Made by a program: the position numbers and the translations under genes. A stretch of DNA of 64,000 nucleotides, from contig NZ_MWQN01000001.1 of assembly GCF_002024165.1 (NCBI RefSeq), positions 62,001-126,000 of the forward strand, read 5' to 3'. The notes below the pieces were generated by a model, which saw nothing but the letters and a program-made list of their open reading frames with translations, ran no database searches and was not told the origin of the DNA. Source of the stretch: Embleya scabrispora (GTDB lineage: Bacteria > Actinomycetota > Actinomycetes > Streptomycetales > Streptomycetaceae). Of the stretch, positions 1-64,000 are shown one piece after another (the stretch's first letter is position 1; each line of letters starts with the position of its first letter).

Positions 1-525
1 GACGCCGCCGTAGTCGACGCCGTCGATCAGCACCGGGTTGGAGATTCGCGACCAGGAGTTCATCCCCTTGTAGAACAGCTCTTCCAGGCCGGGCGTACCC
101 GCCAGGCGGCTGTACAGATCGCGGGTTCGCCCCGGGAAGTGCCGCAGTCCCAGGTTCTCCCCCGCGCGCAGCGACGCGGTGTACTCGGCGGCGGGCGCGT
201 AGGCGATCCGGGCCTGGAACTCGACGATGTCGCGCAGGTGGGTCCAGGTTCCGTCGTCGAAGGCGGCCTCCACGACGAAGGCGTTGGCGTATCCGTCGCC
301 CTGTTTGACGGTCAGCCGCAGCGACGTGGTGCCCAGCAGGAGCACGGCCGCCGAGCGCTCGGGCAGTTCCAGTTCCTTGGCGATCTCCTCCCGGGTGCTG
401 CCCGGTCGTTCGTGCAGGAGTTCGGGAAGTCGCAGCTCGCAGGCCGCGTTCAGCTGCTGGAACGCGGCGTGGCCGAAGAGCAGCGGCACCAGGTCGGCCA
501 TGGTCAGGTGCGGGGTCGCGGTCAT
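1..525 (-). CDS. SAM-dependent methyltransferase, N-terminal part (runs off left edge)
   Basis: The first 175 residues are visible and the rest lies beyond the window edge. The visible part (MTATPHLTMADLVPLLFG, then a helical 'LPELLHERPGSTREEIAKEL' stretch at about 31-50) is the winged-helix dimerisation domain that precedes the Rossmann domain in the plant-type O-methyltransferase family, which also contains C-methyltransferases of 3-hydroxykynurenine-type substrates in actinomycete clusters. It is the last visible gene of the leftward operon and follows the tryptophan dioxygenase gene after 52 bases. A GGAGGT-like ribosome site lies just upstream of the ATG at 525. Context suggests methylation of a kynurenine or anthranilate intermediate. 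The SAM-binding motif is outside the window, so the exact substrate and even O- versus C-methylation are open. Confidence 0.7.
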   Translation of the reverse strand, partial: MTATPHLTMADLVPLLFGHAAFQQLNAACELRLPELLHERPGSTREEIAKELELPERSAAVLLLGTTSLRLTVKQGDGYANAFVVEAAFDDGTWTHLRDIVEFQARIAYAPAAEYTASLRAGENLGLRHFPGRTRDLYSRLAGTPGLEELFYKGMNSWSRISNPVLIDGVDYGGV

Positions 526-577
526 GGGGTACCTCCGGTCGACGGCGGATCAAGCCTGGCGGGGCCGGGCGCACGTG

Positions 578-1438
578 TCACAACAGCGTGCGCACCGACC
601 ACAGTTCGGGGAAGAACCGGTGCTCGTTGATGGTGCGCAGCCACTCCAGGCCGGTGGTGCCCCCGGTGCCCGACTTGCCGCCGAGCATGCGTTCCACCAC
701 CAGCAGGTGGGTGGAGCGCCAGACCGAGAAGCGGAACGAGACGTCGCTCAGCGCCTCGGCGAGGCGGTGCTCCACGGGTCGGCCCGCCGGGTCGAGGTAG
801 ATCTCCAACCAGGCCTGCTCCACCAGCGGGTGCGGCTCGTGACGTCGTGTCACGTCCCGTTCCAGGAGTTCCGCGGGCAGCTCCGCGCCCTGTCGGGCCA
901 GGTATCGAATCGCCTCGTCGTACACGCTCGGCGCCCGCAACTCGGCCCGGAGCATGGGGTATCGCTCCAGTTCGGCCTTCCAGGCCCGGACCGTGTCCGG
1001 GTCCTTGTTGCCCATCGTGAACTCGAGTGCGCGGTACATGAACGACTGGGTGCCGGATGCCTCGCCCAGGATGTCGCGGAACTCCAGGAACTCGTCGGGG
1101 GCCATCGCGCTGAGCACTTCCCAGGACGTCAGCAGCGCCTGTTGGGACCGGGTCGCTCGTTGCAGATGCTCGCAGGCGACGGAGATCTCGTCCTGCCGGA
1201 TCGCGGTCCGGGCCTGGTCCAGTTCGATGTGGATGGTGCGGAACAGGATCTCCTTGACGTGGCTGATCAGGATGAAGGTCAGCTCGCACGGCGAATCGGT
1301 GAGCGGTCGGGCCAGTTCGTGCAGCTCGTCCATGCGCGCGTAGGACACGTACGGGGCGGGCCCGCCCCGGTCGGCACCCGCGCCGAATGGGCAGCGCGCG
1401 GGGGGCGGGACGGTGTCGGCGGCCGACTGGTCCCTCAT
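578..1438 (-). CDS. Tryptophan 2,3-dioxygenase
   Basis: This 286-residue protein matches heme-dependent tryptophan 2,3-dioxygenase, which opens the indole ring of L-tryptophan to N-formylkynurenine. Family hallmarks are present: the region with 'LLTSWEVLSAM', 'EFLEFRDILG' and 'SGTQSFMYR' in the middle, and near residue 244 'RSTHLLVVERMLG', whose His is the proximal heme ligand. Length is normal for the family. The ATG at 1438 overlaps the TGA of the upstream amidohydrolase gene (1435-1437), so the two are translationally coupled. With formamidase (12546) and kynureninase (22409) elsewhere in the cluster it completes the tryptophan-to-anthranilate route. Because two tryptophan halogenases are in the same cluster, the real substrate is probably a chlorinated tryptophan (inference). 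Confidence 0.93.
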   Translation of the reverse strand: MRDQSAADTVPPPARCPFGAGADRGGPAPYVSYARMDELHELARPLTDSPCELTFILISHVKEILFRTIHIELDQARTAIRQDEISVACEHLQRATRSQQALLTSWEVLSAMAPDEFLEFRDILGEASGTQSFMYRALEFTMGNKDPDTVRAWKAELERYPMLRAELRAPSVYDEAIRYLARQGAELPAELLERDVTRRHEPHPLVEQAWLEIYLDPAGRPVEHRLAEALSDVSFRFSVWRSTHLLVVERMLGGKSGTGGTTGLEWLRTINEHRFFPELWSVRTLL

Positions 1439-2991
1439 CGAAGCCTCCTCGTGGGGTGTGCGCCGCGAGCGCGGCGCAGTCGGGGGTTGTCGTCCAGAAG
1501 TGGGCGCAGCACCTTCTCGTCGATGCCCAACCGGCGGGCGGAGAAGGAGTGCAACGCGTCGAGGTAGTCCTCCAGGAGCTGCCGCTCGTCCAGCAGTTCG
1601 GCCTGCCCGGCGCGGACCAGGACGCGGCCGGCCACGATGACGGTGTCGACGTCGATGGAGCCGCCCAGGTGCAGGAACGCCTCCAGGGGGCGGGGGTTGA
1701 GCACGTAGCGCCAGTCGTCGGTGGACACCAGCACCAGGTCGGCTCGTTTGCCCGTCTCCAGGCTGCCGATCTCGTCGTCCCAGCGCAGCCCGCGCGCCGG
1801 TAGCCGGGTGGCCATGGCCAGCACGTCGGTGGGCGGCAGGAAGCTCTGGTCGGCCGAGAGTTCGTTGTGCGCCTGCCAGGCCGCGCGCATGTTCTCCGCC
1901 ATGCCGCCGAGCGGGTAGACGACGCCGTCGGTGGACACCGACACGTCCAGACCGGCGCGGATCAGTTCGGTGATCAGCCGGGTCTCGGTCAGCGCGGATT
2001 CGCCGGTGCTGCCGTACTTGGCGGGCGAGTGGCTGATGTGCACGCGGTTGTCGATCAGCAGGGACCGCTCGTACTCGTCGGCGAACGCACAGTGCACCGC
2101 CATCAACCGGTCGTCGAGCAGGCCGAGTTCGTGCAGGCGGCGCAGCGGTGTGGTGTCGAAGCACGCGCGCGTCGCCCGGTCCTCGTGCCGCAGCGCCCCC
2201 ACGTGGGTGGCGAAGGTCGTGTCGTATCGCTTGGTCAACTCGGCCAGCCCGCGCCCGAGTTCGTCAGACATGTTGCCCGGGTACACGGCCGTGGGCCGGC
2301 CGCGCAGCAGGCCGCTGCGGTCCTGGGCACAGCGGCGCAGCACGTCCTCCAGCGGGCCCAGTACGGCTTCCGGCTCACGGGTGCGTCGAAAGGCGTTCTG
2401 CTCGGGGACGGCGACTCCGTCGGTGGCCCAGGTGCCGAGTACGCAGCGCAGTCCGATCCGCAGTGCGGCGTCGGCGAGCGAGTGCGGCAGCGTGAACGAT
2501 CCGACGTCGGCGATGGTGGTGGTGCCGGATCGCAGTTGGGTCCACAGCGAGTAGGCGGCGATCGCCTCGGCCTCGTCGGGGGCGAGTTGCCCGGCGAGGT
2601 CGTGGAACGAGTCGAACATGGTGGAGATCCGGGCCATGTCTCCGCCGCAGGCCATGAATCCGGGTTCGTCGGCCCGGTCGTCGGCGGACCGCAGCGCGCC
2701 CTTGAACGGGATGCGCATCGCGTACATTTCGTGCCAGTGCGCGTTGACGAAGCCGGGCAGCACCATCATCGAGCGCGCGTCGACGGTGCGCAGGGCGGCT
2801 CGCACGGCCGGCTCGCAGGCGGCGACCGCCTCGTCCACGTCGGCGGCGGCGCCGACCGCGACGATCGTGTCGCCGACGACGAGCACCGACCCCGGGTCGT
2901 ACACCCGTGCGTCGGCGGCCGCGCTGTAGACCACGCCGTCCCGGATCAGCAGCCCGGTGGGCGCGGGGGCGTTCGCGCTCGCGCCGGTCAT
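1435..2991 (-). CDS. Amidohydrolase-superfamily metal hydrolase (AtzA/TrzA-like)
   Basis: This 518-residue cyclic amidohydrolase-type protein has the two-part beta-sandwich and TIM-barrel arrangement. It begins with 'LLIRDGVVYSA' and ends with 'GSLETGKRADLVLVSTDDW'. Metal and catalytic ligands appear intact: 'NAHWH' (the HxH motif), 'ATHVGA', 'MAVHC' and 'VSTDG' with the metal-binding Asp. The family includes chlorohydrolases, deaminases and amide hydrolases, so an active hydrolytic enzyme is expected. Its start ATG (2991) overlaps the stop of the carrier-protein gene, and its own stop overlaps the start of the tryptophan dioxygenase gene. Its step in the pathway is not obvious: possible roles are deamination, dechlorination or removal of an N-protecting group. 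No substrate can be assigned from sequence. Confidence 0.8.
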   Translation of the reverse strand: MTGASANAPAPTGLLIRDGVVYSAAADARVYDPGSVLVVGDTIVAVGAAADVDEAVAACEPAVRAALRTVDARSMMVLPGFVNAHWHEMYAMRIPFKGALRSADDRADEPGFMACGGDMARISTMFDSFHDLAGQLAPDEAEAIAAYSLWTQLRSGTTTIADVGSFTLPHSLADAALRIGLRCVLGTWATDGVAVPEQNAFRRTREPEAVLGPLEDVLRRCAQDRSGLLRGRPTAVYPGNMSDELGRGLAELTKRYDTTFATHVGALRHEDRATRACFDTTPLRRLHELGLLDDRLMAVHCAFADEYERSLLIDNRVHISHSPAKYGSTGESALTETRLITELIRAGLDVSVSTDGVVYPLGGMAENMRAAWQAHNELSADQSFLPPTDVLAMATRLPARGLRWDDEIGSLETGKRADLVLVSTDDWRYVLNPRPLEAFLHLGGSIDVDTVIVAGRVLVRAGQAELLDERQLLEDYLDALHSFSARRLGIDEKVLRPLLDDNPRLRRARGAHPTRRLR

Positions 2992-3305
2992 CGCCCGGCC
3001 TCGCGGTCCGCGGGGTGGGTGTCCTCGGTGGCGGCGCGTTGGGCGGCGTCGATCCGTTGCCACCAGGCGTCGAGTGTGGGTCGGGCGGCCAGGTCCTGGA
3101 ACGCGACGCGCAGGCCGAGCCGACGCCATTGGTTGACCAGTCGCATCATCTCCAGTGATCCGAGTCCGAGCAGGACCAGGTTCTGGTCGCCTCGGAGGTT
3201 GTCGGGGTCGGTGCCGATCACGGCGGCGACGGCTTCCCGCAGTCGCGGTGGGGTCAGTGAGGCGGCCGCCGCGTCGGCGGCATCCGGGTCGGTGCGCGGT
3301 TCCAT
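2988..3305 (-). CDS. Aryl carrier protein
   Basis: A 105-residue stand-alone carrier protein. The phosphopantetheine site is Ser50 in 'LGLGSLEMMRL', followed by 'VNQWRRLGLRVAFQDLAARPTLDAWW', the helix II-III pattern of aryl carrier proteins such as the EntB and VibB ArCP domains. It has GS where most have DS. The gene lies between the aryl-AMP ligase (3389) and the amidohydrolase (overlap at 2988-2991). In the family, such proteins hold an aryl acid as a thioester after transfer from a partner AMP ligase. Here the likely cargo is the anthranilate-type acid made by this cluster. The first 20 or so residues are low-complexity Ala/Asp and look like a linker. The carrier-protein identity is secure and the cargo is inferred. 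Confidence 0.88.
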   Translation of the reverse strand: MEPRTDPDAADAAAASLTPPRLREAVAAVIGTDPDNLRGDQNLVLLGLGSLEMMRLVNQWRRLGLRVAFQDLAARPTLDAWWQRIDAAQRAATEDTHPADREAGR

Positions 3306-3388
3306 CCTCGGTTTCCTTCCTGCTGGGTGACCCCGGGACCGGCCCGGAGGGTTTCGGGTCCGGTCCCGGGTGTCCGTCGCCGATGTGG

Positions 3389-4981
3389 TCAGGAGAACCG
3401 GGCGACCAGTGCCTTCTTGTCGACCTTGCCCAGGGGGGTGCGCGGCAGGTCGGCGAGGATCTCCAGGCGATCCGGGAGCTTGTAGTCGGCCAGTCCCTCG
3501 TCCTGCAGTGCCGTGCGCAGGTCGAGCAGTTCGGGCGCGTGGCCGTGCGCGACCACGCACGCGCAGGTGCGCTCGCCGAGGATCGGGTCGGGGACCCCGA
3601 TCAGGGCGACCTGGTGAACCCCCGGCAGGGCGAGCAGGTGTTCCTCGATCTCGGGTGCGGAGATCTTGTCGCCGCCGCGGATGACCACGTCCTTGATCCG
3701 GCCCTCGATCACCAGGTGACCGTCGGGGGTGCGGGTGACCACGTCCCCGGTGCGGTAGAAGCCGTCCTCGGTGAAGGCCCGCTCGTTGTGTTCGGGGGCG
3801 CGGTAGTAGCCGCGCAGTGTGTACGGCCCGCGCACGAGCATCTCGCCGGCCGCGCCGGGGGCCACCGGATCGCCGTGCTCGTCGACGATCCGCACCTCGT
3901 CCGCCGGGGACAGGGGCAGGCCCTGGGTGGTGTACGCGGTCTCCTCGTCGTCGTCTTCGCGGACGTAGGACAACATGCCTTCGGCCATTCCGAAGACCTG
4001 TTGCAGTCGGCAGCCGAACGCGGGCGGGATGCGGCGGGCCGTCTCCGCCGGCAGTTTGGCCCCGCCGACCTGGACGAAGCGCAGACTCGACAGGTCGTGT
4101 GCGCTCCACTCCACCTCTTCCAGCCACAGATGCGCGATGGCGGGCACCAGCGAGGTGAAGGTCACCCGTTCCCGGGCGATCAGCGCGAAACACTCGTCGG
4201 CGCCGGCGTCCGCGGCCAGTACGACCGTGCCGCCGGCGGAGAGGGTGCCGAGTACGCCGGGACATCCCCAGGGGAAGTTGAACTCGATCGGGAGCACCAC
4301 GAGGTACACGTCCTGCCGGGTGAGTCGGCACAGTTCGCTGCCGGCGCGCACCTGGTAGGCGTAGTCGTCGTGGGTGCGCGGGATCAGTTTGGGCAGCGCG
4401 GTGGTTCCGCCGGAGAGCAGGAAGAAGGCGACGTCGGCCGGGTCCACCCGGACCGGTTCGAGGCCACGCTCGGATGTGCCCGGGTCGGTGAAGTCGTCCG
4501 GGCCGCCCACGACCAGGATCGTGCGCAGGGTGGGTACGTCGGCCTGGATCCGTTTGGCCAGCGCCGGGTAGTCGTAGCCGACCCGGCCGTCGGGCACGAT
4601 GTAGGCGACCGCCTCGGAGATGCGGCACAGGTGCCGGATCTCGTTGCCGCGATGCGCGGCGAGGGCGAACACCGGGTGGGCGCCGAGTCGAAACAGCGCG
4701 AAACATACGGCGACGAACTCGGGGATGTTCGGCAGGTGCACCACGACCCGGTCGCCCGCGGTGATGCCTTCGGCGTTCAGCCGGATCGCCACCCGGTCGG
4801 CCCACAGGTCGAGTTCGCGGTAGCTCAGCCGGCGTTCCCGGTGCACCAGTGCGACGCGGTCGTCGTATCGGCGCGCCCAGTCGTGCAGGAGGTCGCCCAG
4901 GGTGCGGCCCTGCCAGTATCCCGATTCGCGGTAGCGCTCGGCCCATTCGTCGGGCCAGGGGGTGCAGCCGGCGAGCATCAT
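3389..4981 (-). CDS. Aryl acid-AMP ligase (DhbE/salicylate-ligase type)
   Basis: This 530-residue adenylate-forming enzyme belongs to the family that activates 2,3-dihydroxybenzoate, salicylate and related acids and loads an aryl carrier protein. The P-loop-like 'LLSGGTTALPKLI' is at about 189-200 and 'YRTGDVV' with 'GRIKDVVIRGG' is in the C-terminal half. The terminal Lys motif reads 'TPLGKVDKK'. By my count the specificity positions of DhbE numbering fall on Asn235, Cys240 and Leu337. Dihydroxybenzoate ligases have Ser240 and Val337, while salicylate ligases have Cys and Leu, so an aryl acid without a 3-hydroxyl is predicted. That fits an (chloro)anthranilate. Two ATGs (4981 and 4978) both overlap the KASIII stop. 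The carrier-protein gene follows 83 bases downstream. Confidence 0.9.
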   Translation of the reverse strand: MMLAGCTPWPDEWAERYRESGYWQGRTLGDLLHDWARRYDDRVALVHRERRLSYRELDLWADRVAIRLNAEGITAGDRVVVHLPNIPEFVAVCFALFRLGAHPVFALAAHRGNEIRHLCRISEAVAYIVPDGRVGYDYPALAKRIQADVPTLRTILVVGGPDDFTDPGTSERGLEPVRVDPADVAFFLLSGGTTALPKLIPRTHDDYAYQVRAGSELCRLTRQDVYLVVLPIEFNFPWGCPGVLGTLSAGGTVVLAADAGADECFALIARERVTFTSLVPAIAHLWLEEVEWSAHDLSSLRFVQVGGAKLPAETARRIPPAFGCRLQQVFGMAEGMLSYVREDDDEETAYTTQGLPLSPADEVRIVDEHGDPVAPGAAGEMLVRGPYTLRGYYRAPEHNERAFTEDGFYRTGDVVTRTPDGHLVIEGRIKDVVIRGGDKISAPEIEEHLLALPGVHQVALIGVPDPILGERTCACVVAHGHAPELLDLRTALQDEGLADYKLPDRLEILADLPRTPLGKVDKKALVARFS

Positions 4982-6015
4982 CGGCCTCCGGCCGCGTCCG
5001 CGGTGATCCGCACGATCGCGCAGGCCACCTCGAAGCCCGGGGTGCCGCCGAGCAGGAGCACGTGGTCGCCGGTGCGAACCGCGCCGGTGGTCCACAGGTG
5101 TTCGAGCCCCGCGACGTGGTCGGAGGGGCCGGCGTGCCCGGTGCGCCGGACGAACTCCCAGGTGCCGCGCGCCTCGTCGATCCCGATCGGGTCCAGGAAG
5201 GTGTCCCGCAGCGCGTCTTGGGCGAAGCTGACGTGGGCGACCCGGGTGATGTCGTCCATGGTGAGTTCGGCCTCGGCCACCGTCTCGTGCACCACCTCGG
5301 CCACCAGGTCGCCGAGGTGCCCCATCGGCGGCGGGCTGCCGGCGGCCCACTGCTGGGCCCAGTAGGTGCGCCGGCGTTCCAGGTCGAGCGGTTCGCCGCG
5401 GGTGATGCCCGGCGGGAACATCTGCTCGCCGCCGCGGTGCAGTTCCTCCATGCGCGGGATGGACCGGGCGCCGGTGGCCACGAGTCGGGCGAATCCGGGT
5501 CGGGTGGACAACACGATCGCGCCGGCCCCGTCGGCGAGTACGAACAGTTTGGAGACCGTCCAGCGGTCGACCGTGGGGGTGTTGAAGTTGTCCGCGGTGG
5601 TCAGCAGGACGGCGGTCCGGCTCGGGTCGGCCAGCAGGTGGTTGGCGCCCAGTTCCAGCGATTCGATGATGCCCAGGCAACCGTGCCGGACCTCGATCGC
5701 CGAGATCGGCTGGTCGACGGTGTTGCGCACGATGTAGTGCGGCGCGGACCACACGTCCGGTCCCTGGTAGTGCACGGTGCTGTGGAACAGCTTGCAGATC
5801 TCGGCGGCCTCGTGGTCGGCCTGCTTGAGCGCCGCGTTCGCGGCGCGGATCGCCATGTCGGGGGCGGGCAGGTCGCCGGCGTCGCCGATCGACAGCAGCC
5901 CGCTGCTCTCGCGTTCGGCCGCGGGGTAGCGGCCGGCCGCGACCGCGTCCTCGGTGCTCACCCGGTCCGGCAGGTGGGTGCCGATACCGGCCAGGTGGAT
6001 TCCGTCGAATCTCAT
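4978..6015 (-). CDS. KASIII-like acyltransferase / condensing enzyme
   Basis: A 345-residue thiolase-fold protein resembling the FabH (KASIII) group. The nucleophilic Cys is at 113 in 'EVRHGCLGIIESL'. A His at 261 ('RVAHVSF') matches the FabH catalytic His. The usual Asn of the 'GNTS' loop is replaced, reading 'RTGHAGPSDH' with His294. Loss of that Asn is typical of KASIII homologues that transfer acyl groups to hydroxyl or amine acceptors instead of doing a decarboxylative Claisen reaction, such as CerJ. The gene sits between the DUF6875-like gene and the aryl-AMP ligase, with its stop overlapping the ligase start. The simplest model is that it takes the aroyl group from the carrier protein. 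A PqsD-like quinolone-forming condensation is an alternative. Confidence 0.82.
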   Translation of the reverse strand: MRFDGIHLAGIGTHLPDRVSTEDAVAAGRYPAAERESSGLLSIGDAGDLPAPDMAIRAANAALKQADHEAAEICKLFHSTVHYQGPDVWSAPHYIVRNTVDQPISAIEVRHGCLGIIESLELGANHLLADPSRTAVLLTTADNFNTPTVDRWTVSKLFVLADGAGAIVLSTRPGFARLVATGARSIPRMEELHRGGEQMFPPGITRGEPLDLERRRTYWAQQWAAGSPPPMGHLGDLVAEVVHETVAEAELTMDDITRVAHVSFAQDALRDTFLDPIGIDEARGTWEFVRRTGHAGPSDHVAGLEHLWTTGAVRTGDHVLLLGGTPGFEVACAIVRITADAAGGR

Positions 6016-6037
6016 GGTTGCTCTCCTCGGCGCCGGA

Positions 6038-6703
6038 TTATCGGGACCGGTCGGCACGACCGGACAGGACGGGGACGGCGTGCTCGTCCGCCGCGCGCAC
6101 GGCGGATGCGTACAGGCCGGCGAACCGCGGGTCGATCCGGGCGCCGCTGTCGTAGTAACGCGCGTACCGTTCGCGGTAGTTGGAGAACCAGCCGGGGTGG
6201 TCGTGCAGGAAGAGGATGTCGTGGAAGGCCATGTTCCTGATCGCGATCATCGGCCAGGGGGCCCGGTTGACGGGGAACAGCGGGTTGCGCGCCGCCGGGG
6301 CCCGGCAGTCCGGGTGGAACTGGCCGAGCATCAAACCCTCGGCCACCGCCCGGTCCTTGGTCGCCCGATGGCCCTCGTCGATCAGCCACCAGCCCTCCTC
6401 GGGCAGGTCGGTGACCAGCACGACGAGCGCGTGCAGTTGGGGATTGCGCGCCTTCCAGTCGATGGACCGGAACATCCGGGTGGCGTCCTCGATCATCCGC
6501 ACCATCCGGGGCAGGTGCGGTGGGCCCTCCCAGCGATGGCCCACCGCGATCAGCGAATCGGCGCGCAACGAGGGTTCGACGAAGGGGCAGACCGGGCCGT
6601 CGCGGCCGAGTTCGGGGTGCGGTTGGGCGATGTAGTCGCCGAGCCAGGTGTGCAACTCCCGGTCGTGCTCGGCGTCCAGGGTGACGAACGGATATTTCCT
6701 CAT
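6038..6703 (-). CDS. Conserved hypothetical protein, DUF6875-like
   Basis: A 221-residue soluble protein without signal peptide or membrane helix. Conserved-looking blocks are 'CPFVEPSLRADSLI', 'FHPDCRAPAARNPLFP' and 'PMIAIRNMAFHDILFLHDHP'. I recall this pattern from an uncharacterised actinomycete family (DUF6875), but I am relying on memory for that name. Several conserved Cys and His (CPF, FHPDC, FHD, HDHP) could bind a metal or form an active site. Its ATG (6703) overlaps the stop of the preceding unknown gene by four bases, and the KASIII gene follows 22 bases after its stop, so it is part of the same translationally coupled operon. A role in handling or ligating the aroyl group is possible but unsupported. 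Confidence 0.65.
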   Translation of the reverse strand: MRKYPFVTLDAEHDRELHTWLGDYIAQPHPELGRDGPVCPFVEPSLRADSLIAVGHRWEGPPHLPRMVRMIEDATRMFRSIDWKARNPQLHALVVLVTDLPEEGWWLIDEGHRATKDRAVAEGLMLGQFHPDCRAPAARNPLFPVNRAPWPMIAIRNMAFHDILFLHDHPGWFSNYRERYARYYDSGARIDPRFAGLYASAVRAADEHAVPVLSGRADRSR

Positions 6704-7293
6704 CGGATGCCCTCGTCCCGGATCACGGAGCAGTTCGTGGCGCGAGGCGGCCAGTACGCGCCGGGCGCGGAACACTCCAGGGTGGCGGTTTGGCTGAGCG
6801 GAATCGGGTCCGCGGTGCTCGCGGAGAGCGTGCGGCGGATCTGCCGGGGGGCGCCGCCGGTGCGGATGCCGCTCTCCCACGAGGGACGCGGGTACGCCGC
6901 TGCCTCCTGACGGGCGAGTTCGGCGGCGGCGGGGTCGGCGCCCGCGTGTGGTCGGCCCCGGGGCTCGGCCCAGCGCCACGTCTGGGCGTCGAGCGCGGCC
7001 CAGGTGCGCACACCCTCGGCGCCGAAGCACTGGGCGAAGTAGCCCCGGATGAGCGTCAACGCGCGCAGGCACACGCAGCGCCAACCCTCGGTGTCGGTCT
7101 CGTCGGGCTCGGGTCGGCCGTCGTCCAGTCGGGACAGGATCGCCGTCCACGCGTCGTAGCCGCCGGCGCCCAGTTGTTCGAGCGCGTTGGCCATGCTCAC
7201 TTCGGCGGCGAAGAGTCGATGCCGCCAGACCGTCGCGTCGTCGCCGTCGGTGTCGGGACCGCCGTTGCGGGGTCCCTCTGCGGGAGAGGTCAC
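6700..7293 (-). CDS. Hypothetical protein in halogenated-anthranilate operon
   Basis: I do not recognise this 197-residue protein. The N-terminal half is helical ('WRHRLFAAEVSMANALEQLG', 'TEGWRCVCLRALTLIRGYFAQCFG') and contains 'WAALDAQTWRWAEPRGRPHAG'. The C-terminal third is rich in Pro, Ser and Arg and looks unstructured, ending 'GAYWPPRATNCSVIRDEGIR'. It starts with GTG at 7293, one base after the TGA of the DAHP synthase gene (7295-7297), and its stop overlaps the ATG of the DUF6875-like gene. This tight coupling argues that it is a real gene with a job in the same pathway. No signal peptide or transmembrane segment is visible. Confidence 0.6.
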   Translation of the reverse strand: MTSPAEGPRNGGPDTDGDDATVWRHRLFAAEVSMANALEQLGAGGYDAWTAILSRLDDGRPEPDETDTEGWRCVCLRALTLIRGYFAQCFGAEGVRTWAALDAQTWRWAEPRGRPHAGADPAAAELARQEAAAYPRPSWESGIRTGGAPRQIRRTLSASTADPIPLSQTATLECSAPGAYWPPRATNCSVIRDEGIR

Positions 7294-7294
7294 A

Positions 7295-8368
7295 TCAGAC
7301 CCCTTCCGTCGCCAGCGCGCGCGGACGTGCCGGCATCGGACGCGGCGGCGGCACCGCCAGGACCCGACCCGTCGCGGTCAGCAACCGGCCGAGATCGGCG
7401 GTCAGTTCGGCCAGTTCCTTGGGATGCAGCGCCTGCCCCGCGTCGCACAGCGCGGTGGCCGCGTCGGGGTGGATGTCGATCATGATGCCGTCGGCGCCGA
7501 CCGCGGCGGCGGCCAGTGCGAGCGGCCGGACCAGGTCGGTGCGCCCGGCCGCGTGGCTGGGGTCGACGATCACCGGCAGGTGGCTGATCCGTCGCACCGC
7601 GGCGACGGCGGACAGGTCGAGGGTGAAGCGGGTCGCCGGCTCGAACGTGCGGATGCCGCGTTCGCACAACACCACGTCGGGGTTGCCCTCGGACAGGATG
7701 TACTCGGCCGCGAGCAGCCATTCCTCGATCGTGGCCGCCATCCCGCGTTTGAGCAGCACCGGCCGGCCGCTGCGCCCGATCGCGCGCAGCAGGGTCGCGT
7801 TGCTCATGTTCCGGGTGCCGACCTGGAGGATGTCCGCGACCTCCAGGACGTCGTCCAGGTCGGCGACGTCGAGCACCTCGGTGATGATCGGCAACCCGGT
7901 GACCTCGCGCTGTTCGGCGAGCAGGCGCAGTCCGGCGCGTCCCAGGCCCTGGAAGCTGTACGGCGAGGTCCGGGGCTTGTAGGCACCACCGCGCAGGATG
8001 GCGCCCCCGGCGAGCGCGACGCCGTGCGCGGAGTCGCCCATCTGGGCCCGGTTCTCCACCGCGCACGGGCCCGCGACGACCACGAACGCCGGGCCGCCGA
8101 TCGGCACTCCGGCCACGTCGACGACGGTGTCGGCGCGTTGGTAGGCGCGTCCGGTGAAGCGCAATGCGTCCTCGGTGTCGACCACCGATTCCACACCGGG
8201 CAACGGTCGGATGCGTTCGGCCAGGCCCCGCGGAGCGGTCCCGGTCGAGATCAGGTGGGCGCGGCCGTGGCATCGGCTGCGCAGTACCTGCATGTCCTCC
8301 GCACGAAGCGCCGCAGCCACGTCTTCGGCAAGCTCCGGAGCGGAAGTCTGATCCATCACCACGATCAT
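7295..8368 (-). CDS. aroF: 3-deoxy-7-phosphoheptulonate synthase (type I-beta DAHP synthase)
   Basis: A 357-residue DAHP synthase, catalysing PEP plus erythrose 4-phosphate to DAHP, the first step of the shikimate pathway. Motifs of the type I-beta subfamily are clear: 'VVAGPCAVEN', 'GGAYKPRTSPYSFQG', 'LLKRGMAATIEEW' and 'VIVDPSHAAGRTDL'. About 85 N-terminal residues form the small regulatory domain found in this subfamily. It is the first gene of the leftward operon. An in-cluster extra copy normally raises the supply of aromatic precursor, here tryptophan for the halogenases and the kynurenine route. Start choices are ATG 8368 and ATG 8356. The first has a GGGGGA element eight bases upstream. 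Confidence 0.92.
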   Translation of the reverse strand: MIVVMDQTSAPELAEDVAAALRAEDMQVLRSRCHGRAHLISTGTAPRGLAERIRPLPGVESVVDTEDALRFTGRAYQRADTVVDVAGVPIGGPAFVVVAGPCAVENRAQMGDSAHGVALAGGAILRGGAYKPRTSPYSFQGLGRAGLRLLAEQREVTGLPIITEVLDVADLDDVLEVADILQVGTRNMSNATLLRAIGRSGRPVLLKRGMAATIEEWLLAAEYILSEGNPDVVLCERGIRTFEPATRFTLDLSAVAAVRRISHLPVIVDPSHAAGRTDLVRPLALAAAAVGADGIMIDIHPDAATALCDAGQALHPKELAELTADLGRLLTATGRVLAVPPPRPMPARPRALATEGV

Positions 8369-8589
8369 CGGCGTAGTCCCCCAGCGTCCTGATGGCGCGA
8401 CCCGAACCCCCGTCCAGGCCGAATCGGACACTGGCAGGGCGCACTTGCGCACCCCTGTCGTGTCTCTTGCGTGCGCGGGGCGGGAGTCGGGCGGGGCGTG
8501 GAGGGCGACGAAAGGCTGCGTCCGGCGGGTCCGGGCCGGGCATTGGTGCGACCGGTTCGCCCGCTCGCACCGGGCGCTCGGCCCCCTTT
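8369..8589 (-). promoter_or_regulatory. Putative promoter region of the leftward aroF-to-methyltransferase operon
   Basis: This 221-base gap separates the stop of the downstream-facing methyltransferase gene from the first gene of a leftward run of eight to nine coupled genes. It should hold the main promoter if the preceding methyltransferase transcript stops here. No clear -35/-10 pair, leader peptide or strong terminator could be seen, so read-through from the upstream gene is also possible. Confidence 0.35.
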
Positions 8590-9477
8590 TCAGCGTCGCG
8601 CCGAGACCAGCCACAGGCGTTGGGCCAACCGCTGGTCGGCGGCGAGCACGGGCGGTACCGGCCGGCCCAGGCCGGCGGCGTACGACTCGACGTCGACCAG
8701 AGTGGCCTGCCAGCCGAAGCCGGCCAGCCACTGCAGCGGGTCGTCGATCGAGGACCGCCAGGCCACCCCGACCCGGGCGAGCTCGTGCGCCATGTGGGCG
8801 AACTCCTCGGTCTGCATCATCGCCGCGTTGACGTGGTCCAGAACCAGCCGGCTGCCCGGCTGCGACAGTGCGCCGACGCGCGCGAGCAGCCCGTCGCAGT
8901 CGGCCCGACCGAGGTAGAGCAGCAATCCCTCGGCCACCCACACGGTGGGCAGCGTGGGGTCGAATCCGGCCGAACACAGCGCCGCCGCCCACTCGTCGGC
9001 GAGGTCGACCGGCACCGGCACGCGGTGACATCGCGCCCGCGCCCGCGCCCGCGCCAGCACCTCCGCCTTGTAACGCAGCACGTCCTGTCGGTCGAGCTCG
9101 AACACCCGCACCCCCGCCGGCCAGGGCAGCCGGAAGGCGCGGGTGTCCAGTCCGGCCCCGAGCAGCACCATCTGGCGCCCGCCGACGCGGGCGGCGGCGA
9201 GCAGTTCGTCGTCGAACAGGCGGGTGCGCAGCCCGATGAATCCGTGCATCCCGGACCAGCGTGCGCCCAGCGACCTCCTCGGCCGGAATCCGGCCGGCGG
9301 CGCCGCGCGGGACGCGTCCAGTGGGGCCAGGAAGGCCGCCGCGAGGTGGTCGTCGAAGAGTCGATCGGGACGACGGCTCTCCAGGTTGCGTTCGGCGGCG
9401 ATGCTCAACGCGGTCAGGCCGGCTCCCGACAGCGGGAAATCCTGGTGGTCGCGGGGTTGGTGGCTCGGCTCGGTCAT
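8590..9477 (-). CDS. SAM-dependent methyltransferase, TIGR00027/LCMT-like family
   Basis: A 295-residue class I methyltransferase of the leucine-carboxyl-methyltransferase-like family that is common in actinomycetes. Recognisable blocks are 'GARWSGMHGFIGLRTRLFDDELLAA', 'RQMVLLGAGLDTRAFRLPWP' (the SAM-binding loop) and 'VFELDRQDVLRYK'. 'VWVAEGLLLYLG' follows in the second half. The ATG at 9477 is preferred over upstream in-frame ATGs because a GGGAGG ribosome site lies six bases before it. Family members methylate carboxylates or hydroxyls of small molecules. Its substrate is unknown, but its place at the head of the anthranilate operon and opposite the Lrp regulator suggests a late tailoring role in this cluster. 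Confidence 0.82.
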   Translation of the reverse strand: MTEPSHQPRDHQDFPLSGAGLTALSIAAERNLESRRPDRLFDDHLAAAFLAPLDASRAAPPAGFRPRRSLGARWSGMHGFIGLRTRLFDDELLAAARVGGRQMVLLGAGLDTRAFRLPWPAGVRVFELDRQDVLRYKAEVLARARARARCHRVPVPVDLADEWAAALCSAGFDPTLPTVWVAEGLLLYLGRADCDGLLARVGALSQPGSRLVLDHVNAAMMQTEEFAHMAHELARVGVAWRSSIDDPLQWLAGFGWQATLVDVESYAAGLGRPVPPVLAADQRLAQRLWLVSARR

Positions 9478-9636
9478 CACTGTCCCTCCCACTCCGACGA
9501 CGATCCCGGCACCTTCGGGCACCGTGCGTCGTCGGGCGATTACGGTTCGCTGTCACCACATTGCCGGGGGGCGAAACGGAAATACCAGCCAGTTGTCCTC
9601 TGGCGCCGGATATCGGCTTTCAAGTAGCGTCGTGGG

Positions 9637-10647
9637 GTGGATTCCACCAGGCTCGACCGGCTGGAACGGCAATTGGTACATGCGCTCCAGATCGACGGGC
9701 GCGCGCCTTTGAGTCGAGTGGCCGCGGTCCTGGACGTATCCGATCAGACCGTGGCCCGCCGCTATCGCAAGCTGCATAACTCCGGTGCCATGCGGGTGCT
9801 GGGCCTGCCCGACGTCAGCCGCTTCGGTCAGGTCGAGTGGCTGGTCCGGATCCAGTGCAGCCCCGACGCGGCGGCCGGCGTCGCCGCCGCCCTGGCCCGG
9901 CGCGACGACACCTCCTGGGTCAGCCTGACCGCCGGCGGCACCGAGATCGTCTGCGTCACCCGCAGCGGGCCGCGTACCGACGGCGATTCGCTGCTCCTGC
10001 AGAAGTTACCGCGCACTCCACGCGTGGTCGGGGTCACCGCGCACAACATCCTGCACGCGTTCTCCGGCGGCCCGACCGGCTGGCACGGCAAGGCCGACTC
10101 GCTGACCCCCGACCAGATCCGCGAACTCGACGCGGGGCTGGGCGATCCCCCCACGCGGCGCGAGCGACTGGAGATGTTCGAGGGCGACGGCAAACTCCTG
10201 GCCATGCTCGCCCTGGACGGTCGGGCCGGCTACGCCAAACTGGCCGAGGTGACCGGCTGGTCCGAATCGACCGCCAAGCGCCGGTTGGAGCGGCTGCGCC
10301 GGGCCCGGGCGCTGTTCTTCGACGTGGAGATCGATTCGGCGCTGCTCGGCTACGAGGCCGAGATGATGTTGTGGCTCTCCGTGCCCCCGGCGGCCCTGGT
10401 CGCGGTCGGTGAGGCGCTGGCCGAGCATCACGAGGTCGCCTTCGCCGCCGCCGTCACCGGCTCGGCGAATCTGGTCGCGATGGTCGCCTGCCACGACACC
10501 GACGACTTCTACCACTACCTGACCACGCGGATCGCCACCTTGACCCAGGTGGTGGCGATGGAGACGGCTCCGGTCATCCGCTCGGTCAAGCGCGCCGGCA
10601 GCGTACCCAAGTCGTTGTCCGCCGGGAGCGGTCCGCCCCGGCGCTGA
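9637..10647 (+). CDS. Lrp/AsnC-family regulator with duplicated domains
   Basis: A 336-residue regulator with two Lrp-type helix-turn-helix segments, 'LSRVAAVLDVSDQTVARRYRKL' near 28-48 and 'YAKLAEVTGWSESTAKRRLERL' near 200-220, each followed by a ligand-binding half. Such doubled Lrp proteins are frequent beside actinomycete exporters and biosynthetic genes and often sense amino acids. Translation starts at GTG 9637. A TTA codon at 10006-10008 (codon 124, Leu in 'LQKLPRTP') would make expression depend on the bldA tRNA if this is a Streptomyces-type organism. It is divergent from the methyltransferase gene and 224 bases upstream of the MFS exporter gene, so it probably controls one or both. 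Sensing of tryptophan, kynurenine or the product is inference. Confidence 0.85.
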   Translation: MDSTRLDRLERQLVHALQIDGRAPLSRVAAVLDVSDQTVARRYRKLHNSGAMRVLGLPDVSRFGQVEWLVRIQCSPDAAAGVAAALARRDDTSWVSLTAGGTEIVCVTRSGPRTDGDSLLLQKLPRTPRVVGVTAHNILHAFSGGPTGWHGKADSLTPDQIRELDAGLGDPPTRRERLEMFEGDGKLLAMLALDGRAGYAKLAEVTGWSESTAKRRLERLRRARALFFDVEIDSALLGYEAEMMLWLSVPPAALVAVGEALAEHHEVAFAAAVTGSANLVAMVACHDTDDFYHYLTTRIATLTQVVAMETAPVIRSVKRAGSVPKSLSAGSGPPRR

Positions 10648-10871
10648 CGGACCCCGCGCGTTCGTCGACGGTGGGACCACGCACGCCCGCGTCGGCGGTG
10701 GAACCGTCGGCCGTCTCGTCCGGCGCGTCTCGACGATTTCCCACCTCGTCGGCGGTCGTGATGTCGAAAACAAGCAATGCGGGCCCCCTGCGTGGCGCGG
10801 TCCGGCCGATCGCCACGAAGGTTTCGGTGACCGGGTTCTCGACATCGACCCCCGCCGCCGAGAGGAAACTC

Positions 10872-12407
10872 ATGCGTAAGTGGCCGCCCCTTGTGGCGAT
10901 CTGCCTGGGTACGTTCATGCTGCTCGTGGACGTGACCATCGTGACCGTGGCCCTGCCGGACATGGCTACCGATCTGGACACCGAGCTGTCCGATCTGGAG
11001 TGGGTCGTCGACATCTACGCGCTGGCGCTGGCCGCGCTGCTGCTCGGCATCGGATCGACCGCGGACCTCCTGGGTCGCAAGGCCACCTACCTGGTCGGCC
11101 TGGTGGTCTTCGCGATCGCCTCACTGGTGTGTGCGCTGGCCCCCGACGCCGGCGTGCTGATCGCGGCCCGCGGTGTCCAGGGCATCGGCGCGGCCGGCAT
11201 GTTCGGCACCACCATCGCCCTGTTGGGCTCGCACTACCGGGGCAAGGACCGCGCCGTCGCGTTCGCCGTGTGGGGTGCCACGAACGCGGTGGCCGCGGCG
11301 GCGGGACCGGTGGTCGGCGGTCTGTTGACCGAATACCTGGACTGGCGTTGGATCTTCTACGTCAACCTGCCGGTGAGCGTGATCGCGGTCGTGCTGAGCG
11401 TGCGGGTGCTCGAGGAGGAGCGCCCCGCGGAGCGCCACCGCATCGACCTCCCGGGCATCGTCGCGTTCACCGTCGCCGCCGGGTCGGTCACCTTCGCGCT
11501 GATCCGGGCCCACGTCGACGGCTGGACGTCGGTGAACACGCTGGGCATGCTCGGGCTCGGCCTGGTCGCGCTGATCGTGTTCATCGTGGTGGAGCGCCGG
11601 CACCCGTACCCGATCCTGGACCTCACGCTCTTTCGGAGCCGGGCGTTCGTGGGCATCATGTCGGCCGGCCTGTTGATGCAGGCCGCGGCGTTCGCCTATC
11701 TGCTGTTCACGTCCCTGTGGTTGCAGACCGTTCTGGGCTACGGGCCGATCAAGGCGGGCCTGTACATCCTGCCGCTGAGCATCTCGGCGTTCGTACTCTC
11801 CGCCCTGGTGGGCCGACTGGGACCGTGGGCCCCCAAACCCGCGATCGGCATCGGCATGCTCTTCATCGCGGCGGGCGCGGCGTTGCAGGCGTTCGTCGAG
11901 GCCGGCTCGTCGGGCACGGTGATCATCGGCGGCCTGCTGGTGGCCGGCGTCGGGGTGGGTCTGGTCACGCCGACCCTGTCCGGTGCCGCGTTGGCCTCGG
12001 TTCCGGCGGCTCGTGGCGGCATGGCCGGCGGTGCGGTCAACACCTTCCGCCAACTCGGCTTCGCCCTGGGCATCGCCGTGTTCGGCGTCATCTTCCAGGC
12101 CCGGGTCCAGGACGTGCTCACCGACAAGGGCCGGTTGGCCAACGCCCACGACGTGGCCGGGGCCCTGACCGGCGGTCAGGCGCAGGGCGTGATCGCCCGC
12201 ACCCCCGAACCCGAGCGGGCCTCGATGGATCATCTGGTCCGGGAAGCCTTCGCCTCGGGCCTGAATGTGACGCTGTGGGTCGCCGCGGGCATGGCCGTCC
12301 TGGCCGCGCTCGTGGTCTTCGTCCTGGTCGACACGCCCGCGTCCCGGGAATCGAGCGACGAGGAGCCCGACTCGGCGGAGGCGACCTCGGCGGTGGGACA
12401 CGTGTGA
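10872..12407 (+). CDS. MFS drug exporter, DHA2 (EmrB/QacA) family
   Basis: A 511-residue integral membrane protein with about 14 hydrophobic helices. It begins 'WPPLVAICLGTFMLLVDVTIVTVALP', carries 'WVVDIYALALAALLL' and the motif-C-like 'GPVVGGLLTEYLDWRWIFYVNLP', and ends in a short charged tail. The DHA2 family exports drugs and self-made antibiotics by proton antiport. The ATG at 10872 is chosen because GAGAGGAAAC precedes it. The longer in-frame extension to 10671 has no membrane or family similarity. It lies downstream of the Lrp regulator and converges on the formamidase gene with a strong hairpin between them. The likely role is product export and self-resistance. Confidence 0.9.
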   Translation: MRKWPPLVAICLGTFMLLVDVTIVTVALPDMATDLDTELSDLEWVVDIYALALAALLLGIGSTADLLGRKATYLVGLVVFAIASLVCALAPDAGVLIAARGVQGIGAAGMFGTTIALLGSHYRGKDRAVAFAVWGATNAVAAAAGPVVGGLLTEYLDWRWIFYVNLPVSVIAVVLSVRVLEEERPAERHRIDLPGIVAFTVAAGSVTFALIRAHVDGWTSVNTLGMLGLGLVALIVFIVVERRHPYPILDLTLFRSRAFVGIMSAGLLMQAAAFAYLLFTSLWLQTVLGYGPIKAGLYILPLSISAFVLSALVGRLGPWAPKPAIGIGMLFIAAGAALQAFVEAGSSGTVIIGGLLVAGVGVGLVTPTLSGAALASVPAARGGMAGGAVNTFRQLGFALGIAVFGVIFQARVQDVLTDKGRLANAHDVAGALTGGQAQGVIARTPEPERASMDHLVREAFASGLNVTLWVAAGMAVLAALVVFVLVDTPASRESSDEEPDSAEATSAVGHV

Positions 12408-12494
12408 CCTCCCGCCCGGCGACCCTCCCGGGACCGGCCCGCCCGGTGCCGTCGTCGGGCCACGGGGCGCGCCGGTCGGGTCCTGCCACACACA

Positions 12495-12533
12495 CGCGCC
12501 GGTCGGACCGAAGCCTGCGGTCCGACCGGCGCG
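12495..12533. terminator. Bidirectional hairpin terminator between exporter and formamidase genes
   Basis: Two 16-base arms (12495-12510 and 12518-12533) are perfect inverted repeats around a seven-base loop. The hairpin lies 88 bases after the exporter stop and 13 bases after the formamidase stop, so it can serve both converging genes. Confidence 0.8.
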
Positions 12534-12545
12534 CGCGTGTGGTGT

Positions 12546-13409
12546 TCAGGGCCGGGCGGCGGGTGGCGACAGGCCCATCTGTGCCAGCACCGCGTCACCG
12601 ACCGAGGTCCCGACCCGACCGAGATCGAACGGCAGGTCGAAGTGATTGCGTCCGACCACCACCAGATCGCGAACCGGGTGCCCCCCGCCCCGCAGCATCT
12701 GGACGAACTCCCTTTGCTGCCGGGCGTATTCGAAGGTCTCGTCGGCTCCTCGGGCGATGATCACCGATCGTGCGGCGAGGGTTCCCGCCCGCAGCGGACT
12801 GTAGCGCTCCGCGGTTTCCCGATCCAGTCCCAGCGCGTCGTTGACGTAGCTCGACCGGATCGGTTGCAGGTCGTACACCCCGCTGAGCAGGCACACCCCG
12901 GGCACTCGCGGCCCCGCCTCGGGTCCGCTGAGCGCCGCCGCGACGAGATGGGCGCCGGCCGAACTCCCGCCCGCGTACACCGCGTCGCCCGCGTGTCCGA
13001 GCGCGTCGGCGTGCTCGCACAACCAGCGCAGCGCGCGCCGCACCGACGCGACCATCTCGGCCAGCGAGTTGCCCGGCGCCAGTCCGTATCCCAGCGCCGC
13101 GAACGCCGCCCCGGAACTCACGAACCGGGGTGCGGCGAAGGCGGATTCCTCCTTGCTGCACTGCTGCCAGTGGCCGCCGTGGACGAACACGAACAGCGGT
13201 GCGCCGGGCCGGGTCGCGGGGAAGTAGTCGAGCCGCTCGGCCGGATCGGGTCCGTATCGCACGTCCGGGCGGCAGGCCAGGTCGGCGCGTGCCTGCCGGC
13301 TGCGATCCGCGGCCTGGTCCAGGGTCCGCAGAAAGTCGGGCGCGCGGGAACTCGGCGAGTACTCCCGGTCGAGCGCGGCTCGATCGAACGCGCCGTAGAC
13401 GATGGTCAT
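12546..13409 (-). CDS. Kynurenine formamidase (arylformamidase), alpha/beta hydrolase
   Basis: A 287-residue alpha/beta hydrolase with the arylformamidase oxyanion motif 'HGGHW' at 77-81. The nucleophile is Ser150 in 'AGGSSAGAH'. The likely acid is Asp in 'RGADETFEYARQQREF' and the likely base is His in 'GRNHFDLPFDLG'. These enzymes hydrolyse N-formylkynurenine to kynurenine and formate. It supplies the step between the tryptophan dioxygenase (578) and the kynureninase (22409). The ATG at 13409 has a GGAGGACC ribosome site directly upstream. It follows the SARP regulator gene on the same strand after 77 bases. If chlorination happens at the tryptophan stage, the enzyme must accept ring-chlorinated substrate. 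Confidence 0.85.
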   Translation of the reverse strand: MTIVYGAFDRAALDREYSPSSRAPDFLRTLDQAADRSRQARADLACRPDVRYGPDPAERLDYFPATRPGAPLFVFVHGGHWQQCSKEESAFAAPRFVSSGAAFAALGYGLAPGNSLAEMVASVRRALRWLCEHADALGHAGDAVYAGGSSAGAHLVAAALSGPEAGPRVPGVCLLSGVYDLQPIRSSYVNDALGLDRETAERYSPLRAGTLAARSVIIARGADETFEYARQQREFVQMLRGGGHPVRDLVVVGRNHFDLPFDLGRVGTSVGDAVLAQMGLSPPAARP

Positions 13410-13486
13410 GGGTCCTCCACATTCGGTCGACGCCGCGGCACCGGCGTTCGATGTTCGACGGTTGCGGGGTTCGTCGGCGACGCGTC

Positions 13487-16400
13487 TCAGGCGCTGTCCT
13501 CCAGCGCCTCCCGCTCCCCCGTCTCGCGCCGGGTGGCATCGCGACACGTTCGCCTCGTGCGCCCCGGCCCGATCAACGCGGGCGCCGACGCCTCCTGTTG
13601 CCGAAACGCGGGCGGTGCGGGCAGTCTGCGCGGCGGGGCCGGCTCCGTCCTGTCCGCCTGCACCACGAACACGCATGCGCGCGAGACCGTTTCGGCGCGC
13701 CGCGGCCGGGTTGCGCCCGTCGCGCTCGACGCCGTCGAGACCGCGTGCAGGGTGTGGCAGGCACGCGCGTAGATCAGCGGGTGACCGGCACGGACGGCCG
13801 TGCCGACCGCCGCCCGGGCGTGCCACCTCGCCGGCCGGAGCAGACGCGCGTCGCGTTCCGCGAGCAGCACCAGCACCAGACCGGTCCGGGCCTCGCATTC
13901 GCCCCGCGTCGAGCCGACCCGGCGGGCCAGCCTCAGCGCGACCGTGTGATGCCGAAACGCGAGGTCGCGTTGCCCCTGCGCCCGGGCTATCTCGCCGAGC
14001 ACGTTCAAGGCGTGTGCCCGACACCGCGCGTCGCCGCCGGCACACGCCAGCCGCAGGGCCTCGCCGCCGTGCCGGGCCGCGGTGCCCAGTCCCCCGCGTT
14101 CGAGGTAGGTCCGGGCCAACACGGCCTCGATCGCGGCCTGGTCGTGGGCCGTACCGCCGGATGCCAACGCCTGGGCGAGGTAGCTGACGGCCCGCTCGGC
14201 CCGGCCCTGGTCGTGCGAGACCAGGCCCAGCCGCCACAACGTTCGGGCGATACCGGGGCCGGATTCGCCCGGCTCGACGAGGCGGGCGTCGCGCAGCGCG
14301 ACCAGCAACTCCTCGCGGGCCTCGTCCAGCCGGCCCGCCCGGTGCAACTCGGCCGCCAGATCCCGTCGCACGCACGCCGCCGCCCGCAGTCCGCCGAGCC
14401 GGTCGGCCAGGTCGCGCGCGGTGGTCAGCACCTCGACGGCCCTCGCGCCGTGCCGCTCCACGCCGATCGCGAGCCCGAGGCCGCGCAGGGCGGCCAACCG
14501 TTGCCAGGGCTCGCTCGTCGCGATGTCGCGTTCGAGCGCCCGGGTGAAGTACAGCCGTGCCCGGGTCGAACGCCCCAGGCCCAGATGGGCGAAACCAAGC
14601 CCGATCAAGGTGGCCGCGGACCACCCGCGCCCGGCGCGTTGTTCGGCCGCCCGTGCGGCCAGGGCGCAGCGCAGCGCCTGCTCGTGGTGTCCGCCGTCGG
14701 TCAGGTAGGGACCGAGCAACGCGGCCAACTCGATCGCCGGGCATTCGGTGTCACCGGCCTCCACCAGGGCCACCAGTGTCGCCCGCTCGGCGTCGAGCCA
14801 GGCCGAGGCGGCGCGGGCCTCGGCGAAACGCGCCGGCGCGTCGCCCGATCCGGGGAGCTCCGGGAAGGTGCCCAGGCCGAGCCGGCGCACCGCCTCCCGC
14901 ACGCCCGCGAACAGCCATTCGTTCATGCGGCGCGCGGCCCGGGTCCGCTCGTCCGGGGCATCCGCGGTGCGCGACAACTCGGTGGCGTACGCGCGCGTGA
15001 GTCCGCGCAGCCGGAACCGGCCGGGGCCGCTGGGGGCGACCAGGTGGCCGGCGGCGAGCCGGTCGAGGATCTCCTGGGCCCGTCCGTCGTCGGCCAGGCC
15101 CGCCAACACCCGGACGGTGGCGGTGCCGAAATCGGGTCCGGGAGTCAGCGGCAACAGCCGATACACCCGCGCGGCCTGGGGCGAGAGCAGCGCGGCCGCG
15201 GCCCGGAAGGCGTCGCGCACGCCGGCCCGGGGGCCGTGTCCCAGGGTGAGCCGACTCAGCGGGTCCCCCTCGCGCAACCGGGCCACGTAGTCCGCGACGC
15301 GGCACCGGGGATCGGCGGCGAGCGTCGCCGCGGCGATCCGCAGGGCCAGCGGCAGGCGGTCGCACAGCCTTGCCAACTCCGCCGCGGCCTCGGGCTCCGC
15401 GGCGAGCCGGGCCCTACCCAGCACGCCTTCGAGCAGGGCGGCCGATTCGCTCTCGGTCAGTTCGTCCGACAGCGCGAACAGTCGGGCACCGCAGGACGCG
15501 CTCAGTTCCGGAAGCTCCACGCGGCTGGTCACCAGGACCGTCGAGCCCGCGGTGCCCGGCAGCAGCAGCGTGACCTGCTCGGCGCGGGTGACGTCGTCGA
15601 GGAGCAACAGCACGCGGCGGTCCGCCAGTTGGGCGCGCAGCGCGGCCGCCCGTGCCTCCAGGCCGGGCGGCACCCGGCAGGAACCGCACGCGCTCAGGAG
15701 TTCCGCCAACACCTCGGCCGGATCGCGGGGGCTGTCGTCGGTGCCGCTGAGCCGCACGTACCACTGGCCGTCCGGAAACTGTCCGCGCAACCGGTGCGCG
15801 GCCCGCAGCGCGGTCGCCGTCTTCCCCGCTCCCGGGCCGCCCGAGAGCACCACGACCGGCGACGCGGGCAGCCCGTGGTGCGGCGTGGCGGCCTCGACGA
15901 TGCATCCGAGTACCGCCTCGCGCCCCACGAAATCGCGCTCGTCCCTGGGCAGTTGGTACAGCGAGGTCCACGAGCCGCGGGTGTCGGCCGGCGCCGTGCG
16001 GTGTTTGGCGGCGGACTCGGCGGGCAGGGCCGGCGCACCGCTGAGGATCGCCCGTTGCAGACGCACCAGCCGTTCACCGGGATCGATGCCCAGTTCCTCG
16101 TTCAGCCGGTCGCGGACCTCGGCGTAGGCGGCCAGCGCCTCCGCCTGCCTGTCGCAGCGGTACAGCGTGAGGATCAGCTGGTACCAGAACCGTTCGCGGT
16201 AGGGGTGTTCGGCGGTCATCTCGCGCAGCGGGGCCAGGATCCGGTCCTGCCGGCCCAGGAAGAGGCCGACGTCGAAGTATCGTTCGGCGGCGCGCAACCG
16301 GCGTTCGGTCAGCACGGGCACCGCCTCCCGTTGCAGGGCCTCCGCGGGTACGTCGTCCAGCGCGGGGCCGCGCCACAGGGCCAGGGCGGCGGCGAGCAGA

Positions 16401-16870
16401 TCCGCCTCCTCCCGGGGCCGATCGGCCTGACGCGCCCGTTCGGCGCGCTCGACCAGGTCGTCGAAGCGGTTCAGGTCCAGCGCCGACGCGGCGATCGAGA
16501 TGCGATACCCCTCGGGCACGGTGTGGATCAGCCGTTCACCGCCCGCCCGTTCCAATGTCTGGCGCAGCCGGTTCATGTGCACGTGCAGGGCGTTGCGGCC
16601 GCTGGCCGGAGGGTTTCCCTCCCAGAGGTGGCCGAGCAGCTTCTCGACCCCCACCGTTTGTCCGGCGTGCAGCAACAGGCAGGCCAGCAGGCTGCGTTGT
16701 TTGGGCGCCCGGAGGGGAACGGACCGATGGTCGACGACCACTTCCAGGGGTCCGAGGATCAGGAAGTCCGCGCGATCGGGTGAGCCGCGGTCCGGGTCGG
16801 GCGACGTCGCACCGTCTCCGCCCCCGCGGACCGCCGGTGAGCGGTACACCGGAAAGGATGCTGTGGTCAC
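13487..16870 (-). CDS. SARP-family transcriptional activator with NB-ARC and TPR domains (AfsR-like)
   Basis: A large regulator of about 1127 residues. Domain order is an OmpR-type winged helix (about 35-130, 'LGPLEVVVDHRSVPL', 'LHVHMNRLRQTLE'), a bacterial transcriptional-activation domain (about 130-280), an NB-ARC ATPase with P-loop 'SGGPGAGKTATAL' near 345, and a long helical TPR-like C-terminal half. This is the AfsR architecture that activates antibiotic genes by direct DNA binding. I prefer GTG 16870, which has GGAG six bases upstream. An upstream TTG at 16882 would add four residues but lacks a ribosome site. A 32-base perfect palindrome sits just upstream (16890-16921). It is most likely the pathway-specific activator of the halogenase and kynurenine genes. 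Confidence 0.9.
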   Translation of the reverse strand: MTTASFPVYRSPAVRGGGDGATSPDPDRGSPDRADFLILGPLEVVVDHRSVPLRAPKQRSLLACLLLHAGQTVGVEKLLGHLWEGNPPASGRNALHVHMNRLRQTLERAGGERLIHTVPEGYRISIAASALDLNRFDDLVERAERARQADRPREEADLLAAALALWRGPALDDVPAEALQREAVPVLTERRLRAAERYFDVGLFLGRQDRILAPLREMTAEHPYRERFWYQLILTLYRCDRQAEALAAYAEVRDRLNEELGIDPGERLVRLQRAILSGAPALPAESAAKHRTAPADTRGSWTSLYQLPRDERDFVGREAVLGCIVEAATPHHGLPASPVVVLSGGPGAGKTATALRAAHRLRGQFPDGQWYVRLSGTDDSPRDPAEVLAELLSACGSCRVPPGLEARAAALRAQLADRRVLLLLDDVTRAEQVTLLLPGTAGSTVLVTSRVELPELSASCGARLFALSDELTESESAALLEGVLGRARLAAEPEAAAELARLCDRLPLALRIAAATLAADPRCRVADYVARLREGDPLSRLTLGHGPRAGVRDAFRAAAALLSPQAARVYRLLPLTPGPDFGTATVRVLAGLADDGRAQEILDRLAAGHLVAPSGPGRFRLRGLTRAYATELSRTADAPDERTRAARRMNEWLFAGVREAVRRLGLGTFPELPGSGDAPARFAEARAASAWLDAERATLVALVEAGDTECPAIELAALLGPYLTDGGHHEQALRCALAARAAEQRAGRGWSAATLIGLGFAHLGLGRSTRARLYFTRALERDIATSEPWQRLAALRGLGLAIGVERHGARAVEVLTTARDLADRLGGLRAAACVRRDLAAELHRAGRLDEAREELLVALRDARLVEPGESGPGIARTLWRLGLVSHDQGRAERAVSYLAQALASGGTAHDQAAIEAVLARTYLERGGLGTAARHGGEALRLACAGGDARCRAHALNVLGEIARAQGQRDLAFRHHTVALRLARRVGSTRGECEARTGLVLVLLAERDARLLRPARWHARAAVGTAVRAGHPLIYARACHTLHAVSTASSATGATRPRRAETVSRACVFVVQADRTEPAPPRRLPAPPAFRQQEASAPALIGPGRTRRTCRDATRRETGEREALEDSA

Positions 16871-16889
16871 TGGTTTCTCCAAGAACAGG

Positions 16890-16921
16890 GGATACCGGTC
16901 GCCGATCGGCGACCGGTATCC
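16890..16921. repeat. 32-base perfect palindrome between halogenase and SARP genes
   Basis: The left arm GGATACCGGTCGCC (16890-16903) is mirrored exactly at 16908-16921 around the central GATC. It lies 63 bases after the stop of the PyrH-like halogenase gene and about 20 bases before the GTG of the SARP gene. As RNA it forms a 14-bp hairpin with a four-base loop and could end the halogenase transcript. As DNA it could be an operator. There is no U-tract. Confidence 0.65.
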
Positions 16922-16984
16922 GCGAATGCCGCCGACCCGGCGGCGATCCCGGGCCCGGGGCGGGTCCGGCGGACGGGCCCCGGG

Positions 16985-20003
<3,019 letters not shown>

Positions 20004-20098
20004 CGCGACCTCCTCTGGGCGGGGCGAGCACGGCGCCGGCGTGGACGTGGGGACCGCGGCGCGCCGCCGACGGGGGGCGGCCGGCGCACCGCGGGGTC

Positions 20099-20650
20099 TC
20101 AGGGCTGCCCCGGCCAGGCGGCATAGCCACGCAGGCCGTACAGCAGCGGATCGGGCAGTGAGCGATGGGCCGTGCCCAGCACTTCGCCGAAGATCACCGC
20201 GTGATCGCCGACGACGTCGTCGCGCACCACCTTGCAGTCGGCGACCCCGTGCGCGGCCTCGGCCAGATGCGGGCCGCCGGCGCCGGCGGGCAGACACCAG
20301 GGGGTGCGCGCGAACCGGTCGGGAGCGCCGGAGGCGAACAACTCGGCCGTGCTCCTGGCGTGTCCGCTCAGCAGGTTGAGCGCGAAGGTGCCGCCGGCCC
20401 GGACCGCTTCCAGCGTGGGACTGCCCTGGCGCAGGCAGACCAGGAGGGTGGGCGGCGACAGCGTCACGCAGCTGATCGAGGTGCAGGTCATGCCCCACGG
20501 GTGGTTTCCCGCGTCGAGCGTGGTGAGCACGCCGACACCGGTGGGAAAGCCGGCCATGAAGGCTCGCAGTCGGTCGGCCCGGTCGGTCGGCTCCGCGGGG
20601 TGGTCGACCCGGACGTCGTCGTGTACGTCGGCGCGGACGGAATGCGTCAC
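20099..20650 (-). CDS. NAD(P)H:flavin oxidoreductase (halogenase partner)
   Basis: A 183-residue member of the flavin reductase-like FMN-binding family. Typical segments are 'RAFMAGFPTGVGVLTTLDAGNHPWGMTCTSISCVTLSPPTLLVCLR' through the N-terminal half and 'GTFALNLLSGHARSTAELFA' after it. 'GDHAVIFGEV' is near the C-terminus. It reduces FAD with NAD(P)H and releases FADH2 for flavin-dependent halogenases. It sits between the antiporter gene and the second halogenase gene, 32 bases after the latter on the same strand, so it is probably co-transcribed with both halogenases. Translation starts at GTG 20650 with GGAG upstream. Confidence 0.9.
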   Translation of the reverse strand: MTHSVRADVHDDVRVDHPAEPTDRADRLRAFMAGFPTGVGVLTTLDAGNHPWGMTCTSISCVTLSPPTLLVCLRQGSPTLEAVRAGGTFALNLLSGHARSTAELFASGAPDRFARTPWCLPAGAGGPHLAEAAHGVADCKVVRDDVVGDHAVIFGEVLGTAHRSLPDPLLYGLRGYAAWPGQP

Positions 20651-20681
20651 GAATTACTCCAGAAGTCCCGGTCGAGCGAGG

Positions 20682-22271
20682 TCATTTACCGTGGAGTTGG
20701 CGCAGGAATTCGTACGTGGTGGGCAGCTCGGCCAGCAGGTGTCGCCGCCGGGACTCGACCTCGGCGAACAGGTTCTCGACACTTTCGATGGAGGCCGGCT
20801 TGTATTCCAGGGCGGGCAACACACGATCCGGGAGGTGGCCGAGGCCGGCAAAGATGCACCAGTAGTTGGTGTTGTTCCAGAAATTCTTGTTGTCCACTTC
20901 GGAATTGCCGTAGTACACTCGCTCGCCGGCCTGCGAGGTGTTCACCGGGAATCCGGCCCGATACAGCGAGATCTTCTCCCGGACGTCGTCGCCGAGCGGA
21001 AGCTCCTTGTTGGCCCGCCAAAACTCCGTGTCCGTGCGCGGCGAGAAGTAGAAGTGCGTCTGGATGAAGTCGCGGGTGAAGTCGAACATGCTCTCCACCT
21101 CGCGATTGAAGTGGTCGACCAGGGTCGGGTCGAAGCGCTTGTCCGGAAAGTGCTTGGCGAGTTGGTGCACCGCGGAGTAGATGAAGTAGATGCCGGTCGA
21201 CTCGAGCGGTTCGACGAAGCACGAGGCGAGTCCGATGCTCACCACGTTGCGCACCCAGGCCCGACGGTTGCGGCCGACCCGGAAGCGTACGTGGTTGAAC
21301 GGGGTGCGGTCGGGGTTCAGACCCCACAGGTCGCAGAACTCGCGCGTGGCCTCGTCCTGGCCGGTGAACTTGCTCGAGTAGACGTAGCCGGTGCCGAAGC
21401 GGGTCAGCATCGGGATCTTCCAGGTCCAGCCGGAACTCATCGCGATCGCCGAGGTGAACGGCTCGACGCCGTTGGCGGCGTCGTCGTGCGGGACCGCGGT
21501 CGCCACGGCGCTGTCGCACAGCAGTTGGTCGGACATGTCCAGGAACGGCTCTTCCATCGCCTGGTTGATCAACAGGCCGCGGAAGCCCGAGCAGTCCACG
21601 AACAGGTCGCCTTCGAGGAGTCGGCCCTCCTTCGTGCGCAGCGCGGTGATGTGGCCCCGCTCGTCGAGGACCGCCTCGGTCATCTCGTCCTGGACGTGCC
21701 GCACACCCTGCTTCTCGGTGGCGAACCGGCGCAGGAAGTCCGCGACCAGGTTGGCGTCGAAGTGCCAGGCGTAGCCGGTGGCCTGGCTGCCGTCGCGGTA
21801 GCGCGGGCCCTTCTTGGCGTCGAGCACCTCGGCTTCGGCGAAACACGCGTAGTCGAAGGGCACGTCGGTCTCGCCCCGCAGGGTGCGCAGGTGCCAGTAG
21901 TGCGAGAGCGGGATCCCGTCGTGCTCGGGGAGGTTGGCGAAGTGATGGTAGAAGTGGTCGACGCCGCCGTCGAGCGCGCGTGGTTGTGCCGCGCCGTTGC
22001 CGGGGGTGCGCCAGTTGACGAACCGGATGCCCGCCTTGAAGCTCGCGTTGCACTCGCGCATCCATTCGTCCTCGGGAATACCGAGGTAGTCGAAGAACGC
22101 GGACTGCAGGTTCGGCACGGTGGCTTCGCCGACACCTATTCGGGGAATGGTGGGCGCCTCCAGGACCGTGATGTCCACGGCACCCTGGAGGGCCTTCCCC
22201 AGATACGAGGCGGTCATCCACCCCGCCGTCCCGCCGCCGAGAACGACCAGCCTCTTGATGCGATGGTCCAC
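20682..22271 (-). CDS. FADH2-dependent tryptophan halogenase, Thal/RebH-like (predicted tryptophan 6-halogenase)
   Basis: A 529-residue halogenase with FAD motif '[18 protein letters not shown]', catalytic Lys79 in '[10 protein letters not shown]', signature 'GWTWKIPML' and Glu in '[14 protein letters not shown]'. The long insert and the C-terminal '[16 protein letters not shown]' mark it as the 6/7-halogenase branch. Segments such as '[21 protein letters not shown]', 'NWRTPG', '[25 protein letters not shown]' (variation of Thal) and '[19 protein letters not shown]' look closer to Thal-type 6-halogenases than to RebH. Phe replaces the usual Tyr before Lys79. Translation starts at GTG 22271 with AAGGAGAG seven bases upstream. 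Together with the PyrH-like enzyme it could give 5,6-dichlorotryptophan. Regiochemistry is inferred from remembered similarity only. Confidence 0.93.
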
Positions 22272-22290
22272 GAGTCTCTCCTTCGGCCTG

Positions 22291-22318
22291 CGGCCGCGGG
22301 GTTCGATCCCCGCGGCCG
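22291..22318. terminator. Hairpin between kynureninase and halogenase genes
   Basis: Perfect 11-base arms (22291-22301 and 22308-22318) enclose a six-base loop TTCGAT. On the coding strand it lies about 20 bases before the GTG of the Thal-like halogenase and about 90 bases after the kynureninase stop. It may terminate or attenuate transcription running in from the kynureninase gene, or stabilise the halogenase mRNA 5' end. Confidence 0.5.
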
Positions 22319-22408
22319 ACCCTGGAGAGCATCCTGGGAGACGGCTCTATATTTTTCCTATGAGCCGGCCCGGGCCGATGTGCGATCGCTCACCGACGAG
22401 GCAATTGG

Positions 22409-23644
22409 CTAACCGTAGGCGCTGGTTCGGGCGAATCGTGGATCGGTGTACTGTTTGGTTTCCGCGACCCGCCACAAGCGTTCGACGCTTTCCCGGACGT
22501 CTTGATGCGAGACATATAGCGGATGGAATCCGAAACGGAGCAGATCCGGCGGCCTACTGTCCGCGACGACGCCCTGCGGCATCAGGGCGCGAATCATCCC
22601 GTAGGCGTGTTCGTGCCGCAGCGAGACGTGCCCACCGCGTCGTTCGGCGGCACGTGGGGTGACCACCTCGAACGCCGGTTCGTCCGGTAGTTCGTCCACA
22701 CAGCGGACGAAGAACGCGGTGAGCGAGAGGCTCTTGTCGCGCAGTTGCTCGACCGTGACGTCGCGATACACGTCCAGCGCGGCGTCCAGGGCGACCAACG
22801 ACAGGATCGCGGGTGTCCCGACCACGGCCCGGGCGATGCCGGGGGCCGGCAGGTACGGGCCACCGGTGGCGAACGGGGTGACGTGTCCGAGCCAGCCGGC
22901 CAGCGGCAGGTCCAGGGCTTCGTGGTGGCGTTCGGCGACGTACACGAAGGCCGGTGAACCGGGGCCGCCGGACAGGTACTTGTAGGTACAACCCACCGCC
23001 AGGTCGACGTCGTGGCGCTCCAATTCGAGCGGCAGCACGCCCACGCCGTGACAGACGTCCCACAGGACGACCGCGCCCGCGTCGTGCGCCGCCGCGGTGA
23101 TGCCCGCGATGTCCCACAGCTCGCCGGTGCGGTAGTCCACCACCGGGTACGCGGCCACCGCCACGTCGCGGCCGTTTCGGGCCAACCACCCGGCCGCCTC
23201 CCCCGCGGGCACCTCGACCACCCGCAGGCCCAGCAGCCTGGCCGCCGACTCGGCCATGTAGCGGTCGGTGGGAAAGTGTCGCGGATCGGTCAACAGCATC
23301 TGCCGGCCCGGCCGCAGGCGGGCCGCCCCGATCAGCGTGTTGAACAACTGCACCGAGGTGGAGTCGCCCACCGCGACCTGTCCCGGGCCGACCCCGAGCA
23401 GGGCGCCGATCCGATCCCCCACCCGGGTGGGCAGTTCCATCCAGTCCACCCAGGAGCGCACCAGGTCCTCGCGCCATTGTCGATGGATGGTCTCGTGCAC
23501 CGCGGGGGCGACCGAGGTCGGCAGCGGCCCGAGCGAGTTTCCGTCCAGGTAGATCAACCCCGGCGGCAGCGCGAACCGCTCCCGGACGCCGGCCAACACG
23601 TCTTTTGCGTCCAAGCGTTCAGCGTCGGTGCGCGTCGTGGACAT
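22409..23644 (-). CDS. kynU: Kynureninase
   Basis: A 411-residue PLP enzyme of fold type I. 'LIYLDGNSLGPLP' at the N-terminus and the PLP-lysine motif 'GCTYKYLSGGPGSPAFVYV' (Lys222) are diagnostic of kynureninase. 'LWDVCHGVGVLPLEL' carries the PLP-binding Asp. It cleaves kynurenine to anthranilate and alanine, or 3-hydroxykynurenine to 3-hydroxyanthranilate. No kynurenine 3-monooxygenase is visible in the window, so anthranilate or a chloro-anthranilate is the expected product. Its ATG (23644) overlaps the 3' end of the second SARP gene by 26 bases, which suggests co-transcription with the regulator. The Cys in 'DVCHG' replaces the usual Ala. Confidence 0.93.
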   Translation of the reverse strand: MSTTRTDAERLDAKDVLAGVRERFALPPGLIYLDGNSLGPLPTSVAPAVHETIHRQWREDLVRSWVDWMELPTRVGDRIGALLGVGPGQVAVGDSTSVQLFNTLIGAARLRPGRQMLLTDPRHFPTDRYMAESAARLLGLRVVEVPAGEAAGWLARNGRDVAVAAYPVVDYRTGELWDIAGITAAAHDAGAVVLWDVCHGVGVLPLELERHDVDLAVGCTYKYLSGGPGSPAFVYVAERHHEALDLPLAGWLGHVTPFATGGPYLPAPGIARAVVGTPAILSLVALDAALDVYRDVTVEQLRDKSLSLTAFFVRCVDELPDEPAFEVVTPRAAERRGGHVSLRHEHAYGMIRALMPQGVVADSRPPDLLRFGFHPLYVSHQDVRESVERLWRVAETKQYTDPRFARTSAYG

Positions 23645-25874
23645 GTGCCTGCCTCCGTCGATTCCGGGGTGCGATGCGTACCGCGCCCAGTGCCGGTGCG
23701 ACCGGGAGCACCCGGTCCTCGGAATAGGCGCAGCGGTCCAGGAAACGGGCCATGTTCTGGCCCAACTCCCAGGCGCAGGAAGATTTTCCGGCCCCTCGTG
23801 CCTGTCGGAACAGGGCGATCAGGGCGCTCTTCTCGTCCTCCAACCAGTGTTCGCCCTCGCGCACGGGGGCGGCTTGCGCCGCGTACCCGCGGTGCACCCA
23901 GGCGGTCAACGCCCGGTCCAGGACGGCGGTGAGCTCCGGCGCGGTGGCCACTTCGAGGTCGCCGGCCTCACGGCCGAATATCCGCACCAGACGGTGCAGC
24001 CGATAGCGCGTCGTGGTCCCGCCCGCGCCGGGGACGAAGGACAGCAGTCGGGCGTCCACCAACGTCTCCAGGACGTCCTCGACCTGGTCGTGGGGCAGCC
24101 GCAGGATCTCGGCGGCGGCCCACGACGGGAAGTCGGGCACGTCCAGGTGGGAGAGCAGGCACAGGGCCCGCCGCGCGTGCGGAGGCAGCCCGCGATAGCT
24201 CTGCCGGATCCCCGATCGAACGTCCAGGTCCGATGTGCGCAACTCGTCCAGCCGGCCGCGCTCCGCGGCCAGCCGGACCACGAGCGAGGCCACTTGCCAG
24301 TGCGGTCTCGCGTGCAGGCGAACGGCCGCGATCCGCACCGCGAGTGGCAGACCGCCGCACAACTCGACCAGTCGTCGGGCCATTTCGCGCTCGGCCCGGA
24401 TCCGGGCCCGCCCCGAGACCCGGGACAGCAGTTCCAGTCCCTCGTCCACGGACAGCGGGCCCGGTTCGATCAGGCTGACTCCGTCCAGGGCGGTCGGCGA
24501 GTGACGACTGGTGATCAGTACCCGGCAGCCGGTGGCGCCGGGTAACAGTGGTCGGATCTGGCTCTCGTCCCGCGCGTTGTCGAGCAGGATCAGCATCCGT
24601 CGGCCGGCGAGCCTGCTGCGGTAGAGCTGGACGCGTTCCTCGATCGAATCGGGGATCGCCCAGTCGTCGATGCGCAGCGCCCGCAGGAACCAGCCGAGAA
24701 CCTGCCTCGGATCCTTGGGGCGTTCGTCGAGACCGCCGAGATCCACTTGGAGTTGACCGTCGGGGAAGAGGTCCAGGCACCGGTAGGCGGCCCGCATCGC
24801 GAGCGCGGTCTTGCCGATGCCGGCCATCCCGGTGATCGCCACCGGTCTGCTCGGCGCACGGGCCGTCCGGTGCGCGTGGTCCGACTCCCCGGAGGCCGCG
24901 GAGCCCGGGGAACCCGCTCGCAACAGGGCCTCGATCACTTGGAGTTCGCTGTTTCGGCCGGTGAAGTCGGCGATGTCGGGCGCCAGCATGGCGGGCCGCA
25001 GCCGACTCCACGCGCTGGTGGTGACCACCCGTGCGCCGGCCCCGCCCGCGGCGCGCCCGAGTGTGGGATCGCCGTCCAGAATCCCCCGAAAGACGGTGTT
25101 CATCGCTTGGCCCGGGTCCACCCCGAGTTGCTCGGCCAGCACGTGCCGGCCCTGCTGGTAGATCTCCAGTGCGTCGGCCTGTCGATCGCTGCGGTAGAGC
25201 GCGATCATCAGGTAGGTGCGCATGCGCTCGCGCACCGGATGGCCCTCCACCAGTGCGGTCAGCTCGGGCACGAGCCGCGCGTGCAGGCCGAGTTCGATGT
25301 CGGCCTCGATCCGGGCCTCCAGCGCCCGCATCCGTGCCTCTTCCAGCCACGGGCCGTCGTTGGCGGCCAGGAACTCGGTCACGTTCGCCAGGGCCGGGCC
25401 GCGCCACAGCCGCAAGGCGGCCGACAGATGCCGTGAGGCGTCCTCGAACCGCCGGTCGGTCAGGGCCGCTTGGCCCACTCGGCTCAGTCGCTCGAACTCC
25501 TCGTGGTCGCAGCGGGCCGGACCCAGCGAAAGCGCGTAGCCGGGTTGGCGCCGCACGATGTAGGTACCGGCCGGGCCGAGCAGTTTGCGCAGCCGCGAGA
25601 TGTACGTGTAGATCTGTGAACTCGCGGTGGCGGGCGGTCGGTCGCCCCAGAGGTAGCTGCTCATCCGGGCGTCGGACAGCACCGTCCCGTGGGCCAGGAG
25701 CAGGGCCGCCAAAGCGGTGCTGGGTTTGGTTCCGTCGAACGTGGTCTCGATTCCCCCCCTGTACATCGTCACCGGCCCGAGGATTCGAATTTCCATCCGG
25801 TCCTCGGGGTCGCATCCCGTGCTGTGCGAGATCGTCCCCGTCGTCTCGTAATAATTCTTCGAGAGATCAAGCAT
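23619..25874 (-). CDS. SARP-family regulator with NB-ARC domain
   Basis: A 751-residue activator with an OmpR-like winged helix (about 28-115, 'MEIRILGPVTMYRGG', 'IYTYISRLRKLLG'), a BTAD helical domain (about 120-265) and an NB-ARC ATPase with P-loop 'TGMAGIGKTALAM' at about 348-360. Winged-helix and helical segments follow to residue 700. Unlike the first SARP at 13487 it lacks a long TPR tail. ATG 25874 has a strong GGGAGG ribosome site. The internal ATG at 25796 ('MEIRILGP', the usual SARP start) has a weaker GAGGA, so the first 26 residues are uncertain. The gene runs 26 bases into the kynureninase gene. It likely activates this cluster together with the first SARP. Confidence 0.88.
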   Translation of the reverse strand: MLDLSKNYYETTGTISHSTGCDPEDRMEIRILGPVTMYRGGIETTFDGTKPSTALAALLLAHGTVLSDARMSSYLWGDRPPATASSQIYTYISRLRKLLGPAGTYIVRRQPGYALSLGPARCDHEEFERLSRVGQAALTDRRFEDASRHLSAALRLWRGPALANVTEFLAANDGPWLEEARMRALEARIEADIELGLHARLVPELTALVEGHPVRERMRTYLMIALYRSDRQADALEIYQQGRHVLAEQLGVDPGQAMNTVFRGILDGDPTLGRAAGGAGARVVTTSAWSRLRPAMLAPDIADFTGRNSELQVIEALLRAGSPGSAASGESDHAHRTARAPSRPVAITGMAGIGKTALAMRAAYRCLDLFPDGQLQVDLGGLDERPKDPRQVLGWFLRALRIDDWAIPDSIEERVQLYRSRLAGRRMLILLDNARDESQIRPLLPGATGCRVLITSRHSPTALDGVSLIEPGPLSVDEGLELLSRVSGRARIRAEREMARRLVELCGGLPLAVRIAAVRLHARPHWQVASLVVRLAAERGRLDELRTSDLDVRSGIRQSYRGLPPHARRALCLLSHLDVPDFPSWAAAEILRLPHDQVEDVLETLVDARLLSFVPGAGGTTTRYRLHRLVRIFGREAGDLEVATAPELTAVLDRALTAWVHRGYAAQAAPVREGEHWLEDEKSALIALFRQARGAGKSSCAWELGQNMARFLDRCAYSEDRVLPVAPALGAVRIAPRNRRRQAHVHDAHRR

Positions 25875-26484
25875 GCCTAGCCTCCCCGCAGACTTTCAGC
25901 GTCAGCAGCTTGGCACGCTATGGACGGGACCCCCGGCGCACCAGTCGATATTCGCCGACTGACCGATTTCGACACGGCCGCCGGCCCCGACGACGGATAG
26001 CACTCAAACGCCTTGGAGTTTCCGTGACAAAATGAAAATCAGGTTCATTCACCCACAAATATCAACGAACCACCCGACCCTCGCATGGCGAATTTCCCCC
26101 ACGGATCCCACCGGTTCACCCTGCGGCATCGCGAATCTCCAACCTGCCAGGGGGAGTTACCACCTCTTCCCACCCCCGGCCGGCCGACTTCATCCGGGCC
26201 CTCCGCACCGCCACCGGTATGCCCCCGGCGCCAACCGCGCCGCCGCACCAGGGCTGCGTGCGGTTGAGTATGTCCGCCGATTCGCATGTTCGCCGTCGGG
26301 CAGTGCGCCCCGTGCCAACAACAGGGCGTTCCCCGCCAACGACTCGCGCGGGACGAGGTACCAGTGTGGGAGGCGGCCCACACCGAAGGCGTCGTCGAAA
26401 GCGCCGCCAGGGCCATCGATCGGCTTCCAACCATCGGAATCAACGATGAGCACCAGCAACCGACGACAGAAAAAGGGACACATC
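25875..26484. other. Intergenic region upstream of SARP2 and the secreted peptide
   Basis: No convincing gene is visible in these 610 bases. The part at about 25990-26070 is clearly more AT-rich than its surroundings (for example 'gacaaaatgaaaatcagg') and probably holds the divergent promoters of the SARP gene (leftward) and of the small secreted peptide gene (rightward). The remainder is GC-rich with only weakly coding-like frames. Confidence 0.4.
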
Positions 26485-26790
26485 ATGCGCACTCGACGTG
26501 CACTGGTCGGCTTGACCCTGGGCGCCACGCTCGCCCTCCTGGGCATGGGCGCGACGGCCCAGGCGGCGGAACCCGCCGACTCGGCGACCACCTACGCCAC
26601 CTCGGCGCCGGTGACCCGCCCCATCGGCGCCGACCAGCAACAGGTCAAGGCAAGCTGGCACTTCTACCACGCCTACTGGACGAAAGGCACGTGCGCCGGC
26701 GTGGGCATCGATTCCGGCAAGGATTGGCTGTGCCAGTACAAGAAGGGAAACGACGGCAAGATGAAGTGGTTCCTGTACCTCTGGTACTGA
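26485..26790 (+). CDS. Small secreted protein with two cysteines
   Basis: A 101-residue protein with a clear Sec signal peptide: 'MRTRR' followed by a hydrophobic core 'ALVGLTLGATLALLGMG' and a cleavage site after 'ATAQA' near residue 28. The mature part of about 73 residues has a Ser/Thr/Ala-rich lead and an aromatic, basic C-terminal half ('ASWHFYHAYWTKG', 'KMKWFLYLWY'). It has only two cysteines, 70 and 83, which could form one disulfide. ATG 26485 has AAAGGGAC upstream. I do not recognise the family. The aromatic end recalls small secreted bacteriocin-like proteins of actinomycetes, but no firm match can be claimed. It stands alone between the SARP gene and a strong terminator. Confidence 0.72.
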   Translation: MRTRRALVGLTLGATLALLGMGATAQAAEPADSATTYATSAPVTRPIGADQQQVKASWHFYHAYWTKGTCAGVGIDSGKDWLCQYKKGNDGKMKWFLYLWY

Positions 26791-26898
26791 TCCCACGAGT
26801 CGTGGATCGCACGGCCGGCGAGGCGGTCCACGGAACGCCGCCGTCCATCCGGGTGAGCCCCGGGTACGCGCCCCCGGATACCTCGGGTCGTTGAGGAA

Positions 26899-26943
26899 TC
26901 GAGCGCCGGCGGCTTCGGTGGGTTCGAAGCCGCCGGCGCTCGA
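26899..26943 (+). terminator. 19-bp hairpin terminator after the secreted-peptide gene
   Basis: Arms 26899-26917 and 26925-26943 are perfect inverted repeats of 19 bases around a seven-base loop GTGGGTT. The hairpin lies 109 bases after the peptide stop and marks the end of the biosynthetic cluster side. Confidence 0.8.
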
Positions 26944-27737
26944 CGCGTACCGCACGTGTGGGCGATCCGGGTTCTGCCACTCAGGGCCGGGGGGCACAAG
27001 GTGGCGTAGTCGTCCTCGCCGGGGGCGTCGAGGTGGATGCCGGCGGCTGCCGCGACGCCGGCGGTGGTGAGGGGCTCGTCGTCGGGACGGCCTCGACGAA
27101 CACGCGTCGCCCACCGCGATGGTGCGCGGGTCATCCGGCTGCCGGGGAGGCGTCGGCGTGCCGCCCGTCGCCGACCGGCGGTCAGGACCCGTGGTTCTCC
27201 GGGGCCGGGTCGTGGCGTTGCAGGAGCTCAACCCAATAGCAGGTCCATCGGTGGAGCAGGTCGAGCATGGGGCCTCCCCCGGAGTGCCGGGTCGCTGCCG
27301 GGGATGGCGGCGACCGGGCGTTGATCGTTGCGCCAAGTCTCCCATGTCCGGGCCGGGCAAGGGACCCTGCGTGGGCGGGAGTTGGTCAGCCTCCGTAGGG
27401 CGATGTGACGACGACGCCATATACAGCCTGGTAATGGTGAAATCTGATGGGCTCTCGTGTTGTTCAACCGTCGTCGGTTCCCCGGGGAACCCGGCCCGCC
27501 GATCACCATGTGTGATCTCCGGTGGCGTATCGGCTCGGGTTCCGCCGGTCTCTTCTCCGTGATTCGCTCGCGGGGAGCCACGAAAACCTCGCCGCCGACT
27601 CCCCCGCCTCGGCGCGCCTTCATTACATCCTTAACTGCACCAAGAGGAGTACGTCCAGTGCTATCGCCTCGTGCTCGCTGATGTCCTTCGTGCGCCTTCA
27701 GGGAGACTCGGAAGCGCTGAACACGACGGCGGGAGTG
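26944..27737. other. Gene-poor stretch with no recognisable gene
   Basis: About 800 bases hold only short frames without family resemblance, good codon pattern or ribosome sites. The 27400-27660 part is less GC-rich and could be old promoter or decayed sequence. It marks the border between the biosynthetic cluster and the pseudogene-rich zone. Confidence 0.4.
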
Positions 27738-28452
27738 TCAGGCGGGGGTGAGTTCGATGTGGCGTAGCCAGGCCTCGACGGCGGTGTCGGCGTCGGCGAC
27801 TTCTTCGCCGCGTACGGCGAGTCCTTCGGCGATGGTGGCGCCGGGGCAGGATGCGGTGTAGTCGCGTTCGGTGATGCCCAGGCCGCTCATGGCGGGGCTG
27901 GTGACCGGGTGCACGGTCTTGCCGCGGAAGTCAAGGGCTTCGGTGAACGTCGTCATGATCATGGGTGCGCGGACGTTCCAGATGGGTTGCCCAGCAGCAC
28001 GGTGTCATACCCGTCGAGGGACGGCAGGGCGGCCGGCGATGGCCGGGCGTGCGTTGGCGTCCTGTTCGCGGACGTTGCGCTGAACGGTCTCCTCGTAGTC
28101 CTCCGGGTAGGGGTCGGCGGCGAGGATGCGGTGGACGTCGCAGGCGGTACGGTCGGCGATTTTCCCGGCCAGGACTGCAGTGTTTCCGGCGGTGCGGGTT
28201 GTGCGTCCGCCGTAGTGGTGGTTCTCGCCCGGTCGGGAGAAGTAGGCCGGCGGGACCGACGCCTCGCGCCGGCCGCCGCTCGCGGCAGGCGCGAGGGAGG
28301 CTCCGGGATTGGACCCGTCTCGTGTGGGTGGCCGCGCCACCACCGCCGGACGTGCATCCGGCCGCGGTCAGGACGGCGATTCCCGCCGCGAGCGTGCCGC
28401 GAAGTACGGTGCGACGCCCCACCCCGGTGTGCATTGCGGCTTGGAGCTTCAT
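27738..28452 (-). pseudogene. Frameshifted secreted flavodoxin-like lipoprotein
   Basis: Pieces of one flavodoxin-type protein are spread over different frames. From the ATG at 28452 there is a twin-arginine/lipoprotein leader ('[24 protein letters not shown]'-like, RR motif plus lipobox Cys). The next piece, in another frame, reads '[16 protein letters not shown]', '[27 protein letters not shown]'. A short '[11 protein letters not shown]' follows in a third frame, and the C-terminal part 'GKTVHPVTSPAMSGLGITERDYTASCPGATIAEGLAVRGEEV' is at 27738-27962. At least three frame changes are needed to rebuild the protein, so the gene is broken unless the read contains several errors. Intact members bind FMN and sit beside aldo/keto reductase genes, as here. 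Confidence 0.75.
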
Positions 28453-28556
28453 GGTCTCGCCTTCGGCTCGGGCCGCCCCGGCCACTGCGGTCTGGCGGCG
28501 CTGTGTGAGGAGGGGTGCCACGCCATCGGGCGCGGCGCCCCCCGGGCGGCCGCGGG

Positions 28557-29498
<942 letters not shown>

Positions 29499-29610
29499 TC
29501 ATCCACCGTCGCGCGGTTCGCGCCCGTGTGGCAGGGCGGGCTCTTCGGGGGTAACGGCAGCGCCCCTCACCGTGCTGCCGTGCAGGTCAGCGCGGTGTGA
29601 CACTGAAGGC

Positions 29611-29790
29611 ATGGCACCTGAGCACGCCCCGGGCGACAGCACCGGCCAGGAACTGGGCCGGTTCCTGCGCGCCCAACGCACCCAGACCAGCCCCGAACAG
29701 GTCGGCCTCACCGTCGGCACCGGCCTGCGCCGCACCCCGGGGCTGCGCCGCGAGGAACTGGCGACGCCGGCCGGCGGCTCCGTCAGGGCG
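29611..29790 (+). pseudogene. Truncated XRE/MmyB-type regulator
   Basis: The first 55 residues match the start of MmyB-like helix-turn-helix regulators ('LGRFLRAQRTQTSPEQVGL', 'RRTPGLRREELAT'). Similarity stops abruptly after 'LRREELATPAG', where an intact family member continues with 'SVDYYTRLEQGR'. Intact relatives at 37518 and 50992 are 280-290 residues long. The break point lies immediately before integrase remnant sequence, so a recombination event probably cut the gene. It was presumably the regulator of the adjoining flavodoxin and aldo/keto reductase genes. Confidence 0.7.
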
Positions 29791-29826
29791 GATGGTCGTT
29801 CGTCGCTTGACGCTCAGGTCTTGCTT

Positions 29827-30649
29827 TCAGGCGCGGGCCAGGGCCGGTGACAGTTGCAGCGGGTCGATGCCGGACGACAGTTCCTCGATCCGCGCCCAGA
29901 AGAGTCCCGCGAGGGTGCGCGAGATCGCGTCGAGGATGGCGAAGTCCAGCGATGGCTGCCGTTCGCGCAGGTGCTCCACGAGCAGGTCCCGGATCGCGCG
30001 GCGGCGGATCGGGTAGCGGTCCACCAGTTCTTCGATGCTGAGCCGGCCAAGGGCCTGTTCGCATGCGCGGATCGTTGCGGGGACGTCTTCGGGGAACGTT
30101 CCCAGGGCCCGAAGGCGCGGGTAGAAGTCGACCTTGTGCTGCCCGCCGCGGACATGGACTCGGCGCTGGGTGTCGAACGGTTCCACGCAGTCCCCGACGG
30201 TGATGTCACGGATGAGCCCACCTTCGCAGGCCGGCACCGTCGCAATCCGGGTCGCGGCAATCTGAGCATCTTTCCCCGAATGCGTCTGGGAGACGGCCAG
30301 TTCGGCCAGTCGGGCGAATCCTTCCGGGTCTCGGGCCTCGGCCGCGACCGATGCCGCACAACGATGGGTTCGGGTGAGCACCCACGGCGGGCCGGGGCGG
30401 ATCACATCTCCGCAGATCAGCATGAGCAGCCCGGAGGACAAGTCGGTGCGCTCATGCGACGGCGGCTCGGGCTGGTGGCGCGTGCGCAGGGGAAGCTCGG
30501 TCCATCCGGCGCCGGGCACTTCCTCGGCGCTGCCGGCCTTCCACCGTTCCTGCCATGCGACGCGCCGGATCCAGCGGGAACGGGTTGAGCAGCGGCCCGG
30601 TTCCGGCGTCGTGATGCAGGTCGTAGAACCTGCGCAGCACCGCCTTCAT
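29827..30649 (-). pseudogene. Composite tyrosine-integrase remnant
   Basis: From ATG 30649 the frame reads 'MKAVLRRFYDLHHDAGTGPLLNPFPLD', a piece typical of the large actinomycete tyrosine recombinases. Near 30560 the frame shifts and continues as 'GPPWVLTRTHRCAASVAAEARDPEGFARLAELA', 'IRDITVGDCVE', 'YPRLRALGTFPEDVPATIRA' and 'ELVDRYPIRRRAIRDLLVEHLRERQPSLDFAIL'. These resemble the N-terminal region of the longest gene of the same multi-integrase loci. No catalytic Arg-His-Arg-Tyr core is present. The ATG overlaps the stop of the DUF6193-like gene by four bases. The gene is a deletion-fused relic. Confidence 0.65.
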
Positions 30650-31404
30650 GTGGAATCTGAGTCGTCAAGGTCTTCGGCGGTGCCGACAACCGCCGGCCCA
30701 CAGTTGTGGGGCAGATGGGCGACGACCAAGGCGACGGCGTCGTCAGGGGTGTCGGCGTCTCCGATCCCCGCCGGTCCGTGCGGTGACCGGGTGTGCCACC
30801 AGGTCACTCGGTAGCTTCCGTTCGCGGGGGTGATCACCGGGATGTCGTGGGTGTAGGGGAATCCGGTGCAGCGGCTGAAGTTCAGCGTCCGATGGCTGTG
30901 GAAAGGAAAAAGGGCTCGCAGCTGCGGCTGGGCGTATGCAGCCTCGATGAGTTCATGGTCGACGTGCCGTGCCGTGGTGCGCCGGTAGCTCGTCCATTTG
31001 GCCTCGACGGCGTCACCACGCTCGTGGGCCTCGGCGAGCGGGCTGTAGTCGACGAATGGGCATGCGGACTTCAGGCGTGCCAAGGTGGCGCCGGACAGCC
31101 AAGCGCCGATTGCCGACACAACCGCGTCCAAGCTGGTCGTCGTGCCTTTGGCCATCGTGACGCCGCGTTCCCGGAAGTTCACGATGAAGACGCGCTCAGC
31201 GATGCCGAGGAGGACGTTGGTCGTCCGACTGTCACCCTCTGCTCGGGCTCCGCAGCGCCACCAGCCCGGGGCGCGTTCAGGGAGCACATCCAGCCCGTAT
31301 CCAGCTTGGTGAACGGCTGTCTGCAGGATGTCCTGGAGCGTTTGGTTCAGGCCGAGTTCGGGATAGAGGCCGGCCAGGTCGTCCGTGGCGGGGTCAGGCG
31401 TCAC
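30646..31404 (-). CDS. DUF6193-like protein
   Basis: A 252-residue intact protein. The N-terminal half ('GLYPELGLNQTLQDILQTAV', 'PGWWRCGARAEGDSRTTNVLLGIAERVFIVNFRERGVTMAKGTT', 'VVSAIGAWLSGATLARLKSACPFVDYSPLAEAHERGDAVEAKW') matches my memory of the DUF6193 family, annotated as natural-product-associated in actinomycetes. Its biochemical role is unknown. It starts with GTG 31404, with AGGGGG upstream, overlapping the stop of the preceding integrase remnant (GTGA). Its own stop overlaps the ATG of the next integrase remnant. It is the only uninterrupted frame in this block, which suggests selection has kept it or that it arrived recently. Confidence 0.65.
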   Translation of the reverse strand: MTPDPATDDLAGLYPELGLNQTLQDILQTAVHQAGYGLDVLPERAPGWWRCGARAEGDSRTTNVLLGIAERVFIVNFRERGVTMAKGTTTSLDAVVSAIGAWLSGATLARLKSACPFVDYSPLAEAHERGDAVEAKWTSYRRTTARHVDHELIEAAYAQPQLRALFPFHSHRTLNFSRCTGFPYTHDIPVITPANGSYRVTWWHTRSPHGPAGIGDADTPDDAVALVVAHLPHNCGPAVVGTAEDLDDSDST

Positions 31405-32290
31405 GATTCCCCCTCTTGCCGACGCACTTCGGGTGTGGTCGGCCCTTTGACACTTCCCGACCGCGGCTCGCCGCGTCGGACTACGACGAGAGGAAGCAGC
31501 GTGGAGTGTGCTGGTATTCCGAGCCGGCGGGGCGTCGGGCCCGCCGAGGTGGGGGTGTGGGCAATGTGGTCGAGGAGCTTGTCCAAGGCGGTTTGGCCGT
31601 CATCGACGGCATGGCGTTCGTCGTCGGTCAGCGGGATGGTGGCGAGCATGCGCCGAAGGTTGCCTTTGGCCTCCGAGATCGGGCTCTCGGTGGAATCCTT
31701 CGGGGTGTAGGAGTCGCATTTGGCGCAGGCCATGCGGTGCCGGCACTGCTCGGAGAAGGTGTAGGTGCAGTAGCCGTGGCCGAGGTCGTAGTACTGCCAC
31801 GGCTCGCTGGCGGCTGCGGCGCCGGAGGCGACCGCGTCGCGGTCGACGAGCACTTCGATGGTGCGGACGTTGCGGGCGAAGTAGCCGGCGTCGTTGTATG
31901 CCTTCGCCAGGGTGGTCGGCGCGATCTTGGCGTAGTGCCGAGTGGCCGCTGGAGATCGGTGGCCGAGCCAGGCCTGCAGCTCGAAGAGCGTCATCGGCTC
32001 CTTCGCGTTGTAGAGCTTCGATCGGGTGCAGGCGACCGATGGGCTGGGCGTAGACGTCGGCGTGCTCGACGTTCAGGCCCGCCCGCAGCAGCTTGGCCCA
32101 GACGTCGTCGGCGATCACGCGTGATCCACGCCGCCACCGGCCCCACGGGCTCACCAGCAGCGCCAAGGAGGATGTACGGCTGGTTCTCCAGGTCGGTACC
32201 GACAACGCGGCCGACGCGTAGCGGGTCAACACGTCCTGACAGCAACTCACTTCGATCGACAAGCACGCGTTGGAGCCTTCCGCATCGGCC
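31401..32290 (-). pseudogene. Tyrosine recombinase (integrase) C-terminal remnant
   Basis: The last 198 residues (31401-31994) carry the C-terminal catalytic end of a tyrosine recombinase: 'LQAWLGHRSPAATRHYAKIAPTTLAKAY', with the His-x-x-Arg and Tyr positions in view. A cysteine/histidine cluster follows ('GHGYCTYTFSEQCRHRMACAKCDSYTPK') that is typical of large actinomycete integrases. Upstream the rest is scattered over other frames, for example 'VWAKLLRAGLNVEHADVYAQPIGRLHPIEAL' and 'VEVSCCQDVLTRYASAAL'. Several frame changes and missing parts show the gene is dead. It belongs with the remnant at 29827-30649 as one former mobile element. Confidence 0.7.
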
Positions 32291-32501
32291 ACCGCACCAC
32301 GGCCTACCGACGGGTTGGTGCAGTCAACCAACCAGCACCGCGTCGGGGTGTCGGCCGGGGTCACCGTGCCGGCGTATGTGCCCGGCGGGTGGGTCGGGCG
32401 GGCGCCGCGACGGCTGCCGTCGGGAGGGCAACGGGCAATCGCCGTCCGCCGTGGGCACTTCGCGGCATCCTCTGGTCAATCGACGTCAGGGGCTCGTCGG
32501 G

Positions 32502-34169
32502 TCATGGATCGATGGTCTTCCAGAAGGCGCACTGGTGTTCCGCGTTGCGGTCGGTCGGGCCGATCGTGGTGGTTGCGAGTGATTGCACCCAACCGTCGCC
32601 CCGGAACGGCATCCAGCGGGGTTGTCCGCTGCTGTTGGGGTTTCCGGTGGCGGCGAATCGGGTCCAGTAGCTGATCATGGTCGTGGACAGTTGTGGCTGG
32701 GCAGGTGTCTGCGGGCCGGGGAGTTGCTTGTCGTCGAACAGGTATTGCAGTTCGGCTCCGTGGAACGCGCCGGTGGGGAAGTCGGGTCTGGGCAGGGTGG
32801 CGAACCACGGCGCCGTCTCGTCCGCGAACTCGTAGGCGTAGACCGGAGTGTGCGCGGCGAGTGCGCGGTCCCGGTCCTGGGCGGTGCATCCCCAGGCCCA
32901 GTCCGTCACGACCTCGGACAGTGCCTCGCCTGGGGAGTGGAACTCGGCGACCGGATACCGGGCCAGGACTCGCTGCAGGTCGGCCGGGCCGAACACGGCG
33001 GCAAGTTGCTCGCGATAGCTGTCCGCAGTGGTGACCTCTCCGGTGGCGACCTCGATCGCCGCGGTGAACAGGCGGTGTTCGTCCCGAGTGGTTCCCTGCA
33101 TGACGGGGACACGATTGAAGCGACCGGTCGCGAAGGCGCGCTCCGGGCCGAGTGGCAGGAAACCCCCGCCGACGGTGGGACCCGACCCGATGCCGACGTC
33201 GGACCACTTGGCCAGTTCGCCGGCGGGCTTGGCGCGCAGGCAGGCTGCGGCGGTCGCCGGGTTGGCGCAGCCGACGTTGGCCGCCACCTCGAGACCGTTC
33301 TTCCGACGGTCGGCGCGGGGCAGCGGGAACCAGGTCGCGGGCCCCGGCGACCACTTCTCACCGGTGCACTGCGCGCTCTGCACGATCGCCCGATGGAACA
33401 GTCCCGCCGATGACGGCGCGGCGAGTTGGGCGCAGACGCTGGTCCCACCCGCGGACTCGCCGAAGATCGTGACGTTGCCGGGGTCACCGCCGAACGCCGC
33501 GGCGTTGCGCTGCACCCAGCGCAGTGCGGCCTGCTGGTCTTCGAGACCGAAGTTCCCGGACAGGTTCCGGGCCTTGCCGTGGTCGAGTGCCGGGTGGGCC
33601 AGGAATCCGAAGACTCCGAGCCGGTAGTTCGGGCTGACCACGATCACGTCGCCGTCGGCGGCCATCCGCTGCGCGCCGTACAGGGCGGCGGCGCCGCTGA
33701 TGAACCCGTTGCCGTGGATCCAGACCATCACCGGCAGTTTGCGTTTGCCGGTGGCGCGCGGCGTGGTGACGTTGAGGAAGAGGCAGTCCTCGGTCGTGCT
33801 GGGCTCGTCGATCAGCCCGGCGGCCTGGGCGCAGCGGTTGCCGGGCTTGCCGGCGTCTCGCACTCCCCGCCACGGCTCGGCCCGTTGCGGCGAGGCCCAG
33901 CGCAGGTCGCCCACCGGTGGCGCGGCGTACGGGATCCCCTGGAACACCCTGGCGGTCGAATCGGCCCTGCCGCGGACGGCGCCGGCGTCGGTTCGAACCA
34001 CGGTGGCGGAGGCTGCGGGGCTGTTGTCGCCGCGGTCCGGTGACAGCGCGCCGGCCGTCCCGCCACCGACGATCGACGTCGAGAGTAACGCCGCGATCAG
34101 CAGCACGACCAGACCGACGAGCCGTCTGGTGCGCCTGCTCGACGCGTGGCGTGGATGCAGCGGTCCCAT
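32502..34169 (-). CDS. Secreted type-B carboxylesterase
   Basis: A 555-residue carboxylesterase/lipase of the alpha/beta hydrolase fold. The start has a basic N-terminus and hydrophobic helix 'LVGLVVLLIAALLSTSIVGGG', a signal peptide or anchor. Family motifs are 'GIPYAAPPVGDLRW', 'EDCLFLNVTTP', the oxyanion 'WIHGNGFISG', the nucleophile elbow 'FGESAGGTS' and His in 'AFHGAELQYLF'. It hydrolyses esters outside the cytoplasm and the substrate is unknown. The gene is divergent from a TetR-family gene (34294), which probably represses it through repeats in the 124-base gap. ATG 34169 was chosen because the signal peptide follows directly and GAGGGAGTGC precedes it. Confidence 0.88.
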   Translation of the reverse strand: MGPLHPRHASSRRTRRLVGLVVLLIAALLSTSIVGGGTAGALSPDRGDNSPAASATVVRTDAGAVRGRADSTARVFQGIPYAAPPVGDLRWASPQRAEPWRGVRDAGKPGNRCAQAAGLIDEPSTTEDCLFLNVTTPRATGKRKLPVMVWIHGNGFISGAAALYGAQRMAADGDVIVVSPNYRLGVFGFLAHPALDHGKARNLSGNFGLEDQQAALRWVQRNAAAFGGDPGNVTIFGESAGGTSVCAQLAAPSSAGLFHRAIVQSAQCTGEKWSPGPATWFPLPRADRRKNGLEVAANVGCANPATAAACLRAKPAGELAKWSDVGIGSGPTVGGGFLPLGPERAFATGRFNRVPVMQGTTRDEHRLFTAAIEVATGEVTTADSYREQLAAVFGPADLQRVLARYPVAEFHSPGEALSEVVTDWAWGCTAQDRDRALAAHTPVYAYEFADETAPWFATLPRPDFPTGAFHGAELQYLFDDKQLPGPQTPAQPQLSTTMISYWTRFAATGNPNSSGQPRWMPFRGDGWVQSLATTTIGPTDRNAEHQCAFWKTIDP

Positions 34170-34197
34170 GTCGCACTCCCTCTGCCGATCATTATTT

Positions 34198-34245
34198 GTG
34201 TGTGGGTCACACGAATCTAAGTGTGGGGCATACACGAAGTCAAGG
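34198..34245. promoter_or_regulatory. Repeat element between carboxylesterase and TetR genes
   Basis: Two similar elements occur in the divergent gap: GTGTGGGTCACACGAA (about 34200-34215) and GTGTGGGGCATACACGAA (about 34221-34238). Each has a dyad of GTGT and ACAC halves. They are plausible operators for the TetR protein encoded next door. This is inference from position and symmetry. Confidence 0.45.
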
Positions 34246-34293
34246 TAGAGTCGGCCGCACAGGGATCCCCGCTCGAGCAGAGGAGGCCACCGG

Positions 34294-35082
34294 ATGCCGA
34301 TCGGGGAGGACTCCGAACTGCCGCCGGGACTGGCCTTGGCGTGGCGCCTCCCCGTCAAGACGACCAGGCTCGGACGTAAGCCGTCCCAGAGCATCGAGCA
34401 GATCGTCGGCGCGGCCGTCGAACTGGCCGACGCGGACGGATTCGATGCCCTGTCGATGCCCAAGATCGCCCAGCGGCTCGGGCTGACCGCCAACGCGATC
34501 TACCGGTATGTGAGGTCCCGGGACGAGTTGCTGGTTCTGGTCGCCGAGGCCGCCTGGGGCACCGCGCCGGACCTGGCGTCCGGGGTGGGCCTGGCGTCCG
34601 GGGCGGGAGACTGGCGCGATGCGGCGAACATGTGGACGCGGGCGATGATCGACCGGTGCGACGTCCACCCCTGGCTGTGCGATCTCCCCGTCCGCGGAGC
34701 CCCGGTGACGCCGAACCTGCTGGACTGGACGGAGGCGATCCTGAAAGTGCTGACCGGTGCCGGACTGACCTCCACCGAGGCCTTGAGGTGCGCGTTCGTA
34801 CTGGACGGCTATGCGCGGCAGATCGGCGGCATGCGTCGCGACCTGCGGTACAGCACCGCGACTCCGACGCAGTCGGACACCGTGACCAGATTCCTCCTGC
34901 CCCGGCTGCACGAACGCGGTCACTCGGTCCTGGCGTCCATGATGAACGGCAACGACTACACCGACGACGTCGACGACGATGACGTGACCTTCGGGCTCGA
35001 CCGGATCCTGGACGGGATCGACGTACTGGTCACCGCGAAACGTGCCGCGGACGCGCGTCGGGTGCTCGACGGCGGCGCGTGA
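34294..35082 (+). CDS. TetR-family transcriptional regulator
   Basis: A 262-residue regulator. The DNA-binding domain lies at about 30-75 ('SIEQIVGAAVELADADGFDALSMPKIAQRLGLTANAIYRYVRSRDELLVLV'), preceded by a 25-residue tail. The ligand-binding domain is of the larger TetR_C type, with 'WRDAANMWTRAMIDRCDVHPWLCDLP' and 'AFVLDGYARQIGG'. An acidic run 'YTDDVDDDDVTF' is near the C-terminus. It is divergent from the carboxylesterase gene and likely controls it. ATG 34294 follows a GAGGAGG-like site (cagaggaggccaccgg). Confidence 0.88.
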   Translation: MPIGEDSELPPGLALAWRLPVKTTRLGRKPSQSIEQIVGAAVELADADGFDALSMPKIAQRLGLTANAIYRYVRSRDELLVLVAEAAWGTAPDLASGVGLASGAGDWRDAANMWTRAMIDRCDVHPWLCDLPVRGAPVTPNLLDWTEAILKVLTGAGLTSTEALRCAFVLDGYARQIGGMRRDLRYSTATPTQSDTVTRFLLPRLHERGHSVLASMMNGNDYTDDVDDDDVTFGLDRILDGIDVLVTAKRAADARRVLDGGA

Positions 35083-35160
35083 GGCGGAGCAGCCTCGAAC
35101 CCCCACCGTCCGACGGCGCGACGTGGTTCCGGTCGACCCGCCGCCGGAGGGAACCGGTGA

Positions 35161-35188
35161 GCGGGGCCCGGCTTGTACCAGGCCCCGC
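35161..35188. terminator. Hairpin between TetR and anti-sigma genes
   Basis: Eight-base arms GCGGGGCC (35161-35168) and GGCCCCGC (35181-35188) enclose twelve bases. It lies between converging genes (stops at 35082 and 35213) and may serve as a shared terminator. No U-tract is present. Confidence 0.45.
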
Positions 35189-35212
35189 CGATGGGGCACG
35201 CGACGGCGGGCG

Positions 35213-35938
35213 TTACTCGGGTGGGTCGATGCTCCCGAACGGCAGCCCGTTGGCGTCCAACGGGACCAGTTCGAACTTCGGCGATCCCGCCTCCGCGGTG
35301 ATCATCGCGGAGAAGGCGTTCTTGTCCTTCGTCATCGGCGCCGCAGTCAGCATGACGGGTTCCCTGGCGCCCTTCCAGGTCAGCCGCACCCGGGCGACGT
35401 CGGCAGCCGTGGTGCCCATGACCTCGTACGACCAGGTGCCGTCGTGGTTGTCGGTACTGATTCCGGACCAGTTGACCTTGAGCACGTCGGGGACGACCAC
35501 GCCGTCGCGCATCGGCGGACCGGCACAGGCACCCGCACCTGGCGCGTTGGTGACCGGGTCCAGGTCGAGGTGGCAGACCTTTCCGTCGGGGTGGACCTCG
35601 GTGCGGGTGCGCCAGACCTGTCCCCGGGTGACACCCTCGATGATTACGACGCCGGGTTCGGCGCCGGGTACTGGTCGGCCCGCGTCCACCGCGATGATCG
35701 CGGACGACTCGCCGTCCTCGTCCAGCACCGACGACGCGATCACCGTGCCCCCGCCGGCAACCGCCAGCACGAACGCGGTGGCGGACACGCCCAAGGTGAA
35801 TCTGCGGCGACGCTTGGACCCGGCCCCACGCACCACCTCCTCGACGCTCGGCGGGGTCATCTCCGTTTCCTGGATCTCCTTCATGAAAATCTCCTTCAAA
35901 GCGGCCGTCTCGTACGCGGTGTCGTCTTCGTCGATCAC
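35213..35938 (-). CDS. Putative membrane anti-sigma factor
   Basis: A 241-residue protein with a short cytoplasmic N-terminus ('TPPSVEEVVRGAGSKRRRR'), one transmembrane helix 'FTLGVSATAFVLAVAGGGTVIASSVL' and an extracytoplasmic part of about 175 residues. Its GTG start at 35938 overlaps the stop of the sigma-factor gene (GTGA). One-helix proteins coupled in this way behind SigE-type sigma genes are usually their anti-sigma or accessory partners. The outer domain has two Cys (in 'KVCHLDLDP' and 'GAGACAGPP') that may pair. No zinc-binding HxxxCxxC motif is seen, so it is not a classical ZAS anti-sigma. Confidence 0.65.
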   Translation of the reverse strand: MIDEDDTAYETAALKEIFMKEIQETEMTPPSVEEVVRGAGSKRRRRFTLGVSATAFVLAVAGGGTVIASSVLDEDGESSAIIAVDAGRPVPGAEPGVVIIEGVTRGQVWRTRTEVHPDGKVCHLDLDPVTNAPGAGACAGPPMRDGVVVPDVLKVNWSGISTDNHDGTWSYEVMGTTAADVARVRLTWKGAREPVMLTAAPMTKDKNAFSAMITAEAGSPKFELVPLDANGLPFGSIDPPE

Positions 35939-36528
35939 GACCGTGCCTCCGTCGTCCGCTGTGCGGGAGCCGGTCGACGCGTGATCAGATCGGCCATGTG
36001 CGGGTCCTCGCGCAGCCGTGCCAGTCCCCGCGCGGCCCGACTGCGGACCGTGCCGACCGGTTTGCCGAGGATCTGTGCGACCTCGACATCCGGGCGGCCC
36101 TCCCAATACCGCAGCACCACCACGGTCCGCTGCGTGATCGGCAGGCGGGCCAGTGCGGCCATCAGCACACTGCGGCCGGCGAGCGCCGCGGTGGAGTCGA
36201 GCCCGGCCCGGTCCGGCAGACGGTCCGTCAGGAACTCGGACACCCGCCGTCTCCGGGCGCGCGAGTGATGGGTGTTCACGAGTACCCGGCGTACGTACCC
36301 GTCGGGGTTGTCCGCCTCGCTCACGCGACCCCACGCGGTGTAGACCTTGATCAGCGTCGCCTGCGTAAGGTCCTCGGCGTCGTGGCGGTCCCCGCACAGC
36401 AGATACGCGGTACGCAGCAGTGCGCCGCGTCGGTCCTCGACGAACGCCCGGAAGCGTGCCTCGTCCTGGGTTCGCAATTGGCCCCCTCTCACCCGACAAG
36501 ACGCCGGCGAGAGCGGCCCGCTATCCAT
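35935..36528 (-). CDS. SigE-family RNA polymerase sigma-70 factor (ECF type)
   Basis: About 180-197 residues. Region 2 reads 'FRAFVEDRRGALLRTAYLLCGDRHDAEDLTQATLIKVYTAWGRV' and region 4 reads 'LPITQRTVVVLRYWEGRPDVEVAQILGKPVGTVRSRAARGLARLR'. Both are typical of the actinobacterial SigE-like ECF group. The start is uncertain: ATG 36528 gives 197 residues, but a TTG at 36477 just behind an AGAGGGGG site gives 180 and lies right before the conserved part. It is translationally coupled to the downstream putative anti-sigma gene. It probably directs a small stress or envelope regulon and its own promoter. Confidence 0.85.
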   Translation of the reverse strand: MDSGPLSPASCRVRGGQLRTQDEARFRAFVEDRRGALLRTAYLLCGDRHDAEDLTQATLIKVYTAWGRVSEADNPDGYVRRVLVNTHHSRARRRRVSEFLTDRLPDRAGLDSTAALAGRSVLMAALARLPITQRTVVVLRYWEGRPDVEVAQILGKPVGTVRSRAARGLARLREDPHMADLITRRPAPAQRTTEARS

Positions 36529-37048
36529 TCCGCTCGAACGCCTTTGCGCCGGGCGGGGTATCGACCGATTTGCCGGCGGATGGGTAAGCGGAACCCGGAC
36601 CGGGAGGCCGACTGGCAATCGATCGACCGGCCAGGGCGCCCGCGGAAGGCGGAAGGCGCGCCGGGTGGGTCATGCCGCGTCGTGCCGTGCGGAGGGGCTC
36701 TGCGTGCCGGGGCGGGTTGCGAGTGTGCAACGAACGCCTACCCGGGCGGAGTTGCGGGCCACGATGGGCGCAACAAGCCGAAGCCCGCGCCGGGACCCGT
36801 CGACGCGGCCGGCGACTCCGGCCCAACGCGCGCGCTGCGCCCCGGGTCGGATCGAACGCGAAATTCCTGCCGTGGCGGTCGCGCTGCTCGACGACATCGG
36901 CAAGGGCGCCCCGTCACAACGAACGTGGCGGCACCCGGCATCCGAGTTCCCCACCATTGCCCTCGCCGGAGCCGCCCGCGCTTCGCGGGCCGCGTGGTGA
37001 AGGCCCCGGAGTCCTGGCTCAGACACCAGCGGCAAACCGGCCCGATGA
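36529..37048. other. Intergenic stretch without recognisable gene
   Basis: These 520 bases lie upstream of the sigma gene and downstream of the headless recombinase. No frame resembles a known family. The first 100 bases should include the sigma-factor promoter. The rest is probably recombination debris. Confidence 0.35.
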
Positions 37049-37450
37049 TCACGCGCTCGCCGCCGTGGCGGCCTGTTCGTCGCGTTCGCGCAGCATCCGC
37101 ATGACGGTGGCGGGTAAGGGGTGCCGGCCCTTCTTCGCGCCCGTGGTGATGACGAGACGCTTGGCGATGTCGCGCAGACTCGTCTCCTGGCTACGCAGGT
37201 GGAGAGCCATGGAGAGCATGGACTCGTCGGTGACGCCGGCGCCGCCGATGGTCTTGCCTCGCCTGCGGGCGGACTCTTGACCTTCGAGGGTGCGGTCGCG
37301 CATGTACTCGCGCTCCATGCCGGGCATCGCGGCGAGCACGGCGAACACGATGCCGGGCGGGTCGTGCGAGCCCTTCAGCTCCCCGGTGAGGAACTCCAGG
37401 CCGACGCCGCTCGCCTTCAGTTCCTCGGCGAGCATGGCGAGCGACCACCT
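37049..37450 (-). pseudogene. Serine recombinase fragment lacking the catalytic N-terminus
   Basis: The visible part matches the second half of small serine resolvase/invertase proteins: 'LAEELKASGVGLEFLTGELKGSHDPPGIVFAVLAAMPGMEREYMRDRTLEGQESARRRGK', then a helix-turn-helix 'SLRDIAKRLVITTGAKKGRHPLPATVMRML'. The N-terminal 50-60 residues with the nucleophilic Ser and the YxRVS motif are missing. Upstream sequence (to 37591) is in frame but unrelated. It is therefore a truncated, inactive mobile-element gene. Confidence 0.75.
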
Positions 37451-37517
37451 ATGAAACACGCGGGGGCGAAATCGACCGGGCACTATTGCCGACCTATTCC
37501 CATGTTCCGTCGGCTGA

Positions 37518-38366
37518 TCAGCGGTGGGGGCGGGGGTCGGGCCGGCGCCGGGTGGCGTGGAGGGAACCGAGCAGATTGAGGGAGTGGGCACTGGGGCTGC
37601 CTGGTTCGGCGTGGTAGATGACGAGTTGCCGGCCGGGGGCGTCGCGTACGTCGAAAGCCTGGTAGGTGAGGGTGAGGGGGCCGACGTCCGGGTGGAGGAA
37701 GTTCTTGGCGTCCTGGGTCTTGCCGCGCACGGCGTGGGCGTTCCAGAGGCGGGTGAAGTCCGCGCTGTGCTCGGTGAGGGTGCGGACGAGTTCGCGCAGC
37801 CGTGGGTTGTCCGGGTCGAATCCGGTTGCCTCGCGAAGGTTGGCGACGGTGGCCTGTGCTGCCCGGTCCCAGTCCGTGTAGAAGGTGCGGCCCGCGGGGT
37901 CGAGGAAGGTCATGCGGGCCAGGTTGTCCGCCGGCTCGAACGGGGCGTAGAGGGCATCGGCCAGGGCGTTGACGGCGAGGAGGTCCAGGGTCCGGCTCAT
38001 GACGAACGCTGGAGTGTTCGGGTAGCCGTCCATGAGCTGTCGCAGCGAGGGGCTGACCCGCTCGTCGGCGTGGACGGAGGGCCGGTCGTTCGGTGTGGCC
38101 CCGGCCAGCCGGTACAAGTGCGCGCGTGCGTCCGCGTCGAGGCGCAGCGCGCGGCTGAGCGCGTCGACCACCTGGGGTGAGGGGTTGCGCTCGCGGCCCT
38201 GTTCCAGGCGGGTGTAGTAGTCGGCGTTCACTCCGGCCAGGACGGCGACCTCCTCGCGGCGCAGTCCGGCGACCCTGCGGGCCCCGTAGCTCGCCATGCC
38301 GACGTCCTCCGGCCGCAGGCCGGCGCGGCGTGCGCGCAGGAAGTCTCCCAGGTGGTTGTCGTTCAT
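37518..38366 (-). CDS. MmyB/XRE-family helix-turn-helix regulator
   Basis: A 282-residue regulator of the MmyB-like group. The N-terminal XRE helix-turn-helix is 'LGDFLRARRAGLRPEDVGM', 'RVAGLRREEVAVLAGVNADYYTRLEQGRERNPSPQVVDAL'. The C-terminal ligand-binding domain contains 'AFVMSRTLDLLAVNALADALYAPF' and 'FLHPDVGPLTLTYQAFDV'. Members bind fatty-acid-like or hydrophobic ligands and usually control a divergent oxidoreductase gene. Here the divergent neighbours are an Atu4866-like gene and two SDR genes, with a 9+9 inverted repeat in the gap (38398-38420). The gene overlaps the upstream extension of the truncated recombinase frame, which supports the view that the latter is debris. Confidence 0.88.
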   Translation of the reverse strand: MNDNHLGDFLRARRAGLRPEDVGMASYGARRVAGLRREEVAVLAGVNADYYTRLEQGRERNPSPQVVDALSRALRLDADARAHLYRLAGATPNDRPSVHADERVSPSLRQLMDGYPNTPAFVMSRTLDLLAVNALADALYAPFEPADNLARMTFLDPAGRTFYTDWDRAAQATVANLREATGFDPDNPRLRELVRTLTEHSADFTRLWNAHAVRGKTQDAKNFLHPDVGPLTLTYQAFDVRDAPGRQLVIYHAEPGSPSAHSLNLLGSLHATRRRPDPRPHR

Positions 38367-38397
38367 GTGGTCAGGCTAGGCGGCGGCCCGGTGTGTT

Positions 38398-38420
38398 GCC
38401 TGGGTGTGCCGCACCCAGGC
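38398..38420. promoter_or_regulatory. Candidate operator in the MmyB/Atu4866 divergent gap
   Basis: Inverted repeat GCCTGGGTG (38398-38406) and CACCCAGGC (38412-38420) with a five-base spacer lies 32 bases upstream of the regulator start and 86 bases upstream of the Atu4866-like gene. Position and symmetry suit autoregulation and divergent control by the MmyB protein. Confidence 0.5.
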
Positions 38421-38505
38421 AGTGCGCGTCCTGGTTGATGGGCGCTGACCTGCCCAGACTCGGTGCAGCGGGAAGGACCACACCATTCGAGGAGAGGAGT
38501 CCGCC

Positions 38506-38772
38506 ATGGCCGGGACCGTTGAGGGCGACCACGTTGACGTGGTGGGGATGTGGGTGACCGCGGATGGTCACATCCGTCAGGAGCTGCTGCCCGACGGCCG
38601 CTACGACGAAGCCCGCGGCGGGCGGCGCGGCGCGTACACCGGCCGGTACACGGTGACCGGCAGCCACCTGGACTACGTCGACGACACCGGGTTCACCGCC
38701 ACGGGCGACATCCGGGACGGAGTGCTCTATCACGAGCACCTCGTGCTCTACCGGGAGCAGAAGTCGTCGTAG
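38506..38772 (+). CDS. Atu4866-domain protein
   Basis: An 88-residue protein. 'VVGMWVTADGHIRQELLPDGRYDEARGGRRGAYTGRYTVTGSHLDYVDDTGFTATGDIRDGVLYHEHLVLYRE' is the lipocalin-like beta pattern of the small Atu4866 family, which often accompanies short-chain dehydrogenases in actinomycetes. A strong GAGGAGAGG ribosome site precedes ATG 38506. It is the first gene of a likely three-gene operon with the two SDR genes and is divergent from the MmyB regulator. Its function is unknown. Binding of a small hydrophobic ligand is a guess from the fold. Confidence 0.8.
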   Translation: MAGTVEGDHVDVVGMWVTADGHIRQELLPDGRYDEARGGRRGAYTGRYTVTGSHLDYVDDTGFTATGDIRDGVLYHEHLVLYREQKSS

Positions 38773-38890
38773 AGAGGCCGGGCCACGGCCGCCCTGGCAC
38801 CGGGGGCGAATCCGCCGTCGGCGGACCAAGAAATCCCGGCACAGCAGTCAGCCAGTCAGCCGGCAGCAACGAGAATCAAGGACCATACCC

Positions 38891-39649
38891 ATGACAGGAC
38901 AACGACTTGCCGGCAAGGTCGCGCTGATCACGGGCGCCACCGGCGGCCTCGGCACAGCGACCGCCGAACTCTTCGCCCGCGAAGGCGCCCGGCTGGTGAT
39001 CACCGATATCGCCGACGGCCCCCTGCGGGAGCTGTCCCACCGGATCGGGGCACAAGGCGCGGAGGTCGTCGCTGCCCGCCTCGATGTCTCCTCCGCGCGG
39101 GAGTGGGACGAAGTGATCACCGTCGTACGCGACCGGTTCGGAACGCTGGACGTGCTCGTGAACCTCGCCGGCATCCTGGACTGGCCAGGTATCGAGGACA
39201 CGCGGGAAGAGGCGTGGGACCGCGTCATCGACGTGAACCAGAAGGGCACATGGCTCGGCATGAAGGCGGCGATGCCGCTCCTGCGCGCGAGCGGCAACGC
39301 GTCGGTGATCAATACGTCGTCGGTACTCGGCCTGGTGGGAAGCGGTGCCGCTGCCGCCTACCAGGCGTCCAAGGGGGCCGTGCGCCTGTTGAGCAAGACC
39401 GCCGCGGTCGAGTACGCCCGGCAGGGAGTACGGATCAACTCGGTGCATCCCGGCGTGATCGCCACGCCGATGATCCAGGACCTCCTGGACGACCAGGGCA
39501 ACCAGCAGCCGGACGTCCAACGCACCCCCATGCGCCGAGCCGGCCGCGCCGACGAGGTCGCACCCGCGATCCTCTTCCTGGCCTGCGACGACTCCTCGTT
39601 CGTCACCGGCGCGGAACTGGTGGTCGACGGCGGGCTCACCGCGCACTGA
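38891..39649 (+). CDS. Short-chain dehydrogenase/reductase (SDR)
   Basis: A 252-residue classical SDR. The cofactor site is 'LITGATGGLGTATAELF' (TGxxxGxG), with Asp in 'LVITDIAD' suggesting NAD(H) preference. 'NLAGI' replaces the common NNAG, the catalytic Ser lies in 'VINTSSVLGLVG' and the YxxxK motif is in 'AAYQASKGA'. The C-terminal 'SSFVTGAELVVDGGLTAH' is typical. It probably oxidises or reduces a hydroxy/keto group of a small or steroid-like molecule. It follows the Atu4866-like gene by 118 bases and precedes a second SDR gene. Confidence 0.88.
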   Translation: MTGQRLAGKVALITGATGGLGTATAELFAREGARLVITDIADGPLRELSHRIGAQGAEVVAARLDVSSAREWDEVITVVRDRFGTLDVLVNLAGILDWPGIEDTREEAWDRVIDVNQKGTWLGMKAAMPLLRASGNASVINTSSVLGLVGSGAAAAYQASKGAVRLLSKTAAVEYARQGVRINSVHPGVIATPMIQDLLDDQGNQQPDVQRTPMRRAGRADEVAPAILFLACDDSSFVTGAELVVDGGLTAH

Positions 39650-39798
39650 ACAACCCAGCCGTACGACGTCCACGTGGGCCTGCCGTGGATGCGTCGACGG
39701 CGCGGCCCACCCGGTCCGCGCACCGCACCACCGCACAGCACTTCAGGTGCCCTGCACCGGCGCCCGCAGTCACACTCACCTTCTCCAGGGACCGCACC

Positions 39799-40575
39799 AT
39801 GACACCTGCAACCGCATCCGCCGCAACATCCGAATCCACCGAGTTCGCTGGGAAGATCGCCCTCGTCACCGGAGCCGCGCGAGGGGTGGGCCGGGAGACC
39901 GTGGCGCTCCTCCACGCCCGCGGCGCCCGGGTCGTCGCCCTCGACCTCCGCCCCGACGTCACGAACCTGGCGGAAGAGTTTCCCGGCGTCGTCGCGACAA
40001 ACGGTGACATCACCCATGAGGAGACCGCCCACCACGCGGTGGCAACGGCCCTGGACGCCTTCGGCGGACTGGACATCCTCGTGAACAATGCCGGGCGCAC
40101 CCGGAACAAACCCGTCACCGAAACCACGGCCGAGGACTGGGACACCGTGATGGCGGTCAACGCCCGCGGCTCCTTCTTCTGCGCCCGCGAGGCGTTCCGG
40201 GCCATGAGGAGCCGCGGCGGCGGCGCCATCGTCAGCACCGGCTCGTACGCCTCCACCGTCGCCCTGCCCGAAGGCGTCGCCTACAGTGCGTCGAAGGGCG
40301 CTCTGGCCCAACTGACCAAGGTGCTCGCCGTCGAGGGCGGCCCGCTGGGCATCCGCGCCAACCTCGTGGCCGCGGGCGTCATCGAGACGGACTTCCTCGA
40401 CACGATCCGCCCCGACAGCCGCGCCTACTTGGCCTCCTTCGCCGCCGCGCAGCCCCTGGGACGTGTGGCGCAGCCCGAGGAGATCGCCGAAGTCCTGTGC
40501 TTCCTCGTCTCGCCCCGCTCCAGCTTCGTCACGGGAGCCGTGGTCGCCGCTGACGGCGGTTTCACCGCAATCTAG
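39799..40575 (+). CDS. Short-chain dehydrogenase/reductase (SDR)
   Basis: A 258-residue classical SDR with '[17 protein letters not shown]', 'VVALDLRPD' (acidic residue, NAD type), '[15 protein letters not shown]', Ser in 'IVSTGSYAS' and the YxxxK motif in '[10 protein letters not shown]'. The C-terminal end '[16 protein letters not shown]' is standard. It differs enough from the SDR at 38891 to be a distinct enzyme. It lies 149 bases downstream of the first SDR, likely in the same transcript. Substrate unknown. Confidence 0.88.
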
Positions 40576-40735
40576 CGACGCATCAGACAGCACATGTCCG
40601 TCGACCACGGCCCGCAGGCCCTGGTCGACGGCACTTCCACCGGATGATGTAACCGGGAGGTGCCCGAGTCGCGCAACGCCATAGTCGGGCGCCCTGACCG
40701 TAGCCGTCGGCTCCGGCACTCCACGACAGGGATCG

Positions 40736-41470
40736 CTACCGGCGGTATCGCGCACCGTTTTCCGCTGTCGCGTCTTCGCGGCCGAGCGGTCGGCCGTATC
40801 CGCTGCTGTGCGGGGGCGAGGCACGGCTGCGGCGGCTGACGCCAGGTCGAGGCGCTTTTTCCATGTCCAGGCGAAAGGTGCCGTACGGGTTGACGTTCGA
40901 CCAGAACAGCGCGGACTGGAGCAGGTGCAGGGCGAGCATCGACGTCTCGGCGTGCTCCTTGTCGGGGCCGGTCAGAGCACCGTCCTTGCCGTAGTGGAGC
41001 ACGGTGTTCGCGCTGTTCCGGTTCTCCACGACCTGGAGCCCGCCGTGGATCTCGCGGCGCAGGCTGGGGCCGGCCAGGTAGTCGCATGCGAAGATCGTGC
41101 GCTCGGCCCGGCCGAGTTCTTCGAGGGCCTGGTAGGTGGGGTGCTTGGGGCCACCCCGGGTGAAGCGCCGCAGCACCTGCTCCGCCTCCGCCGTCCCGAG
41201 CCGAAGCGCGGTCGCGTACTTCACCATCTGGCCGTACCGTTGCTCGACCAGCTCCCGGCGGATCGGCCGCGTCAGCAAGGCACCGAGCGCCGGCCGGCCG
41301 GTACAAGCGGATGCTGCCGATGTTCTTCAACCGGGGCAGCAGCCGGAAGTTGAGCAGCTCGGTAAAGGCGAACCCGACGACGCTTGCGCCGTGGGTGTCG
41401 ACGTAGGCCGACACGATCTCGGCGTCCGTGCGGTGCCGCAGCAGGCCCTCGATCAGCGCGGGACGGGCCT
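40736..41470 (-). pseudogene. Tn3-family transposase C-terminal remnant
   Basis: Two frames together resemble the C-terminal end of a Tn3-family transposase. The first is '[39 protein letters not shown]' (41290-41414). The other, at 40736-41278, is '[67 protein letters not shown]', '[26 protein letters not shown]' and '[24 protein letters not shown]'. One frameshift separates them and the N-terminal two thirds are absent. No terminal inverted repeats could be recognised. It is an inactive relic. Confidence 0.75.
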
Positions 41471-41678
41471 ACGGCGAGGGTATCGCCACGATGGATCCAC
41501 GCACCGAGGTCGGGGAGTTTCCCGGCTCGCGTCGGGCCCGGACATTCGGGCGCTGTATTCGCACTGAAGCACGACCCGGCCTCGGCCCCGGACCCGGTGG
41601 GAGCCGATGATTCGGCGCCCCGGGCACGCTGTGTCGCGTTGTCGGCCCACCGATGAAAGGGTTCCACCGCAGGCGTTG

Positions 41679-42101
41679 TCAGGTCTGGTAGGGATAGAGG
41701 GCGACGCTGTCCACTGCGACGCTGATTTCCACCCAGGGGCCGTCGGTGCCCGCCGGGATTGGTGATGCAAGATCGAACAGAATCGGTGAGTCGCCCATGT
41801 GAAGGTACGCGGCATCGTCCTCGGTCACATGGAGCCGCCCGCGCATGACCACCCGGTCGCCCTCCTGCCGGAGCCCTGGCTCGGTACGTGAAGTCGGCCG
41901 CGTGTTCTGCCCCCAGAGGATGTCCTCATCGACGGTCCACTCGACGAGGTGGTGGCCATCGGCCATTTGCGGATCACCCTGCCAGAGCGCCTCGGCAACT
42001 CCGACGGGTGTGTGGACCCGAACTCTCGTCGGCCGCCGCGGAATCGGCGGCATCTTCTCCGTGCGCACCAGCATCCCCCCATCATCCAGGACGCCGCCCA
42101 T
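41679..42101 (-). CDS. Hypothetical protein
   Basis: A 140-residue soluble protein I do not recognise. It contains 'VRVHTPVGVAEALWQGDPQMADGHHLVEWTVDEDILWGQN' and 'GDRVVMRGRLHVTEDDAAYLHMGDSPILFDLASPIP', a beta-rich pattern, and ends 'WVEISVAVDSVALYPYQT'. No signal peptide or membrane helix. The start may be ATG 42101 or the internal ATG at 42074. It lies between the Tn3 remnant and a small membrane protein gene on the same strand and may be accessory DNA. Confidence 0.6.
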   Translation of the reverse strand: MGGVLDDGGMLVRTEKMPPIPRRPTRVRVHTPVGVAEALWQGDPQMADGHHLVEWTVDEDILWGQNTRPTSRTEPGLRQEGDRVVMRGRLHVTEDDAAYLHMGDSPILFDLASPIPAGTDGPWVEISVAVDSVALYPYQT

Positions 42102-42191
42102 GACGAAGCCGGGCCCACTGCCCTGCGGCTGCGGCAGTATGGTCGACCTGCTCGCGCGGGACAGAGGGAAGTTGGCGGCGCGCCTTTGGGG

Positions 42192-42599
42192 TCAGGTGCG
42201 GGAGGCCACGACGATTCCTATCACCGCGAGCACGAAGGCGACGATGAAGCCTGTCAGTTGCTTTTGAATGGAGTCGGTGGACAGGTCGGCTTGGGCAATG
42301 ATGCTTCCGATCGCGATGCCGGACAGGCCGGCGGGTACAAAGAGGAGTTGGGCCAGGCGGCCGCCGTCGCCGTCGCCCTTCAGCAACCACCATCCGTTGC
42401 GCAACATCGCCACGCCGAGCGCGATGACGAAGGGGCACAGGAGGGCGAGCCAGCCCACCTCGCCGAAGTCGCCGATCCCCCACAGCATCCCGGCCACCCC
42501 GGCGCCGCCGATGATCAACCCGTAGGTGAATCCGAGCACTCCCGCAGCCGTTTCGGTGCCGGAGCGGGACCGCGGGGGGCGACGGTACGGCTGCGGCAT
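42192..42599 (-). CDS. Small integral membrane protein
   Basis: A 135-residue protein with a polar Arg/Pro-rich N-terminus ('MPQPYRRPPRSRSG') and four hydrophobic segments: 'AAGVLGFTYGLIIGGAGVAGML', 'VGWLALLCPFVIALGVAML', 'LAQLLFVPAGLSGIAIGSIIA' and 'QLTGFIVAFVLAVIGIVVA'. ATG 42599 has a clean GGAGG site eight bases upstream, which makes it preferable to the longer frame starting at 42686. Family and function are unknown. Confidence 0.75.
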   Translation of the reverse strand: MPQPYRRPPRSRSGTETAAGVLGFTYGLIIGGAGVAGMLWGIGDFGEVGWLALLCPFVIALGVAMLRNGWWLLKGDGDGGRLAQLLFVPAGLSGIAIGSIIAQADLSTDSIQKQLTGFIVAFVLAVIGIVVASRT

Positions 42600-42954
42600 G
42601 GCGGAACCTCCGGTGCTGAGAAAGCGTTTGGCGGGTCCCGCAAGGTATCCGCCGCCACCCGGCAATAACCGAGGGACTTGCCCCACGCTTCGCGGGCGTG
42701 GCGGGGTCGAGGCGCGGTCATGCTTCCATCATGCGGGGCGGCTCGGGACGAAACCGTGTCGGCGAGCCACGCCTACCCGCGGCGGACGTGCCCGTGCCGT
42801 GCGGGCCTGTGGCCCAGTACGCGAATGTCATCCGAGCCGGGGTCGTCGATGCGCGGCTCGGTCCCGGATCCATGGCCCCCGCGTCGCGCCGTTCGTGGGC
42901 GGCGGCGGGGGGCTTTGTTGCGTTCGGGTTCGGTCGGTGGTGGCCCGACGGATG
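42600..42954. other. Intergenic stretch without recognisable gene
   Basis: About 355 bases between two leftward small membrane protein genes. No credible coding frame or hairpin terminator was seen. It presumably contains the promoter of the gene at 42192. Confidence 0.35.
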
Positions 42955-43125
42955 TCAGAAGCTGCGGATTATCAGCCAGATGGCAAGCACCAGCACCGCC
43001 AAGTACCCGCCGACGGAGATTGTCTTACCAATGCCTTCACGCCCGGAGTTCTCGATCACTCGGCCGGCGACACCGACCAGCGGTGCCCCGAAAACGATCA
43101 GGATGATGCCGATCAAGAAGTCCAT
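42955..43125 (-). CDS. 56-residue small membrane protein
   Basis: A short reading frame with ATG 43125 and TGA at 42955-42957. It begins MDFLIGIILIVFGAPLVG and ends VLVLAIWLIIRSF, giving two hydrophobic helices around a polar loop 'RVIENSGREGIGKTISVGG'. A strong GAGGGGGG ribosome site lies just upstream. The third codon positions are GC-biased as in real genes. It is divergent from the ArsR operon. Function unknown. Confidence 0.7.
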   Translation of the reverse strand: MDFLIGIILIVFGAPLVGVAGRVIENSGREGIGKTISVGGYLAVLVLAIWLIIRSF

Positions 43126-43363
43126 GAGTTTCCCCCCTCGGGATCACTCCCCATGATCCAAAGGGGCAATCCTAGGTCACGGGGGTGGGCCCGGCTGACC
43201 GCCATGCTCTCCTCACGGGCCGCCCGATCCTCCACCCGTGCGGGGTCTGTCCGAGGCGGTGGGCTTTCGCCGACCGACACACCCGCCACGTCGAGAGCTC
43301 CAGTCTCGGAGCCCCCGAACGCCGGCGGCCGCGGCCTGCGGCCGTCATTCCTTGGCGCCCGGC

Positions 43364-43391
43364 TTGACGTATGCCGATATCGGCATACGAT
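43364..43391 (+). promoter_or_regulatory. Promoter with ArsR operator palindrome
   Basis: A -35 element TTGACG (43364-43369) and a -10-like TACGAT (43386-43391) are 16 bases apart. A perfect 22-base palindrome (43368-43389, core GCCGATATCGGC) fills the space between and overlaps both. The first transcribed base would be close to the ATG at 43398, so the mRNA may be leaderless. A repressor bound here would block polymerase directly, as ArsR proteins do. Confidence 0.75.
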
Positions 43392-43397
43392 CGATTC

Positions 43398-43739
43398 ATG
43401 GCACGAGCAGCGACGACGTCGGACGTCTTCAACGCGATCGCCGAGCCGCAGCGCCGGGAGATCCTGGTACTGCTGCGGGCGGGTGAGCGGTCGGTGACGG
43501 AGTTGGCCCAGGAGTTGGAGATGACCCAGCCGGGGGCGTCCAAACACCTGCGGGTGCTCCGGGAGGTCGGGTTGGTGCGCGACCGCAAGGCCGGCAAGCA
43601 GCGTCTGTACGGCCTTGACGCCGGCGCGCTGCGGTCCGTCCACGAGTGGACCGGCGGTTTCGAGCGGTTCTGGAACGAGAGCTTCGACCGACTGGACGCC
43701 TACGTGCAGGACCTGAAGCAGACAAGGAAAGCGGAGTAA
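43398..43739 (+). CDS. ArsR-family winged-helix regulator
   Basis: A 113-residue ArsR/SmtB-type regulator. The winged helix is 'VFNAIAEPQRREILVLLRAGERSVTELAQELEMTQPGASKHLRVLREVGLVRDRKAGKQRLYGLD'. No metal-binding CxC motif is present, so it belongs to the non-metal group often paired with SRPBCC (AHSA1) proteins. I chose ATG 43398 because the earlier ATG at 43371 lies inside the operator palindrome and upstream of the -10 element. There is no ribosome site before 43398, consistent with leaderless translation. It is the first gene of an operon with 43743 and 44249. Confidence 0.88.
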   Translation: MARAATTSDVFNAIAEPQRREILVLLRAGERSVTELAQELEMTQPGASKHLRVLREVGLVRDRKAGKQRLYGLDAGALRSVHEWTGGFERFWNESFDRLDAYVQDLKQTRKAE

Positions 43740-43742
43740 CCG

Positions 43743-44249
43743 ATGAGCACGACAGAACGAGGAACGTCGGCGCGGTCGGCGACGGCCGACCGCGAGATCG
43801 TCATCTCCCGGATCATCGACGCCCCACGGGAGCTGGTGTTCGAGGCGTTCACCGACGTCCGACACCTGTCGGGATGGTGGGGGCCGGAAGGGTTCACCAC
43901 TACCACCCGGGCGTTCGATTTCCGCGTCGGCGGGGCGTGGGACTTCGTGATGCACGGACCGGACGGGACGGACTACCAGGAGTGGATCACCTGGACCGAA
44001 CTCGTCCCGCCGGCACGGATCGCGATGCTCCACGGTGAAAGGCGCGACGACCCGAACGCCTTCGAGTCGGTCCTGACGTTCGAGCCCGACGGCACGGCGA
44101 CCCGGATCGAGATGCACACGCTGTTCCCCACCAGGGAGCAGCGTGACGAGGCGGTCGAGAAGTACCACGCGATCGAGGCCGGCCGGCAGACGCTGAACAA
44201 CCTGGCCGCGTATGTCACCGAGATGGTTCGCAAGGGAGCGGAGGACTGA
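43743..44249 (+). CDS. SRPBCC-superfamily (AHSA1-like) protein
   Basis: A 168-residue protein with the START-like fold typical of AHSA1-domain proteins: 'DREIVISRIIDAPRELVFEAFTDVRHLSGWWGPEGFTTTTRAFDFRVGGAWDFVMHGPDG' followed by 'YQEWITWTELVPPARIAMLHGE'. Such proteins bind hydrophobic ligands and commonly follow an ArsR gene. It begins three bases after the ArsR stop and its TGA overlaps the ATG of the next gene by one base. The ligand is unknown. Confidence 0.88.
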   Translation: MSTTERGTSARSATADREIVISRIIDAPRELVFEAFTDVRHLSGWWGPEGFTTTTRAFDFRVGGAWDFVMHGPDGTDYQEWITWTELVPPARIAMLHGERRDDPNAFESVLTFEPDGTATRIEMHTLFPTREQRDEAVEKYHAIEAGRQTLNNLAAYVTEMVRKGAED

Positions 44250-44869
44250 TGGCCGGCAAGGTGTTCTTCAGCGTGTCGATGTCGTTGGACGGGTTCATCG
44301 CACCCGAGTCCTCCGAGGACTTGATGGGGCGGCAGTGGATGGAACTGCAGCAGTGGGTCTTCCCGCTGCGGTTCTTCCGGGAGAACCTGAAGCTCGGCGG
44401 GGGTGGCAAGGAAGGACGCGACAACGACATCGTGCGGGAGACGTTCGAGCGCACCGGCGCGAGCGTGATGGGCAAGCGCATGTTCGACGCCGGCGAGAGG
44501 ATGTGGCCGGAGGAGGCGCCGTTCCATACGCCGGTGTTCGTCGTGACGCACGAGAAGCGTGACCCCTGGGAGCGGCCCGGCGGGACCACCTTCCACTTCG
44601 TCGACGACGGCATCGAGAGCGCGCTCGACCAGGCCCGCGAGGCCGCCGGTGACCGCGACGTCCGTATCGCGGGCGGCGGCGCGACGATCCTGGAGTACGT
44701 GAACGCGGGCCTGGTCGACGAGTTCTCGATCGCGCTGTCACCCGTGCTGTTCGGCGCCGGGATCCGTCTGTTCGAGGGTGTGGACGCGGGCCGCGTGGCT
44801 CTGGAGCAGGTCCGCGCGGAGACCTCCGCGAACGTGACGCACCTGACCTACGCCGTCCGGGAGCGGTAG
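44249..44869 (+). CDS. Dihydrofolate reductase-like (RibD C-terminal domain) protein
   Basis: A 206-residue protein of the bacterial DHFR/RibD-C family: 'KVFFSVSMSLDGFIAPESSEDLMG', 'GASVMGKRMFDAGE', 'VFVVTHEKRDPW', 'DRDVRIAGGGATILEYVNAGLVDEFSIALSPVLFGAGIRLFEG'. Members are NADPH-dependent reductases of unknown natural substrate and are not the essential folA-type enzyme. It is the last gene of the ArsR operon, overlapping the SRPBCC stop by one base. Confidence 0.88.
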   Translation: MAGKVFFSVSMSLDGFIAPESSEDLMGRQWMELQQWVFPLRFFRENLKLGGGGKEGRDNDIVRETFERTGASVMGKRMFDAGERMWPEEAPFHTPVFVVTHEKRDPWERPGGTTFHFVDDGIESALDQAREAAGDRDVRIAGGGATILEYVNAGLVDEFSIALSPVLFGAGIRLFEGVDAGRVALEQVRAETSANVTHLTYAVRER

Positions 44870-45006
44870 CCGTCCCGAGCTCGGCGCGTTCTCACCGAAG
44901 TTGGTCCACCGTCTCCGGCCCGCCGAGCCCGAGCCGCCCGTGCGCTCTCGCCCGTGTGGGCGAGGGGCAGGTGTGGTCGGCTCCCGTCCGGTGCACGATC
45001 TGGTTC

Positions 45007-45918
45007 ATGATCGATTGGACGAGCCTGACTCCGCTGGACCCGGGCGGGGTCACGGTGGGCCCGGCCGAGGCGCATCCCGCGTTCGCGGACCCGGACTACG
45101 TCCGCCGCAGGAACCTGATCGCCGACCGGGCGCGCGGTCACCGGGTGGGCGAGCCGTCTCCCCCGGTGCGCTATACCGAGGCCGAGCACGCCACCTGGCG
45201 GAAGGTGCACCGCACGTTGCTGCGGGCGCAGGACGGCCGCATCTGCCCGCAGCTCCTGCGCGCCCGGGAGGCGGCGCCGATTCCCACCGACGGCGTGCCC
45301 CAGCATGAGGAGGTCTCCGACGCGCTCCAGGGCCTGACCGGGTTCCGATTCACCCTGGCGGGCGGAATCGTACCGAACGAGCGCTTCCTCGGCACGATGG
45401 CCGAGGGGTACTTCCACGCCGTGCAGTACGTGCGGCATCCCTCGATGCCGCTCTACACTCCCGAACCCGACGTCCTGCACGACGTGTTCGGGCACGGAAT
45501 CCACCTCACGGACCCGTCCCTCGCCGACCTGTACCGTACGGTGGGCCGGGCCGCGACCCGCGTGCACAGCGCCGACGCGCTCGACCTGATCAGCCGCGTG
45601 TACTGGTTCACCCTCGAATACGGCACCGTCCTCGCCCGCCGCGGACCCATGGCGTACGGAGCGGCCCTGCTGTCGTCCTTCGGCGAACTCGCCCGCTTCG
45701 CCCACGCGGAACTGCGCCCGTTCGACCTCGCCGACATGGCCCGCATGCCCTACCAGGTCGCCGGCTACCAACCGGTCCTGTTCACCGTCGACTCCCTGGC
45801 CCACCTCGCCGACCTCCTCCACGCCTTCCTCGACGACTTCGACGAGGACACCCGCGACCGCCACCACCTCCCCGCCCTCGACGAACGGGGCTCCCTGGCC
45901 CACCCGCCTCGGCCATGA
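45007..45918 (+). CDS. phhA: Phenylalanine 4-monooxygenase (aromatic amino acid hydroxylase)
   Basis: A 303-residue pterin- and iron-dependent hydroxylase that converts L-phenylalanine to L-tyrosine. The iron ligands are visible as His158 and His163 in 'HDVFGHGIH' and Glu204 in 'WFTLEYG'. The N-terminal 'YTEAEHATWRKVHRTLLRAQDGRICPQLL' and 'PQHEEVSDALQGLTGFRFTLAGGIVPNERFLG' blocks are typical of the bacterial enzyme. No ACT regulatory domain is present. The gene stands alone, 137 bases after the DHFR-like gene, converging on the Rieske operon. Its link to neighbours is unclear. A tryptophan-hydroxylating activity is an alternative for some relatives but cannot be judged here. Confidence 0.9.
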   Translation: MIDWTSLTPLDPGGVTVGPAEAHPAFADPDYVRRRNLIADRARGHRVGEPSPPVRYTEAEHATWRKVHRTLLRAQDGRICPQLLRAREAAPIPTDGVPQHEEVSDALQGLTGFRFTLAGGIVPNERFLGTMAEGYFHAVQYVRHPSMPLYTPEPDVLHDVFGHGIHLTDPSLADLYRTVGRAATRVHSADALDLISRVYWFTLEYGTVLARRGPMAYGAALLSSFGELARFAHAELRPFDLADMARMPYQVAGYQPVLFTVDSLAHLADLLHAFLDDFDEDTRDRHHLPALDERGSLAHPPRP

Positions 45919-45944
45919 CGCCGCCCGAGTCGTCCGACACGTCG

Positions 45945-45960
45945 CGACCGGCCGCGGTCG
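45945..45960. terminator. Weak palindrome between phhA and the reductase gene
   Basis: CGACCG (45945-45950) and CGGTCG (45955-45960) flank GCCG between two converging stops. The stem is only six pairs, so terminator function is uncertain. Confidence 0.3.
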
Positions 45961-46044
45961 GGTAGCCGAAGTGGCGCCCGGGCCACAGGCGTTCCGGCGT
46001 ACCACACCGGTCCGGAGCGGGCGGCGTGGCCGATGGGTTCGATC

Positions 46045-46974
46045 TCAGATGTCGAGGACGATCCGTGGGGTGCAGGCGCGCGAGACGCAGATCATGATGT
46101 ACTCGCCGCCTGCTTTTTCCTCTTCCGTGAGGACGTGATCGCGGTGATCGGGCCTGCCCTCCACCACGAGCGTCTCGCAAGCCCCGCATATCCCTTCGGA
46201 GCAGGAGCTCAGCGTGCTCACGCCGGCGTCGTCGAGTGCCTTGAGGATCGTCCCGTCGGCGGGCACCGTCACCGTGACACCGCTGCGTTTGGCCACGACC
46301 TCGAACGGTACGTCGCCGGCTACGGGCACGGTGGCCGGCGGAGCCGAAAAGCGCTCCAGGTGGAGCGTGCCCTGCGGCCAGGAGGAGGCTCGCTCCTGGA
46401 TGGCGTCGAGGAGCGAGCCCGGGCCGCAGGTGTAGACCGCGGTGTCCTGGCAGGGGTCACCGAGTGCCGTGTCGAGGTCGATCGGCCCGGCCTCGTCGGC
46501 GGCATGCACACGTACCCGCGAGGAGTCGAGTTCGTCGAGAAACGCCATCGAGGCCCGGCTGCGACCGCCGTAGGTGAGCTTCCAGTCCAGTCCTCGGTAC
46601 TCCGCTTCCCGAATCATCGGTATCAGCGGGGTGATGCCGATGCCGCCGGCCACGAAGCGGACGCGGGAAGGCGGGTCGAACGGGAAGTGGTTGCGGGGGC
46701 CCGCGACGTCGATCAGTGCGCCGACGCGCAACCGGTCGTGGATGAACCGGGAACCGCCTCGGCCGTCGGCCTCCCGCAGGACGCCGATGCGATAGGACTT
46801 CCGGTCGTCCGGGTCACCGCACAGCGAATACTGCCGGACCGAGCCGTCGCCGACCGTCAGGTCGATGTGGGCCCCGGGTCGCCATCCGGGCAGGTCCTGC
46901 CCGATCGGATCCACCAGGATGAGGGAGACGACTCCCGCGGCCTCCCATCGCACCTGTCTCACCAGCAACTGCAT
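46045..46974 (-). CDS. PDR/VanB-type oxidoreductase (reductase of the Rieske dioxygenase)
   Basis: A 309-residue reductase with an FMN-binding barrel ('RQYSLCGDP'), an NAD-binding domain ('FVAGGIGITPLIPMI', 'YTCGPGSLLDAI') and a C-terminal plant-type [2Fe-2S] domain with 'CSEGICGACET' and a later Cys in 'MICVSRAC'. This phthalate-dioxygenase-reductase architecture passes electrons from NADH directly to a Rieske oxygenase, so no separate ferredoxin is needed. It is the last gene of the aromatic degradation operon, 36 bases after the hydrolase gene. Confidence 0.9.
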   Translation of the reverse strand: MQLLVRQVRWEAAGVVSLILVDPIGQDLPGWRPGAHIDLTVGDGSVRQYSLCGDPDDRKSYRIGVLREADGRGGSRFIHDRLRVGALIDVAGPRNHFPFDPPSRVRFVAGGIGITPLIPMIREAEYRGLDWKLTYGGRSRASMAFLDELDSSRVRVHAADEAGPIDLDTALGDPCQDTAVYTCGPGSLLDAIQERASSWPQGTLHLERFSAPPATVPVAGDVPFEVVAKRSGVTVTVPADGTILKALDDAGVSTLSSCSEGICGACETLVVEGRPDHRDHVLTEEEKAGGEYIMICVSRACTPRIVLDI

Positions 46975-47010
46975 GGATTGTTCCTCCTCGGGAACCGTCG
47001 AGCGCGGTGG

Positions 47011-47877
47011 TCAGGCGCGGAGGAAGTCGGTGACGAGCGAGTCGTGCTCCTCGGGCTTCTCCCACTGGGGCCAGTGACCGGCGTCCGCGATGCAGGAGTA
47101 CTGCGCATCGGGGATGAGGGAGGCGAGCTTGCGGCCGAACTGCGGACCGGTGCCGGGGTTGTGGTCGCTCCAGAGCACCAGGGTCGGCTGTCGGATCCGG
47201 CCGAGCATCTGCGGGGTGATGCGGTGTGGCGAGTCGGACCGAAAGCTGTTCCGCATGACGTTGACAAGGCTGTCGCGGGTCTCGGGGCGCCGGTAGAAGA
47301 ACTGCCGCAGCGTGACGAGTTCCTCGGTGACGCGGTCCGGCTCGGCCATCAGCCACTCGAGCCGTTTGCGGACCGTCTCCCGGGTCGGGTCGCCGATCGC
47401 GGCGAGCGAGCGCTCCCGAAGGCTGTCGCCGGCCGCGAGTTGCTCCGGCGTGACGTGCCCTTCCTCGACCACGGCACCGGCGGTGGTGTTGAGGATGATC
47501 CTGCCGACGCGGTCGGGATGGTGCAGTGCCGTCCACATGCTCACCCAGCCGCCCAGGGACTCGCCCTCGAGGTGGGCGGTGTCGGCGCCGATCGAGTCCA
47601 TCAGGTCGACGACCTGTTCGGCGTAGGTCGGCACCATCTCGGTGGTGAACGGTCGGCCCGAGGAGAAGCCGTGCCACAGCAGGTCGATGGCGATGACGTG
47701 GAAATGCCTGCTCAACCGCATGATGTTGCGGCTGTACGCCTCGGCGTGGCCGCCGTTCCCGTGCATCAGGATGAGCGGCTCCCCCTCGCCGGCCTCGATG
47801 ACGCGGGTCTTGAACTCGGTGCCCCGGTACCCGACCGAGGCACCGACGAGATCGTTCCAGATGCTGTTCACGGACAT
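47011..47877 (-). CDS. Alpha/beta hydrolase, meta-cleavage-product hydrolase type
   Basis: A 288-residue alpha/beta hydrolase. 'LILMHGNGGHAEAYSRNI' is the oxyanion loop, 'LEGESLGGWVSMWTAL' the nucleophile elbow and 'DAGHWPQWEKPEEH' holds the catalytic His. The motif GHWPQWE and the C-C bond hydrolase pattern fit enzymes such as BphD and MhpC that hydrolyse the ring-cleavage product of extradiol dioxygenases. It lies directly downstream of the extradiol dioxygenase gene, which supports this role. The start was set at ATG 47877 with GGGAGGCGG upstream. Confidence 0.85.
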   Translation of the reverse strand: MSVNSIWNDLVGASVGYRGTEFKTRVIEAGEGEPLILMHGNGGHAEAYSRNIMRLSRHFHVIAIDLLWHGFSSGRPFTTEMVPTYAEQVVDLMDSIGADTAHLEGESLGGWVSMWTALHHPDRVGRIILNTTAGAVVEEGHVTPEQLAAGDSLRERSLAAIGDPTRETVRKRLEWLMAEPDRVTEELVTLRQFFYRRPETRDSLVNVMRNSFRSDSPHRITPQMLGRIRQPTLVLWSDHNPGTGPQFGRKLASLIPDAQYSCIADAGHWPQWEKPEEHDSLVTDFLRA

Positions 47878-47927
47878 CGGTCCGCCTCCCTTGCTGCGAG
47901 AATTCGGTGATCGACGCGCCGAGTCGG

Positions 47928-48803
47928 TCAGTAGCGCTGGTGTCCCCACACCTTGTCGCCCGTGTGGTTGGTGGCGATGTGCGTCGCGGGGTCGATCAGC
48001 AGGCCGCCGGCGCCGTACTCGAGCCTGAAGCCGGACGGCGTGTCGAGGTAGCAGGAGATCATCCGGTCGTTGACGTGCCGACCGAGTCCCACCGGCGGCT
48101 GGGCACCCGAGGCGTGTACGCGATCCATCGCTCGGCCGACCATGTCGACGTGCGTCGGCTCGAGCATCAGGTGGCTGACCGAGGGCGCGGCGGGGTCACC
48201 CTGGATCAGGGCGAGACTGTGATGACGCTCGTTGACGTGCAGAAAGTTGATCAGCCGCGGCGGCATGATCAGGTAGTCACTGAGCCCGAATCCGAGGACG
48301 TCGCGGTAGAACTCGTTGCAGGCATCGAACTCGACGGTGCGGAGCACGATGTGGCCCACCCCGAGCGCGCCGGCGACGAACTCCACTCCCGCGGGCGAGT
48401 GGAACGGATTCGGATCGGCGCTCGGACCCCAGTAGAACTCCATCCGGTTGCCGTCCGGGTCGTGGCTGCTGTAAAGCTCCGCGACCCCACGCTGCCGGGC
48501 CGAATTCGGCGGCTCCTCGACCACGTCGAAGCCGTGCCTCGTGAGGTGGTCGACCAGCGCCGCGAGTGCGTCGGGTGACGCGGTCTCCCAGCCGAGGTAC
48601 GCGAGCCCCTCCTCGGCGCCCGCCGCGACGGCGATCCGCCACGAGCGCTCGTCCATGCGCAGGCGCAGTTCCGTCTCCGCCGCGTCGGCGGTGGATACGT
48701 CCTGGAGTCCGAGAATGCCTGTTCCGAATGTTCGCCAGTCCTCGAGTCGGGCACTGGTGAATCCCACGTAACCGAGCGCGCGGATATACCGGTCCTGTTT
48801 CAT
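47928..48803 (-). CDS. Extradiol ring-cleavage dioxygenase (type I, VOC superfamily)
   Basis: A 291-residue two-domain glyoxalase/bleomycin/dioxygenase-fold protein like BphC. The N-terminal domain ('IRALGYVGFTSARLEDWRTFGTGILGLQ') is the non-catalytic repeat. In the C-terminal domain likely iron ligands are His in 'GVGHIVLRT', His in 'NERHHSLAL' and Glu in 'FRLEYG'. It opens catechol-type rings next to the hydroxyls. The gene lies between the Rieske beta-subunit gene (22 bases upstream) and the hydrolase gene. Confidence 0.9.
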   Translation of the reverse strand: MKQDRYIRALGYVGFTSARLEDWRTFGTGILGLQDVSTADAAETELRLRMDERSWRIAVAAGAEEGLAYLGWETASPDALAALVDHLTRHGFDVVEEPPNSARQRGVAELYSSHDPDGNRMEFYWGPSADPNPFHSPAGVEFVAGALGVGHIVLRTVEFDACNEFYRDVLGFGLSDYLIMPPRLINFLHVNERHHSLALIQGDPAAPSVSHLMLEPTHVDMVGRAMDRVHASGAQPPVGLGRHVNDRMISCYLDTPSGFRLEYGAGGLLIDPATHIATNHTGDKVWGHQRY

Positions 48804-48824
48804 GACGAGTCCCCTATCCAGCGA

Positions 48825-49361
48825 TCAGACGATGTCGGTCATGTCATAGGGCTGCACATCGGCGTCGAGCACCACCGCATGGCGGAGAATCTCGAAGCCC
48901 TCGCCCTTCCCGGCCAAGAGGTCGTCGTATGTGCCCGCGGCGTGGACCTCGGAGTGTCCGTCGAGGCCGGTGCGAACCAACACCGCACTCGCCTTCACGT
49001 TGAGCGTGCCGTCGCTCTCGACGAAGACGCGCAGGTTGCCGATGAGATGGACCCGGGGCTTGCGCTGCATGCGCCAGTATCCGGAGAGGTAGGCCGCACG
49101 CACCTGAAGCGCGACGATCCCTCGCTCCTTCGTCAGGTACAGGCCCGTGTCGGCGTTCTCCCGATCCGTCACGGAGTACTCGGCGTCCTTGTGGAAAAAG
49201 CCCAGCCAATCGCGGTAGCGGTCCTCGTCCAGGCACGCCGCCCAATCGGCGTAGAAGGCGCGCACCCGCTCCATGAGGGCCGGATCGTATGTGCGGGTTC
49301 CACTGGTCGGCGCCGTCCGCTGCTGCACGACCTCGTGCTCGAATACGTGCTGCTCACTCAT
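48825..49361 (-). CDS. Rieske aromatic-ring dioxygenase, beta (small) subunit
   Basis: A 178-residue protein of the ring-hydroxylating dioxygenase small-subunit family (NTF2-like fold): 'MERVRAFYADWAACLDEDRYRDWLGFFHKDAEYSVTDREN', 'LQVRAAYLSGYWRMQRKPRVHLIGNLRVFV' and 'VKASAVLVRTGLDGHSEVHAAGTYDDLL'. It assembles with the alpha subunit and has no metal site. Its ATG (49361) lies eight bases inside the end of the alpha gene, which indicates coupling. Confidence 0.88.
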   Translation of the reverse strand: MSEQHVFEHEVVQQRTAPTSGTRTYDPALMERVRAFYADWAACLDEDRYRDWLGFFHKDAEYSVTDRENADTGLYLTKERGIVALQVRAAYLSGYWRMQRKPRVHLIGNLRVFVESDGTLNVKASAVLVRTGLDGHSEVHAAGTYDDLLAGKGEGFEILRHAVVLDADVQPYDMTDIV

Positions 49362-50652
49362 GAACGAGCCCCTTCTCCAACACGATCGGCTCTTCGTTGA
49401 TGTAGGAATTCCAGAGCTTGTGGAAGCACCGCAGCGAGTATTCGTCGAACTTGTCGCCGACCTTGCCCGGCTTGAGACCGCGACCCATGTGGGAGGTGGC
49501 GAGGCTGGTGCCCCGCAGTCCGCTCTGGGCACGTACCGACGCCTCGAGGTCGTCGGCGGTGATCTTGCCCCAGGAGCCCTGGGAATCGGCGCCGGTCTCC
49601 AGGCGCCGCTTGCGCTCCGCCGCCGACTCGCCGACCTTGCCCAGGATGATGAGTTCCACGACCGTGCGATCCAGGTCGAGGGGCGTCGCGACCTCCAGGA
49701 AGATGCTGGTGCCGTCCGCGTCGTATTGCAGGTCGAAGTTCGGGAAGACCGCGAAGATGGTGTTGCCGTGACGGACGTCGCGCTCCCACGCCGCGAGTCG
49801 GGCTTCCTGTTCCTGCGCGGTATGGCCGCGACTGGCGGAGTCCTCGACCGTCAGCGTGAGGTTCTCGCCCAGCTCTGCGGAGAGGCCGGCGGCGTACTTC
49901 TCGATGTTGAACCCGCCGTACGCCGGGAACGTCAGCATCGAGTGGCCGCTGGCCAGTTCGTAGTTCCTGCCGGGTTGCATGCCGCCGCGGCCGTCGGCGA
50001 TCATCCGGTGCAGGAACTGCGGGTGGTAGTTGTCCCGGAAGTTGTCGGTCCAGAGCTTCCAATTGCCCGGGTAGTCCCATCGGGCGCGACCGATCACCTC
50101 GGTATCGGCCATGAATTCCCGCAGGTATCGCGCCGCCTCGCCCAGGTAGTCCTCGAAGTTCTCGACGGCCGGGTCGATGGCGGCGAAAACGAGGCCGGCG
50201 AACTCCGCGACCTTCACCGGCGTCAAGCCGTACTCGGATTTGTCGAGGCCCTCACCATAGGCCCGCGGGAACGGCACCCCGATGAGGTCGCCTTTGTCGC
50301 TGAAGGCCCAGGCGTGGTACATGCACTTCACCGAACCCGGACACGTGCCCTTGGCGCCGAGGAGTACCTCGACTCCGCGGTGCGTGCACGCGTTGTGGAA
50401 ACCGCGGATGACCCCGTCGGTGCCGCGCCACACCGCAACCGGTTCTCCGGCGATCCTGGCCGTTCGGTAGCTGCCCGCCTCGGGGAGTTCGGAGGTATGG
50501 CAGACGAGTTGCCAGGTACGCCGGAAGATCTTGACCCGCTCCTCCTCGTAGAGGCCGGGATCGGTGTAGTTCCTCCGGGGCACCAGCATGGGCGAGGTGC
50601 GCGTGTGCTCGTCGCGGGACGGCGTCGGAGGTTCTTCTGCCTGCGCGGTCAT
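49354..50652 (-). CDS. Rieske aromatic-ring dioxygenase, alpha (large) subunit
   Basis: A 432-residue oxygenase component. The Rieske [2Fe-2S] ligands are Cys89/His91 ('ACTHRG') and Cys110/His113 ('CMYHAW'). The mononuclear iron site is in 'NFRDNYHPQFLH', with His210 and His215. It installs two oxygen atoms on an aromatic ring using electrons from the reductase at 46045. Its substrate range cannot be read from sequence. ATG 50652 follows AAGGGAG and is preferred to an upstream ATG at 50697. It heads the five-gene operon and is divergent from an MmyB regulator gene. Confidence 0.92.
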   Translation of the reverse strand: MTAQAEEPPTPSRDEHTRTSPMLVPRRNYTDPGLYEEERVKIFRRTWQLVCHTSELPEAGSYRTARIAGEPVAVWRGTDGVIRGFHNACTHRGVEVLLGAKGTCPGSVKCMYHAWAFSDKGDLIGVPFPRAYGEGLDKSEYGLTPVKVAEFAGLVFAAIDPAVENFEDYLGEAARYLREFMADTEVIGRARWDYPGNWKLWTDNFRDNYHPQFLHRMIADGRGGMQPGRNYELASGHSMLTFPAYGGFNIEKYAAGLSAELGENLTLTVEDSASRGHTAQEQEARLAAWERDVRHGNTIFAVFPNFDLQYDADGTSIFLEVATPLDLDRTVVELIILGKVGESAAERKRRLETGADSQGSWGKITADDLEASVRAQSGLRGTSLATSHMGRGLKPGKVGDKFDEYSLRCFHKLWNSYINEEPIVLEKGLVHE

Positions 50653-50991
50653 CGGTTTGTCTCCCTTCGAGACACTCGCATCGGGACGTGTACTCACTTC
50701 GAGATCGCGCTCGGCGAATACGTGCTGTTTCCTTGCGCCGAAAATCCGGGATGGCTTCGATCGTTGTGCGGATTGCGTGGACCTCGGTCGGCGCCCGGAT
50801 CTCGCACGCAGAGGGATGTCGTCGGCTCGGGTTTCGAGGCGGTTGGAATTGCCGCACCGGAATCACCGGGAACCGGGTGGATTCAGTGTGCGGGAATTGC
50901 CCGCCCCCGCGGCAGAGCCGGTCGATACGCGGTCCAGGTAACGCGTACCGGCAGTACGTGTCGGGCCGTCCCGGGCGTACAGTTTCGGACC
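50653..50991. promoter_or_regulatory. Divergent promoter region of Rieske operon and MmyB gene with imperfect dyad
   Basis: The 339-base gap holds the promoters of both divergent units. An imperfect dyad spans 50847-50898: the left half ATTGCCGCACCGGAATCACC reappears, reverse-complemented with a few changes, in the right half (50876-50898). The centre is about CGGGAACCGG. It is a candidate operator for the MmyB regulator. No clear -10/-35 boxes were seen. Confidence 0.4.
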
Positions 50992-51855
50992 ATGGCACCT
51001 GAAGACAATGAGCTGGGAGATTTCCTCCGCTCTCGCCGTGCACGCGTGAACCCGACGAGCTTCGGCGGCGCGCCCGGCATCGGGCGGCGCGTACCCGGCC
51101 TTCGGCGGGAAGAGGTGGCCGCGCTCGCCGGCATCAGCGTCGAGTACTACGCCCGCCTCGAACGCGGTCGGAAAGTGCGTGTCTCCGAGACGGTGTTGGG
51201 CGCCATCGCCCGCGCCCTGGGCCTGAACGATCTCGAGACCGCGCACCTGCGCGACCTCGCGCACTCCGTGGAGAAGGTTCCGCCGGCCGCCGAGGCGCGT
51301 GATCATGCCGGCGATGCCGTACGCCCGGAGCTACAGGTGATCACCGATGCGCTCGGTCCACTGCCGGCGTGGATCACCAACTACCGGATGGACTTCCTTG
51401 CCGGGAACCGCGAGGCCCGCGCAATCTACGCGCCCCTCCTCGCCAACCCCGAAGACAGGGGCAACCGGGCGCGCTTCCTCTTCCTCAACCCGGCCGGCAG
51501 GGCCTTCGAGTGCCGATGGGAGCGTGTCGCCGACGAGGCGGTGGGCGCGCTCCGGTGGTACGCCACACGTCATCCCGACGATCGCGAACTCTCCAGGCTC
51601 ATCCTCGATCTCAACGCGCGCAGCGCGGAGTTCAGGTCCCGCTGGGGCGATCACAACATCAGTCACCATCGCTCGGGCGACGTGCACGTGAACCATCCGA
51701 CCATCGGCGAACTCGACCTGCCCTACGAGCGCCTCGACGTCACTCACGACCCGGGCTTGAGCCTGTTCATCCACGTGGTGGAACCCGGTTCGACTCTCGC
51801 GCGCAGGCTAGCCGCCCTGGTCGCCGACGGCTCCTCGGCGACCCCGCGGGTGTAG
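50992..51855 (+). CDS. MmyB/XRE-family helix-turn-helix regulator
   Basis: A 287-residue member of the MmyB-like group. The XRE domain reads 'LGDFLRSRRARVNPTSFG', 'RRVPGLRREEVAALAGISVEYYARLERGRKVRVSETVLGAIARAL'. The ligand domain contains 'PAWITNYRMDFLAGNREARAIYAPLL', 'VRFLFLNPAGR'-like text and 'VHVNHPTIGELDLPYERLDVTHDPGLSLFIHVVEPGS'. Divergent from the Rieske dioxygenase operon, it likely controls it in response to an aromatic substrate. ATG 50992 has no strong ribosome site directly upstream. Confidence 0.88.
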   Translation: MAPEDNELGDFLRSRRARVNPTSFGGAPGIGRRVPGLRREEVAALAGISVEYYARLERGRKVRVSETVLGAIARALGLNDLETAHLRDLAHSVEKVPPAAEARDHAGDAVRPELQVITDALGPLPAWITNYRMDFLAGNREARAIYAPLLANPEDRGNRARFLFLNPAGRAFECRWERVADEAVGALRWYATRHPDDRELSRLILDLNARSAEFRSRWGDHNISHHRSGDVHVNHPTIGELDLPYERLDVTHDPGLSLFIHVVEPGSTLARRLAALVADGSSATPRV

Positions 51856-51953
51856 GTCGCGGACACGGGAGCGCGGCCGGGCCGGCGGCCGTGTTCGGGT
51901 CGTTGCCCGCCCGCGCCGTCGTCGCTCGACGGCGTGGGCGAGGCGATGGGCGG

Positions 51954-52847
51954 CTACTGGTAGGACGGGTCCTGCCAGGGGCCGATGCTGCGGGAGCGGA
52001 CGGGTTCGACGAAGCGGGGCCCGACGGTGTTGGGGTGGTCCGGGCCCCAGTTGGTGGCCTCGCCCTGCATGACCACGCGCGCGTTGTCGGTGTACCAGTC
52101 GACGAGGTCGCTGTCGGAGCGCAGCAGCCAGGTGCAGCCGTGTTCGGGGTCGGCGGTGAAGTCGCCGTGGCGGATGAGGGCGGGGCGCCAGAAGTAGGTG
52201 CCGGGCCACATCTTTCCGTAGTTGTAGTCGAAGGCGCCGTCGAGGCAGTAGGACTCCTCGGTGCAGGGGTGGTGCGCCATCGGCTCCTCCCGCCAGCCGG
52301 GCTTGGCCTTGATCAGGCGGGTGTAGAAGCCGGTCTTGGCGTCGCGGTGCAGCAGTTTGATGTAGAGGCCGGGGACGGGTGTGCCACCGAGGTCGAAGCG
52401 CATCGGGCTGCCGTCCTTGACGTCGATCCACGGCATGGCGGACGAGTCGAGGACCACGAGTTTCTGGTCTTCGCGGACGGTGGGCCGGTCGCGGTCGCCG
52501 GGTTCGAAGGTCCAGTCGCCGTATTCGCGGAACAGGAGGATCTCCGTACCGGCGGTGACGGTGACGGGTGGCGTCAGTACGCCGGCGGGGGTGGTCCAGT
52601 AGCCCTCGGGGCCCAGGGTGGTGTCCCCGATGGTGACGGAGCCGGACAGGACGTACCACTCGGTGTCGGCCTGGTGGGTGCCGGCGGGTCGGGTCCAGTC
52701 GCTGGTGAAGCGGACCTTGAGGGAGGCGGAGCCGTCTTCCTCGTCGTAGCTGAGGTTGAGCTGTTCGGCGGTGCCGGTCGCGTGTCGGAACTCGGCGGGG
52801 TGCCAGATGAGGTCGCGTTCGTCGATGAGTTCTACGTGGGGTCGCAC
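51954..52847 (-). CDS. Double-cupin protein, DUF4437-like
   Basis: A 297-residue protein with two cupin-like halves. The first ('LKVRFTSDWTRPAGTHQADTEWYVLSGSVTIGDTTLGPEGYWTTPAGV') has the spaced His/Glu pattern of a metal cupin. The second ('YTRLIKAKPGWREEPMAHHPCTEESYCLDGAFDY') contains His-His and Glu. It resembles the DUF4437 family. It is divergent from the TetR gene and part of the catabolic locus, so a hydrolase, isomerase or dioxygenase role on a small polar substrate is possible. ATG 52847 has a GGAGGAGACACC ribosome site. Confidence 0.7.
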   Translation of the reverse strand: MRPHVELIDERDLIWHPAEFRHATGTAEQLNLSYDEEDGSASLKVRFTSDWTRPAGTHQADTEWYVLSGSVTIGDTTLGPEGYWTTPAGVLTPPVTVTAGTEILLFREYGDWTFEPGDRDRPTVREDQKLVVLDSSAMPWIDVKDGSPMRFDLGGTPVPGLYIKLLHRDAKTGFYTRLIKAKPGWREEPMAHHPCTEESYCLDGAFDYNYGKMWPGTYFWRPALIRHGDFTADPEHGCTWLLRSDSDLVDWYTDNARVVMQGEATNWGPDHPNTVGPRFVEPVRSRSIGPWQDPSYQ

Positions 52848-52926
52848 GGTGTCTCCTCCGCATCGATTTTCCGATGCAGAATGTATCTCTTACTTAAACC
52901 CAGGACAAGATGTATCGTTAATTGTC
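52848..52926. promoter_or_regulatory. AT-rich divergent promoter with ATGTATC repeats
   Basis: This 79-base gap between the cupin and TetR genes is markedly AT-rich for the region. It contains two direct copies of ATGTATC (near 52881 and 52910), each followed by T/A-rich bases. They are candidate binding sites for the TetR protein. Confidence 0.45.
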
Positions 52927-53487
52927 GTGACCAGACCCGGCCGCCCTGCGGGGCCCACCGACGACACCACGACGGTCGTGCTGACCGCCGCACTGGAACT
53001 CCTGTTGACCGAGGGCGCGGTGGCGCTGACCCCCCAACGGCTGCACGCCGTGACGGGGGTCTCGCGCTCGACCGTGTATCGGCACTGGCCCACCCCTCGC
53101 GACTTCCTCGAGGCCCTCATCGCCGTCGCGCCGCTGCCGCCGCGCACGTCGAGCGGAGACCTCGCCCGAGACCTGCACACCGAGGTCGACCTGCTGTGCA
53201 ACCGCCTGCGGGACAAGCCCGTCGGCGGATTCCTCCAGGCGCTGGTGGCGGCGGCGTCCGCCGACCCCTCCACCGCCGACCTGCGGCGCCGCTACGTCGG
53301 GGACCTGCTCGCCCCCTTCCACGACACCCTGCGGACCGCGGGCGTCAAGGCGAGCGCGCGCGAGGACGCGGTCGCGGCGATCGTCTCCCCCCTGCTGGTG
53401 GACGCCCTCCTGTTGGATCGACCCACCGCACGGGCACGGGCCCACCGCACCGTGGACGAGACGGTCGCGAGGGTGGTGCGGGCATGA
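52927..53487 (+). CDS. TetR-family transcriptional regulator
   Basis: A 186-residue regulator. The helix-turn-helix domain is 'VLTAALELLLTEGAVALTPQRLHAVTGVSRSTVYRHWPTPRDFLEALI' near residues 18-65, and the C-terminal half is a small helical ligand domain ending 'VARVVRA'. The start is GTG 52927 ('VTRPGRP'), directly after the AT-rich gap. Its stop overlaps the ATG of the next gene (ATGA). It is divergent from the cupin gene and probably controls both sides of the catabolic locus. Confidence 0.87.
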   Translation: MTRPGRPAGPTDDTTTVVLTAALELLLTEGAVALTPQRLHAVTGVSRSTVYRHWPTPRDFLEALIAVAPLPPRTSSGDLARDLHTEVDLLCNRLRDKPVGGFLQALVAAASADPSTADLRRRYVGDLLAPFHDTLRTAGVKASAREDAVAAIVSPLLVDALLLDRPTARARAHRTVDETVARVVRA

Positions 53488-54227
53488 CGAACGCCGTCGG
53501 GCCGCGGGCCGTGTTCGGGGTGGTCGTCCCGAGCACCAACACCGTGGTGGAACACGACTATTGGAAGGCCGGGGTGGACGGCGTCGCCTTCCGCGCCGGG
53601 TCGATGCACATCACCGATCCGGCCATCGCCGACGATCGCGACTTCGAGGCCCTGTTGGTCCAGATCCGCGCCTCGATCGACACCGCGGTGCGCGACGTGC
53701 TCACCGCGGAGCCGGACCGCCTGGTGATGGGGATGTCGGCGGAGACGTTCTGGGGCGGCGTGGCGGGCAACGCGGCGTTCGAGCGGCGGCTGCGCGAGCG
53801 CACCGGCCTGCCGGTGACCACCGGCGCCGCCTCCTGCCGGGCGGCACTAAAGGAGTTGGGCTGCCGGCGCATCGTGGTCTTCTCCCCGTACCAGCCGATC
53901 GCCGACCGCGAGGTGGGCCGGTTCTTCACCGAGGCGGGCTTCGACGTCGCCGCGATCACGGGCCTGCGCTGTCCGACCGCGATGGACATCGCCCGGGTGC
54001 CCGACGAGCGACTGCGAGATGTCGTGGCCGAGTTGGACGCGCCGGATGTCGACGCCGTCGTCCAGGTGGGCACGAATCTGTCGTTCGTGGCCCTGGCCGG
54101 CGAGCTCGAGGCGGAGTTGGGGAAGCCGGTGATCGCCATCAACACCGCGACACTGTGGCACGCGTTGCGCGAGCACGGGATCGACGATCGGTTCCCGGAC
54201 GCGGGCGTGCTGCTGCGCGAGCACTGA
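53484..54227 (+). CDS. Maleate isomerase / Asp-Glu racemase-superfamily protein
   Basis: A 247-residue protein resembling the maleate cis-trans isomerase and arylmalonate decarboxylase group: 'FGVVVPSTNTVVEHDYW', 'RLVMGMSAETFWGG', 'TGLPVTTGAASCRAAL', 'RRIVVFSPYQPIADREVGRFFTEAGFDVAAITGL' and 'DVDAVVQVGTNLSFVALAGELEAELGKPVIAINTATLWHALREHG'. In the well-studied isomerases the loops at 'GMSAE' and 'VQVGTN' carry the two catalytic Cys. Here neither is Cys, so the chemistry may differ. It overlaps the TetR gene by four bases and ends just before a terminator. Confidence 0.7.
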   Translation: MTNAVGPRAVFGVVVPSTNTVVEHDYWKAGVDGVAFRAGSMHITDPAIADDRDFEALLVQIRASIDTAVRDVLTAEPDRLVMGMSAETFWGGVAGNAAFERRLRERTGLPVTTGAASCRAALKELGCRRIVVFSPYQPIADREVGRFFTEAGFDVAAITGLRCPTAMDIARVPDERLRDVVAELDAPDVDAVVQVGTNLSFVALAGELEAELGKPVIAINTATLWHALREHGIDDRFPDAGVLLREH

Positions 54228-54259
54228 GTGGTCGCCCTCCCCCGAGGGAGGGCGACCAC
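54228..54259 (+). terminator. 14-bp hairpin terminator after the isomerase-like gene
   Basis: Perfect arms 54228-54241 and 54246-54259 with a four-base loop start at the base after the TGA of the isomerase-like gene. Confidence 0.85.
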
Positions 54260-54263
54260 GTGC

Positions 54264-54292
54264 CGACGGCGGCCGTACTCCGGCCGCCGTCG
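54264..54292 (-). terminator. 12-bp hairpin terminator after the ABC importer operon
   Basis: Perfect arms 54264-54275 and 54281-54292 around TACTC lie 18 bases after the stop of the LivF-like gene. It is probably the terminator of the leftward operon. Confidence 0.75.
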
Positions 54293-54309
54293 CGTGTGTC
54301 CGCGTGGTT

Positions 54310-55053
54310 CTACACCGCGTCCGCCGACGCGGGCGCGCCCAGGTAGGCGTGCCGCACCCTGGGGTCGGCGGCCAGTTCCGCCGCCGTGCCGGCCAGGGCC
54401 ACCGTGCCCCGGTCCAGCACCCAACCCCGGTCGGCGTACGCGAGCGCGACCCGTGCCTGCTGCTCCACGAGCAGCACGGTCAATCCCTGCTCACGGTGCA
54501 GTCGCGCGAGGTATTCGAACATCTCGGCGACGCGACGCGGGTCCAGGCCCAGGCTGGGCTCGTCCAGCATGAGCAGGCGGGGTCGGCTCATCAACGCCCG
54601 TGCCACGGCGAGGGCTTGGGCCTCCCCACCCGACAGGGTGCCCGCCCGCTGGGTGCGGCGTTCCCCCAGTCGTGGGAACAGGTCGTACATCTCGCGCAGG
54701 CTCGCCCGCACGCCCGAGCGGTCGCGTCGCCGGGCGAAGGCGCCGAGGAGCAGGTTCTCCTCGACGGTGTGCTCGGGCAGGATGCGTCGACCCTCGGGCA
54801 CATGGCCGACACCGCGGGCGGTGCGGCGTGCGGGTGTCGCCCGGGTGATGTCGCCGCCGTCGAGTTCGATCCGGCCCGATGCGGGGCGGACGAGGCCGGA
54901 CACCGCACGCAGGGTCGTGGTCTTGCCCGCGCCGTTGGCGCCGAGCAGGACCGCGAACTCCCCCTGCCGTATGGACAGCGACAGTTCCGCGCACGCGGTC
55001 ACGGCGCCGTACCGAACGGTGAGCGCTTCGATTCGCAGGACGGTCGGATTCAT
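54310..55053 (-). CDS. livF: Branched-chain-type ABC importer ATPase (LivF-like)
   Basis: A 247-residue ATPase with Walker A 'GANGAGKTT', the ABC signature 'LSGGEAQALAVARAL', Walker B 'LLMLDEPSLGL' and the H-loop replaced by a Gln ('LLVEQQARVALAYADRG'), which is usual in LivF. LivF and LivG pair to power hydrophobic amino acid amide/branched-chain importers. Its ATG overlaps the stop of the LivM-LivG fusion gene by four bases. It is the last gene of the operon. Confidence 0.92.
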   Translation of the reverse strand: MNPTVLRIEALTVRYGAVTACAELSLSIRQGEFAVLLGANGAGKTTTLRAVSGLVRPASGRIELDGGDITRATPARRTARGVGHVPEGRRILPEHTVEENLLLGAFARRRDRSGVRASLREMYDLFPRLGERRTQRAGTLSGGEAQALAVARALMSRPRLLMLDEPSLGLDPRRVAEMFEYLARLHREQGLTVLLVEQQARVALAYADRGWVLDRGTVALAGTAAELAADPRVRHAYLGAPASADAV

Positions 55054-56975
55054 CCGGGGTTCTCCGTGTGTTCGGCCGGGCGTGCGGTATCCGGGGCTCC
55101 GACTCTCGCGGCGACGCGGTCGTCGTGGCCGGGCGGCATGTCGCCGAGGTAGGCGCGCAGGACCGCCGGGTCGTCGCGGACCTGCGCGGGGGTGCCCTCG
55201 GCGATGACCCGGCCGCCGTCCAGGACGGTGATCACGTCGCACACGCGCATGACGAACTCGACGTTGTGCTCGATCAGTACGACGGCCAACCCCCGCTCCC
55301 GCAGCGCCCGCACCAGGCGGGCGAGCGCGTCCACCTCGACGGCCGTCAGTCCGGTCGCCGGCTCGTCCAGGATGAGCACCCGGGGGCGGGTGGCGACCGC
55401 GCGGGCCACCTCCAGCAGGCGTTTTTGGCCGTGGGAGAGCGCGTCGGCGGGCCAGTCCGCGCGGCCGCCGAGCCCGGCGAACGCCAGCAGGTCACGGGCC
55501 TCTTCGCGCTGCGTCCGGTCCTCGCGTCGATGGCCGGGGGTACGGGCCACCGCGGCCGCCCACGTGTGCCGGCTGCGCAGGTACATGCCCGTGAGCACGT
55601 TGTCCAGCGCGGAGACCTGGGCGAACAGGTGGGGTATCTGGAAGACGCGGGTGACGCCCGCCGCGGCGACCGCGGCCGGGGTGCGCGGCGCGGGCCGGCC
55701 GTCGACGAGCACCGTGCCCTCGTCGGCGCGCAGGTGGTGGGTCAGGCACGACATCAGGGTGGACTTCCCGGAACCGTTCGGCCCCATCACGCCGTGCACG
55801 GTGCCCGCGCGCACGGCCAGGTCCACCCCGGCCAGGGCCGTCAGGCCGCCGAACCGCTTGACGATCCCGCGCGCGGCGAGCACGGGCCCCTCCCCCGGCT
55901 CGGGTCCGGCCCCCGGGTCGGCGAGCCCGGGCACCTCGTCGGGTACGGGCACGTCGTCGGGTTCGCCCACCACCTCGCGTCCCAACGGCGTGACCCGCCA
56001 GGTGCCGACGATTCCGCGCGGCATGACCATCATCGCGACCAGGAGCACACAGCCCATGATCAACGTGCGGTAGGTGCCCTGGTCGCGGGTGTAGTAGTCG
56101 ATGGTCTGGGCGAGGGCGACCCCGAGGATGGGCCCGCTGAGGGTGCCGATGCCGCCGAGCATGAGTCCGACGAACAGGACCAGCCCGTTGTCCATGGCGC
56201 CCACGCCCGGGCTGACGAAGGTGTTCTGCACGGCGTACAGACCGCCCGCGAACCCGCCCAGGGCACCGGCGAGGGTGAACACCCGCAGCTTCGCCGCCCA
56301 CGGCCGGATGCCGAGCGCGGACGCGGTCTCCGCGGACTCCCGCACCGCCATGGTGGCCCGTCCGGCGCCGCTGCGCACGAAGTTGCGCTGGACGACGTAC
56401 GCCAGCGCGACCGCGCCCAGCGCGACGTAGTAGAAGGTGTCGGTGGACACGTCCGAGGGGGCGGGGATGTCGGTGATGCCGTTGACGCCGCCGGTGACCG
56501 AGTCCCACTGTCCGGCGATCTCGATCAGCAGCAGGTTCGCGGCGAGGGTGATCATCCCGAAGTACAGTGCCGTGGCTCTGAGGCTGACCAGGACCACCAG
56601 CGCCGCCGAGGCCGCTCCGGTGCAGATCGCCAGGACCAGGCCGATCCACGGGCTCCATCCGGCCTCGACGGCCGCGGCTCCGACCGCGTAGGCGCCCACC
56701 GCGAGCAGGCCGGTGTGCATCATGGACATCAGTCCGCCGTAGCCCATGCACAGGTTGAGGGACACGACGAGCACGGCGCTGACCGCGGCGCCGGTGAAGA
56801 GTTTGACGTAGTACTCGGATTGCCACGAGTAGAACGCGATCACGTGCGGCCAGGCGAGCAGGAAGAGCACGCCGAGCAGCGTCAGCGCGGCCATCGCGTA
56901 GGGGCGGGCCGTGTACCAGGCGGCGAGTGTGCCCTTGCCGGGCCGCGTGGTGGACGCGGGGGTGGGGTCGGCCAT
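55050..56975 (-). CDS. Fused ABC importer permease-ATPase (LivM-LivG)
   Basis: One 641-residue protein holds two subunits that are normally separate. Residues about 1-360 form the LivM-type permease ('YAMAALTLLGVLFLLAWPHV', 'GYGGLMSMMHTGLLAVGAYAVGAA', 'LALAGALGGFAGGLY'-like helices, 'MDNGLVLFVGLMLGGIGTLSGPILG'). A linker rich in Pro, Asp and Glu follows. From about 390 there is a LivG-type ATPase with Walker A 'GPNGSGKST', 'LSHGQKRLLEVARAVATRPRVLILDEPATGL' and the H-loop His in 'LIEHNVEFVMRVCDVI'. Its ATG overlaps the LivH stop. It is a natural fusion, seen in some actinobacteria. Confidence 0.9.
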   Translation of the reverse strand: MADPTPASTTRPGKGTLAAWYTARPYAMAALTLLGVLFLLAWPHVIAFYSWQSEYYVKLFTGAAVSAVLVVSLNLCMGYGGLMSMMHTGLLAVGAYAVGAAAVEAGWSPWIGLVLAICTGAASAALVVLVSLRATALYFGMITLAANLLLIEIAGQWDSVTGGVNGITDIPAPSDVSTDTFYYVALGAVALAYVVQRNFVRSGAGRATMAVRESAETASALGIRPWAAKLRVFTLAGALGGFAGGLYAVQNTFVSPGVGAMDNGLVLFVGLMLGGIGTLSGPILGVALAQTIDYYTRDQGTYRTLIMGCVLLVAMMVMPRGIVGTWRVTPLGREVVGEPDDVPVPDEVPGLADPGAGPEPGEGPVLAARGIVKRFGGLTALAGVDLAVRAGTVHGVMGPNGSGKSTLMSCLTHHLRADEGTVLVDGRPAPRTPAAVAAAGVTRVFQIPHLFAQVSALDNVLTGMYLRSRHTWAAAVARTPGHRREDRTQREEARDLLAFAGLGGRADWPADALSHGQKRLLEVARAVATRPRVLILDEPATGLTAVEVDALARLVRALRERGLAVVLIEHNVEFVMRVCDVITVLDGGRVIAEGTPAQVRDDPAVLRAYLGDMPPGHDDRVAARVGAPDTARPAEHTENPG

Positions 56976-57829
56976 CAGTGTCCCTCCATCGGCTTGCCGA
57001 ACAGCCCTGCGGGAAAGGCGACGAGGATCGCGCCCAGCGCCAGGTAGACGACGATGCTGCCGGTGGCGGCGCCGACGTTGGCGGCCACGAGCGAGTCGAG
57101 CAGCCCCACCACCAGGCCGCCGGCGAGCGCTCCGCGCGGCGAGCCGATCCCGCCGATGACCGCGGCGATGAAGCCCTTGACGGCGAACAGCAGGCCGTCG
57201 GCGGGGCCGACGAACAGCACGGGCGCGGCGATGAGCCCCGCGACGGTGGTGATGCAGCACGAGATGGCGAAGCTCGCGACGACGACGCGGCGCACCGGGA
57301 TCGCCAACAGGGAGGCGGTGTCCGGGTCGTGGGCCGCGGCCCGGATCGCCCGCCCGTGCCAGGTGCGGTGCAGGAAGAGGTCGTAGCCCGCGACGATGGC
57401 GAGCGCGACGGCGATGACGAGGATCTTCTGCCATGCCACGCCGTGCACGGACCCGGAGATCATCGCCGCGGGTCGGAGCACGTCCCCGGAGAAGTTGATC
57501 AGGTACAACGACTGGGCGACCATGGCGACGGCCAGGGTGGCGATGATCCACGCGAAGCGGGATCCGGACAGCCGCACCGGGAGCATGATCAGGCGCTCCT
57601 GGGCCACGCCCATCGCCAGGCCCGCGACGGCGGCCAGCACGAGTGCCGCGGCCCATCCCCAGCCCTGGACGGACAGCACCTCGTAGCCCACGATCGCGCC
57701 GAGGACCAGGGCCTCGCCCTGGGCGAAGTTCACCACGCGCGTGGGTTGGTGGACGATGGCCAGGCCCAGGGCGATCAGGGCGTAGACGGAGCCCGCGTAC
57801 AGCCCGTCGGTCCACGTGGTCAGATCCAT
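56975..57829 (-). CDS. livH: ABC importer permease (LivH-like)
   Basis: A 284-residue inner-membrane permease with about eight helices: 'GLYAGSVYALIALGLAIVHQPTRVVNFAQGEALVLGAIVGYEVL' carries the family's N-terminal signature, and 'LLFAVKGFIAAVIGGIGSPRGALAGGLVVGLLDSLVAANVG' the C-terminal coupling loop. It pairs with the LivM part of the downstream fusion. The start ATG 57829 has GGAGGCGGG upstream and lies 49 bases after the binding-protein gene. Confidence 0.9.
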   Translation of the reverse strand: MDLTTWTDGLYAGSVYALIALGLAIVHQPTRVVNFAQGEALVLGAIVGYEVLSVQGWGWAAALVLAAVAGLAMGVAQERLIMLPVRLSGSRFAWIIATLAVAMVAQSLYLINFSGDVLRPAAMISGSVHGVAWQKILVIAVALAIVAGYDLFLHRTWHGRAIRAAAHDPDTASLLAIPVRRVVVASFAISCCITTVAGLIAAPVLFVGPADGLLFAVKGFIAAVIGGIGSPRGALAGGLVVGLLDSLVAANVGAATGSIVVYLALGAILVAFPAGLFGKPMEGH

Positions 57830-57878
57830 GGCGCACCCGCCTCCGTGGCAAAGACGGCGAAGACGGCGACGACGGCTG

Positions 57879-59141
57879 TCACTTCTGGTCCTCGGTGACG
57901 TCGGTGGTGTACCAGCCCTGCGCGTCCTTGTTCCAGCGGTACAGGCGCACGTCCTCGGGCCGGTACATCTCGTGGGCGGGGGTGACGGCTATGCGGTTGC
58001 CGGAAGGTGTGCGGTCGGCGGGCACGTCCAGGCGGGACCAGGCGGCGGCGACGGCGTCGGGGTCGACGCTGCGGGCCTGTCCGGCCGCGGTGGTGTAGGC
58101 GAAGACGCAGTCGGCGGCCATCGCGACGCCCTTGGGCGAGGTGGCGCCGACGGCGCGTTGTCCGGTGTTGCGCCCGTAGCGCTGGACCACCAGGTCGGTG
58201 TGCGCGCGGTAGCCGGGCTGCCAGCCCGCGGGGTCGGTGCGGCCGGGGAAGGGGTAGTACATGTCGGCGAACACCGCGCCGTTCGCGGCGTCTTCGCTCG
58301 CCTCCAGGAATCCGATGTTCTGCAGTCCGGAGCCGGAGACGACCTTGCCGGTGTATCCGGCCTCCTTGATCGCGGCGAGGCTCTTGGGGCCGCCCGGGAC
58401 GTTGCTGGAGATCCACAGCGCGCCCGCGTCGCGGACGTTGTTGACGTAGGGCAGGTGTGTCTGGTCGTCGGGGCGGGTGAACTGCGCGCCCCGGTACTGG
58501 AGTCCGTACTCGGGGGCGAGCCGCTTGAGGGCGGTGTCGAGCGATTTCCCGGTGTCGTCCTGCTCGTAGACGGTGGCGATGGACGTCACGCCCTGTCTGC
58601 GCAGCCAACCCAGGTTCGCCCGGGCGTCGGCCTCGTAGGAGTCCTGGCCGCGGAAGGCGTACTTCTGGTCGGCGAAACTGCCTCCGGCCACGCCGGGTTG
58701 GCAGTTGAGCTTCTTGTTGGTGTCCAGGGTCTTCTTGGCGGCGTCCCAGAACGCGGTCAGGGACGGGCCCACGACCAGGCGCACAGAGGGGTCCGTGGCG
58801 AGTTCCTGGGTGGCCTGGACCGCTTTGGCGGGGTCCAACGCCGAGTCGCGGGCGACCAGTTCGAGTTGGGCGCCGCCCACGCCGCCGGCGGCGTTGACTC
58901 TGTCGATCTCCACGCGCAGCGAGTTCTGCTGGGATTGGCCCAGGATGGCGAAGGGGCCCGTGAGCGGCGCGATCAGGCCGACCTTGATCTTGTTGGTTCC
59001 GGCGCTCCAGCCGCCTCCGGCGCCCTGGGAGGTGGTCGAGGACGAGGGTCGCGCGCCCTTGCCGGAACAGCCCGTCGCGGCGACCAGCGCCAGCAGCACG
59101 GATCCGGCTGCGGCGAACGATCGAAGGGTGCAATTGCGCAT
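57879..59141 (-). CDS. ABC importer substrate-binding lipoprotein (LivK-like)
   Basis: A 420-residue type I periplasmic-binding protein with lipoprotein signal 'LVAATGC' (Cys25). The core starts 'KIKVGLIAPLTGPFAILGQSQQNSLRVEIDRVNAAGGVGG', followed by 'RLVVGPSLTAFWDAAKK', 'GVTSIATVYEQDDTGKSLDTAL' and 'ALWISSNVPGGPKSLAAIKEAGYTGKVV'. In this family the ligands are amino acids, amides, urea or aromatic acids. Given the neighbouring hydantoinase and amidase genes, a cyclic amide, hydantoin or ureido compound is a plausible ligand (inference). It is the first gene of the importer operon. Confidence 0.9.
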   Translation of the reverse strand: MRNCTLRSFAAAGSVLLALVAATGCSGKGARPSSSTTSQGAGGGWSAGTNKIKVGLIAPLTGPFAILGQSQQNSLRVEIDRVNAAGGVGGAQLELVARDSALDPAKAVQATQELATDPSVRLVVGPSLTAFWDAAKKTLDTNKKLNCQPGVAGGSFADQKYAFRGQDSYEADARANLGWLRRQGVTSIATVYEQDDTGKSLDTALKRLAPEYGLQYRGAQFTRPDDQTHLPYVNNVRDAGALWISSNVPGGPKSLAAIKEAGYTGKVVSGSGLQNIGFLEASEDAANGAVFADMYYPFPGRTDPAGWQPGYRAHTDLVVQRYGRNTGQRAVGATSPKGVAMAADCVFAYTTAAGQARSVDPDAVAAAWSRLDVPADRTPSGNRIAVTPAHEMYRPEDVRLYRWNKDAQGWYTTDVTEDQK

Positions 59142-59333
59142 GGCGCCTCCACGGCACGAGGGGAATCGGAGGATCCGTCGGGGCGGGAGCGCGGCCGACG
59201 GTCGTAGCCGATGAAAGGGGGCGGCCCCGGGACAGGGGGCCGGACATCACGAAACGGAATATTCGATTCCGCTTTGATCACACGCGTCGACGAAGCGGGA
59301 TCGACGCGGGGGTACGCCCGGCGGCGTCGCGGA

Positions 59334-59957
59334 TCAGGAACGGCGCAGGTGCGCCTCGGCGTCGGCGAGGTCGATCACATCGGCGTATTTCGCCTCCAGG
59401 TCGAGCAGGTTGGCGTTGTGGACCCGGGAGTTGCGGTCGCCGCACGCGTCGGCGACGACGAGCGGTCGGAAGCCGTGTTGCAGGGCGTCGGTCGCCGAGG
59501 CGCGTACGCAGCCGCTGGTGGTGAGTCCGCAGATGTAGAGGGTGTCGACGTCCAGGCCGCGCAGCGTGGAGGCGAGCGAGGTGCCGAAGAAGGCGCTGGC
59601 GTACTGCTTGACCACCACGATGTCGCCGTCGACGGGTGCGGGGTGCTCGACGAACGCCCCGAGGGGGTTGCCCGGTTCGAACGCCGCGAGTGCCGGGACC
59701 TTGCGTCGGAACAGTCCGGCGTCGACACCTCCGGGGGCCAGGCGCACCGTGGTGAACACCACCGGTACTCCCCCGGCGCGGGCGCCGGCGACCAGGCGCG
59801 CCGCGGCGGCCACGGCGTCCTCCACCGGTGCCCGCAGCGGCGACGCGTCGTCCAGGTAGGCGCGGACGAGGTCGATGGCCAGCACCGCCGGGCTGCGTCC
59901 CGGGCCCAGTCGGACGCCGAATCCGGCCGAGCGGTATTCCTCGCGCAGGTCGTTCAC
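59334..59957 (-). CDS. Cysteine hydrolase, N-carbamoylsarcosine amidase-like (isochorismatase superfamily)
   Basis: A 207-residue member of the isochorismatase-like hydrolases with an Asp-Lys-Cys triad visible as Asp29 ('VLAIDLV'), Lys117 ('VVVKQYASAFFGTS') and Cys150 ('CGLTTSGCVRASATDALQ'). The SGCVRA motif is characteristic of the N-carbamoylsarcosine amidase branch, which hydrolyses N-carbamoyl groups. It starts with GTG 59957, overlapping the HyuB-like stop by four bases. In the creatinine/N-methylhydantoin route this enzyme acts right after the ATP-dependent HyuA/HyuB hydrolase, which matches the gene order. Confidence 0.85.
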   Translation of the reverse strand: MNDLREEYRSAGFGVRLGPGRSPAVLAIDLVRAYLDDASPLRAPVEDAVAAAARLVAGARAGGVPVVFTTVRLAPGGVDAGLFRRKVPALAAFEPGNPLGAFVEHPAPVDGDIVVVKQYASAFFGTSLASTLRGLDVDTLYICGLTTSGCVRASATDALQHGFRPLVVADACGDRNSRVHNANLLDLEAKYADVIDLADAEAHLRRS

Positions 59958-61840
59958 GGCGCCGCCTTTCGCACGTCGACCGGCGGGGTGGGGGCGGGCA
60001 GGCCGGTTTCGGCTTCGCACCGTCGCAGGATGGTGGCCAGGGGCGGGCCCATGTCGAAGACGGGGACCTCCCCGCGTTCGGCGATCCGGTGTGCCCGCAG
60101 GTGGGCGGTCGCCGGTCCGTCGACGGCGCCCTGGTCGTCGCACACGACGCCGTAGCCCGCGCGGGCGCCGTCGGCGCTGACCAGGCCGCGCCGCACCTCC
60201 AGGCCGACGAGTTCGGGGTCGCGCCGGTAGGGGTCGCCCCATCCGCCGCCGCCCCAGGTGACGAAGTGCAGTACGTCGCCGGGTTCCACCGGCACGTCGT
60301 GGCACTTGCTCGGCAGCACCTGGGTCTCGCCGTCGGCGCGGTCGATCCATTTGCGGCCCCGGGCGCCGGGCCTGCCGCCGTTGACGCCCCACGGGTAGGT
60401 GAGCCAGCGGTCGTCGTGGATGGCGATGGTGCCCGCCTCCCCGAAGCGGTAGGCCACGTCGACGGCGTTGCCGCCGCGGTGCAGGCCGGGGCCGCCCGAG
60501 TCGGTGACGGTTTCCCAGCGTTCGACGCGCAGGGGGTAGTAGGACTCCAGGTATTCGCAGGGGATGTTGACGAACGAGGGCCACAGCGAGTGGCCGTCGG
60601 GGCCGTCGCCGATCGGGCGGCCGGGGATTCCGCCGAATCCGATCGAGTAGAGCTGGAACCACTCGCCGGCGCGCTCTCCCGAGGTGTGGTGGCCGGAGTA
60701 CATGAAGTGCGGCGACGAGGAGAATCCGGCCGCGTTGAGGATGTCGGGGTTCTTTTGCCCGAGCAGGCCGCCGAAGAGGTCGAAGACGCGGCCGATGCCG
60801 TGGTTGCGGGCGTTGAGCGCCGCGGGGCGGCGCGGCTTCCAGAAGGAGTCCTCCGGGATGGTGACGTCGATGAGCGGGTAGAACCCGTCGTTCCACAGGA
60901 TCTGCGGGTCGGCCACGGTGATCACGTAGATGCCGAAGAACATCCGGACGAGGTTCTCGTTGATGTAGTAGTTCACGGGACCGACCGCCTGCGGGGCGGC
61001 CCGGCCGAAGTCCAGGTGGATCTTGTCGCCGCGGCGGGTCAGCGACACGCTCAGCTCGTACGGCCCGTAGCCGCAACCGTCGTCGCAGATCCAGTCGGTG
61101 AACTCGAGGGTCTCGCCGTCCTCGAACAAGGTGGCCAGCAGCGCCTTCATCGCCCGGTGATTGCGCTCCAACAGGGCGTCGAGCGCCGACAGGTACACGG
61201 CGACGCCGAAGCGGTCGCACAGTTCCCCGATGCGTCGTGCGGCGGTGCGGCAGGCGGCCACGAGACCGTTGAGGTCGGCCCGGTTCCAGTCCGGCATGCG
61301 GACCTGGTTGAGGATGATGTCGAGCGCGTCCCGGTTGAGCACGCCCTGGTCGTAGAGCTTGAAGGGCGGGATCACCACGCCCTCCTCGTAGATGGTGCGC
61401 GCGTCCGAGGGCATCGAGGACGGCGTCTTGCCGCCGACGTCGGACATGTGGCCGAACATCGAGGCCCAGCCCACAAGTCGACCGGCGTGGAAGATCGGGA
61501 GCACGATCAGCCAGTCGTTGGCGTGGCTGATCGCGGCGCCGCACGCGTACGGGTCGGACGTCAGCAGGACGTCGCCCTCGCGGATGGTGCCCGCGAAGCC
61601 GGCCAGGAAGTCGGGCACCGACAGGCCGAACTGTCCGACGACCATCCTGCCGTCGGGGTCGGCGATCAGCGGGAACTCGTCGTGCTGCTCGCGGATGCCC
61701 GGGGACAGCGCGCTGCGGAAGAGGACTTCGTCCATCTCGTGGCGGGCGTTGCGCAGGGCGTTCTCGATGATGTCGAGCGTCACGGGATCCACGCTCGTCC
61801 GGGCGACGGGCGTCGGGTCGCTTTGCAGGATGCGGGCCAT
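59954..61840 (-). CDS. hyuB: Hydantoinase B-type subunit (HyuB / oxoprolinase-like)
   Basis: A 628-residue protein of the HyuB family: 'DPVTLDIIENALRNARHEMDEVLFRSALSPGIREQHDEFPLI', 'SDPYACGAAISHANDWLIVLPIF', 'GHMSDVGGKTPSSMPSDARTIYEEGVVIPPFKLYDQG' and the C-terminal 'HFVTWGGGGWGDPYRRDPE'. Together with HyuA it forms ATP-dependent hydrolases of N-methylhydantoin, 5-oxoproline or related substrates, or carboxylases. ATG 61840 has GGAG upstream. A GTG three bases earlier is possible. Confidence 0.92.
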   Translation of the reverse strand: MARILQSDPTPVARTSVDPVTLDIIENALRNARHEMDEVLFRSALSPGIREQHDEFPLIADPDGRMVVGQFGLSVPDFLAGFAGTIREGDVLLTSDPYACGAAISHANDWLIVLPIFHAGRLVGWASMFGHMSDVGGKTPSSMPSDARTIYEEGVVIPPFKLYDQGVLNRDALDIILNQVRMPDWNRADLNGLVAACRTAARRIGELCDRFGVAVYLSALDALLERNHRAMKALLATLFEDGETLEFTDWICDDGCGYGPYELSVSLTRRGDKIHLDFGRAAPQAVGPVNYYINENLVRMFFGIYVITVADPQILWNDGFYPLIDVTIPEDSFWKPRRPAALNARNHGIGRVFDLFGGLLGQKNPDILNAAGFSSSPHFMYSGHHTSGERAGEWFQLYSIGFGGIPGRPIGDGPDGHSLWPSFVNIPCEYLESYYPLRVERWETVTDSGGPGLHRGGNAVDVAYRFGEAGTIAIHDDRWLTYPWGVNGGRPGARGRKWIDRADGETQVLPSKCHDVPVEPGDVLHFVTWGGGGWGDPYRRDPELVGLEVRRGLVSADGARAGYGVVCDDQGAVDGPATAHLRAHRIAERGEVPVFDMGPPLATILRRCEAETGLPAPTPPVDVRKAAP

Positions 61841-61843
61841 CAC

Positions 61844-63943
61844 TCACTCCGGGGTGTCGGCGGGGTCTGCGGGATCGAAGCGGTGGTCCGCGCGCGGCCG
61901 GATCAGCAGGCACCCGCCGGCGTCGACGGTGGCGGCGTGGCCGGGCAGGACGAGGGTCGTGGAGTCCATTTCGGTGATCACCGCCGGTCCGACGACGACG
62001 TCTTCGGCGAGGAGCCGGTCGCGGTCGTAGATGGCCGCGTCGGCGAACGCCCCGTCGACCCAGATCTCGGTGCGCCGCACCAGCGCGTGACGAGGCGAGC
62101 CGGTGCCGACGGGCAGTGTCCGGGCGGCCACCCGGGGCCGGGGGCCGGTGACGGTCGCGCGCAGGTTGATGATCTCCTTCTCGTTGGTCAGCAGGAAGGA
62201 GAACAACCGCTGGTGCTCGGCGTCGAACGCCGCCCCCAGCAACCCGAGCGGATCCTCGTCCGCCAAGGTCTCGGGGCTCACCGTGATCGGGATCTCGAAG
62301 CCCTGGCCGTGGTAGCGGATGTCGACCTCGTAGCGGGTCTCCTGCGTCGCGGCGTCGACGCCTTCGGCGACCAGGCGCTCCCGGGCGCCGGCGGCGAGTT
62401 CGTCCAGCATCGCGCGCAGGTCGTCGGCGTCGATCAGGGCGAAGCGGCGGGCGAGGGTGCGGGCGCTCTCGTCGCGCGCGCTGGTGGTGGCGTCCCCGTA
62501 CGCGCACAGCACGCCCGGCGACGGCGGCACGATCACCGGCCACGCGCCGGTCAGTCGGCCCAGCGCGTTCGCGTGCAGCGGGCCCGCGCCGCCGAACGCC
62601 ACCAGGGCGAAGTCCCGGGGATCGAAGCCTTGTTGCACGCTCACCAGGCGCAGCGCGCCGAACATGTTCTCGTTGACGATGTCGACGATTCCGGCGGCGG
62701 CCTCCTGCGCGCTGCCCAGTCCCATGGCCTTGGCGATCGTGTCGACCGCGGCGTGCGCGGCGGCGCGGTCGAGGCGGATCTCGCCGCCGGCGAGTGCGTC
62801 GGGGAGGTAGCCGAGGACGACGTTGGCGTCGGTGACGGTCGGTGCGATGCCGCCGTGCCCGTAGGCGGCGGGCCCGGGTCGCGCTCCGGCGGATTGTGGG
62901 CCGACCCGCAGGGCCTTGGTGAGTTCGGGGACGTGGGCGATGGAGCCGCCGCCCGCACCGACCGTGCGCACGTCCACGCTGGAGGCGCGCACGGTGAGGT
63001 CGGCGACGGTGGTCTCGCGGCCGATGCGCGGTGTCCCGTCGAGGACGAGGGCGACGTCGGTGGAGGTTCCGCCCATGTCGAAGGTCAGCAGGTCGGTGTG
63101 TCCGGCCTGGCCGGCGAACCACACCGCGCCGGTGACGCCGCCGGCGGGTCCGGACAGCAGCAGCGACACCGGGTTCTCGGCGGCCTTGTCGGCCGAGGTC
63201 AGGCCGCCGTCGCTGCGCAGGATCGACAGGGGTGCGCGCAGGTGGTGGCCGCGCAGGGTGTCGTCGAGGTTGCGGACGTAGCGGGCGACCTCGGGCTGTA
63301 CGTAGCTGTTGGCGACGGTGGTGACGGTGCGTTCGTACTCGCGCATCTCGGGCAGGACGCGGCTGGAGAGCGAGATGGGAATGCCCGGGAGCTCCTCGGC
63401 GGCCAGCGCGCCGAGCGCGACCTCGTGGGCGTCGTTGGCGTACGCGTTGATGAGCGCGATGGTCAGTGCCTGGACGTCGTTGTCCGCGAGTCGGCGCAGG
63501 GCGGTTCGGGCGGCATCGGGGTCGAGGGGTTCGACCTCGCTGCCGTCGGCGGCGATGCGCCCGCCGACCTCGACGGTGTTCTCCAGTGCGGCCAGGGGTT
63601 CCGGCTTGGGCCAGATGATCCAGCCGGCGAGGCCACCGGGCACGTAGGAGCGGGCGATCTGCAGGACCTGCCGAAAGCCGGTGGTGGTCACCAGTCCGAC
63701 GCGGGCGCCGCGGCCCTCCAGGATGGCGTTGGTGGCGACGGTCGTTCCGTGCAGGACCCGGTCGATCTCGGACAGGTCGATGCCGGCCTCGAGGCACACC
63801 TTGCGCACGCCGGCGAGGACGCCGAGCGACTGGTCGTGGGGGGTGGACGGCGTCTTGGCGCGGTGCGTCGCGCCGCTGTCCTGGTCGACGAGCAGCACGT
63901 CGGTGAACGTGCCGCCGACGTCGACGCCGAGGCGGTATCCCAT
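61844..63943 (-). CDS. hyuA: Hydantoinase A-type subunit (HyuA / oxoprolinase-like)
   Basis: A 699-residue protein with the ASKHA-type ATP site 'VDVGGTFTDVLLVD' at residues 8-21, 'VLHGTTVATNAILEGRGARVGLVTTTGFR', 'YVQPEVARYVRNLDDTLRG' and 'ILRSDGGLTSADKAAENPVSLLLSGPAGGV'. 'DMGGTSTDVAL' and 'FGGAGPLHANALG' complete the family pattern. It is the ATPase half of the HyuA/HyuB hydrolase. Its stop lies immediately before the HyuB start, and ATG 63943 has GGAGGACC upstream. The substrate is not readable from sequence. Confidence 0.92.
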   Translation of the reverse strand: MGYRLGVDVGGTFTDVLLVDQDSGATHRAKTPSTPHDQSLGVLAGVRKVCLEAGIDLSEIDRVLHGTTVATNAILEGRGARVGLVTTTGFRQVLQIARSYVPGGLAGWIIWPKPEPLAALENTVEVGGRIAADGSEVEPLDPDAARTALRRLADNDVQALTIALINAYANDAHEVALGALAAEELPGIPISLSSRVLPEMREYERTVTTVANSYVQPEVARYVRNLDDTLRGHHLRAPLSILRSDGGLTSADKAAENPVSLLLSGPAGGVTGAVWFAGQAGHTDLLTFDMGGTSTDVALVLDGTPRIGRETTVADLTVRASSVDVRTVGAGGGSIAHVPELTKALRVGPQSAGARPGPAAYGHGGIAPTVTDANVVLGYLPDALAGGEIRLDRAAAHAAVDTIAKAMGLGSAQEAAAGIVDIVNENMFGALRLVSVQQGFDPRDFALVAFGGAGPLHANALGRLTGAWPVIVPPSPGVLCAYGDATTSARDESARTLARRFALIDADDLRAMLDELAAGARERLVAEGVDAATQETRYEVDIRYHGQGFEIPITVSPETLADEDPLGLLGAAFDAEHQRLFSFLLTNEKEIINLRATVTGPRPRVAARTLPVGTGSPRHALVRRTEIWVDGAFADAAIYDRDRLLAEDVVVGPAVITEMDSTTLVLPGHAATVDAGGCLLIRPRADHRFDPADPADTPE

Positions 63944-63985
63944 CGTGGTCCTCCGGGATGTGGGAGCGGGTCGGTGGAGGCGGGG

Positions 63986-64000
63986 TCAGACGACGCCGCG
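63986..64000 (-). CDS. C-terminal end of a gene entering from the right edge
   Basis: A leftward frame ending RGVV-stop (TGA at 63986-63988) continues beyond the window. Only five codons are visible. It lies 43 bases upstream of hyuA, so it is probably the preceding operon gene. Nothing about its function can be said. Confidence 0.3.
   Translation of the reverse strand, partial: RGVV

Follow-up and report, generated by a model that had tools for sequence, protein, structure and literature searches.

The 64,000-nucleotide stretch of Embleya scabrispora DNA analyzed here (hereafter the window) carries at its left edge the Embleya copy of the mycemycin (mym) cluster published in 2018 for Streptomyces olivaceus, and thus a known kind of cluster in a new genus. 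We consider it likely that the locus encodes a two-branch pathway to a chlorinated benzoxazole, in which one of its two halogenases, P, acts on the salicyl ring. The mym gene set of S. olivaceus NRRL B-3009 is matched in full and in order (20/20 genes, 44-80% protein identity), a count that includes two left-edge genes: the salicylate synthase gene A, which lies to the left of the window, and the SibL-type methyltransferase gene B, which spans -536 to 525 with its 3' end beyond the window. The two halogenases, flavin reductase, tryptophan dioxygenase and kynureninase that an earlier note had placed in one cluster were all located by profile and PDB matches as intact minus-strand frames between 578 and 23644, together with a hydrolase, L, that fits the formamidase it had also named. 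The features are as follows:

1-525, minus strand: B, SibL/MymB-type C-methyltransferase, N-terminal part; 75% to the S. olivaceus ortholog in the same place
578-1438, minus: C, tryptophan 2,3-dioxygenase (MymC); PF03301, E 1.6e-48; 65% to S. olivaceus
1435-2991, minus: D, condensing amidohydrolase of the NatAM type (MymD), candidate benzoxazole synthase; 55.3% to NatAM 6sj0
2988-3305, minus: E, acyl carrier protein (MymE); PF00550, LGSLEMM motif
3389-4981, minus: F, salicylate/2,3-dihydroxybenzoate-AMP ligase (MymF); TIGR02275, 665 bits; top PDB matches DhbE 1md9 and salicylate-AMP ligase 5wm2
4978-6057, minus: G, KASIII-type acyltransferase (MymG/BomK family); best PDB matches 7vyu and ChlB3 7eqi; catalytic Cys within HGCLG; start may be 6015
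6038-6703, minus: H, protein of the DUF6875 family (MymH), candidate heme-dependent C7-hydroxylase of tryptophan; PF21780, 2.2e-53
6700-7293, minus: X, open reading frame without a Pfam match; 96% in E. hyalina, no S. olivaceus match, Embleya only
7295-8293, minus: I, DAHP synthase (MymI); PF00793; NF006421, 413 bits
8590-9522, minus: J, LCM-type methyltransferase (MymJ), proposed to form the methyl ester; PF04072, 1.7e-53; 44% to S. olivaceus
9637-10647, plus: R1, Lrp/AsnC regulator; 70% to S. olivaceus
10671-12407, plus: K, MFS exporter; PF07690; 68% to S. olivaceus
12546-13409, minus: L, alpha/beta hydrolase, proposed kynurenine formamidase; PF07859, HGGHW motif
13487-16882, minus: R2, SARP/NB-ARC/TPR regulator; PF03704
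16985-18517, minus: M, PyrH-type tryptophan 5-halogenase, as judged from its residues; PF04820, 470 bits; best PDB match PyrH 2wet
18435-20003, minus: N, Na+/H+ exchanger-type membrane protein (MymN); 522-residue frame; 58% to S. olivaceus
20099-20650, minus: O, flavin reductase; PF01613, 6.8e-29
20682-22271, minus: P, halogenase of the RebH/Thal fold, candidate for chlorination of the salicylate-derived ring; PF04820, 539 bits
22409-23644, minus: Q, kynureninase; TIGR01814, 242 bits; 61% to S. olivaceus
23619-25874, minus: R3, SARP/NB-ARC regulator; PF03704; 49% to S. olivaceus

The Embleya and S. olivaceus loci (PMC5867642) agree in all 20 genes, their order and their orientation, and differ in genus, in sequence divergence and in the extra small frame X between H and I. 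Because the cluster corresponds gene for gene to published mym, the route from halogenated tryptophan to anthranilate is one already described: the earlier note was right that a halogenated tryptophan would undergo ring opening and cleavage to the halogenated anthranilate, and passage through dioxygenase, formamidase and kynureninase has a precedent in mycemycin, where MymC accepts 5-chlorotryptophan and feeding gave a product assigned as 5-chloroanthranilate (PMC5867642). A second cluster type, mye, is represented by Streptomyces sp. FXJ1.235 and by the S. lucensis locus compared here; A, D, E, F, G, J, K, N, O, P, R1 and a regulator of the R3 type are common to it and Embleya, whereas the S. 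lucensis cluster is without B, C, H, I, L, M and Q, and the only dioxygenase and kynureninase of that genome sit together elsewhere. Within the span that it covered, the earlier note had passed over the NatAM-type amidohydrolase, carrier protein, aryl-AMP ligase, KASIII acyltransferase, DUF6875 protein and DAHP synthase, as well as the carboxyl methyltransferase, Na/H exchanger, MFS pump and AsnC and SARP regulators, and its interpretation contained no salicylate as a second building block.

In the pathway that we propose, gene content, gene order, families and key residues come from the present analysis, and the dioxygenase activity and the D, G and P knockouts from published work. In the first branch, tryptophan would be chlorinated at C5 by M and hydroxylated at C7 by H, in either order, after which C would open the ring, L deformylate, B C-methylate and Q cut the product to 3-hydroxy-4-methyl-5-chloroanthranilate. 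In the second, chorismate, its supply boosted by the DAHP synthase I, would be converted to salicylate by A and loaded by F onto the carrier E. G would then transfer the salicyl group to the anthranilate 3-hydroxyl as an ester, D would close the ring to a 2-(2-hydroxyphenyl)benzoxazole-4-carboxylate, J would form the methyl ester and P would chlorinate the salicyl ring para to the hydroxyl. The predicted end product, methyl 6-chloro-2-(5-chloro-2-hydroxyphenyl)-7-methylbenzoxazole-4-carboxylate, has the formula of mycemycin C (C16H11Cl2NO4). What we infer in this scheme is how H and L act, that the ester is closed to a benzoxazole, and which exact substrate P takes.

The benzoxazole assignment starts from D. 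Aligned with NatAM 6sj0, it retains His75, His77, His253, His290, Lys315, Glu321 and Asp345, with Lys in place of Arg87, so that the zinc ligands and catalytic residues of the NatAM/BomN condensing amidohydrolases are kept. D would thus be a NatAM-type benzoxazole-forming enzyme, of the kind found in nataxazole and A33853 clusters, acting by closure of a preformed ester. The caboxamycin cluster likewise contains a salicylate synthase, KASIII enzyme, AMP ligase, carrier protein and amidohydrolase; caboxamycin, nataxazole and A33853, however, draw their 3-hydroxyanthranilate from chorismate, whereas in Embleya it would come from tryptophan and be methylated and chlorinated. For G, a PqsD-like, Claisen-type role in quinolone formation was considered and dropped, its relatives being ChlB3/CerJ-type enzymes.

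The main competing explanation, which we regard as unlikely, follows the literature: mycemycin structures were published as dibenzoxazepinones, by NMR and without a crystal structure, and both structures and a pathway proposal are in print. There, D, named by the 2018 authors as the formamidase, would be an N-formylkynurenine amidohydrolase, G would form an amide and an unlinked P450 would make the diaryl ether. Against this stand the closeness of D to NatAM with its full active site, a gene content in which L is a formamidase-like protein distinct from D and a P450 is lacking, and the reported loss of all mycemycins upon deletion of myeD or myeG, which makes D essential in mye, whose cluster has no tryptophan branch. 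The dibenzoxazepinone had been our default product and was set aside once D matched NatAM. The published NMR data for the anthranilate half also fit a benzoxazole: mycemycin A differs from an authentic benzoxazole, the methyl benzoxazole-4-carboxylate microechmycin 6, by a mean of 0.67 ppm over nine carbons, although the C-N carbon, 2.4 ppm apart, counts against the match. One synthesis paper's 2-(2-hydroxyphenyl)benzoxazole NMR data were excluded from this comparison, as the shifts that it lists do not seem to agree from one of its compounds to another. Furthermore, O-methylcaboxamycin, which a parallel gene set makes, has an m/z of 270, equal to that of mycemycin A. Genes and published NMR together point to chlorinated benzoxazoles of the caboxamycin type, rather than dibenzoxazepinones, as the structures of the mycemycins. 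The fuller reading, which we hold to be reasonably probable, is that the family was misassigned, with mycemycin A being O-methylcaboxamycin and the dichloro members chlorinated, methylated caboxamycins, that P, of the RebH family, was turned from free tryptophan to the salicyl ring, and that C5 chlorination and DUF6875-dependent C7 hydroxylation precede ring opening; if true, a named natural product family needs revision to benzoxazoles.

The benzoxazole route calls for a 3-hydroxyl on the anthranilate, for which H is the candidate. Members of the DUF6875 family are cited as heme tryptophan oxidases/C7-hydroxylases in PMC13307353; H retains the family invariants, including a Cys39-Pro40 pair found in 49/49 DUF6875 sequences, and in 11 of 18 other loci DUF6875 genes adjoin genes for a dioxygenase, formamidase, kynureninase or methyltransferase. 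The actinomycin acn description (PMC6521150) lists a comparable block, with a hypothetical protein of ~211 residues (acnF), a formamidase, dioxygenase, kynureninase and methyltransferase, but names no halogenase in the part of its gene table covered here, and the acid there primes an NRPS. The order H-L-C-Q-B is identical in loci L201, L202 and L206, and L lies next to the dioxygenase or kynureninase in actinomycin-like loci. H, the 'hypothetical' MymH, would supply the missing hydroxyl as a tryptophan C7-hydroxylase, and acnF, judging from size and gene order, is probably a DUF6875 protein as well. The model would offer a concrete function for MymH and, by gene order, for acnF, where a kynurenine 3-monooxygenase has been reported missing. 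The mye-type cluster has no H, and its 3-hydroxyanthranilate must therefore come from elsewhere, which counts against the model.

Of the two halogenases, M bears out the earlier designation as PyrH-like, both by identity (63% to PyrH versus 59 and 58% to the 6-halogenases SttH and Th-Hal) and by residues, as it retains the Phe451-Glu452 and Gln160/Gln163 of PyrH where SttH and Th-Hal have Leu-Pro and Gly160. With this 5-selectivity signature, M is predicted to be a C5-selective tryptophan halogenase of the PyrH type, and mycemycin C carries chlorine at the carbon equivalent to anthranilate C5.

The halogenase comparison came out differently for P, which the earlier note had called Thal-like: in the tree it groups with its S. 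olivaceus and S. lucensis counterparts in a separate mym/mye clade (support 100/100) outside the Thal clade. The catalytic Lys79 and Glu358 are present. Tyr454, Tyr455 and Glu461 are what we take, from RebH and PrnA structures, to be the tryptophan side-chain-binding pocket; with the neighboring site 462, the residues are Y/Y/E/F at each position in 75-78 of 78 other RebH/Thal relatives, compared with Y/Y/D/N in the window, Y/Y/E/N in S. olivaceus and L/H/G/N in S. lucensis. P therefore departs from tryptophan halogenases of the RebH/Thal kind at site 461 and at the near-invariant 462, Phe in 76/78 relatives and Asn in all three P proteins. The intact Tyr pair and the mere Glu461 to Asp change in the window nevertheless speak against a salicyl-only reading, and by these residues window P may still act on tryptophan. 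Distribution and genetics point the other way: the S. lucensis cluster carries P without M, dioxygenase or kynureninase, published deletion of the counterpart myeP abolished only mycemycin B and removed the salicylate-ring chlorine, and the known dichloro mycemycins bear one chlorine on each ring. P thus most likely chlorinates the salicylate ring, its exact substrate being our deduction, and would be a natural example of a tryptophan halogenase fold now directed at a phenol, which would be of use in engineering halogenases.

Two readings keep P on tryptophan. Sites 52, 82, 360, 469 and 470, at which Thal can be switched from C6 to C7 selectivity, were read with RebH-type letters taken from the Thal mutant entry 6ib5; P is Thal-like at Val52, RebH-like at Ile82, Thr360 and Asn470, and neither at Thr469, so a 6-halogenase call is weak even on tryptophan. 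The three RebH-like sites favor a C7-selective P giving 5,7-dichlorotryptophan and 3,5-dichloroanthranilate, which we judge very improbable, since the final ring must have its oxygen on C7 (anthranilate C3), a position that H probably hydroxylates, and the myeP knockout and the occurrence of P without a tryptophan branch also count against it. The series that the earlier note proposed, M and P together giving 5,6-dichlorotryptophan and a 4,5-dichloroanthranilate starter unit, we hold to be scarcely credible: M and P share the tryptophan halogenase fold, P has both catalytic residues and Thal-derived PDB entries score highest for it, but its clade, altered pocket, S. lucensis distribution and myeP phenotype oppose it, and Val52 is the sole Thal-type residue of P among the five switch sites, the top two entries, 7aqu and 6ib5, themselves bearing RebH-type letters there, for which reason we rejected the bit-score assignment. 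As one halogenase serves the ring that derives from tryptophan, and the second most likely that of salicylate, a dichloroanthranilate is unlikely. Taromycin offers a partial parallel, as its tryptophan halogenase Tar14 also feeds a kynurenine-forming route, which differs from that of Embleya in ending at 4-chlorokynurenine within a lipopeptide.

The genes named in the earlier note, for tryptophan 2,3-dioxygenase (C), two PF04820 halogenases (M and P), flavin reductase (O), kynureninase (Q) and a formamidase-like alpha/beta hydrolase (L), are all present and undamaged, and the same span further encodes an amidohydrolase (D), a carrier protein, an aryl-AMP ligase, a KASIII-type enzyme (G), a DUF6875 protein (H) and DAHP synthase, together with a methyltransferase (J), an exchanger (N), an exporter and regulators:

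578-23644, the span containing these genes, those named in the earlier note being on the minus strand
16985-18517, minus strand, PyrH-like halogenase M
20682-22271, minus strand, RebH/Thal-fold halogenase P
6700-7293, minus strand, ORF X, flanked by H and I

Inspection of the DNA to the left revealed a methyltransferase gene spanning window position 1 and, past it, the counterpart of salicylate synthase MymA. Letters denote counterparts of the mycemycin (mym) genes of Streptomyces olivaceus, ordered A,B,C,D,E,F,G,H,I,J,R1,K,L,R2,M,N,O,P,Q,R3 (PMC5867642). With window proteins as tblastn queries, S. olivaceus NRRL B-3009 yields 20/20 counterparts in mym order at 44-80% identity, which by gene content identifies the window cluster as an Embleya mym cluster plus one small additional ORF, X. 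The chlorinated kynurenine route proposed earlier is thus real, but not undescribed, as it is already published for mycemycin; the remaining novelty lies in the reassignment of D, H and L, the evidence on P and a suggested structural revision, all of which we infer. ORF X gave no match in a Pfam search and is confined to Embleya among the compared loci. In Embleya hyalina nearly all cluster genes match at 94-100% (tblastn); its J, between I and R1 (L110, 17301-17773), is down to a 25-residue match, and the carboxylate may be left unmethylated there.

M shares 63% identity with PyrH, a 5-halogenase, and 58-59% with the 6-halogenases SttH and Th-Hal. At the sites where these two carry Leu-Pro and Gly, M retains the Phe-Glu pair and Gln160 of PyrH; its Gln163 is common to both groups. 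Chlorine placed on indole C5 ends up on anthranilate C5, the position chlorinated in mycemycins C and D.

The earlier note took P for a Thal-like enzyme that, if acting in series with M, would lead to 4,5-dichloroanthranilate. In a 43-row tree P groups with the S. olivaceus and S. lucensis enzymes (support 100/100), apart from Thal, and at the five sites that discriminate Thal from RebH it is RebH-like at three, Thal-like at one and neither at one. Positions 454/455/461/462 are Tyr/Tyr/Glu/Phe, each in 75-78 of 78 other relatives; all three P enzymes carry Asn462, position 461 is Asp (window), Glu (S. olivaceus) or Gly (S. lucensis), and both tyrosines are also gone from S. lucensis P. Moreover, the S. 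lucensis cluster, of the second mycemycin type (mye), has P and lacks B, C, H, I, L, M and Q, and myeP deletion abolishes mycemycin B, which bears its sole chlorine on the salicylate ring, but not mycemycin A. P therefore most likely chlorinates the salicyl ring, and dichloroanthranilate is unlikely, although by sequence alone the window enzyme could act on tryptophan.

At 55% identity, D resembles NatAM, the enzyme that builds the nataxazole benzoxazole out of an ester, and the zinc ligands and catalytic residues of NatAM are conserved in D; G is akin to ChlB3-type enzymes, with a conserved Cys motif. Both proved essential in mye deletion work; because the mye cluster (S. lucensis locus) lacks the tryptophan branch, a formamidase role does not suit D. 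O-methylcaboxamycin, made by a parallel gene set, has the same [M+H]+ as mycemycin A. Microechmycin 6, a methyl benzoxazole-4-carboxylate, has been described as nearly the same as a synthetic compound. In published CDCl3 shifts for nine carbons, all in the ester-bearing half, mycemycin A differs from it by 0.0-0.9 ppm at eight positions and by 2.4 ppm at the remaining one, with a mean of 0.67 ppm. From the likeness of D to NatAM, G, the shared mass and the NMR agreement, we infer that mycemycins are benzoxazoles. The searchable literature, incomplete in coverage, yielded no statement of this, and the single paper in it that names both mycemycin and caboxamycin treats their clusters as separate.

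The mycemycin ring requires oxygen on anthranilate C3, which corresponds to indole C7, and none of the examined cluster genes was recognised as encoding a kynurenine 3-monooxygenase. The DUF6875 family is cited in PMC13307353 as L-tryptophan-oxidising heme proteins, some of them C7-hydroxylases. Among 18 other loci with a relative of H, 11 have a dioxygenase, formamidase, kynureninase or methyltransferase gene no more than 6 kb away from it, and three of these (L201, L202, L206) share gene order with the actinomycin block acnF-G-H-L-M. There acnF is "hypothetical" yet essential, and the actinomycin cluster is reported without a kynurenine monooxygenase (PMC6521150). Given the family role, these neighbours and the gene content, H is the best candidate supplier of the C3 oxygen.

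At locus L191, as at L201, L202 and L206, the DUF6875 gene stands beside dioxygenase, formamidase, kynureninase and SibL-type methyltransferase genes. The genome from which the window comes has a second DUF6875 gene (L129, C5:146000-162000); it adjoins two genes for TauD-like dioxygenases and an ORF of 2354 residues resembling an NRPS, these neighbour families being judged by eye. In a cluster from another family of the order (G451 C12, L189 and L190), a 68% M homolog adjoins a DUF6875-like gene; some 18 kb off stands a 64% P homolog together with O and N, possibly making this another two-halogenase pathway.

Elsewhere in the window, 45007-45918, about 20 kb from the cluster, encodes a biopterin-dependent aromatic amino acid hydroxylase (PF00351, 6.8e-57), 49354-50589 a Rieske ring-hydroxylating oxygenase alpha subunit, and 55050-63943 hydantoinase B and A near ABC transport genes of branched-chain amino acid type.

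Follow-up and report, generated by a model that had tools for sequence, protein, structure and literature searches.

What do two adjacent unassigned genes contribute to the anthranilate gene cluster of Embleya scabrispora in which they lie? The window analyzed here is the whole stretch of 64,000 nucleotides from contig NZ_MWQN01000001.1. It carries both genes on the minus strand, in a unit transcribed in the order DAHP synthase, 197-aa ORF, DUF6875 gene, KASIII-like gene, DHB-AMP-ligase-like gene, aryl carrier protein (ArCP), amidohydrolase and tryptophan 2,3-dioxygenase (TDO) (Table 1). The original prediction held that the two genes overlap each other and their neighbors, and that such coupling implies a stoichiometric role in the pathway. 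The two genes do share 4 bp (ATGA, 6700-6703), but their outer neighbors do not overlap them. Between the DUF6875 stop and the KASIII start at 6015 lie 22 bp, and the KASIII gene has its own GAGGAGAG Shine-Dalgarno-like sequence ahead; the DAHP synthase stop at 7295 is 1 bp from the start of the 197-aa ORF. Because 4-bp overlaps occur at 4 of the 7 junctions in the DAHP synthase-to-TDO unit, and none surrounds the DUF6875 gene of S. olivaceus, where the 197-aa gene is absent, the overlap is uninformative on stoichiometry. Both ORFs are genuine genes and look coding. In the comparison with Embleya hyalina, pN/pS was 0.04 for the DUF6875 gene, the lowest among 14 genes compared, and 0.35 for the 197-aa ORF (Fisher p = 0.04).

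Table 1. Features of the mycemycin-type cluster in the window
Feature	Position	Strand	Evidence
mymB/SibL/AcnM-type C-methyltransferase, 5' portion; remainder left of window	1..525	-	PF00891 (L052:15465-16526); 75% to S. olivaceus
Tryptophan 2,3-dioxygenase, TDO (mymC)	578..1438	-	PF03301
Amidohydrolase (mymD)	1435..2991	-	PF01979; 65% to S. olivaceus
Aryl carrier protein (mymE)	2988..3305	-	PF00550
2,3-DHB-AMP-ligase-like (salicyl) ligase (mymF)	3389..4981	-	TIGR02275, 665 bits, under cut-off 723.55
KASIII-like ester/amide-forming enzyme (mymG/BomK type)	4978..6015	-	PF08541, PF08545; 67% to S. olivaceus
DUF6875 protein, 221 aa, mymH orthologue	6038..6703	-	PF21780, E = 2.2e-53
197-aa ORF, genus-specific	6700..7293	-	ORF, without Pfam/NCBIfam match
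DAHP synthase (mymI)	7295..8368	-	TIGR01361 above cut-off
LCM-type SAM methyltransferase (mymJ)	8590..9477	-	PF04072
Alpha/beta hydrolase (mymL), likely kynurenine formamidase	12546..13412	-	PF20434/PF07859
Tryptophan halogenase (mymM type)	16985..18517	-	PF04820
Flavin reductase (mymO)	20099..20650	-	PF01613
Tryptophan halogenase (mymP type)	20682..22271	-	PF04820
Kynureninase (mymQ)	22409..23644	-	PF22580

The window cluster is of the mycemycin type and is collinear with the published mym cluster of S. olivaceus FXJ8.012 (Table 1 of PMC5867642). Together with its left flank, it matches mymA-mymR3 in content and order. A MymB/SibL-type methyltransferase and a salicylate synthase (TIGR03494, 455 bits vs. 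a cut-off of 325) lie at the left window edge and beyond. To the right of the unit are a methyltransferase, an Lrp regulator, an MFS pump, an alpha/beta hydrolase, two SARP regulators, two tryptophan halogenases, a flavin reductase, a Na/H exchanger and kynureninase. In other DUF6875 loci, a member of the mymL alpha/beta hydrolase family adjoins TDO and kynureninase. The locus of S. olivaceus NRRL B-3009 (L058) is collinear at 52-80% identity (44% for the LCM-type methyltransferase), and the cluster of Embleya hyalina NBRC 13850 (G020) is 94-99% identical to that of the window. No whole copy of the LCM-type methyltransferase gene (8590-9477) was found in the E. hyalina cluster (L053), which is nearly identical in other respects. 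Like the window DUF6875 gene, mymH lies between the KASIII and DAHP synthase genes and encodes a "hypothetical protein" of 220 aa, against 221 aa in the window; the NRRL B-3009 protein at the mymH position is 64% identical to the window protein. The mym cluster differs in lacking a 197-aa gene between mymH and mymI and in its non-overlapping junctions. The benzoxazole-forming cassette of the cbx/nat/bom type (ligase, ArCP, KASIII and amidohydrolase) is complete in the window. The roles of these four proteins are given in PMC5481532 and PMC7204872, and by its position the amidohydrolase (mymD) would have the cassette role of CbxE/NatAM.

The original prediction described the product of the mymH orthologue as DUF6875-like with conserved Cys/His blocks, and our searches agree. 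The protein scored 181.4 bits against PF21780, which has a curated cut-off of 24.5, and thus belongs to a known, very recently described family. An hmmscan at E<=0.1 gave PF21780 alone, with no match to PF08892 (YqcI/YcgG), and the Pfam scan found no FAD-binding monooxygenase domain in it. We found 67 DUF6875 places, used 52 and excluded 15 weaker ones. With five loci removed for their long fused frames, C39 was present in 51/51 and H130 in 49/51 of the aligned sequences, rows that include the same-genome repeats L058/L082, L060/L132 and L061/L155. H161, scored with the neighbor counts on matched segments (55 rows, 53 distinct loci), was present in 39 of the 55 rows and marks one clade, which includes the window protein. 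A second DUF6875 stretch in the window's own genome (L056 about 9202; G000:C5:154189-154713) is 33% identical, has a serine in place of C133 and adjoins adenylation-domain matches. Two other genomes, G078 (C1:8851143, 8875491) and G278 (C1:8191266, 8215465), each have a pair of DUF6875 genes separated by about 24 kb and perhaps belonging to one NRPS cluster; the second gene of each pair has no TDO alongside and may serve another oxidation.

A 2026 paper (PMC13307353) describes DUF6875 proteins as heme-binding and as oxidizing L-Trp, and cites a "cytochrome P422" preprint (10.64898/2025.12.11.692455). Deletion of zigI, a DUF6875 gene, or of the methyltransferase gene zigH gave a product without the methoxy group (PMC13307353). 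The window protein is in the same Pfam family as these tryptophan oxidases, as far as they are described there, and its pathway, too, would use a hydroxylated tryptophan-derived ring. In contrast to the zig cluster, which has no TDO or kynureninase in its list, the window pathway is predicted to cleave the indole. Another paper on heme enzymes, which form hydrazines (PMC12154649), was set aside; it names neither a DUF nor a Pfam family.

Structure and profile comparisons of the DUF6875 protein were more equivocal. An AlphaFold2 model built from six sequences had a pLDDT of 76; its loops at 31-38 and 136-144, near C39 and H130 in sequence, are loose. The best five rows from VIA-align were all AglA (Z 6.7-7.1 over 136-153 residues, rmsd 4.3-4.9; next row 5.6), below the tool's confidence level of Z 8, so that AglA as best fold match of the model is suggestive only. 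In Foldseek, no match reached E<=0.001 (E 0.015). According to PMC12866846, AglA belongs to the YqcI/YcgG family; it is a small heme hydroxylase that uses Cys44 as heme ligand and folds into a four-stranded sandwich. Both AglA and the DUF6875 protein are small, of alpha/beta type, and have an invariant cysteine early in the chain, but AglA acts on a guanidine N-H and the window protein is not matched by PF08892, the profile of the AglA family. Profile comparison of DUF6875 with YqcI/YcgG gave scores of 19.4 and 23.0, not above the controls (shuffle maximum 22.7, reversed 21.0), and the alignment placing C39 opposite the YqcI cysteine scored within those controls. A likeness to nitric oxide synthase (Z 4.4, 3.5) was within background and was not used. 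TDO, IDO and MarE folds were not among the structural matches listed, an absence that rules out none of them, and sequence searches of the PDB gave no meaningful match.

A link of DUF6875 to aroyl/ArCP chemistry, as originally predicted, was not borne out across the family, for the KASIII cassette is absent from 50 of the 53 distinct DUF6875 loci and present in three. Homologues widespread outside aroyl-CoA/ArCP contexts were named in the original prediction as its refutation, and for DUF6875 this is what was seen. DUF6875 proteins go instead with tryptophan catabolism. The order DUF6875, alpha/beta hydrolase, TDO, kynureninase, MymB was identical in nine further loci (L129, L130, L131, L133, L136, L137, L139, L140 and L142), and L148 has the same five genes rearranged. 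A TDO neighbor was found in 17 of 37 distinct H161-clade loci vs. 0 of 16 distinct loci without H161. The analysis supports the expectation that the DUF6875 gene, within the anthranilate pathway, is a likely site of unusual chemistry. No TDO is nearby in 22 of the 39 H161-clade rows, and the family therefore does more than TDO-linked hydroxylation.

The same gene order is found in actinomycin D biosynthesis. In PMC6521150, the S. costaricanus cluster reads acnF, acnG (arylformamidase), acnH (TDO), acnL (kynureninase) and acnM (methyltransferase). The acnF product is there hypothetical but essential, with 211 aa in the table or 212 aa in the text; a kynurenine 3-monooxygenase gene is stated to be missing from the cluster, and AcnF is proposed to help dimerization (PMC6521150). 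As described, acnF stands directly upstream of the formamidase-TDO-kynureninase-methyltransferase genes, as DUF6875 does in the nine loci. Locus L133 is like the actinomycin cluster so described: an NRPS gene with a thioesterase-domain end precedes a 210-aa DUF6875 protein and the four other genes, and a siderophore-interacting protein follows. From gene order and length, we infer that AcnF would be a DUF6875 protein.

Clusters with the benzoxazole cassette appear to reach 3-hydroxyanthranilate by two routes. We mapped 18 clusters, the surroundings of 17 KASIII relatives and the window, of which 8 have all four cassette genes. Three of these (window, E. hyalina and S. olivaceus) contain DUF6875, TDO, kynureninase and MymB but no ADIC synthase, isochorismatase or short-chain dehydrogenase (SDR). 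The other five (G099, G226, G090, G127 and G267) contain ADIC-synthase-like, isochorismatase-like and SDR genes but no DUF6875, TDO, kynureninase or MymB. The Pfam check of these chorismate-route genes covered all three in G099 and single genes in L089, L092 and L096. The two routes occurred together in 0 of the 8 complete cassettes (Fisher p = 0.018, to be read as a pattern and not as a strict probability because the clusters are related). Among the 10 clusters with incomplete cassettes, none has DUF6875, and G180, G290 and G153 have ADIC-synthase-like and isochorismatase genes; the G180 and G290 contigs end near the cluster.

The G099 cluster, with a salicylate synthase, one halogenase and no mymH, resembles the mye type. 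At L084:10998-15672 its ADIC-synthase-like, isochorismatase, SDR and class II DAHP synthase genes lie beside the amidohydrolase gene. With these chorismate-route genes, the cluster has no need of the TDO and kynureninase of primary metabolism. The mye cluster yields mycemycins A and B without a mymH homologue (PMC5867642), and a chorismate route, seen here in a cluster known to be mye-like by resemblance, would account for that lack. MymB-type methyltransferases act on 3-hydroxykynurenine (AcmL, PMC6521150), so that a 3-hydroxyl is required in the tryptophan-derived pathway. Kynurenine 3-monooxygenase, an FAD enzyme of a different family from DUF6875, would give the same 3-hydroxy ring. FAD_binding_3 was not found within the cluster of G000 (C1) or G179 among the matches listed. 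Such an enzyme may be encoded elsewhere in the genome, because the three genomes scanned hold 52-66 FAD_binding_3 matches each.

We consider it probable that the DUF6875 gene encodes a small aromatic hydroxylase dependent on heme, which would feed 3-hydroxy-4-methylanthranilate formation in place of kynurenine 3-monooxygenase, with the 197-aa gene outside this core. With its predicted heme, the enzyme would spend O2 and two electrons to hydroxylate C7 of L-tryptophan, or the equivalent carbon of kynurenine, and this step would probably act on tryptophan C7, ahead of TDO. Ring cleavage by TDO, deformylation by the formamidase, C-methylation of 3-hydroxykynurenine by MymB and the action of kynureninase would then give 3-hydroxy-4-methylanthranilate, in the predicted order. 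KASIII would join it to the salicyl-carrier protein, with the ligase and carrier protein serving this step, and the amidohydrolase would cyclize the conjugate. The model for both reactions is nataxazole and caboxamycin biosynthesis, as set out in PMC7204872 and PMC5481532. The hydroxyl installed by DUF6875 would be the 3-OH of 3-hydroxy-4-methylanthranilate and would become the oxygen of the predicted heterocycle in a chlorinated natural product. Hydroxylation of tryptophan or of kynurenine, and chlorination before or after it, are each compatible with these data.

If kynurenine were the substrate, the protein would act downstream of TDO, as a kynurenine 3-monooxygenase of heme type. Its adjacency to formamidase, TDO and kynureninase in the nine collinear loci fits this, as does 3-hydroxykynurenine being the substrate reported for MymB-type enzymes in PMC6521150. 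We regard it as unlikely, for PMC13307353 presents the characterized relatives as hydroxylating tryptophan at C7 and names no TDO in the cluster of ZigI.

The 197-aa gene was predicted to form a functional pair with the DUF6875 gene and to belong to no recognized family. Pfam and NCBIfam scans were indeed empty. The pairing, on the other hand, is not supported by its distribution: full-length matches occurred in 2 of 297 related genomes, those of the window and E. hyalina, and the gene is absent from the mym orthologue. The ORF is probably translated, judging by its pN/pS. Residues ~18-129 resemble a conserved streptomycete protein of ~250-290 aa (about 30% identity over ~110 aa, E~1e-9), whose Cys-rich C-terminal part is missing or heavily altered in the 197-aa protein, which by sequence appears to be a shortened relative. 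The longer proteins (L034, L037, L039, L042-L044, L046, L048 and L050) carry PCTYC and GHGC in that C-terminus; two members scanned had no Pfam match below E 0.1 (one weak, 0.2). Weak matches inside ~460-aa ORFs were dropped as unrelated; the one in L049 we take, from its sequence by eye, to be a ROK-family protein. It is quite unlikely that the 197-aa product is a helical partner of the DUF6875 enzyme, such as an electron-transfer scaffold or maturation factor. The ATGA overlap, the retention of the gene with DUF6875 in both genomes holding it, and an N-terminal half predicted helical in an otherwise unusable model (pLDDT 46) would suit a partner. Against it, no 197-aa gene lies beside the S. 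olivaceus DUF6875 gene or in mym Table 1 (PMC5867642), no cofactor motif was found in the protein, and its relatives sit elsewhere, one of them adjoining AsnB-like and LuxR-like genes. The 197-aa gene is most likely a lineage-specific accessory gene.

The hydroxylase reading also bears on the product. Mycemycin A (C15H11NO4) is an isomer of O-methylcaboxamycin (m/z 270), and both mycemycin structure papers fixed the inter-ring link from the molecular formula. The mycemycin 13C values (about 110, 139, 150, 159 and 164) presumably resemble those of a 2-(2-hydroxyphenyl)benzoxazole. Because the window-type cassette is a benzoxazole cassette, the mycemycins may be benzoxazoles instead of dibenzoxazepinones. 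Counter to this, mycemycin C was reported to show an NH signal with an HMBC. In the scheme that the mycemycin authors proposed, the anthranilate is unhydroxylated and an ether-forming oxidative coupling falls to an unnamed P450 encoded outside the cluster (PMC5867642), which counts against a hydroxylase. A heme protein within the cluster would fit that coupling, forming the C-O bond between the rings of the reported dibenzoxazepinone. Such a function is nevertheless highly improbable for DUF6875: mye makes mycemycins A and B without mymH, the cassette is missing from nearly all DUF6875 loci (50/53), and a redox-neutral route of the NatL2/NatAM type needs just a 3-hydroxyanthranilate, according to PMC7204872. 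A non-catalytic regulator or structural protein is hardly credible, given the lowest pN/pS of the 14 genes (0.04), the retained conserved residues, and the blocked or altered product upon deletion of acnF (PMC6521150) and zigI (PMC13307353).

Tryptophan-first hydroxylation for mycemycin or actinomycin precursors was not found in the literature searched, which covered few subscription papers or preprints; the cytochrome P422 preprint may already contain this pathway. The chances are slightly better than even that DUF6875 heme enzymes are a third, hitherto unassigned source of 3-hydroxyanthranilates, in which tryptophan is hydroxylated first and TDO and kynureninase then yield 3-hydroxykynurenine products with no need for kynurenine 3-monooxygenase. 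Both mymH and AcnF would then have an assignment, and such an enzyme would supply the ring oxygen of a benzoxazole mycemycin. A candidate enzyme would thus be named for two published gaps, the mycemycin ring oxygen and the 3-hydroxylation in actinomycin D. Benzoxazole clusters would become readable by a simple rule, a tryptophan route with DUF6875 or a chorismate route, and an unassigned gene would become directly assayable.
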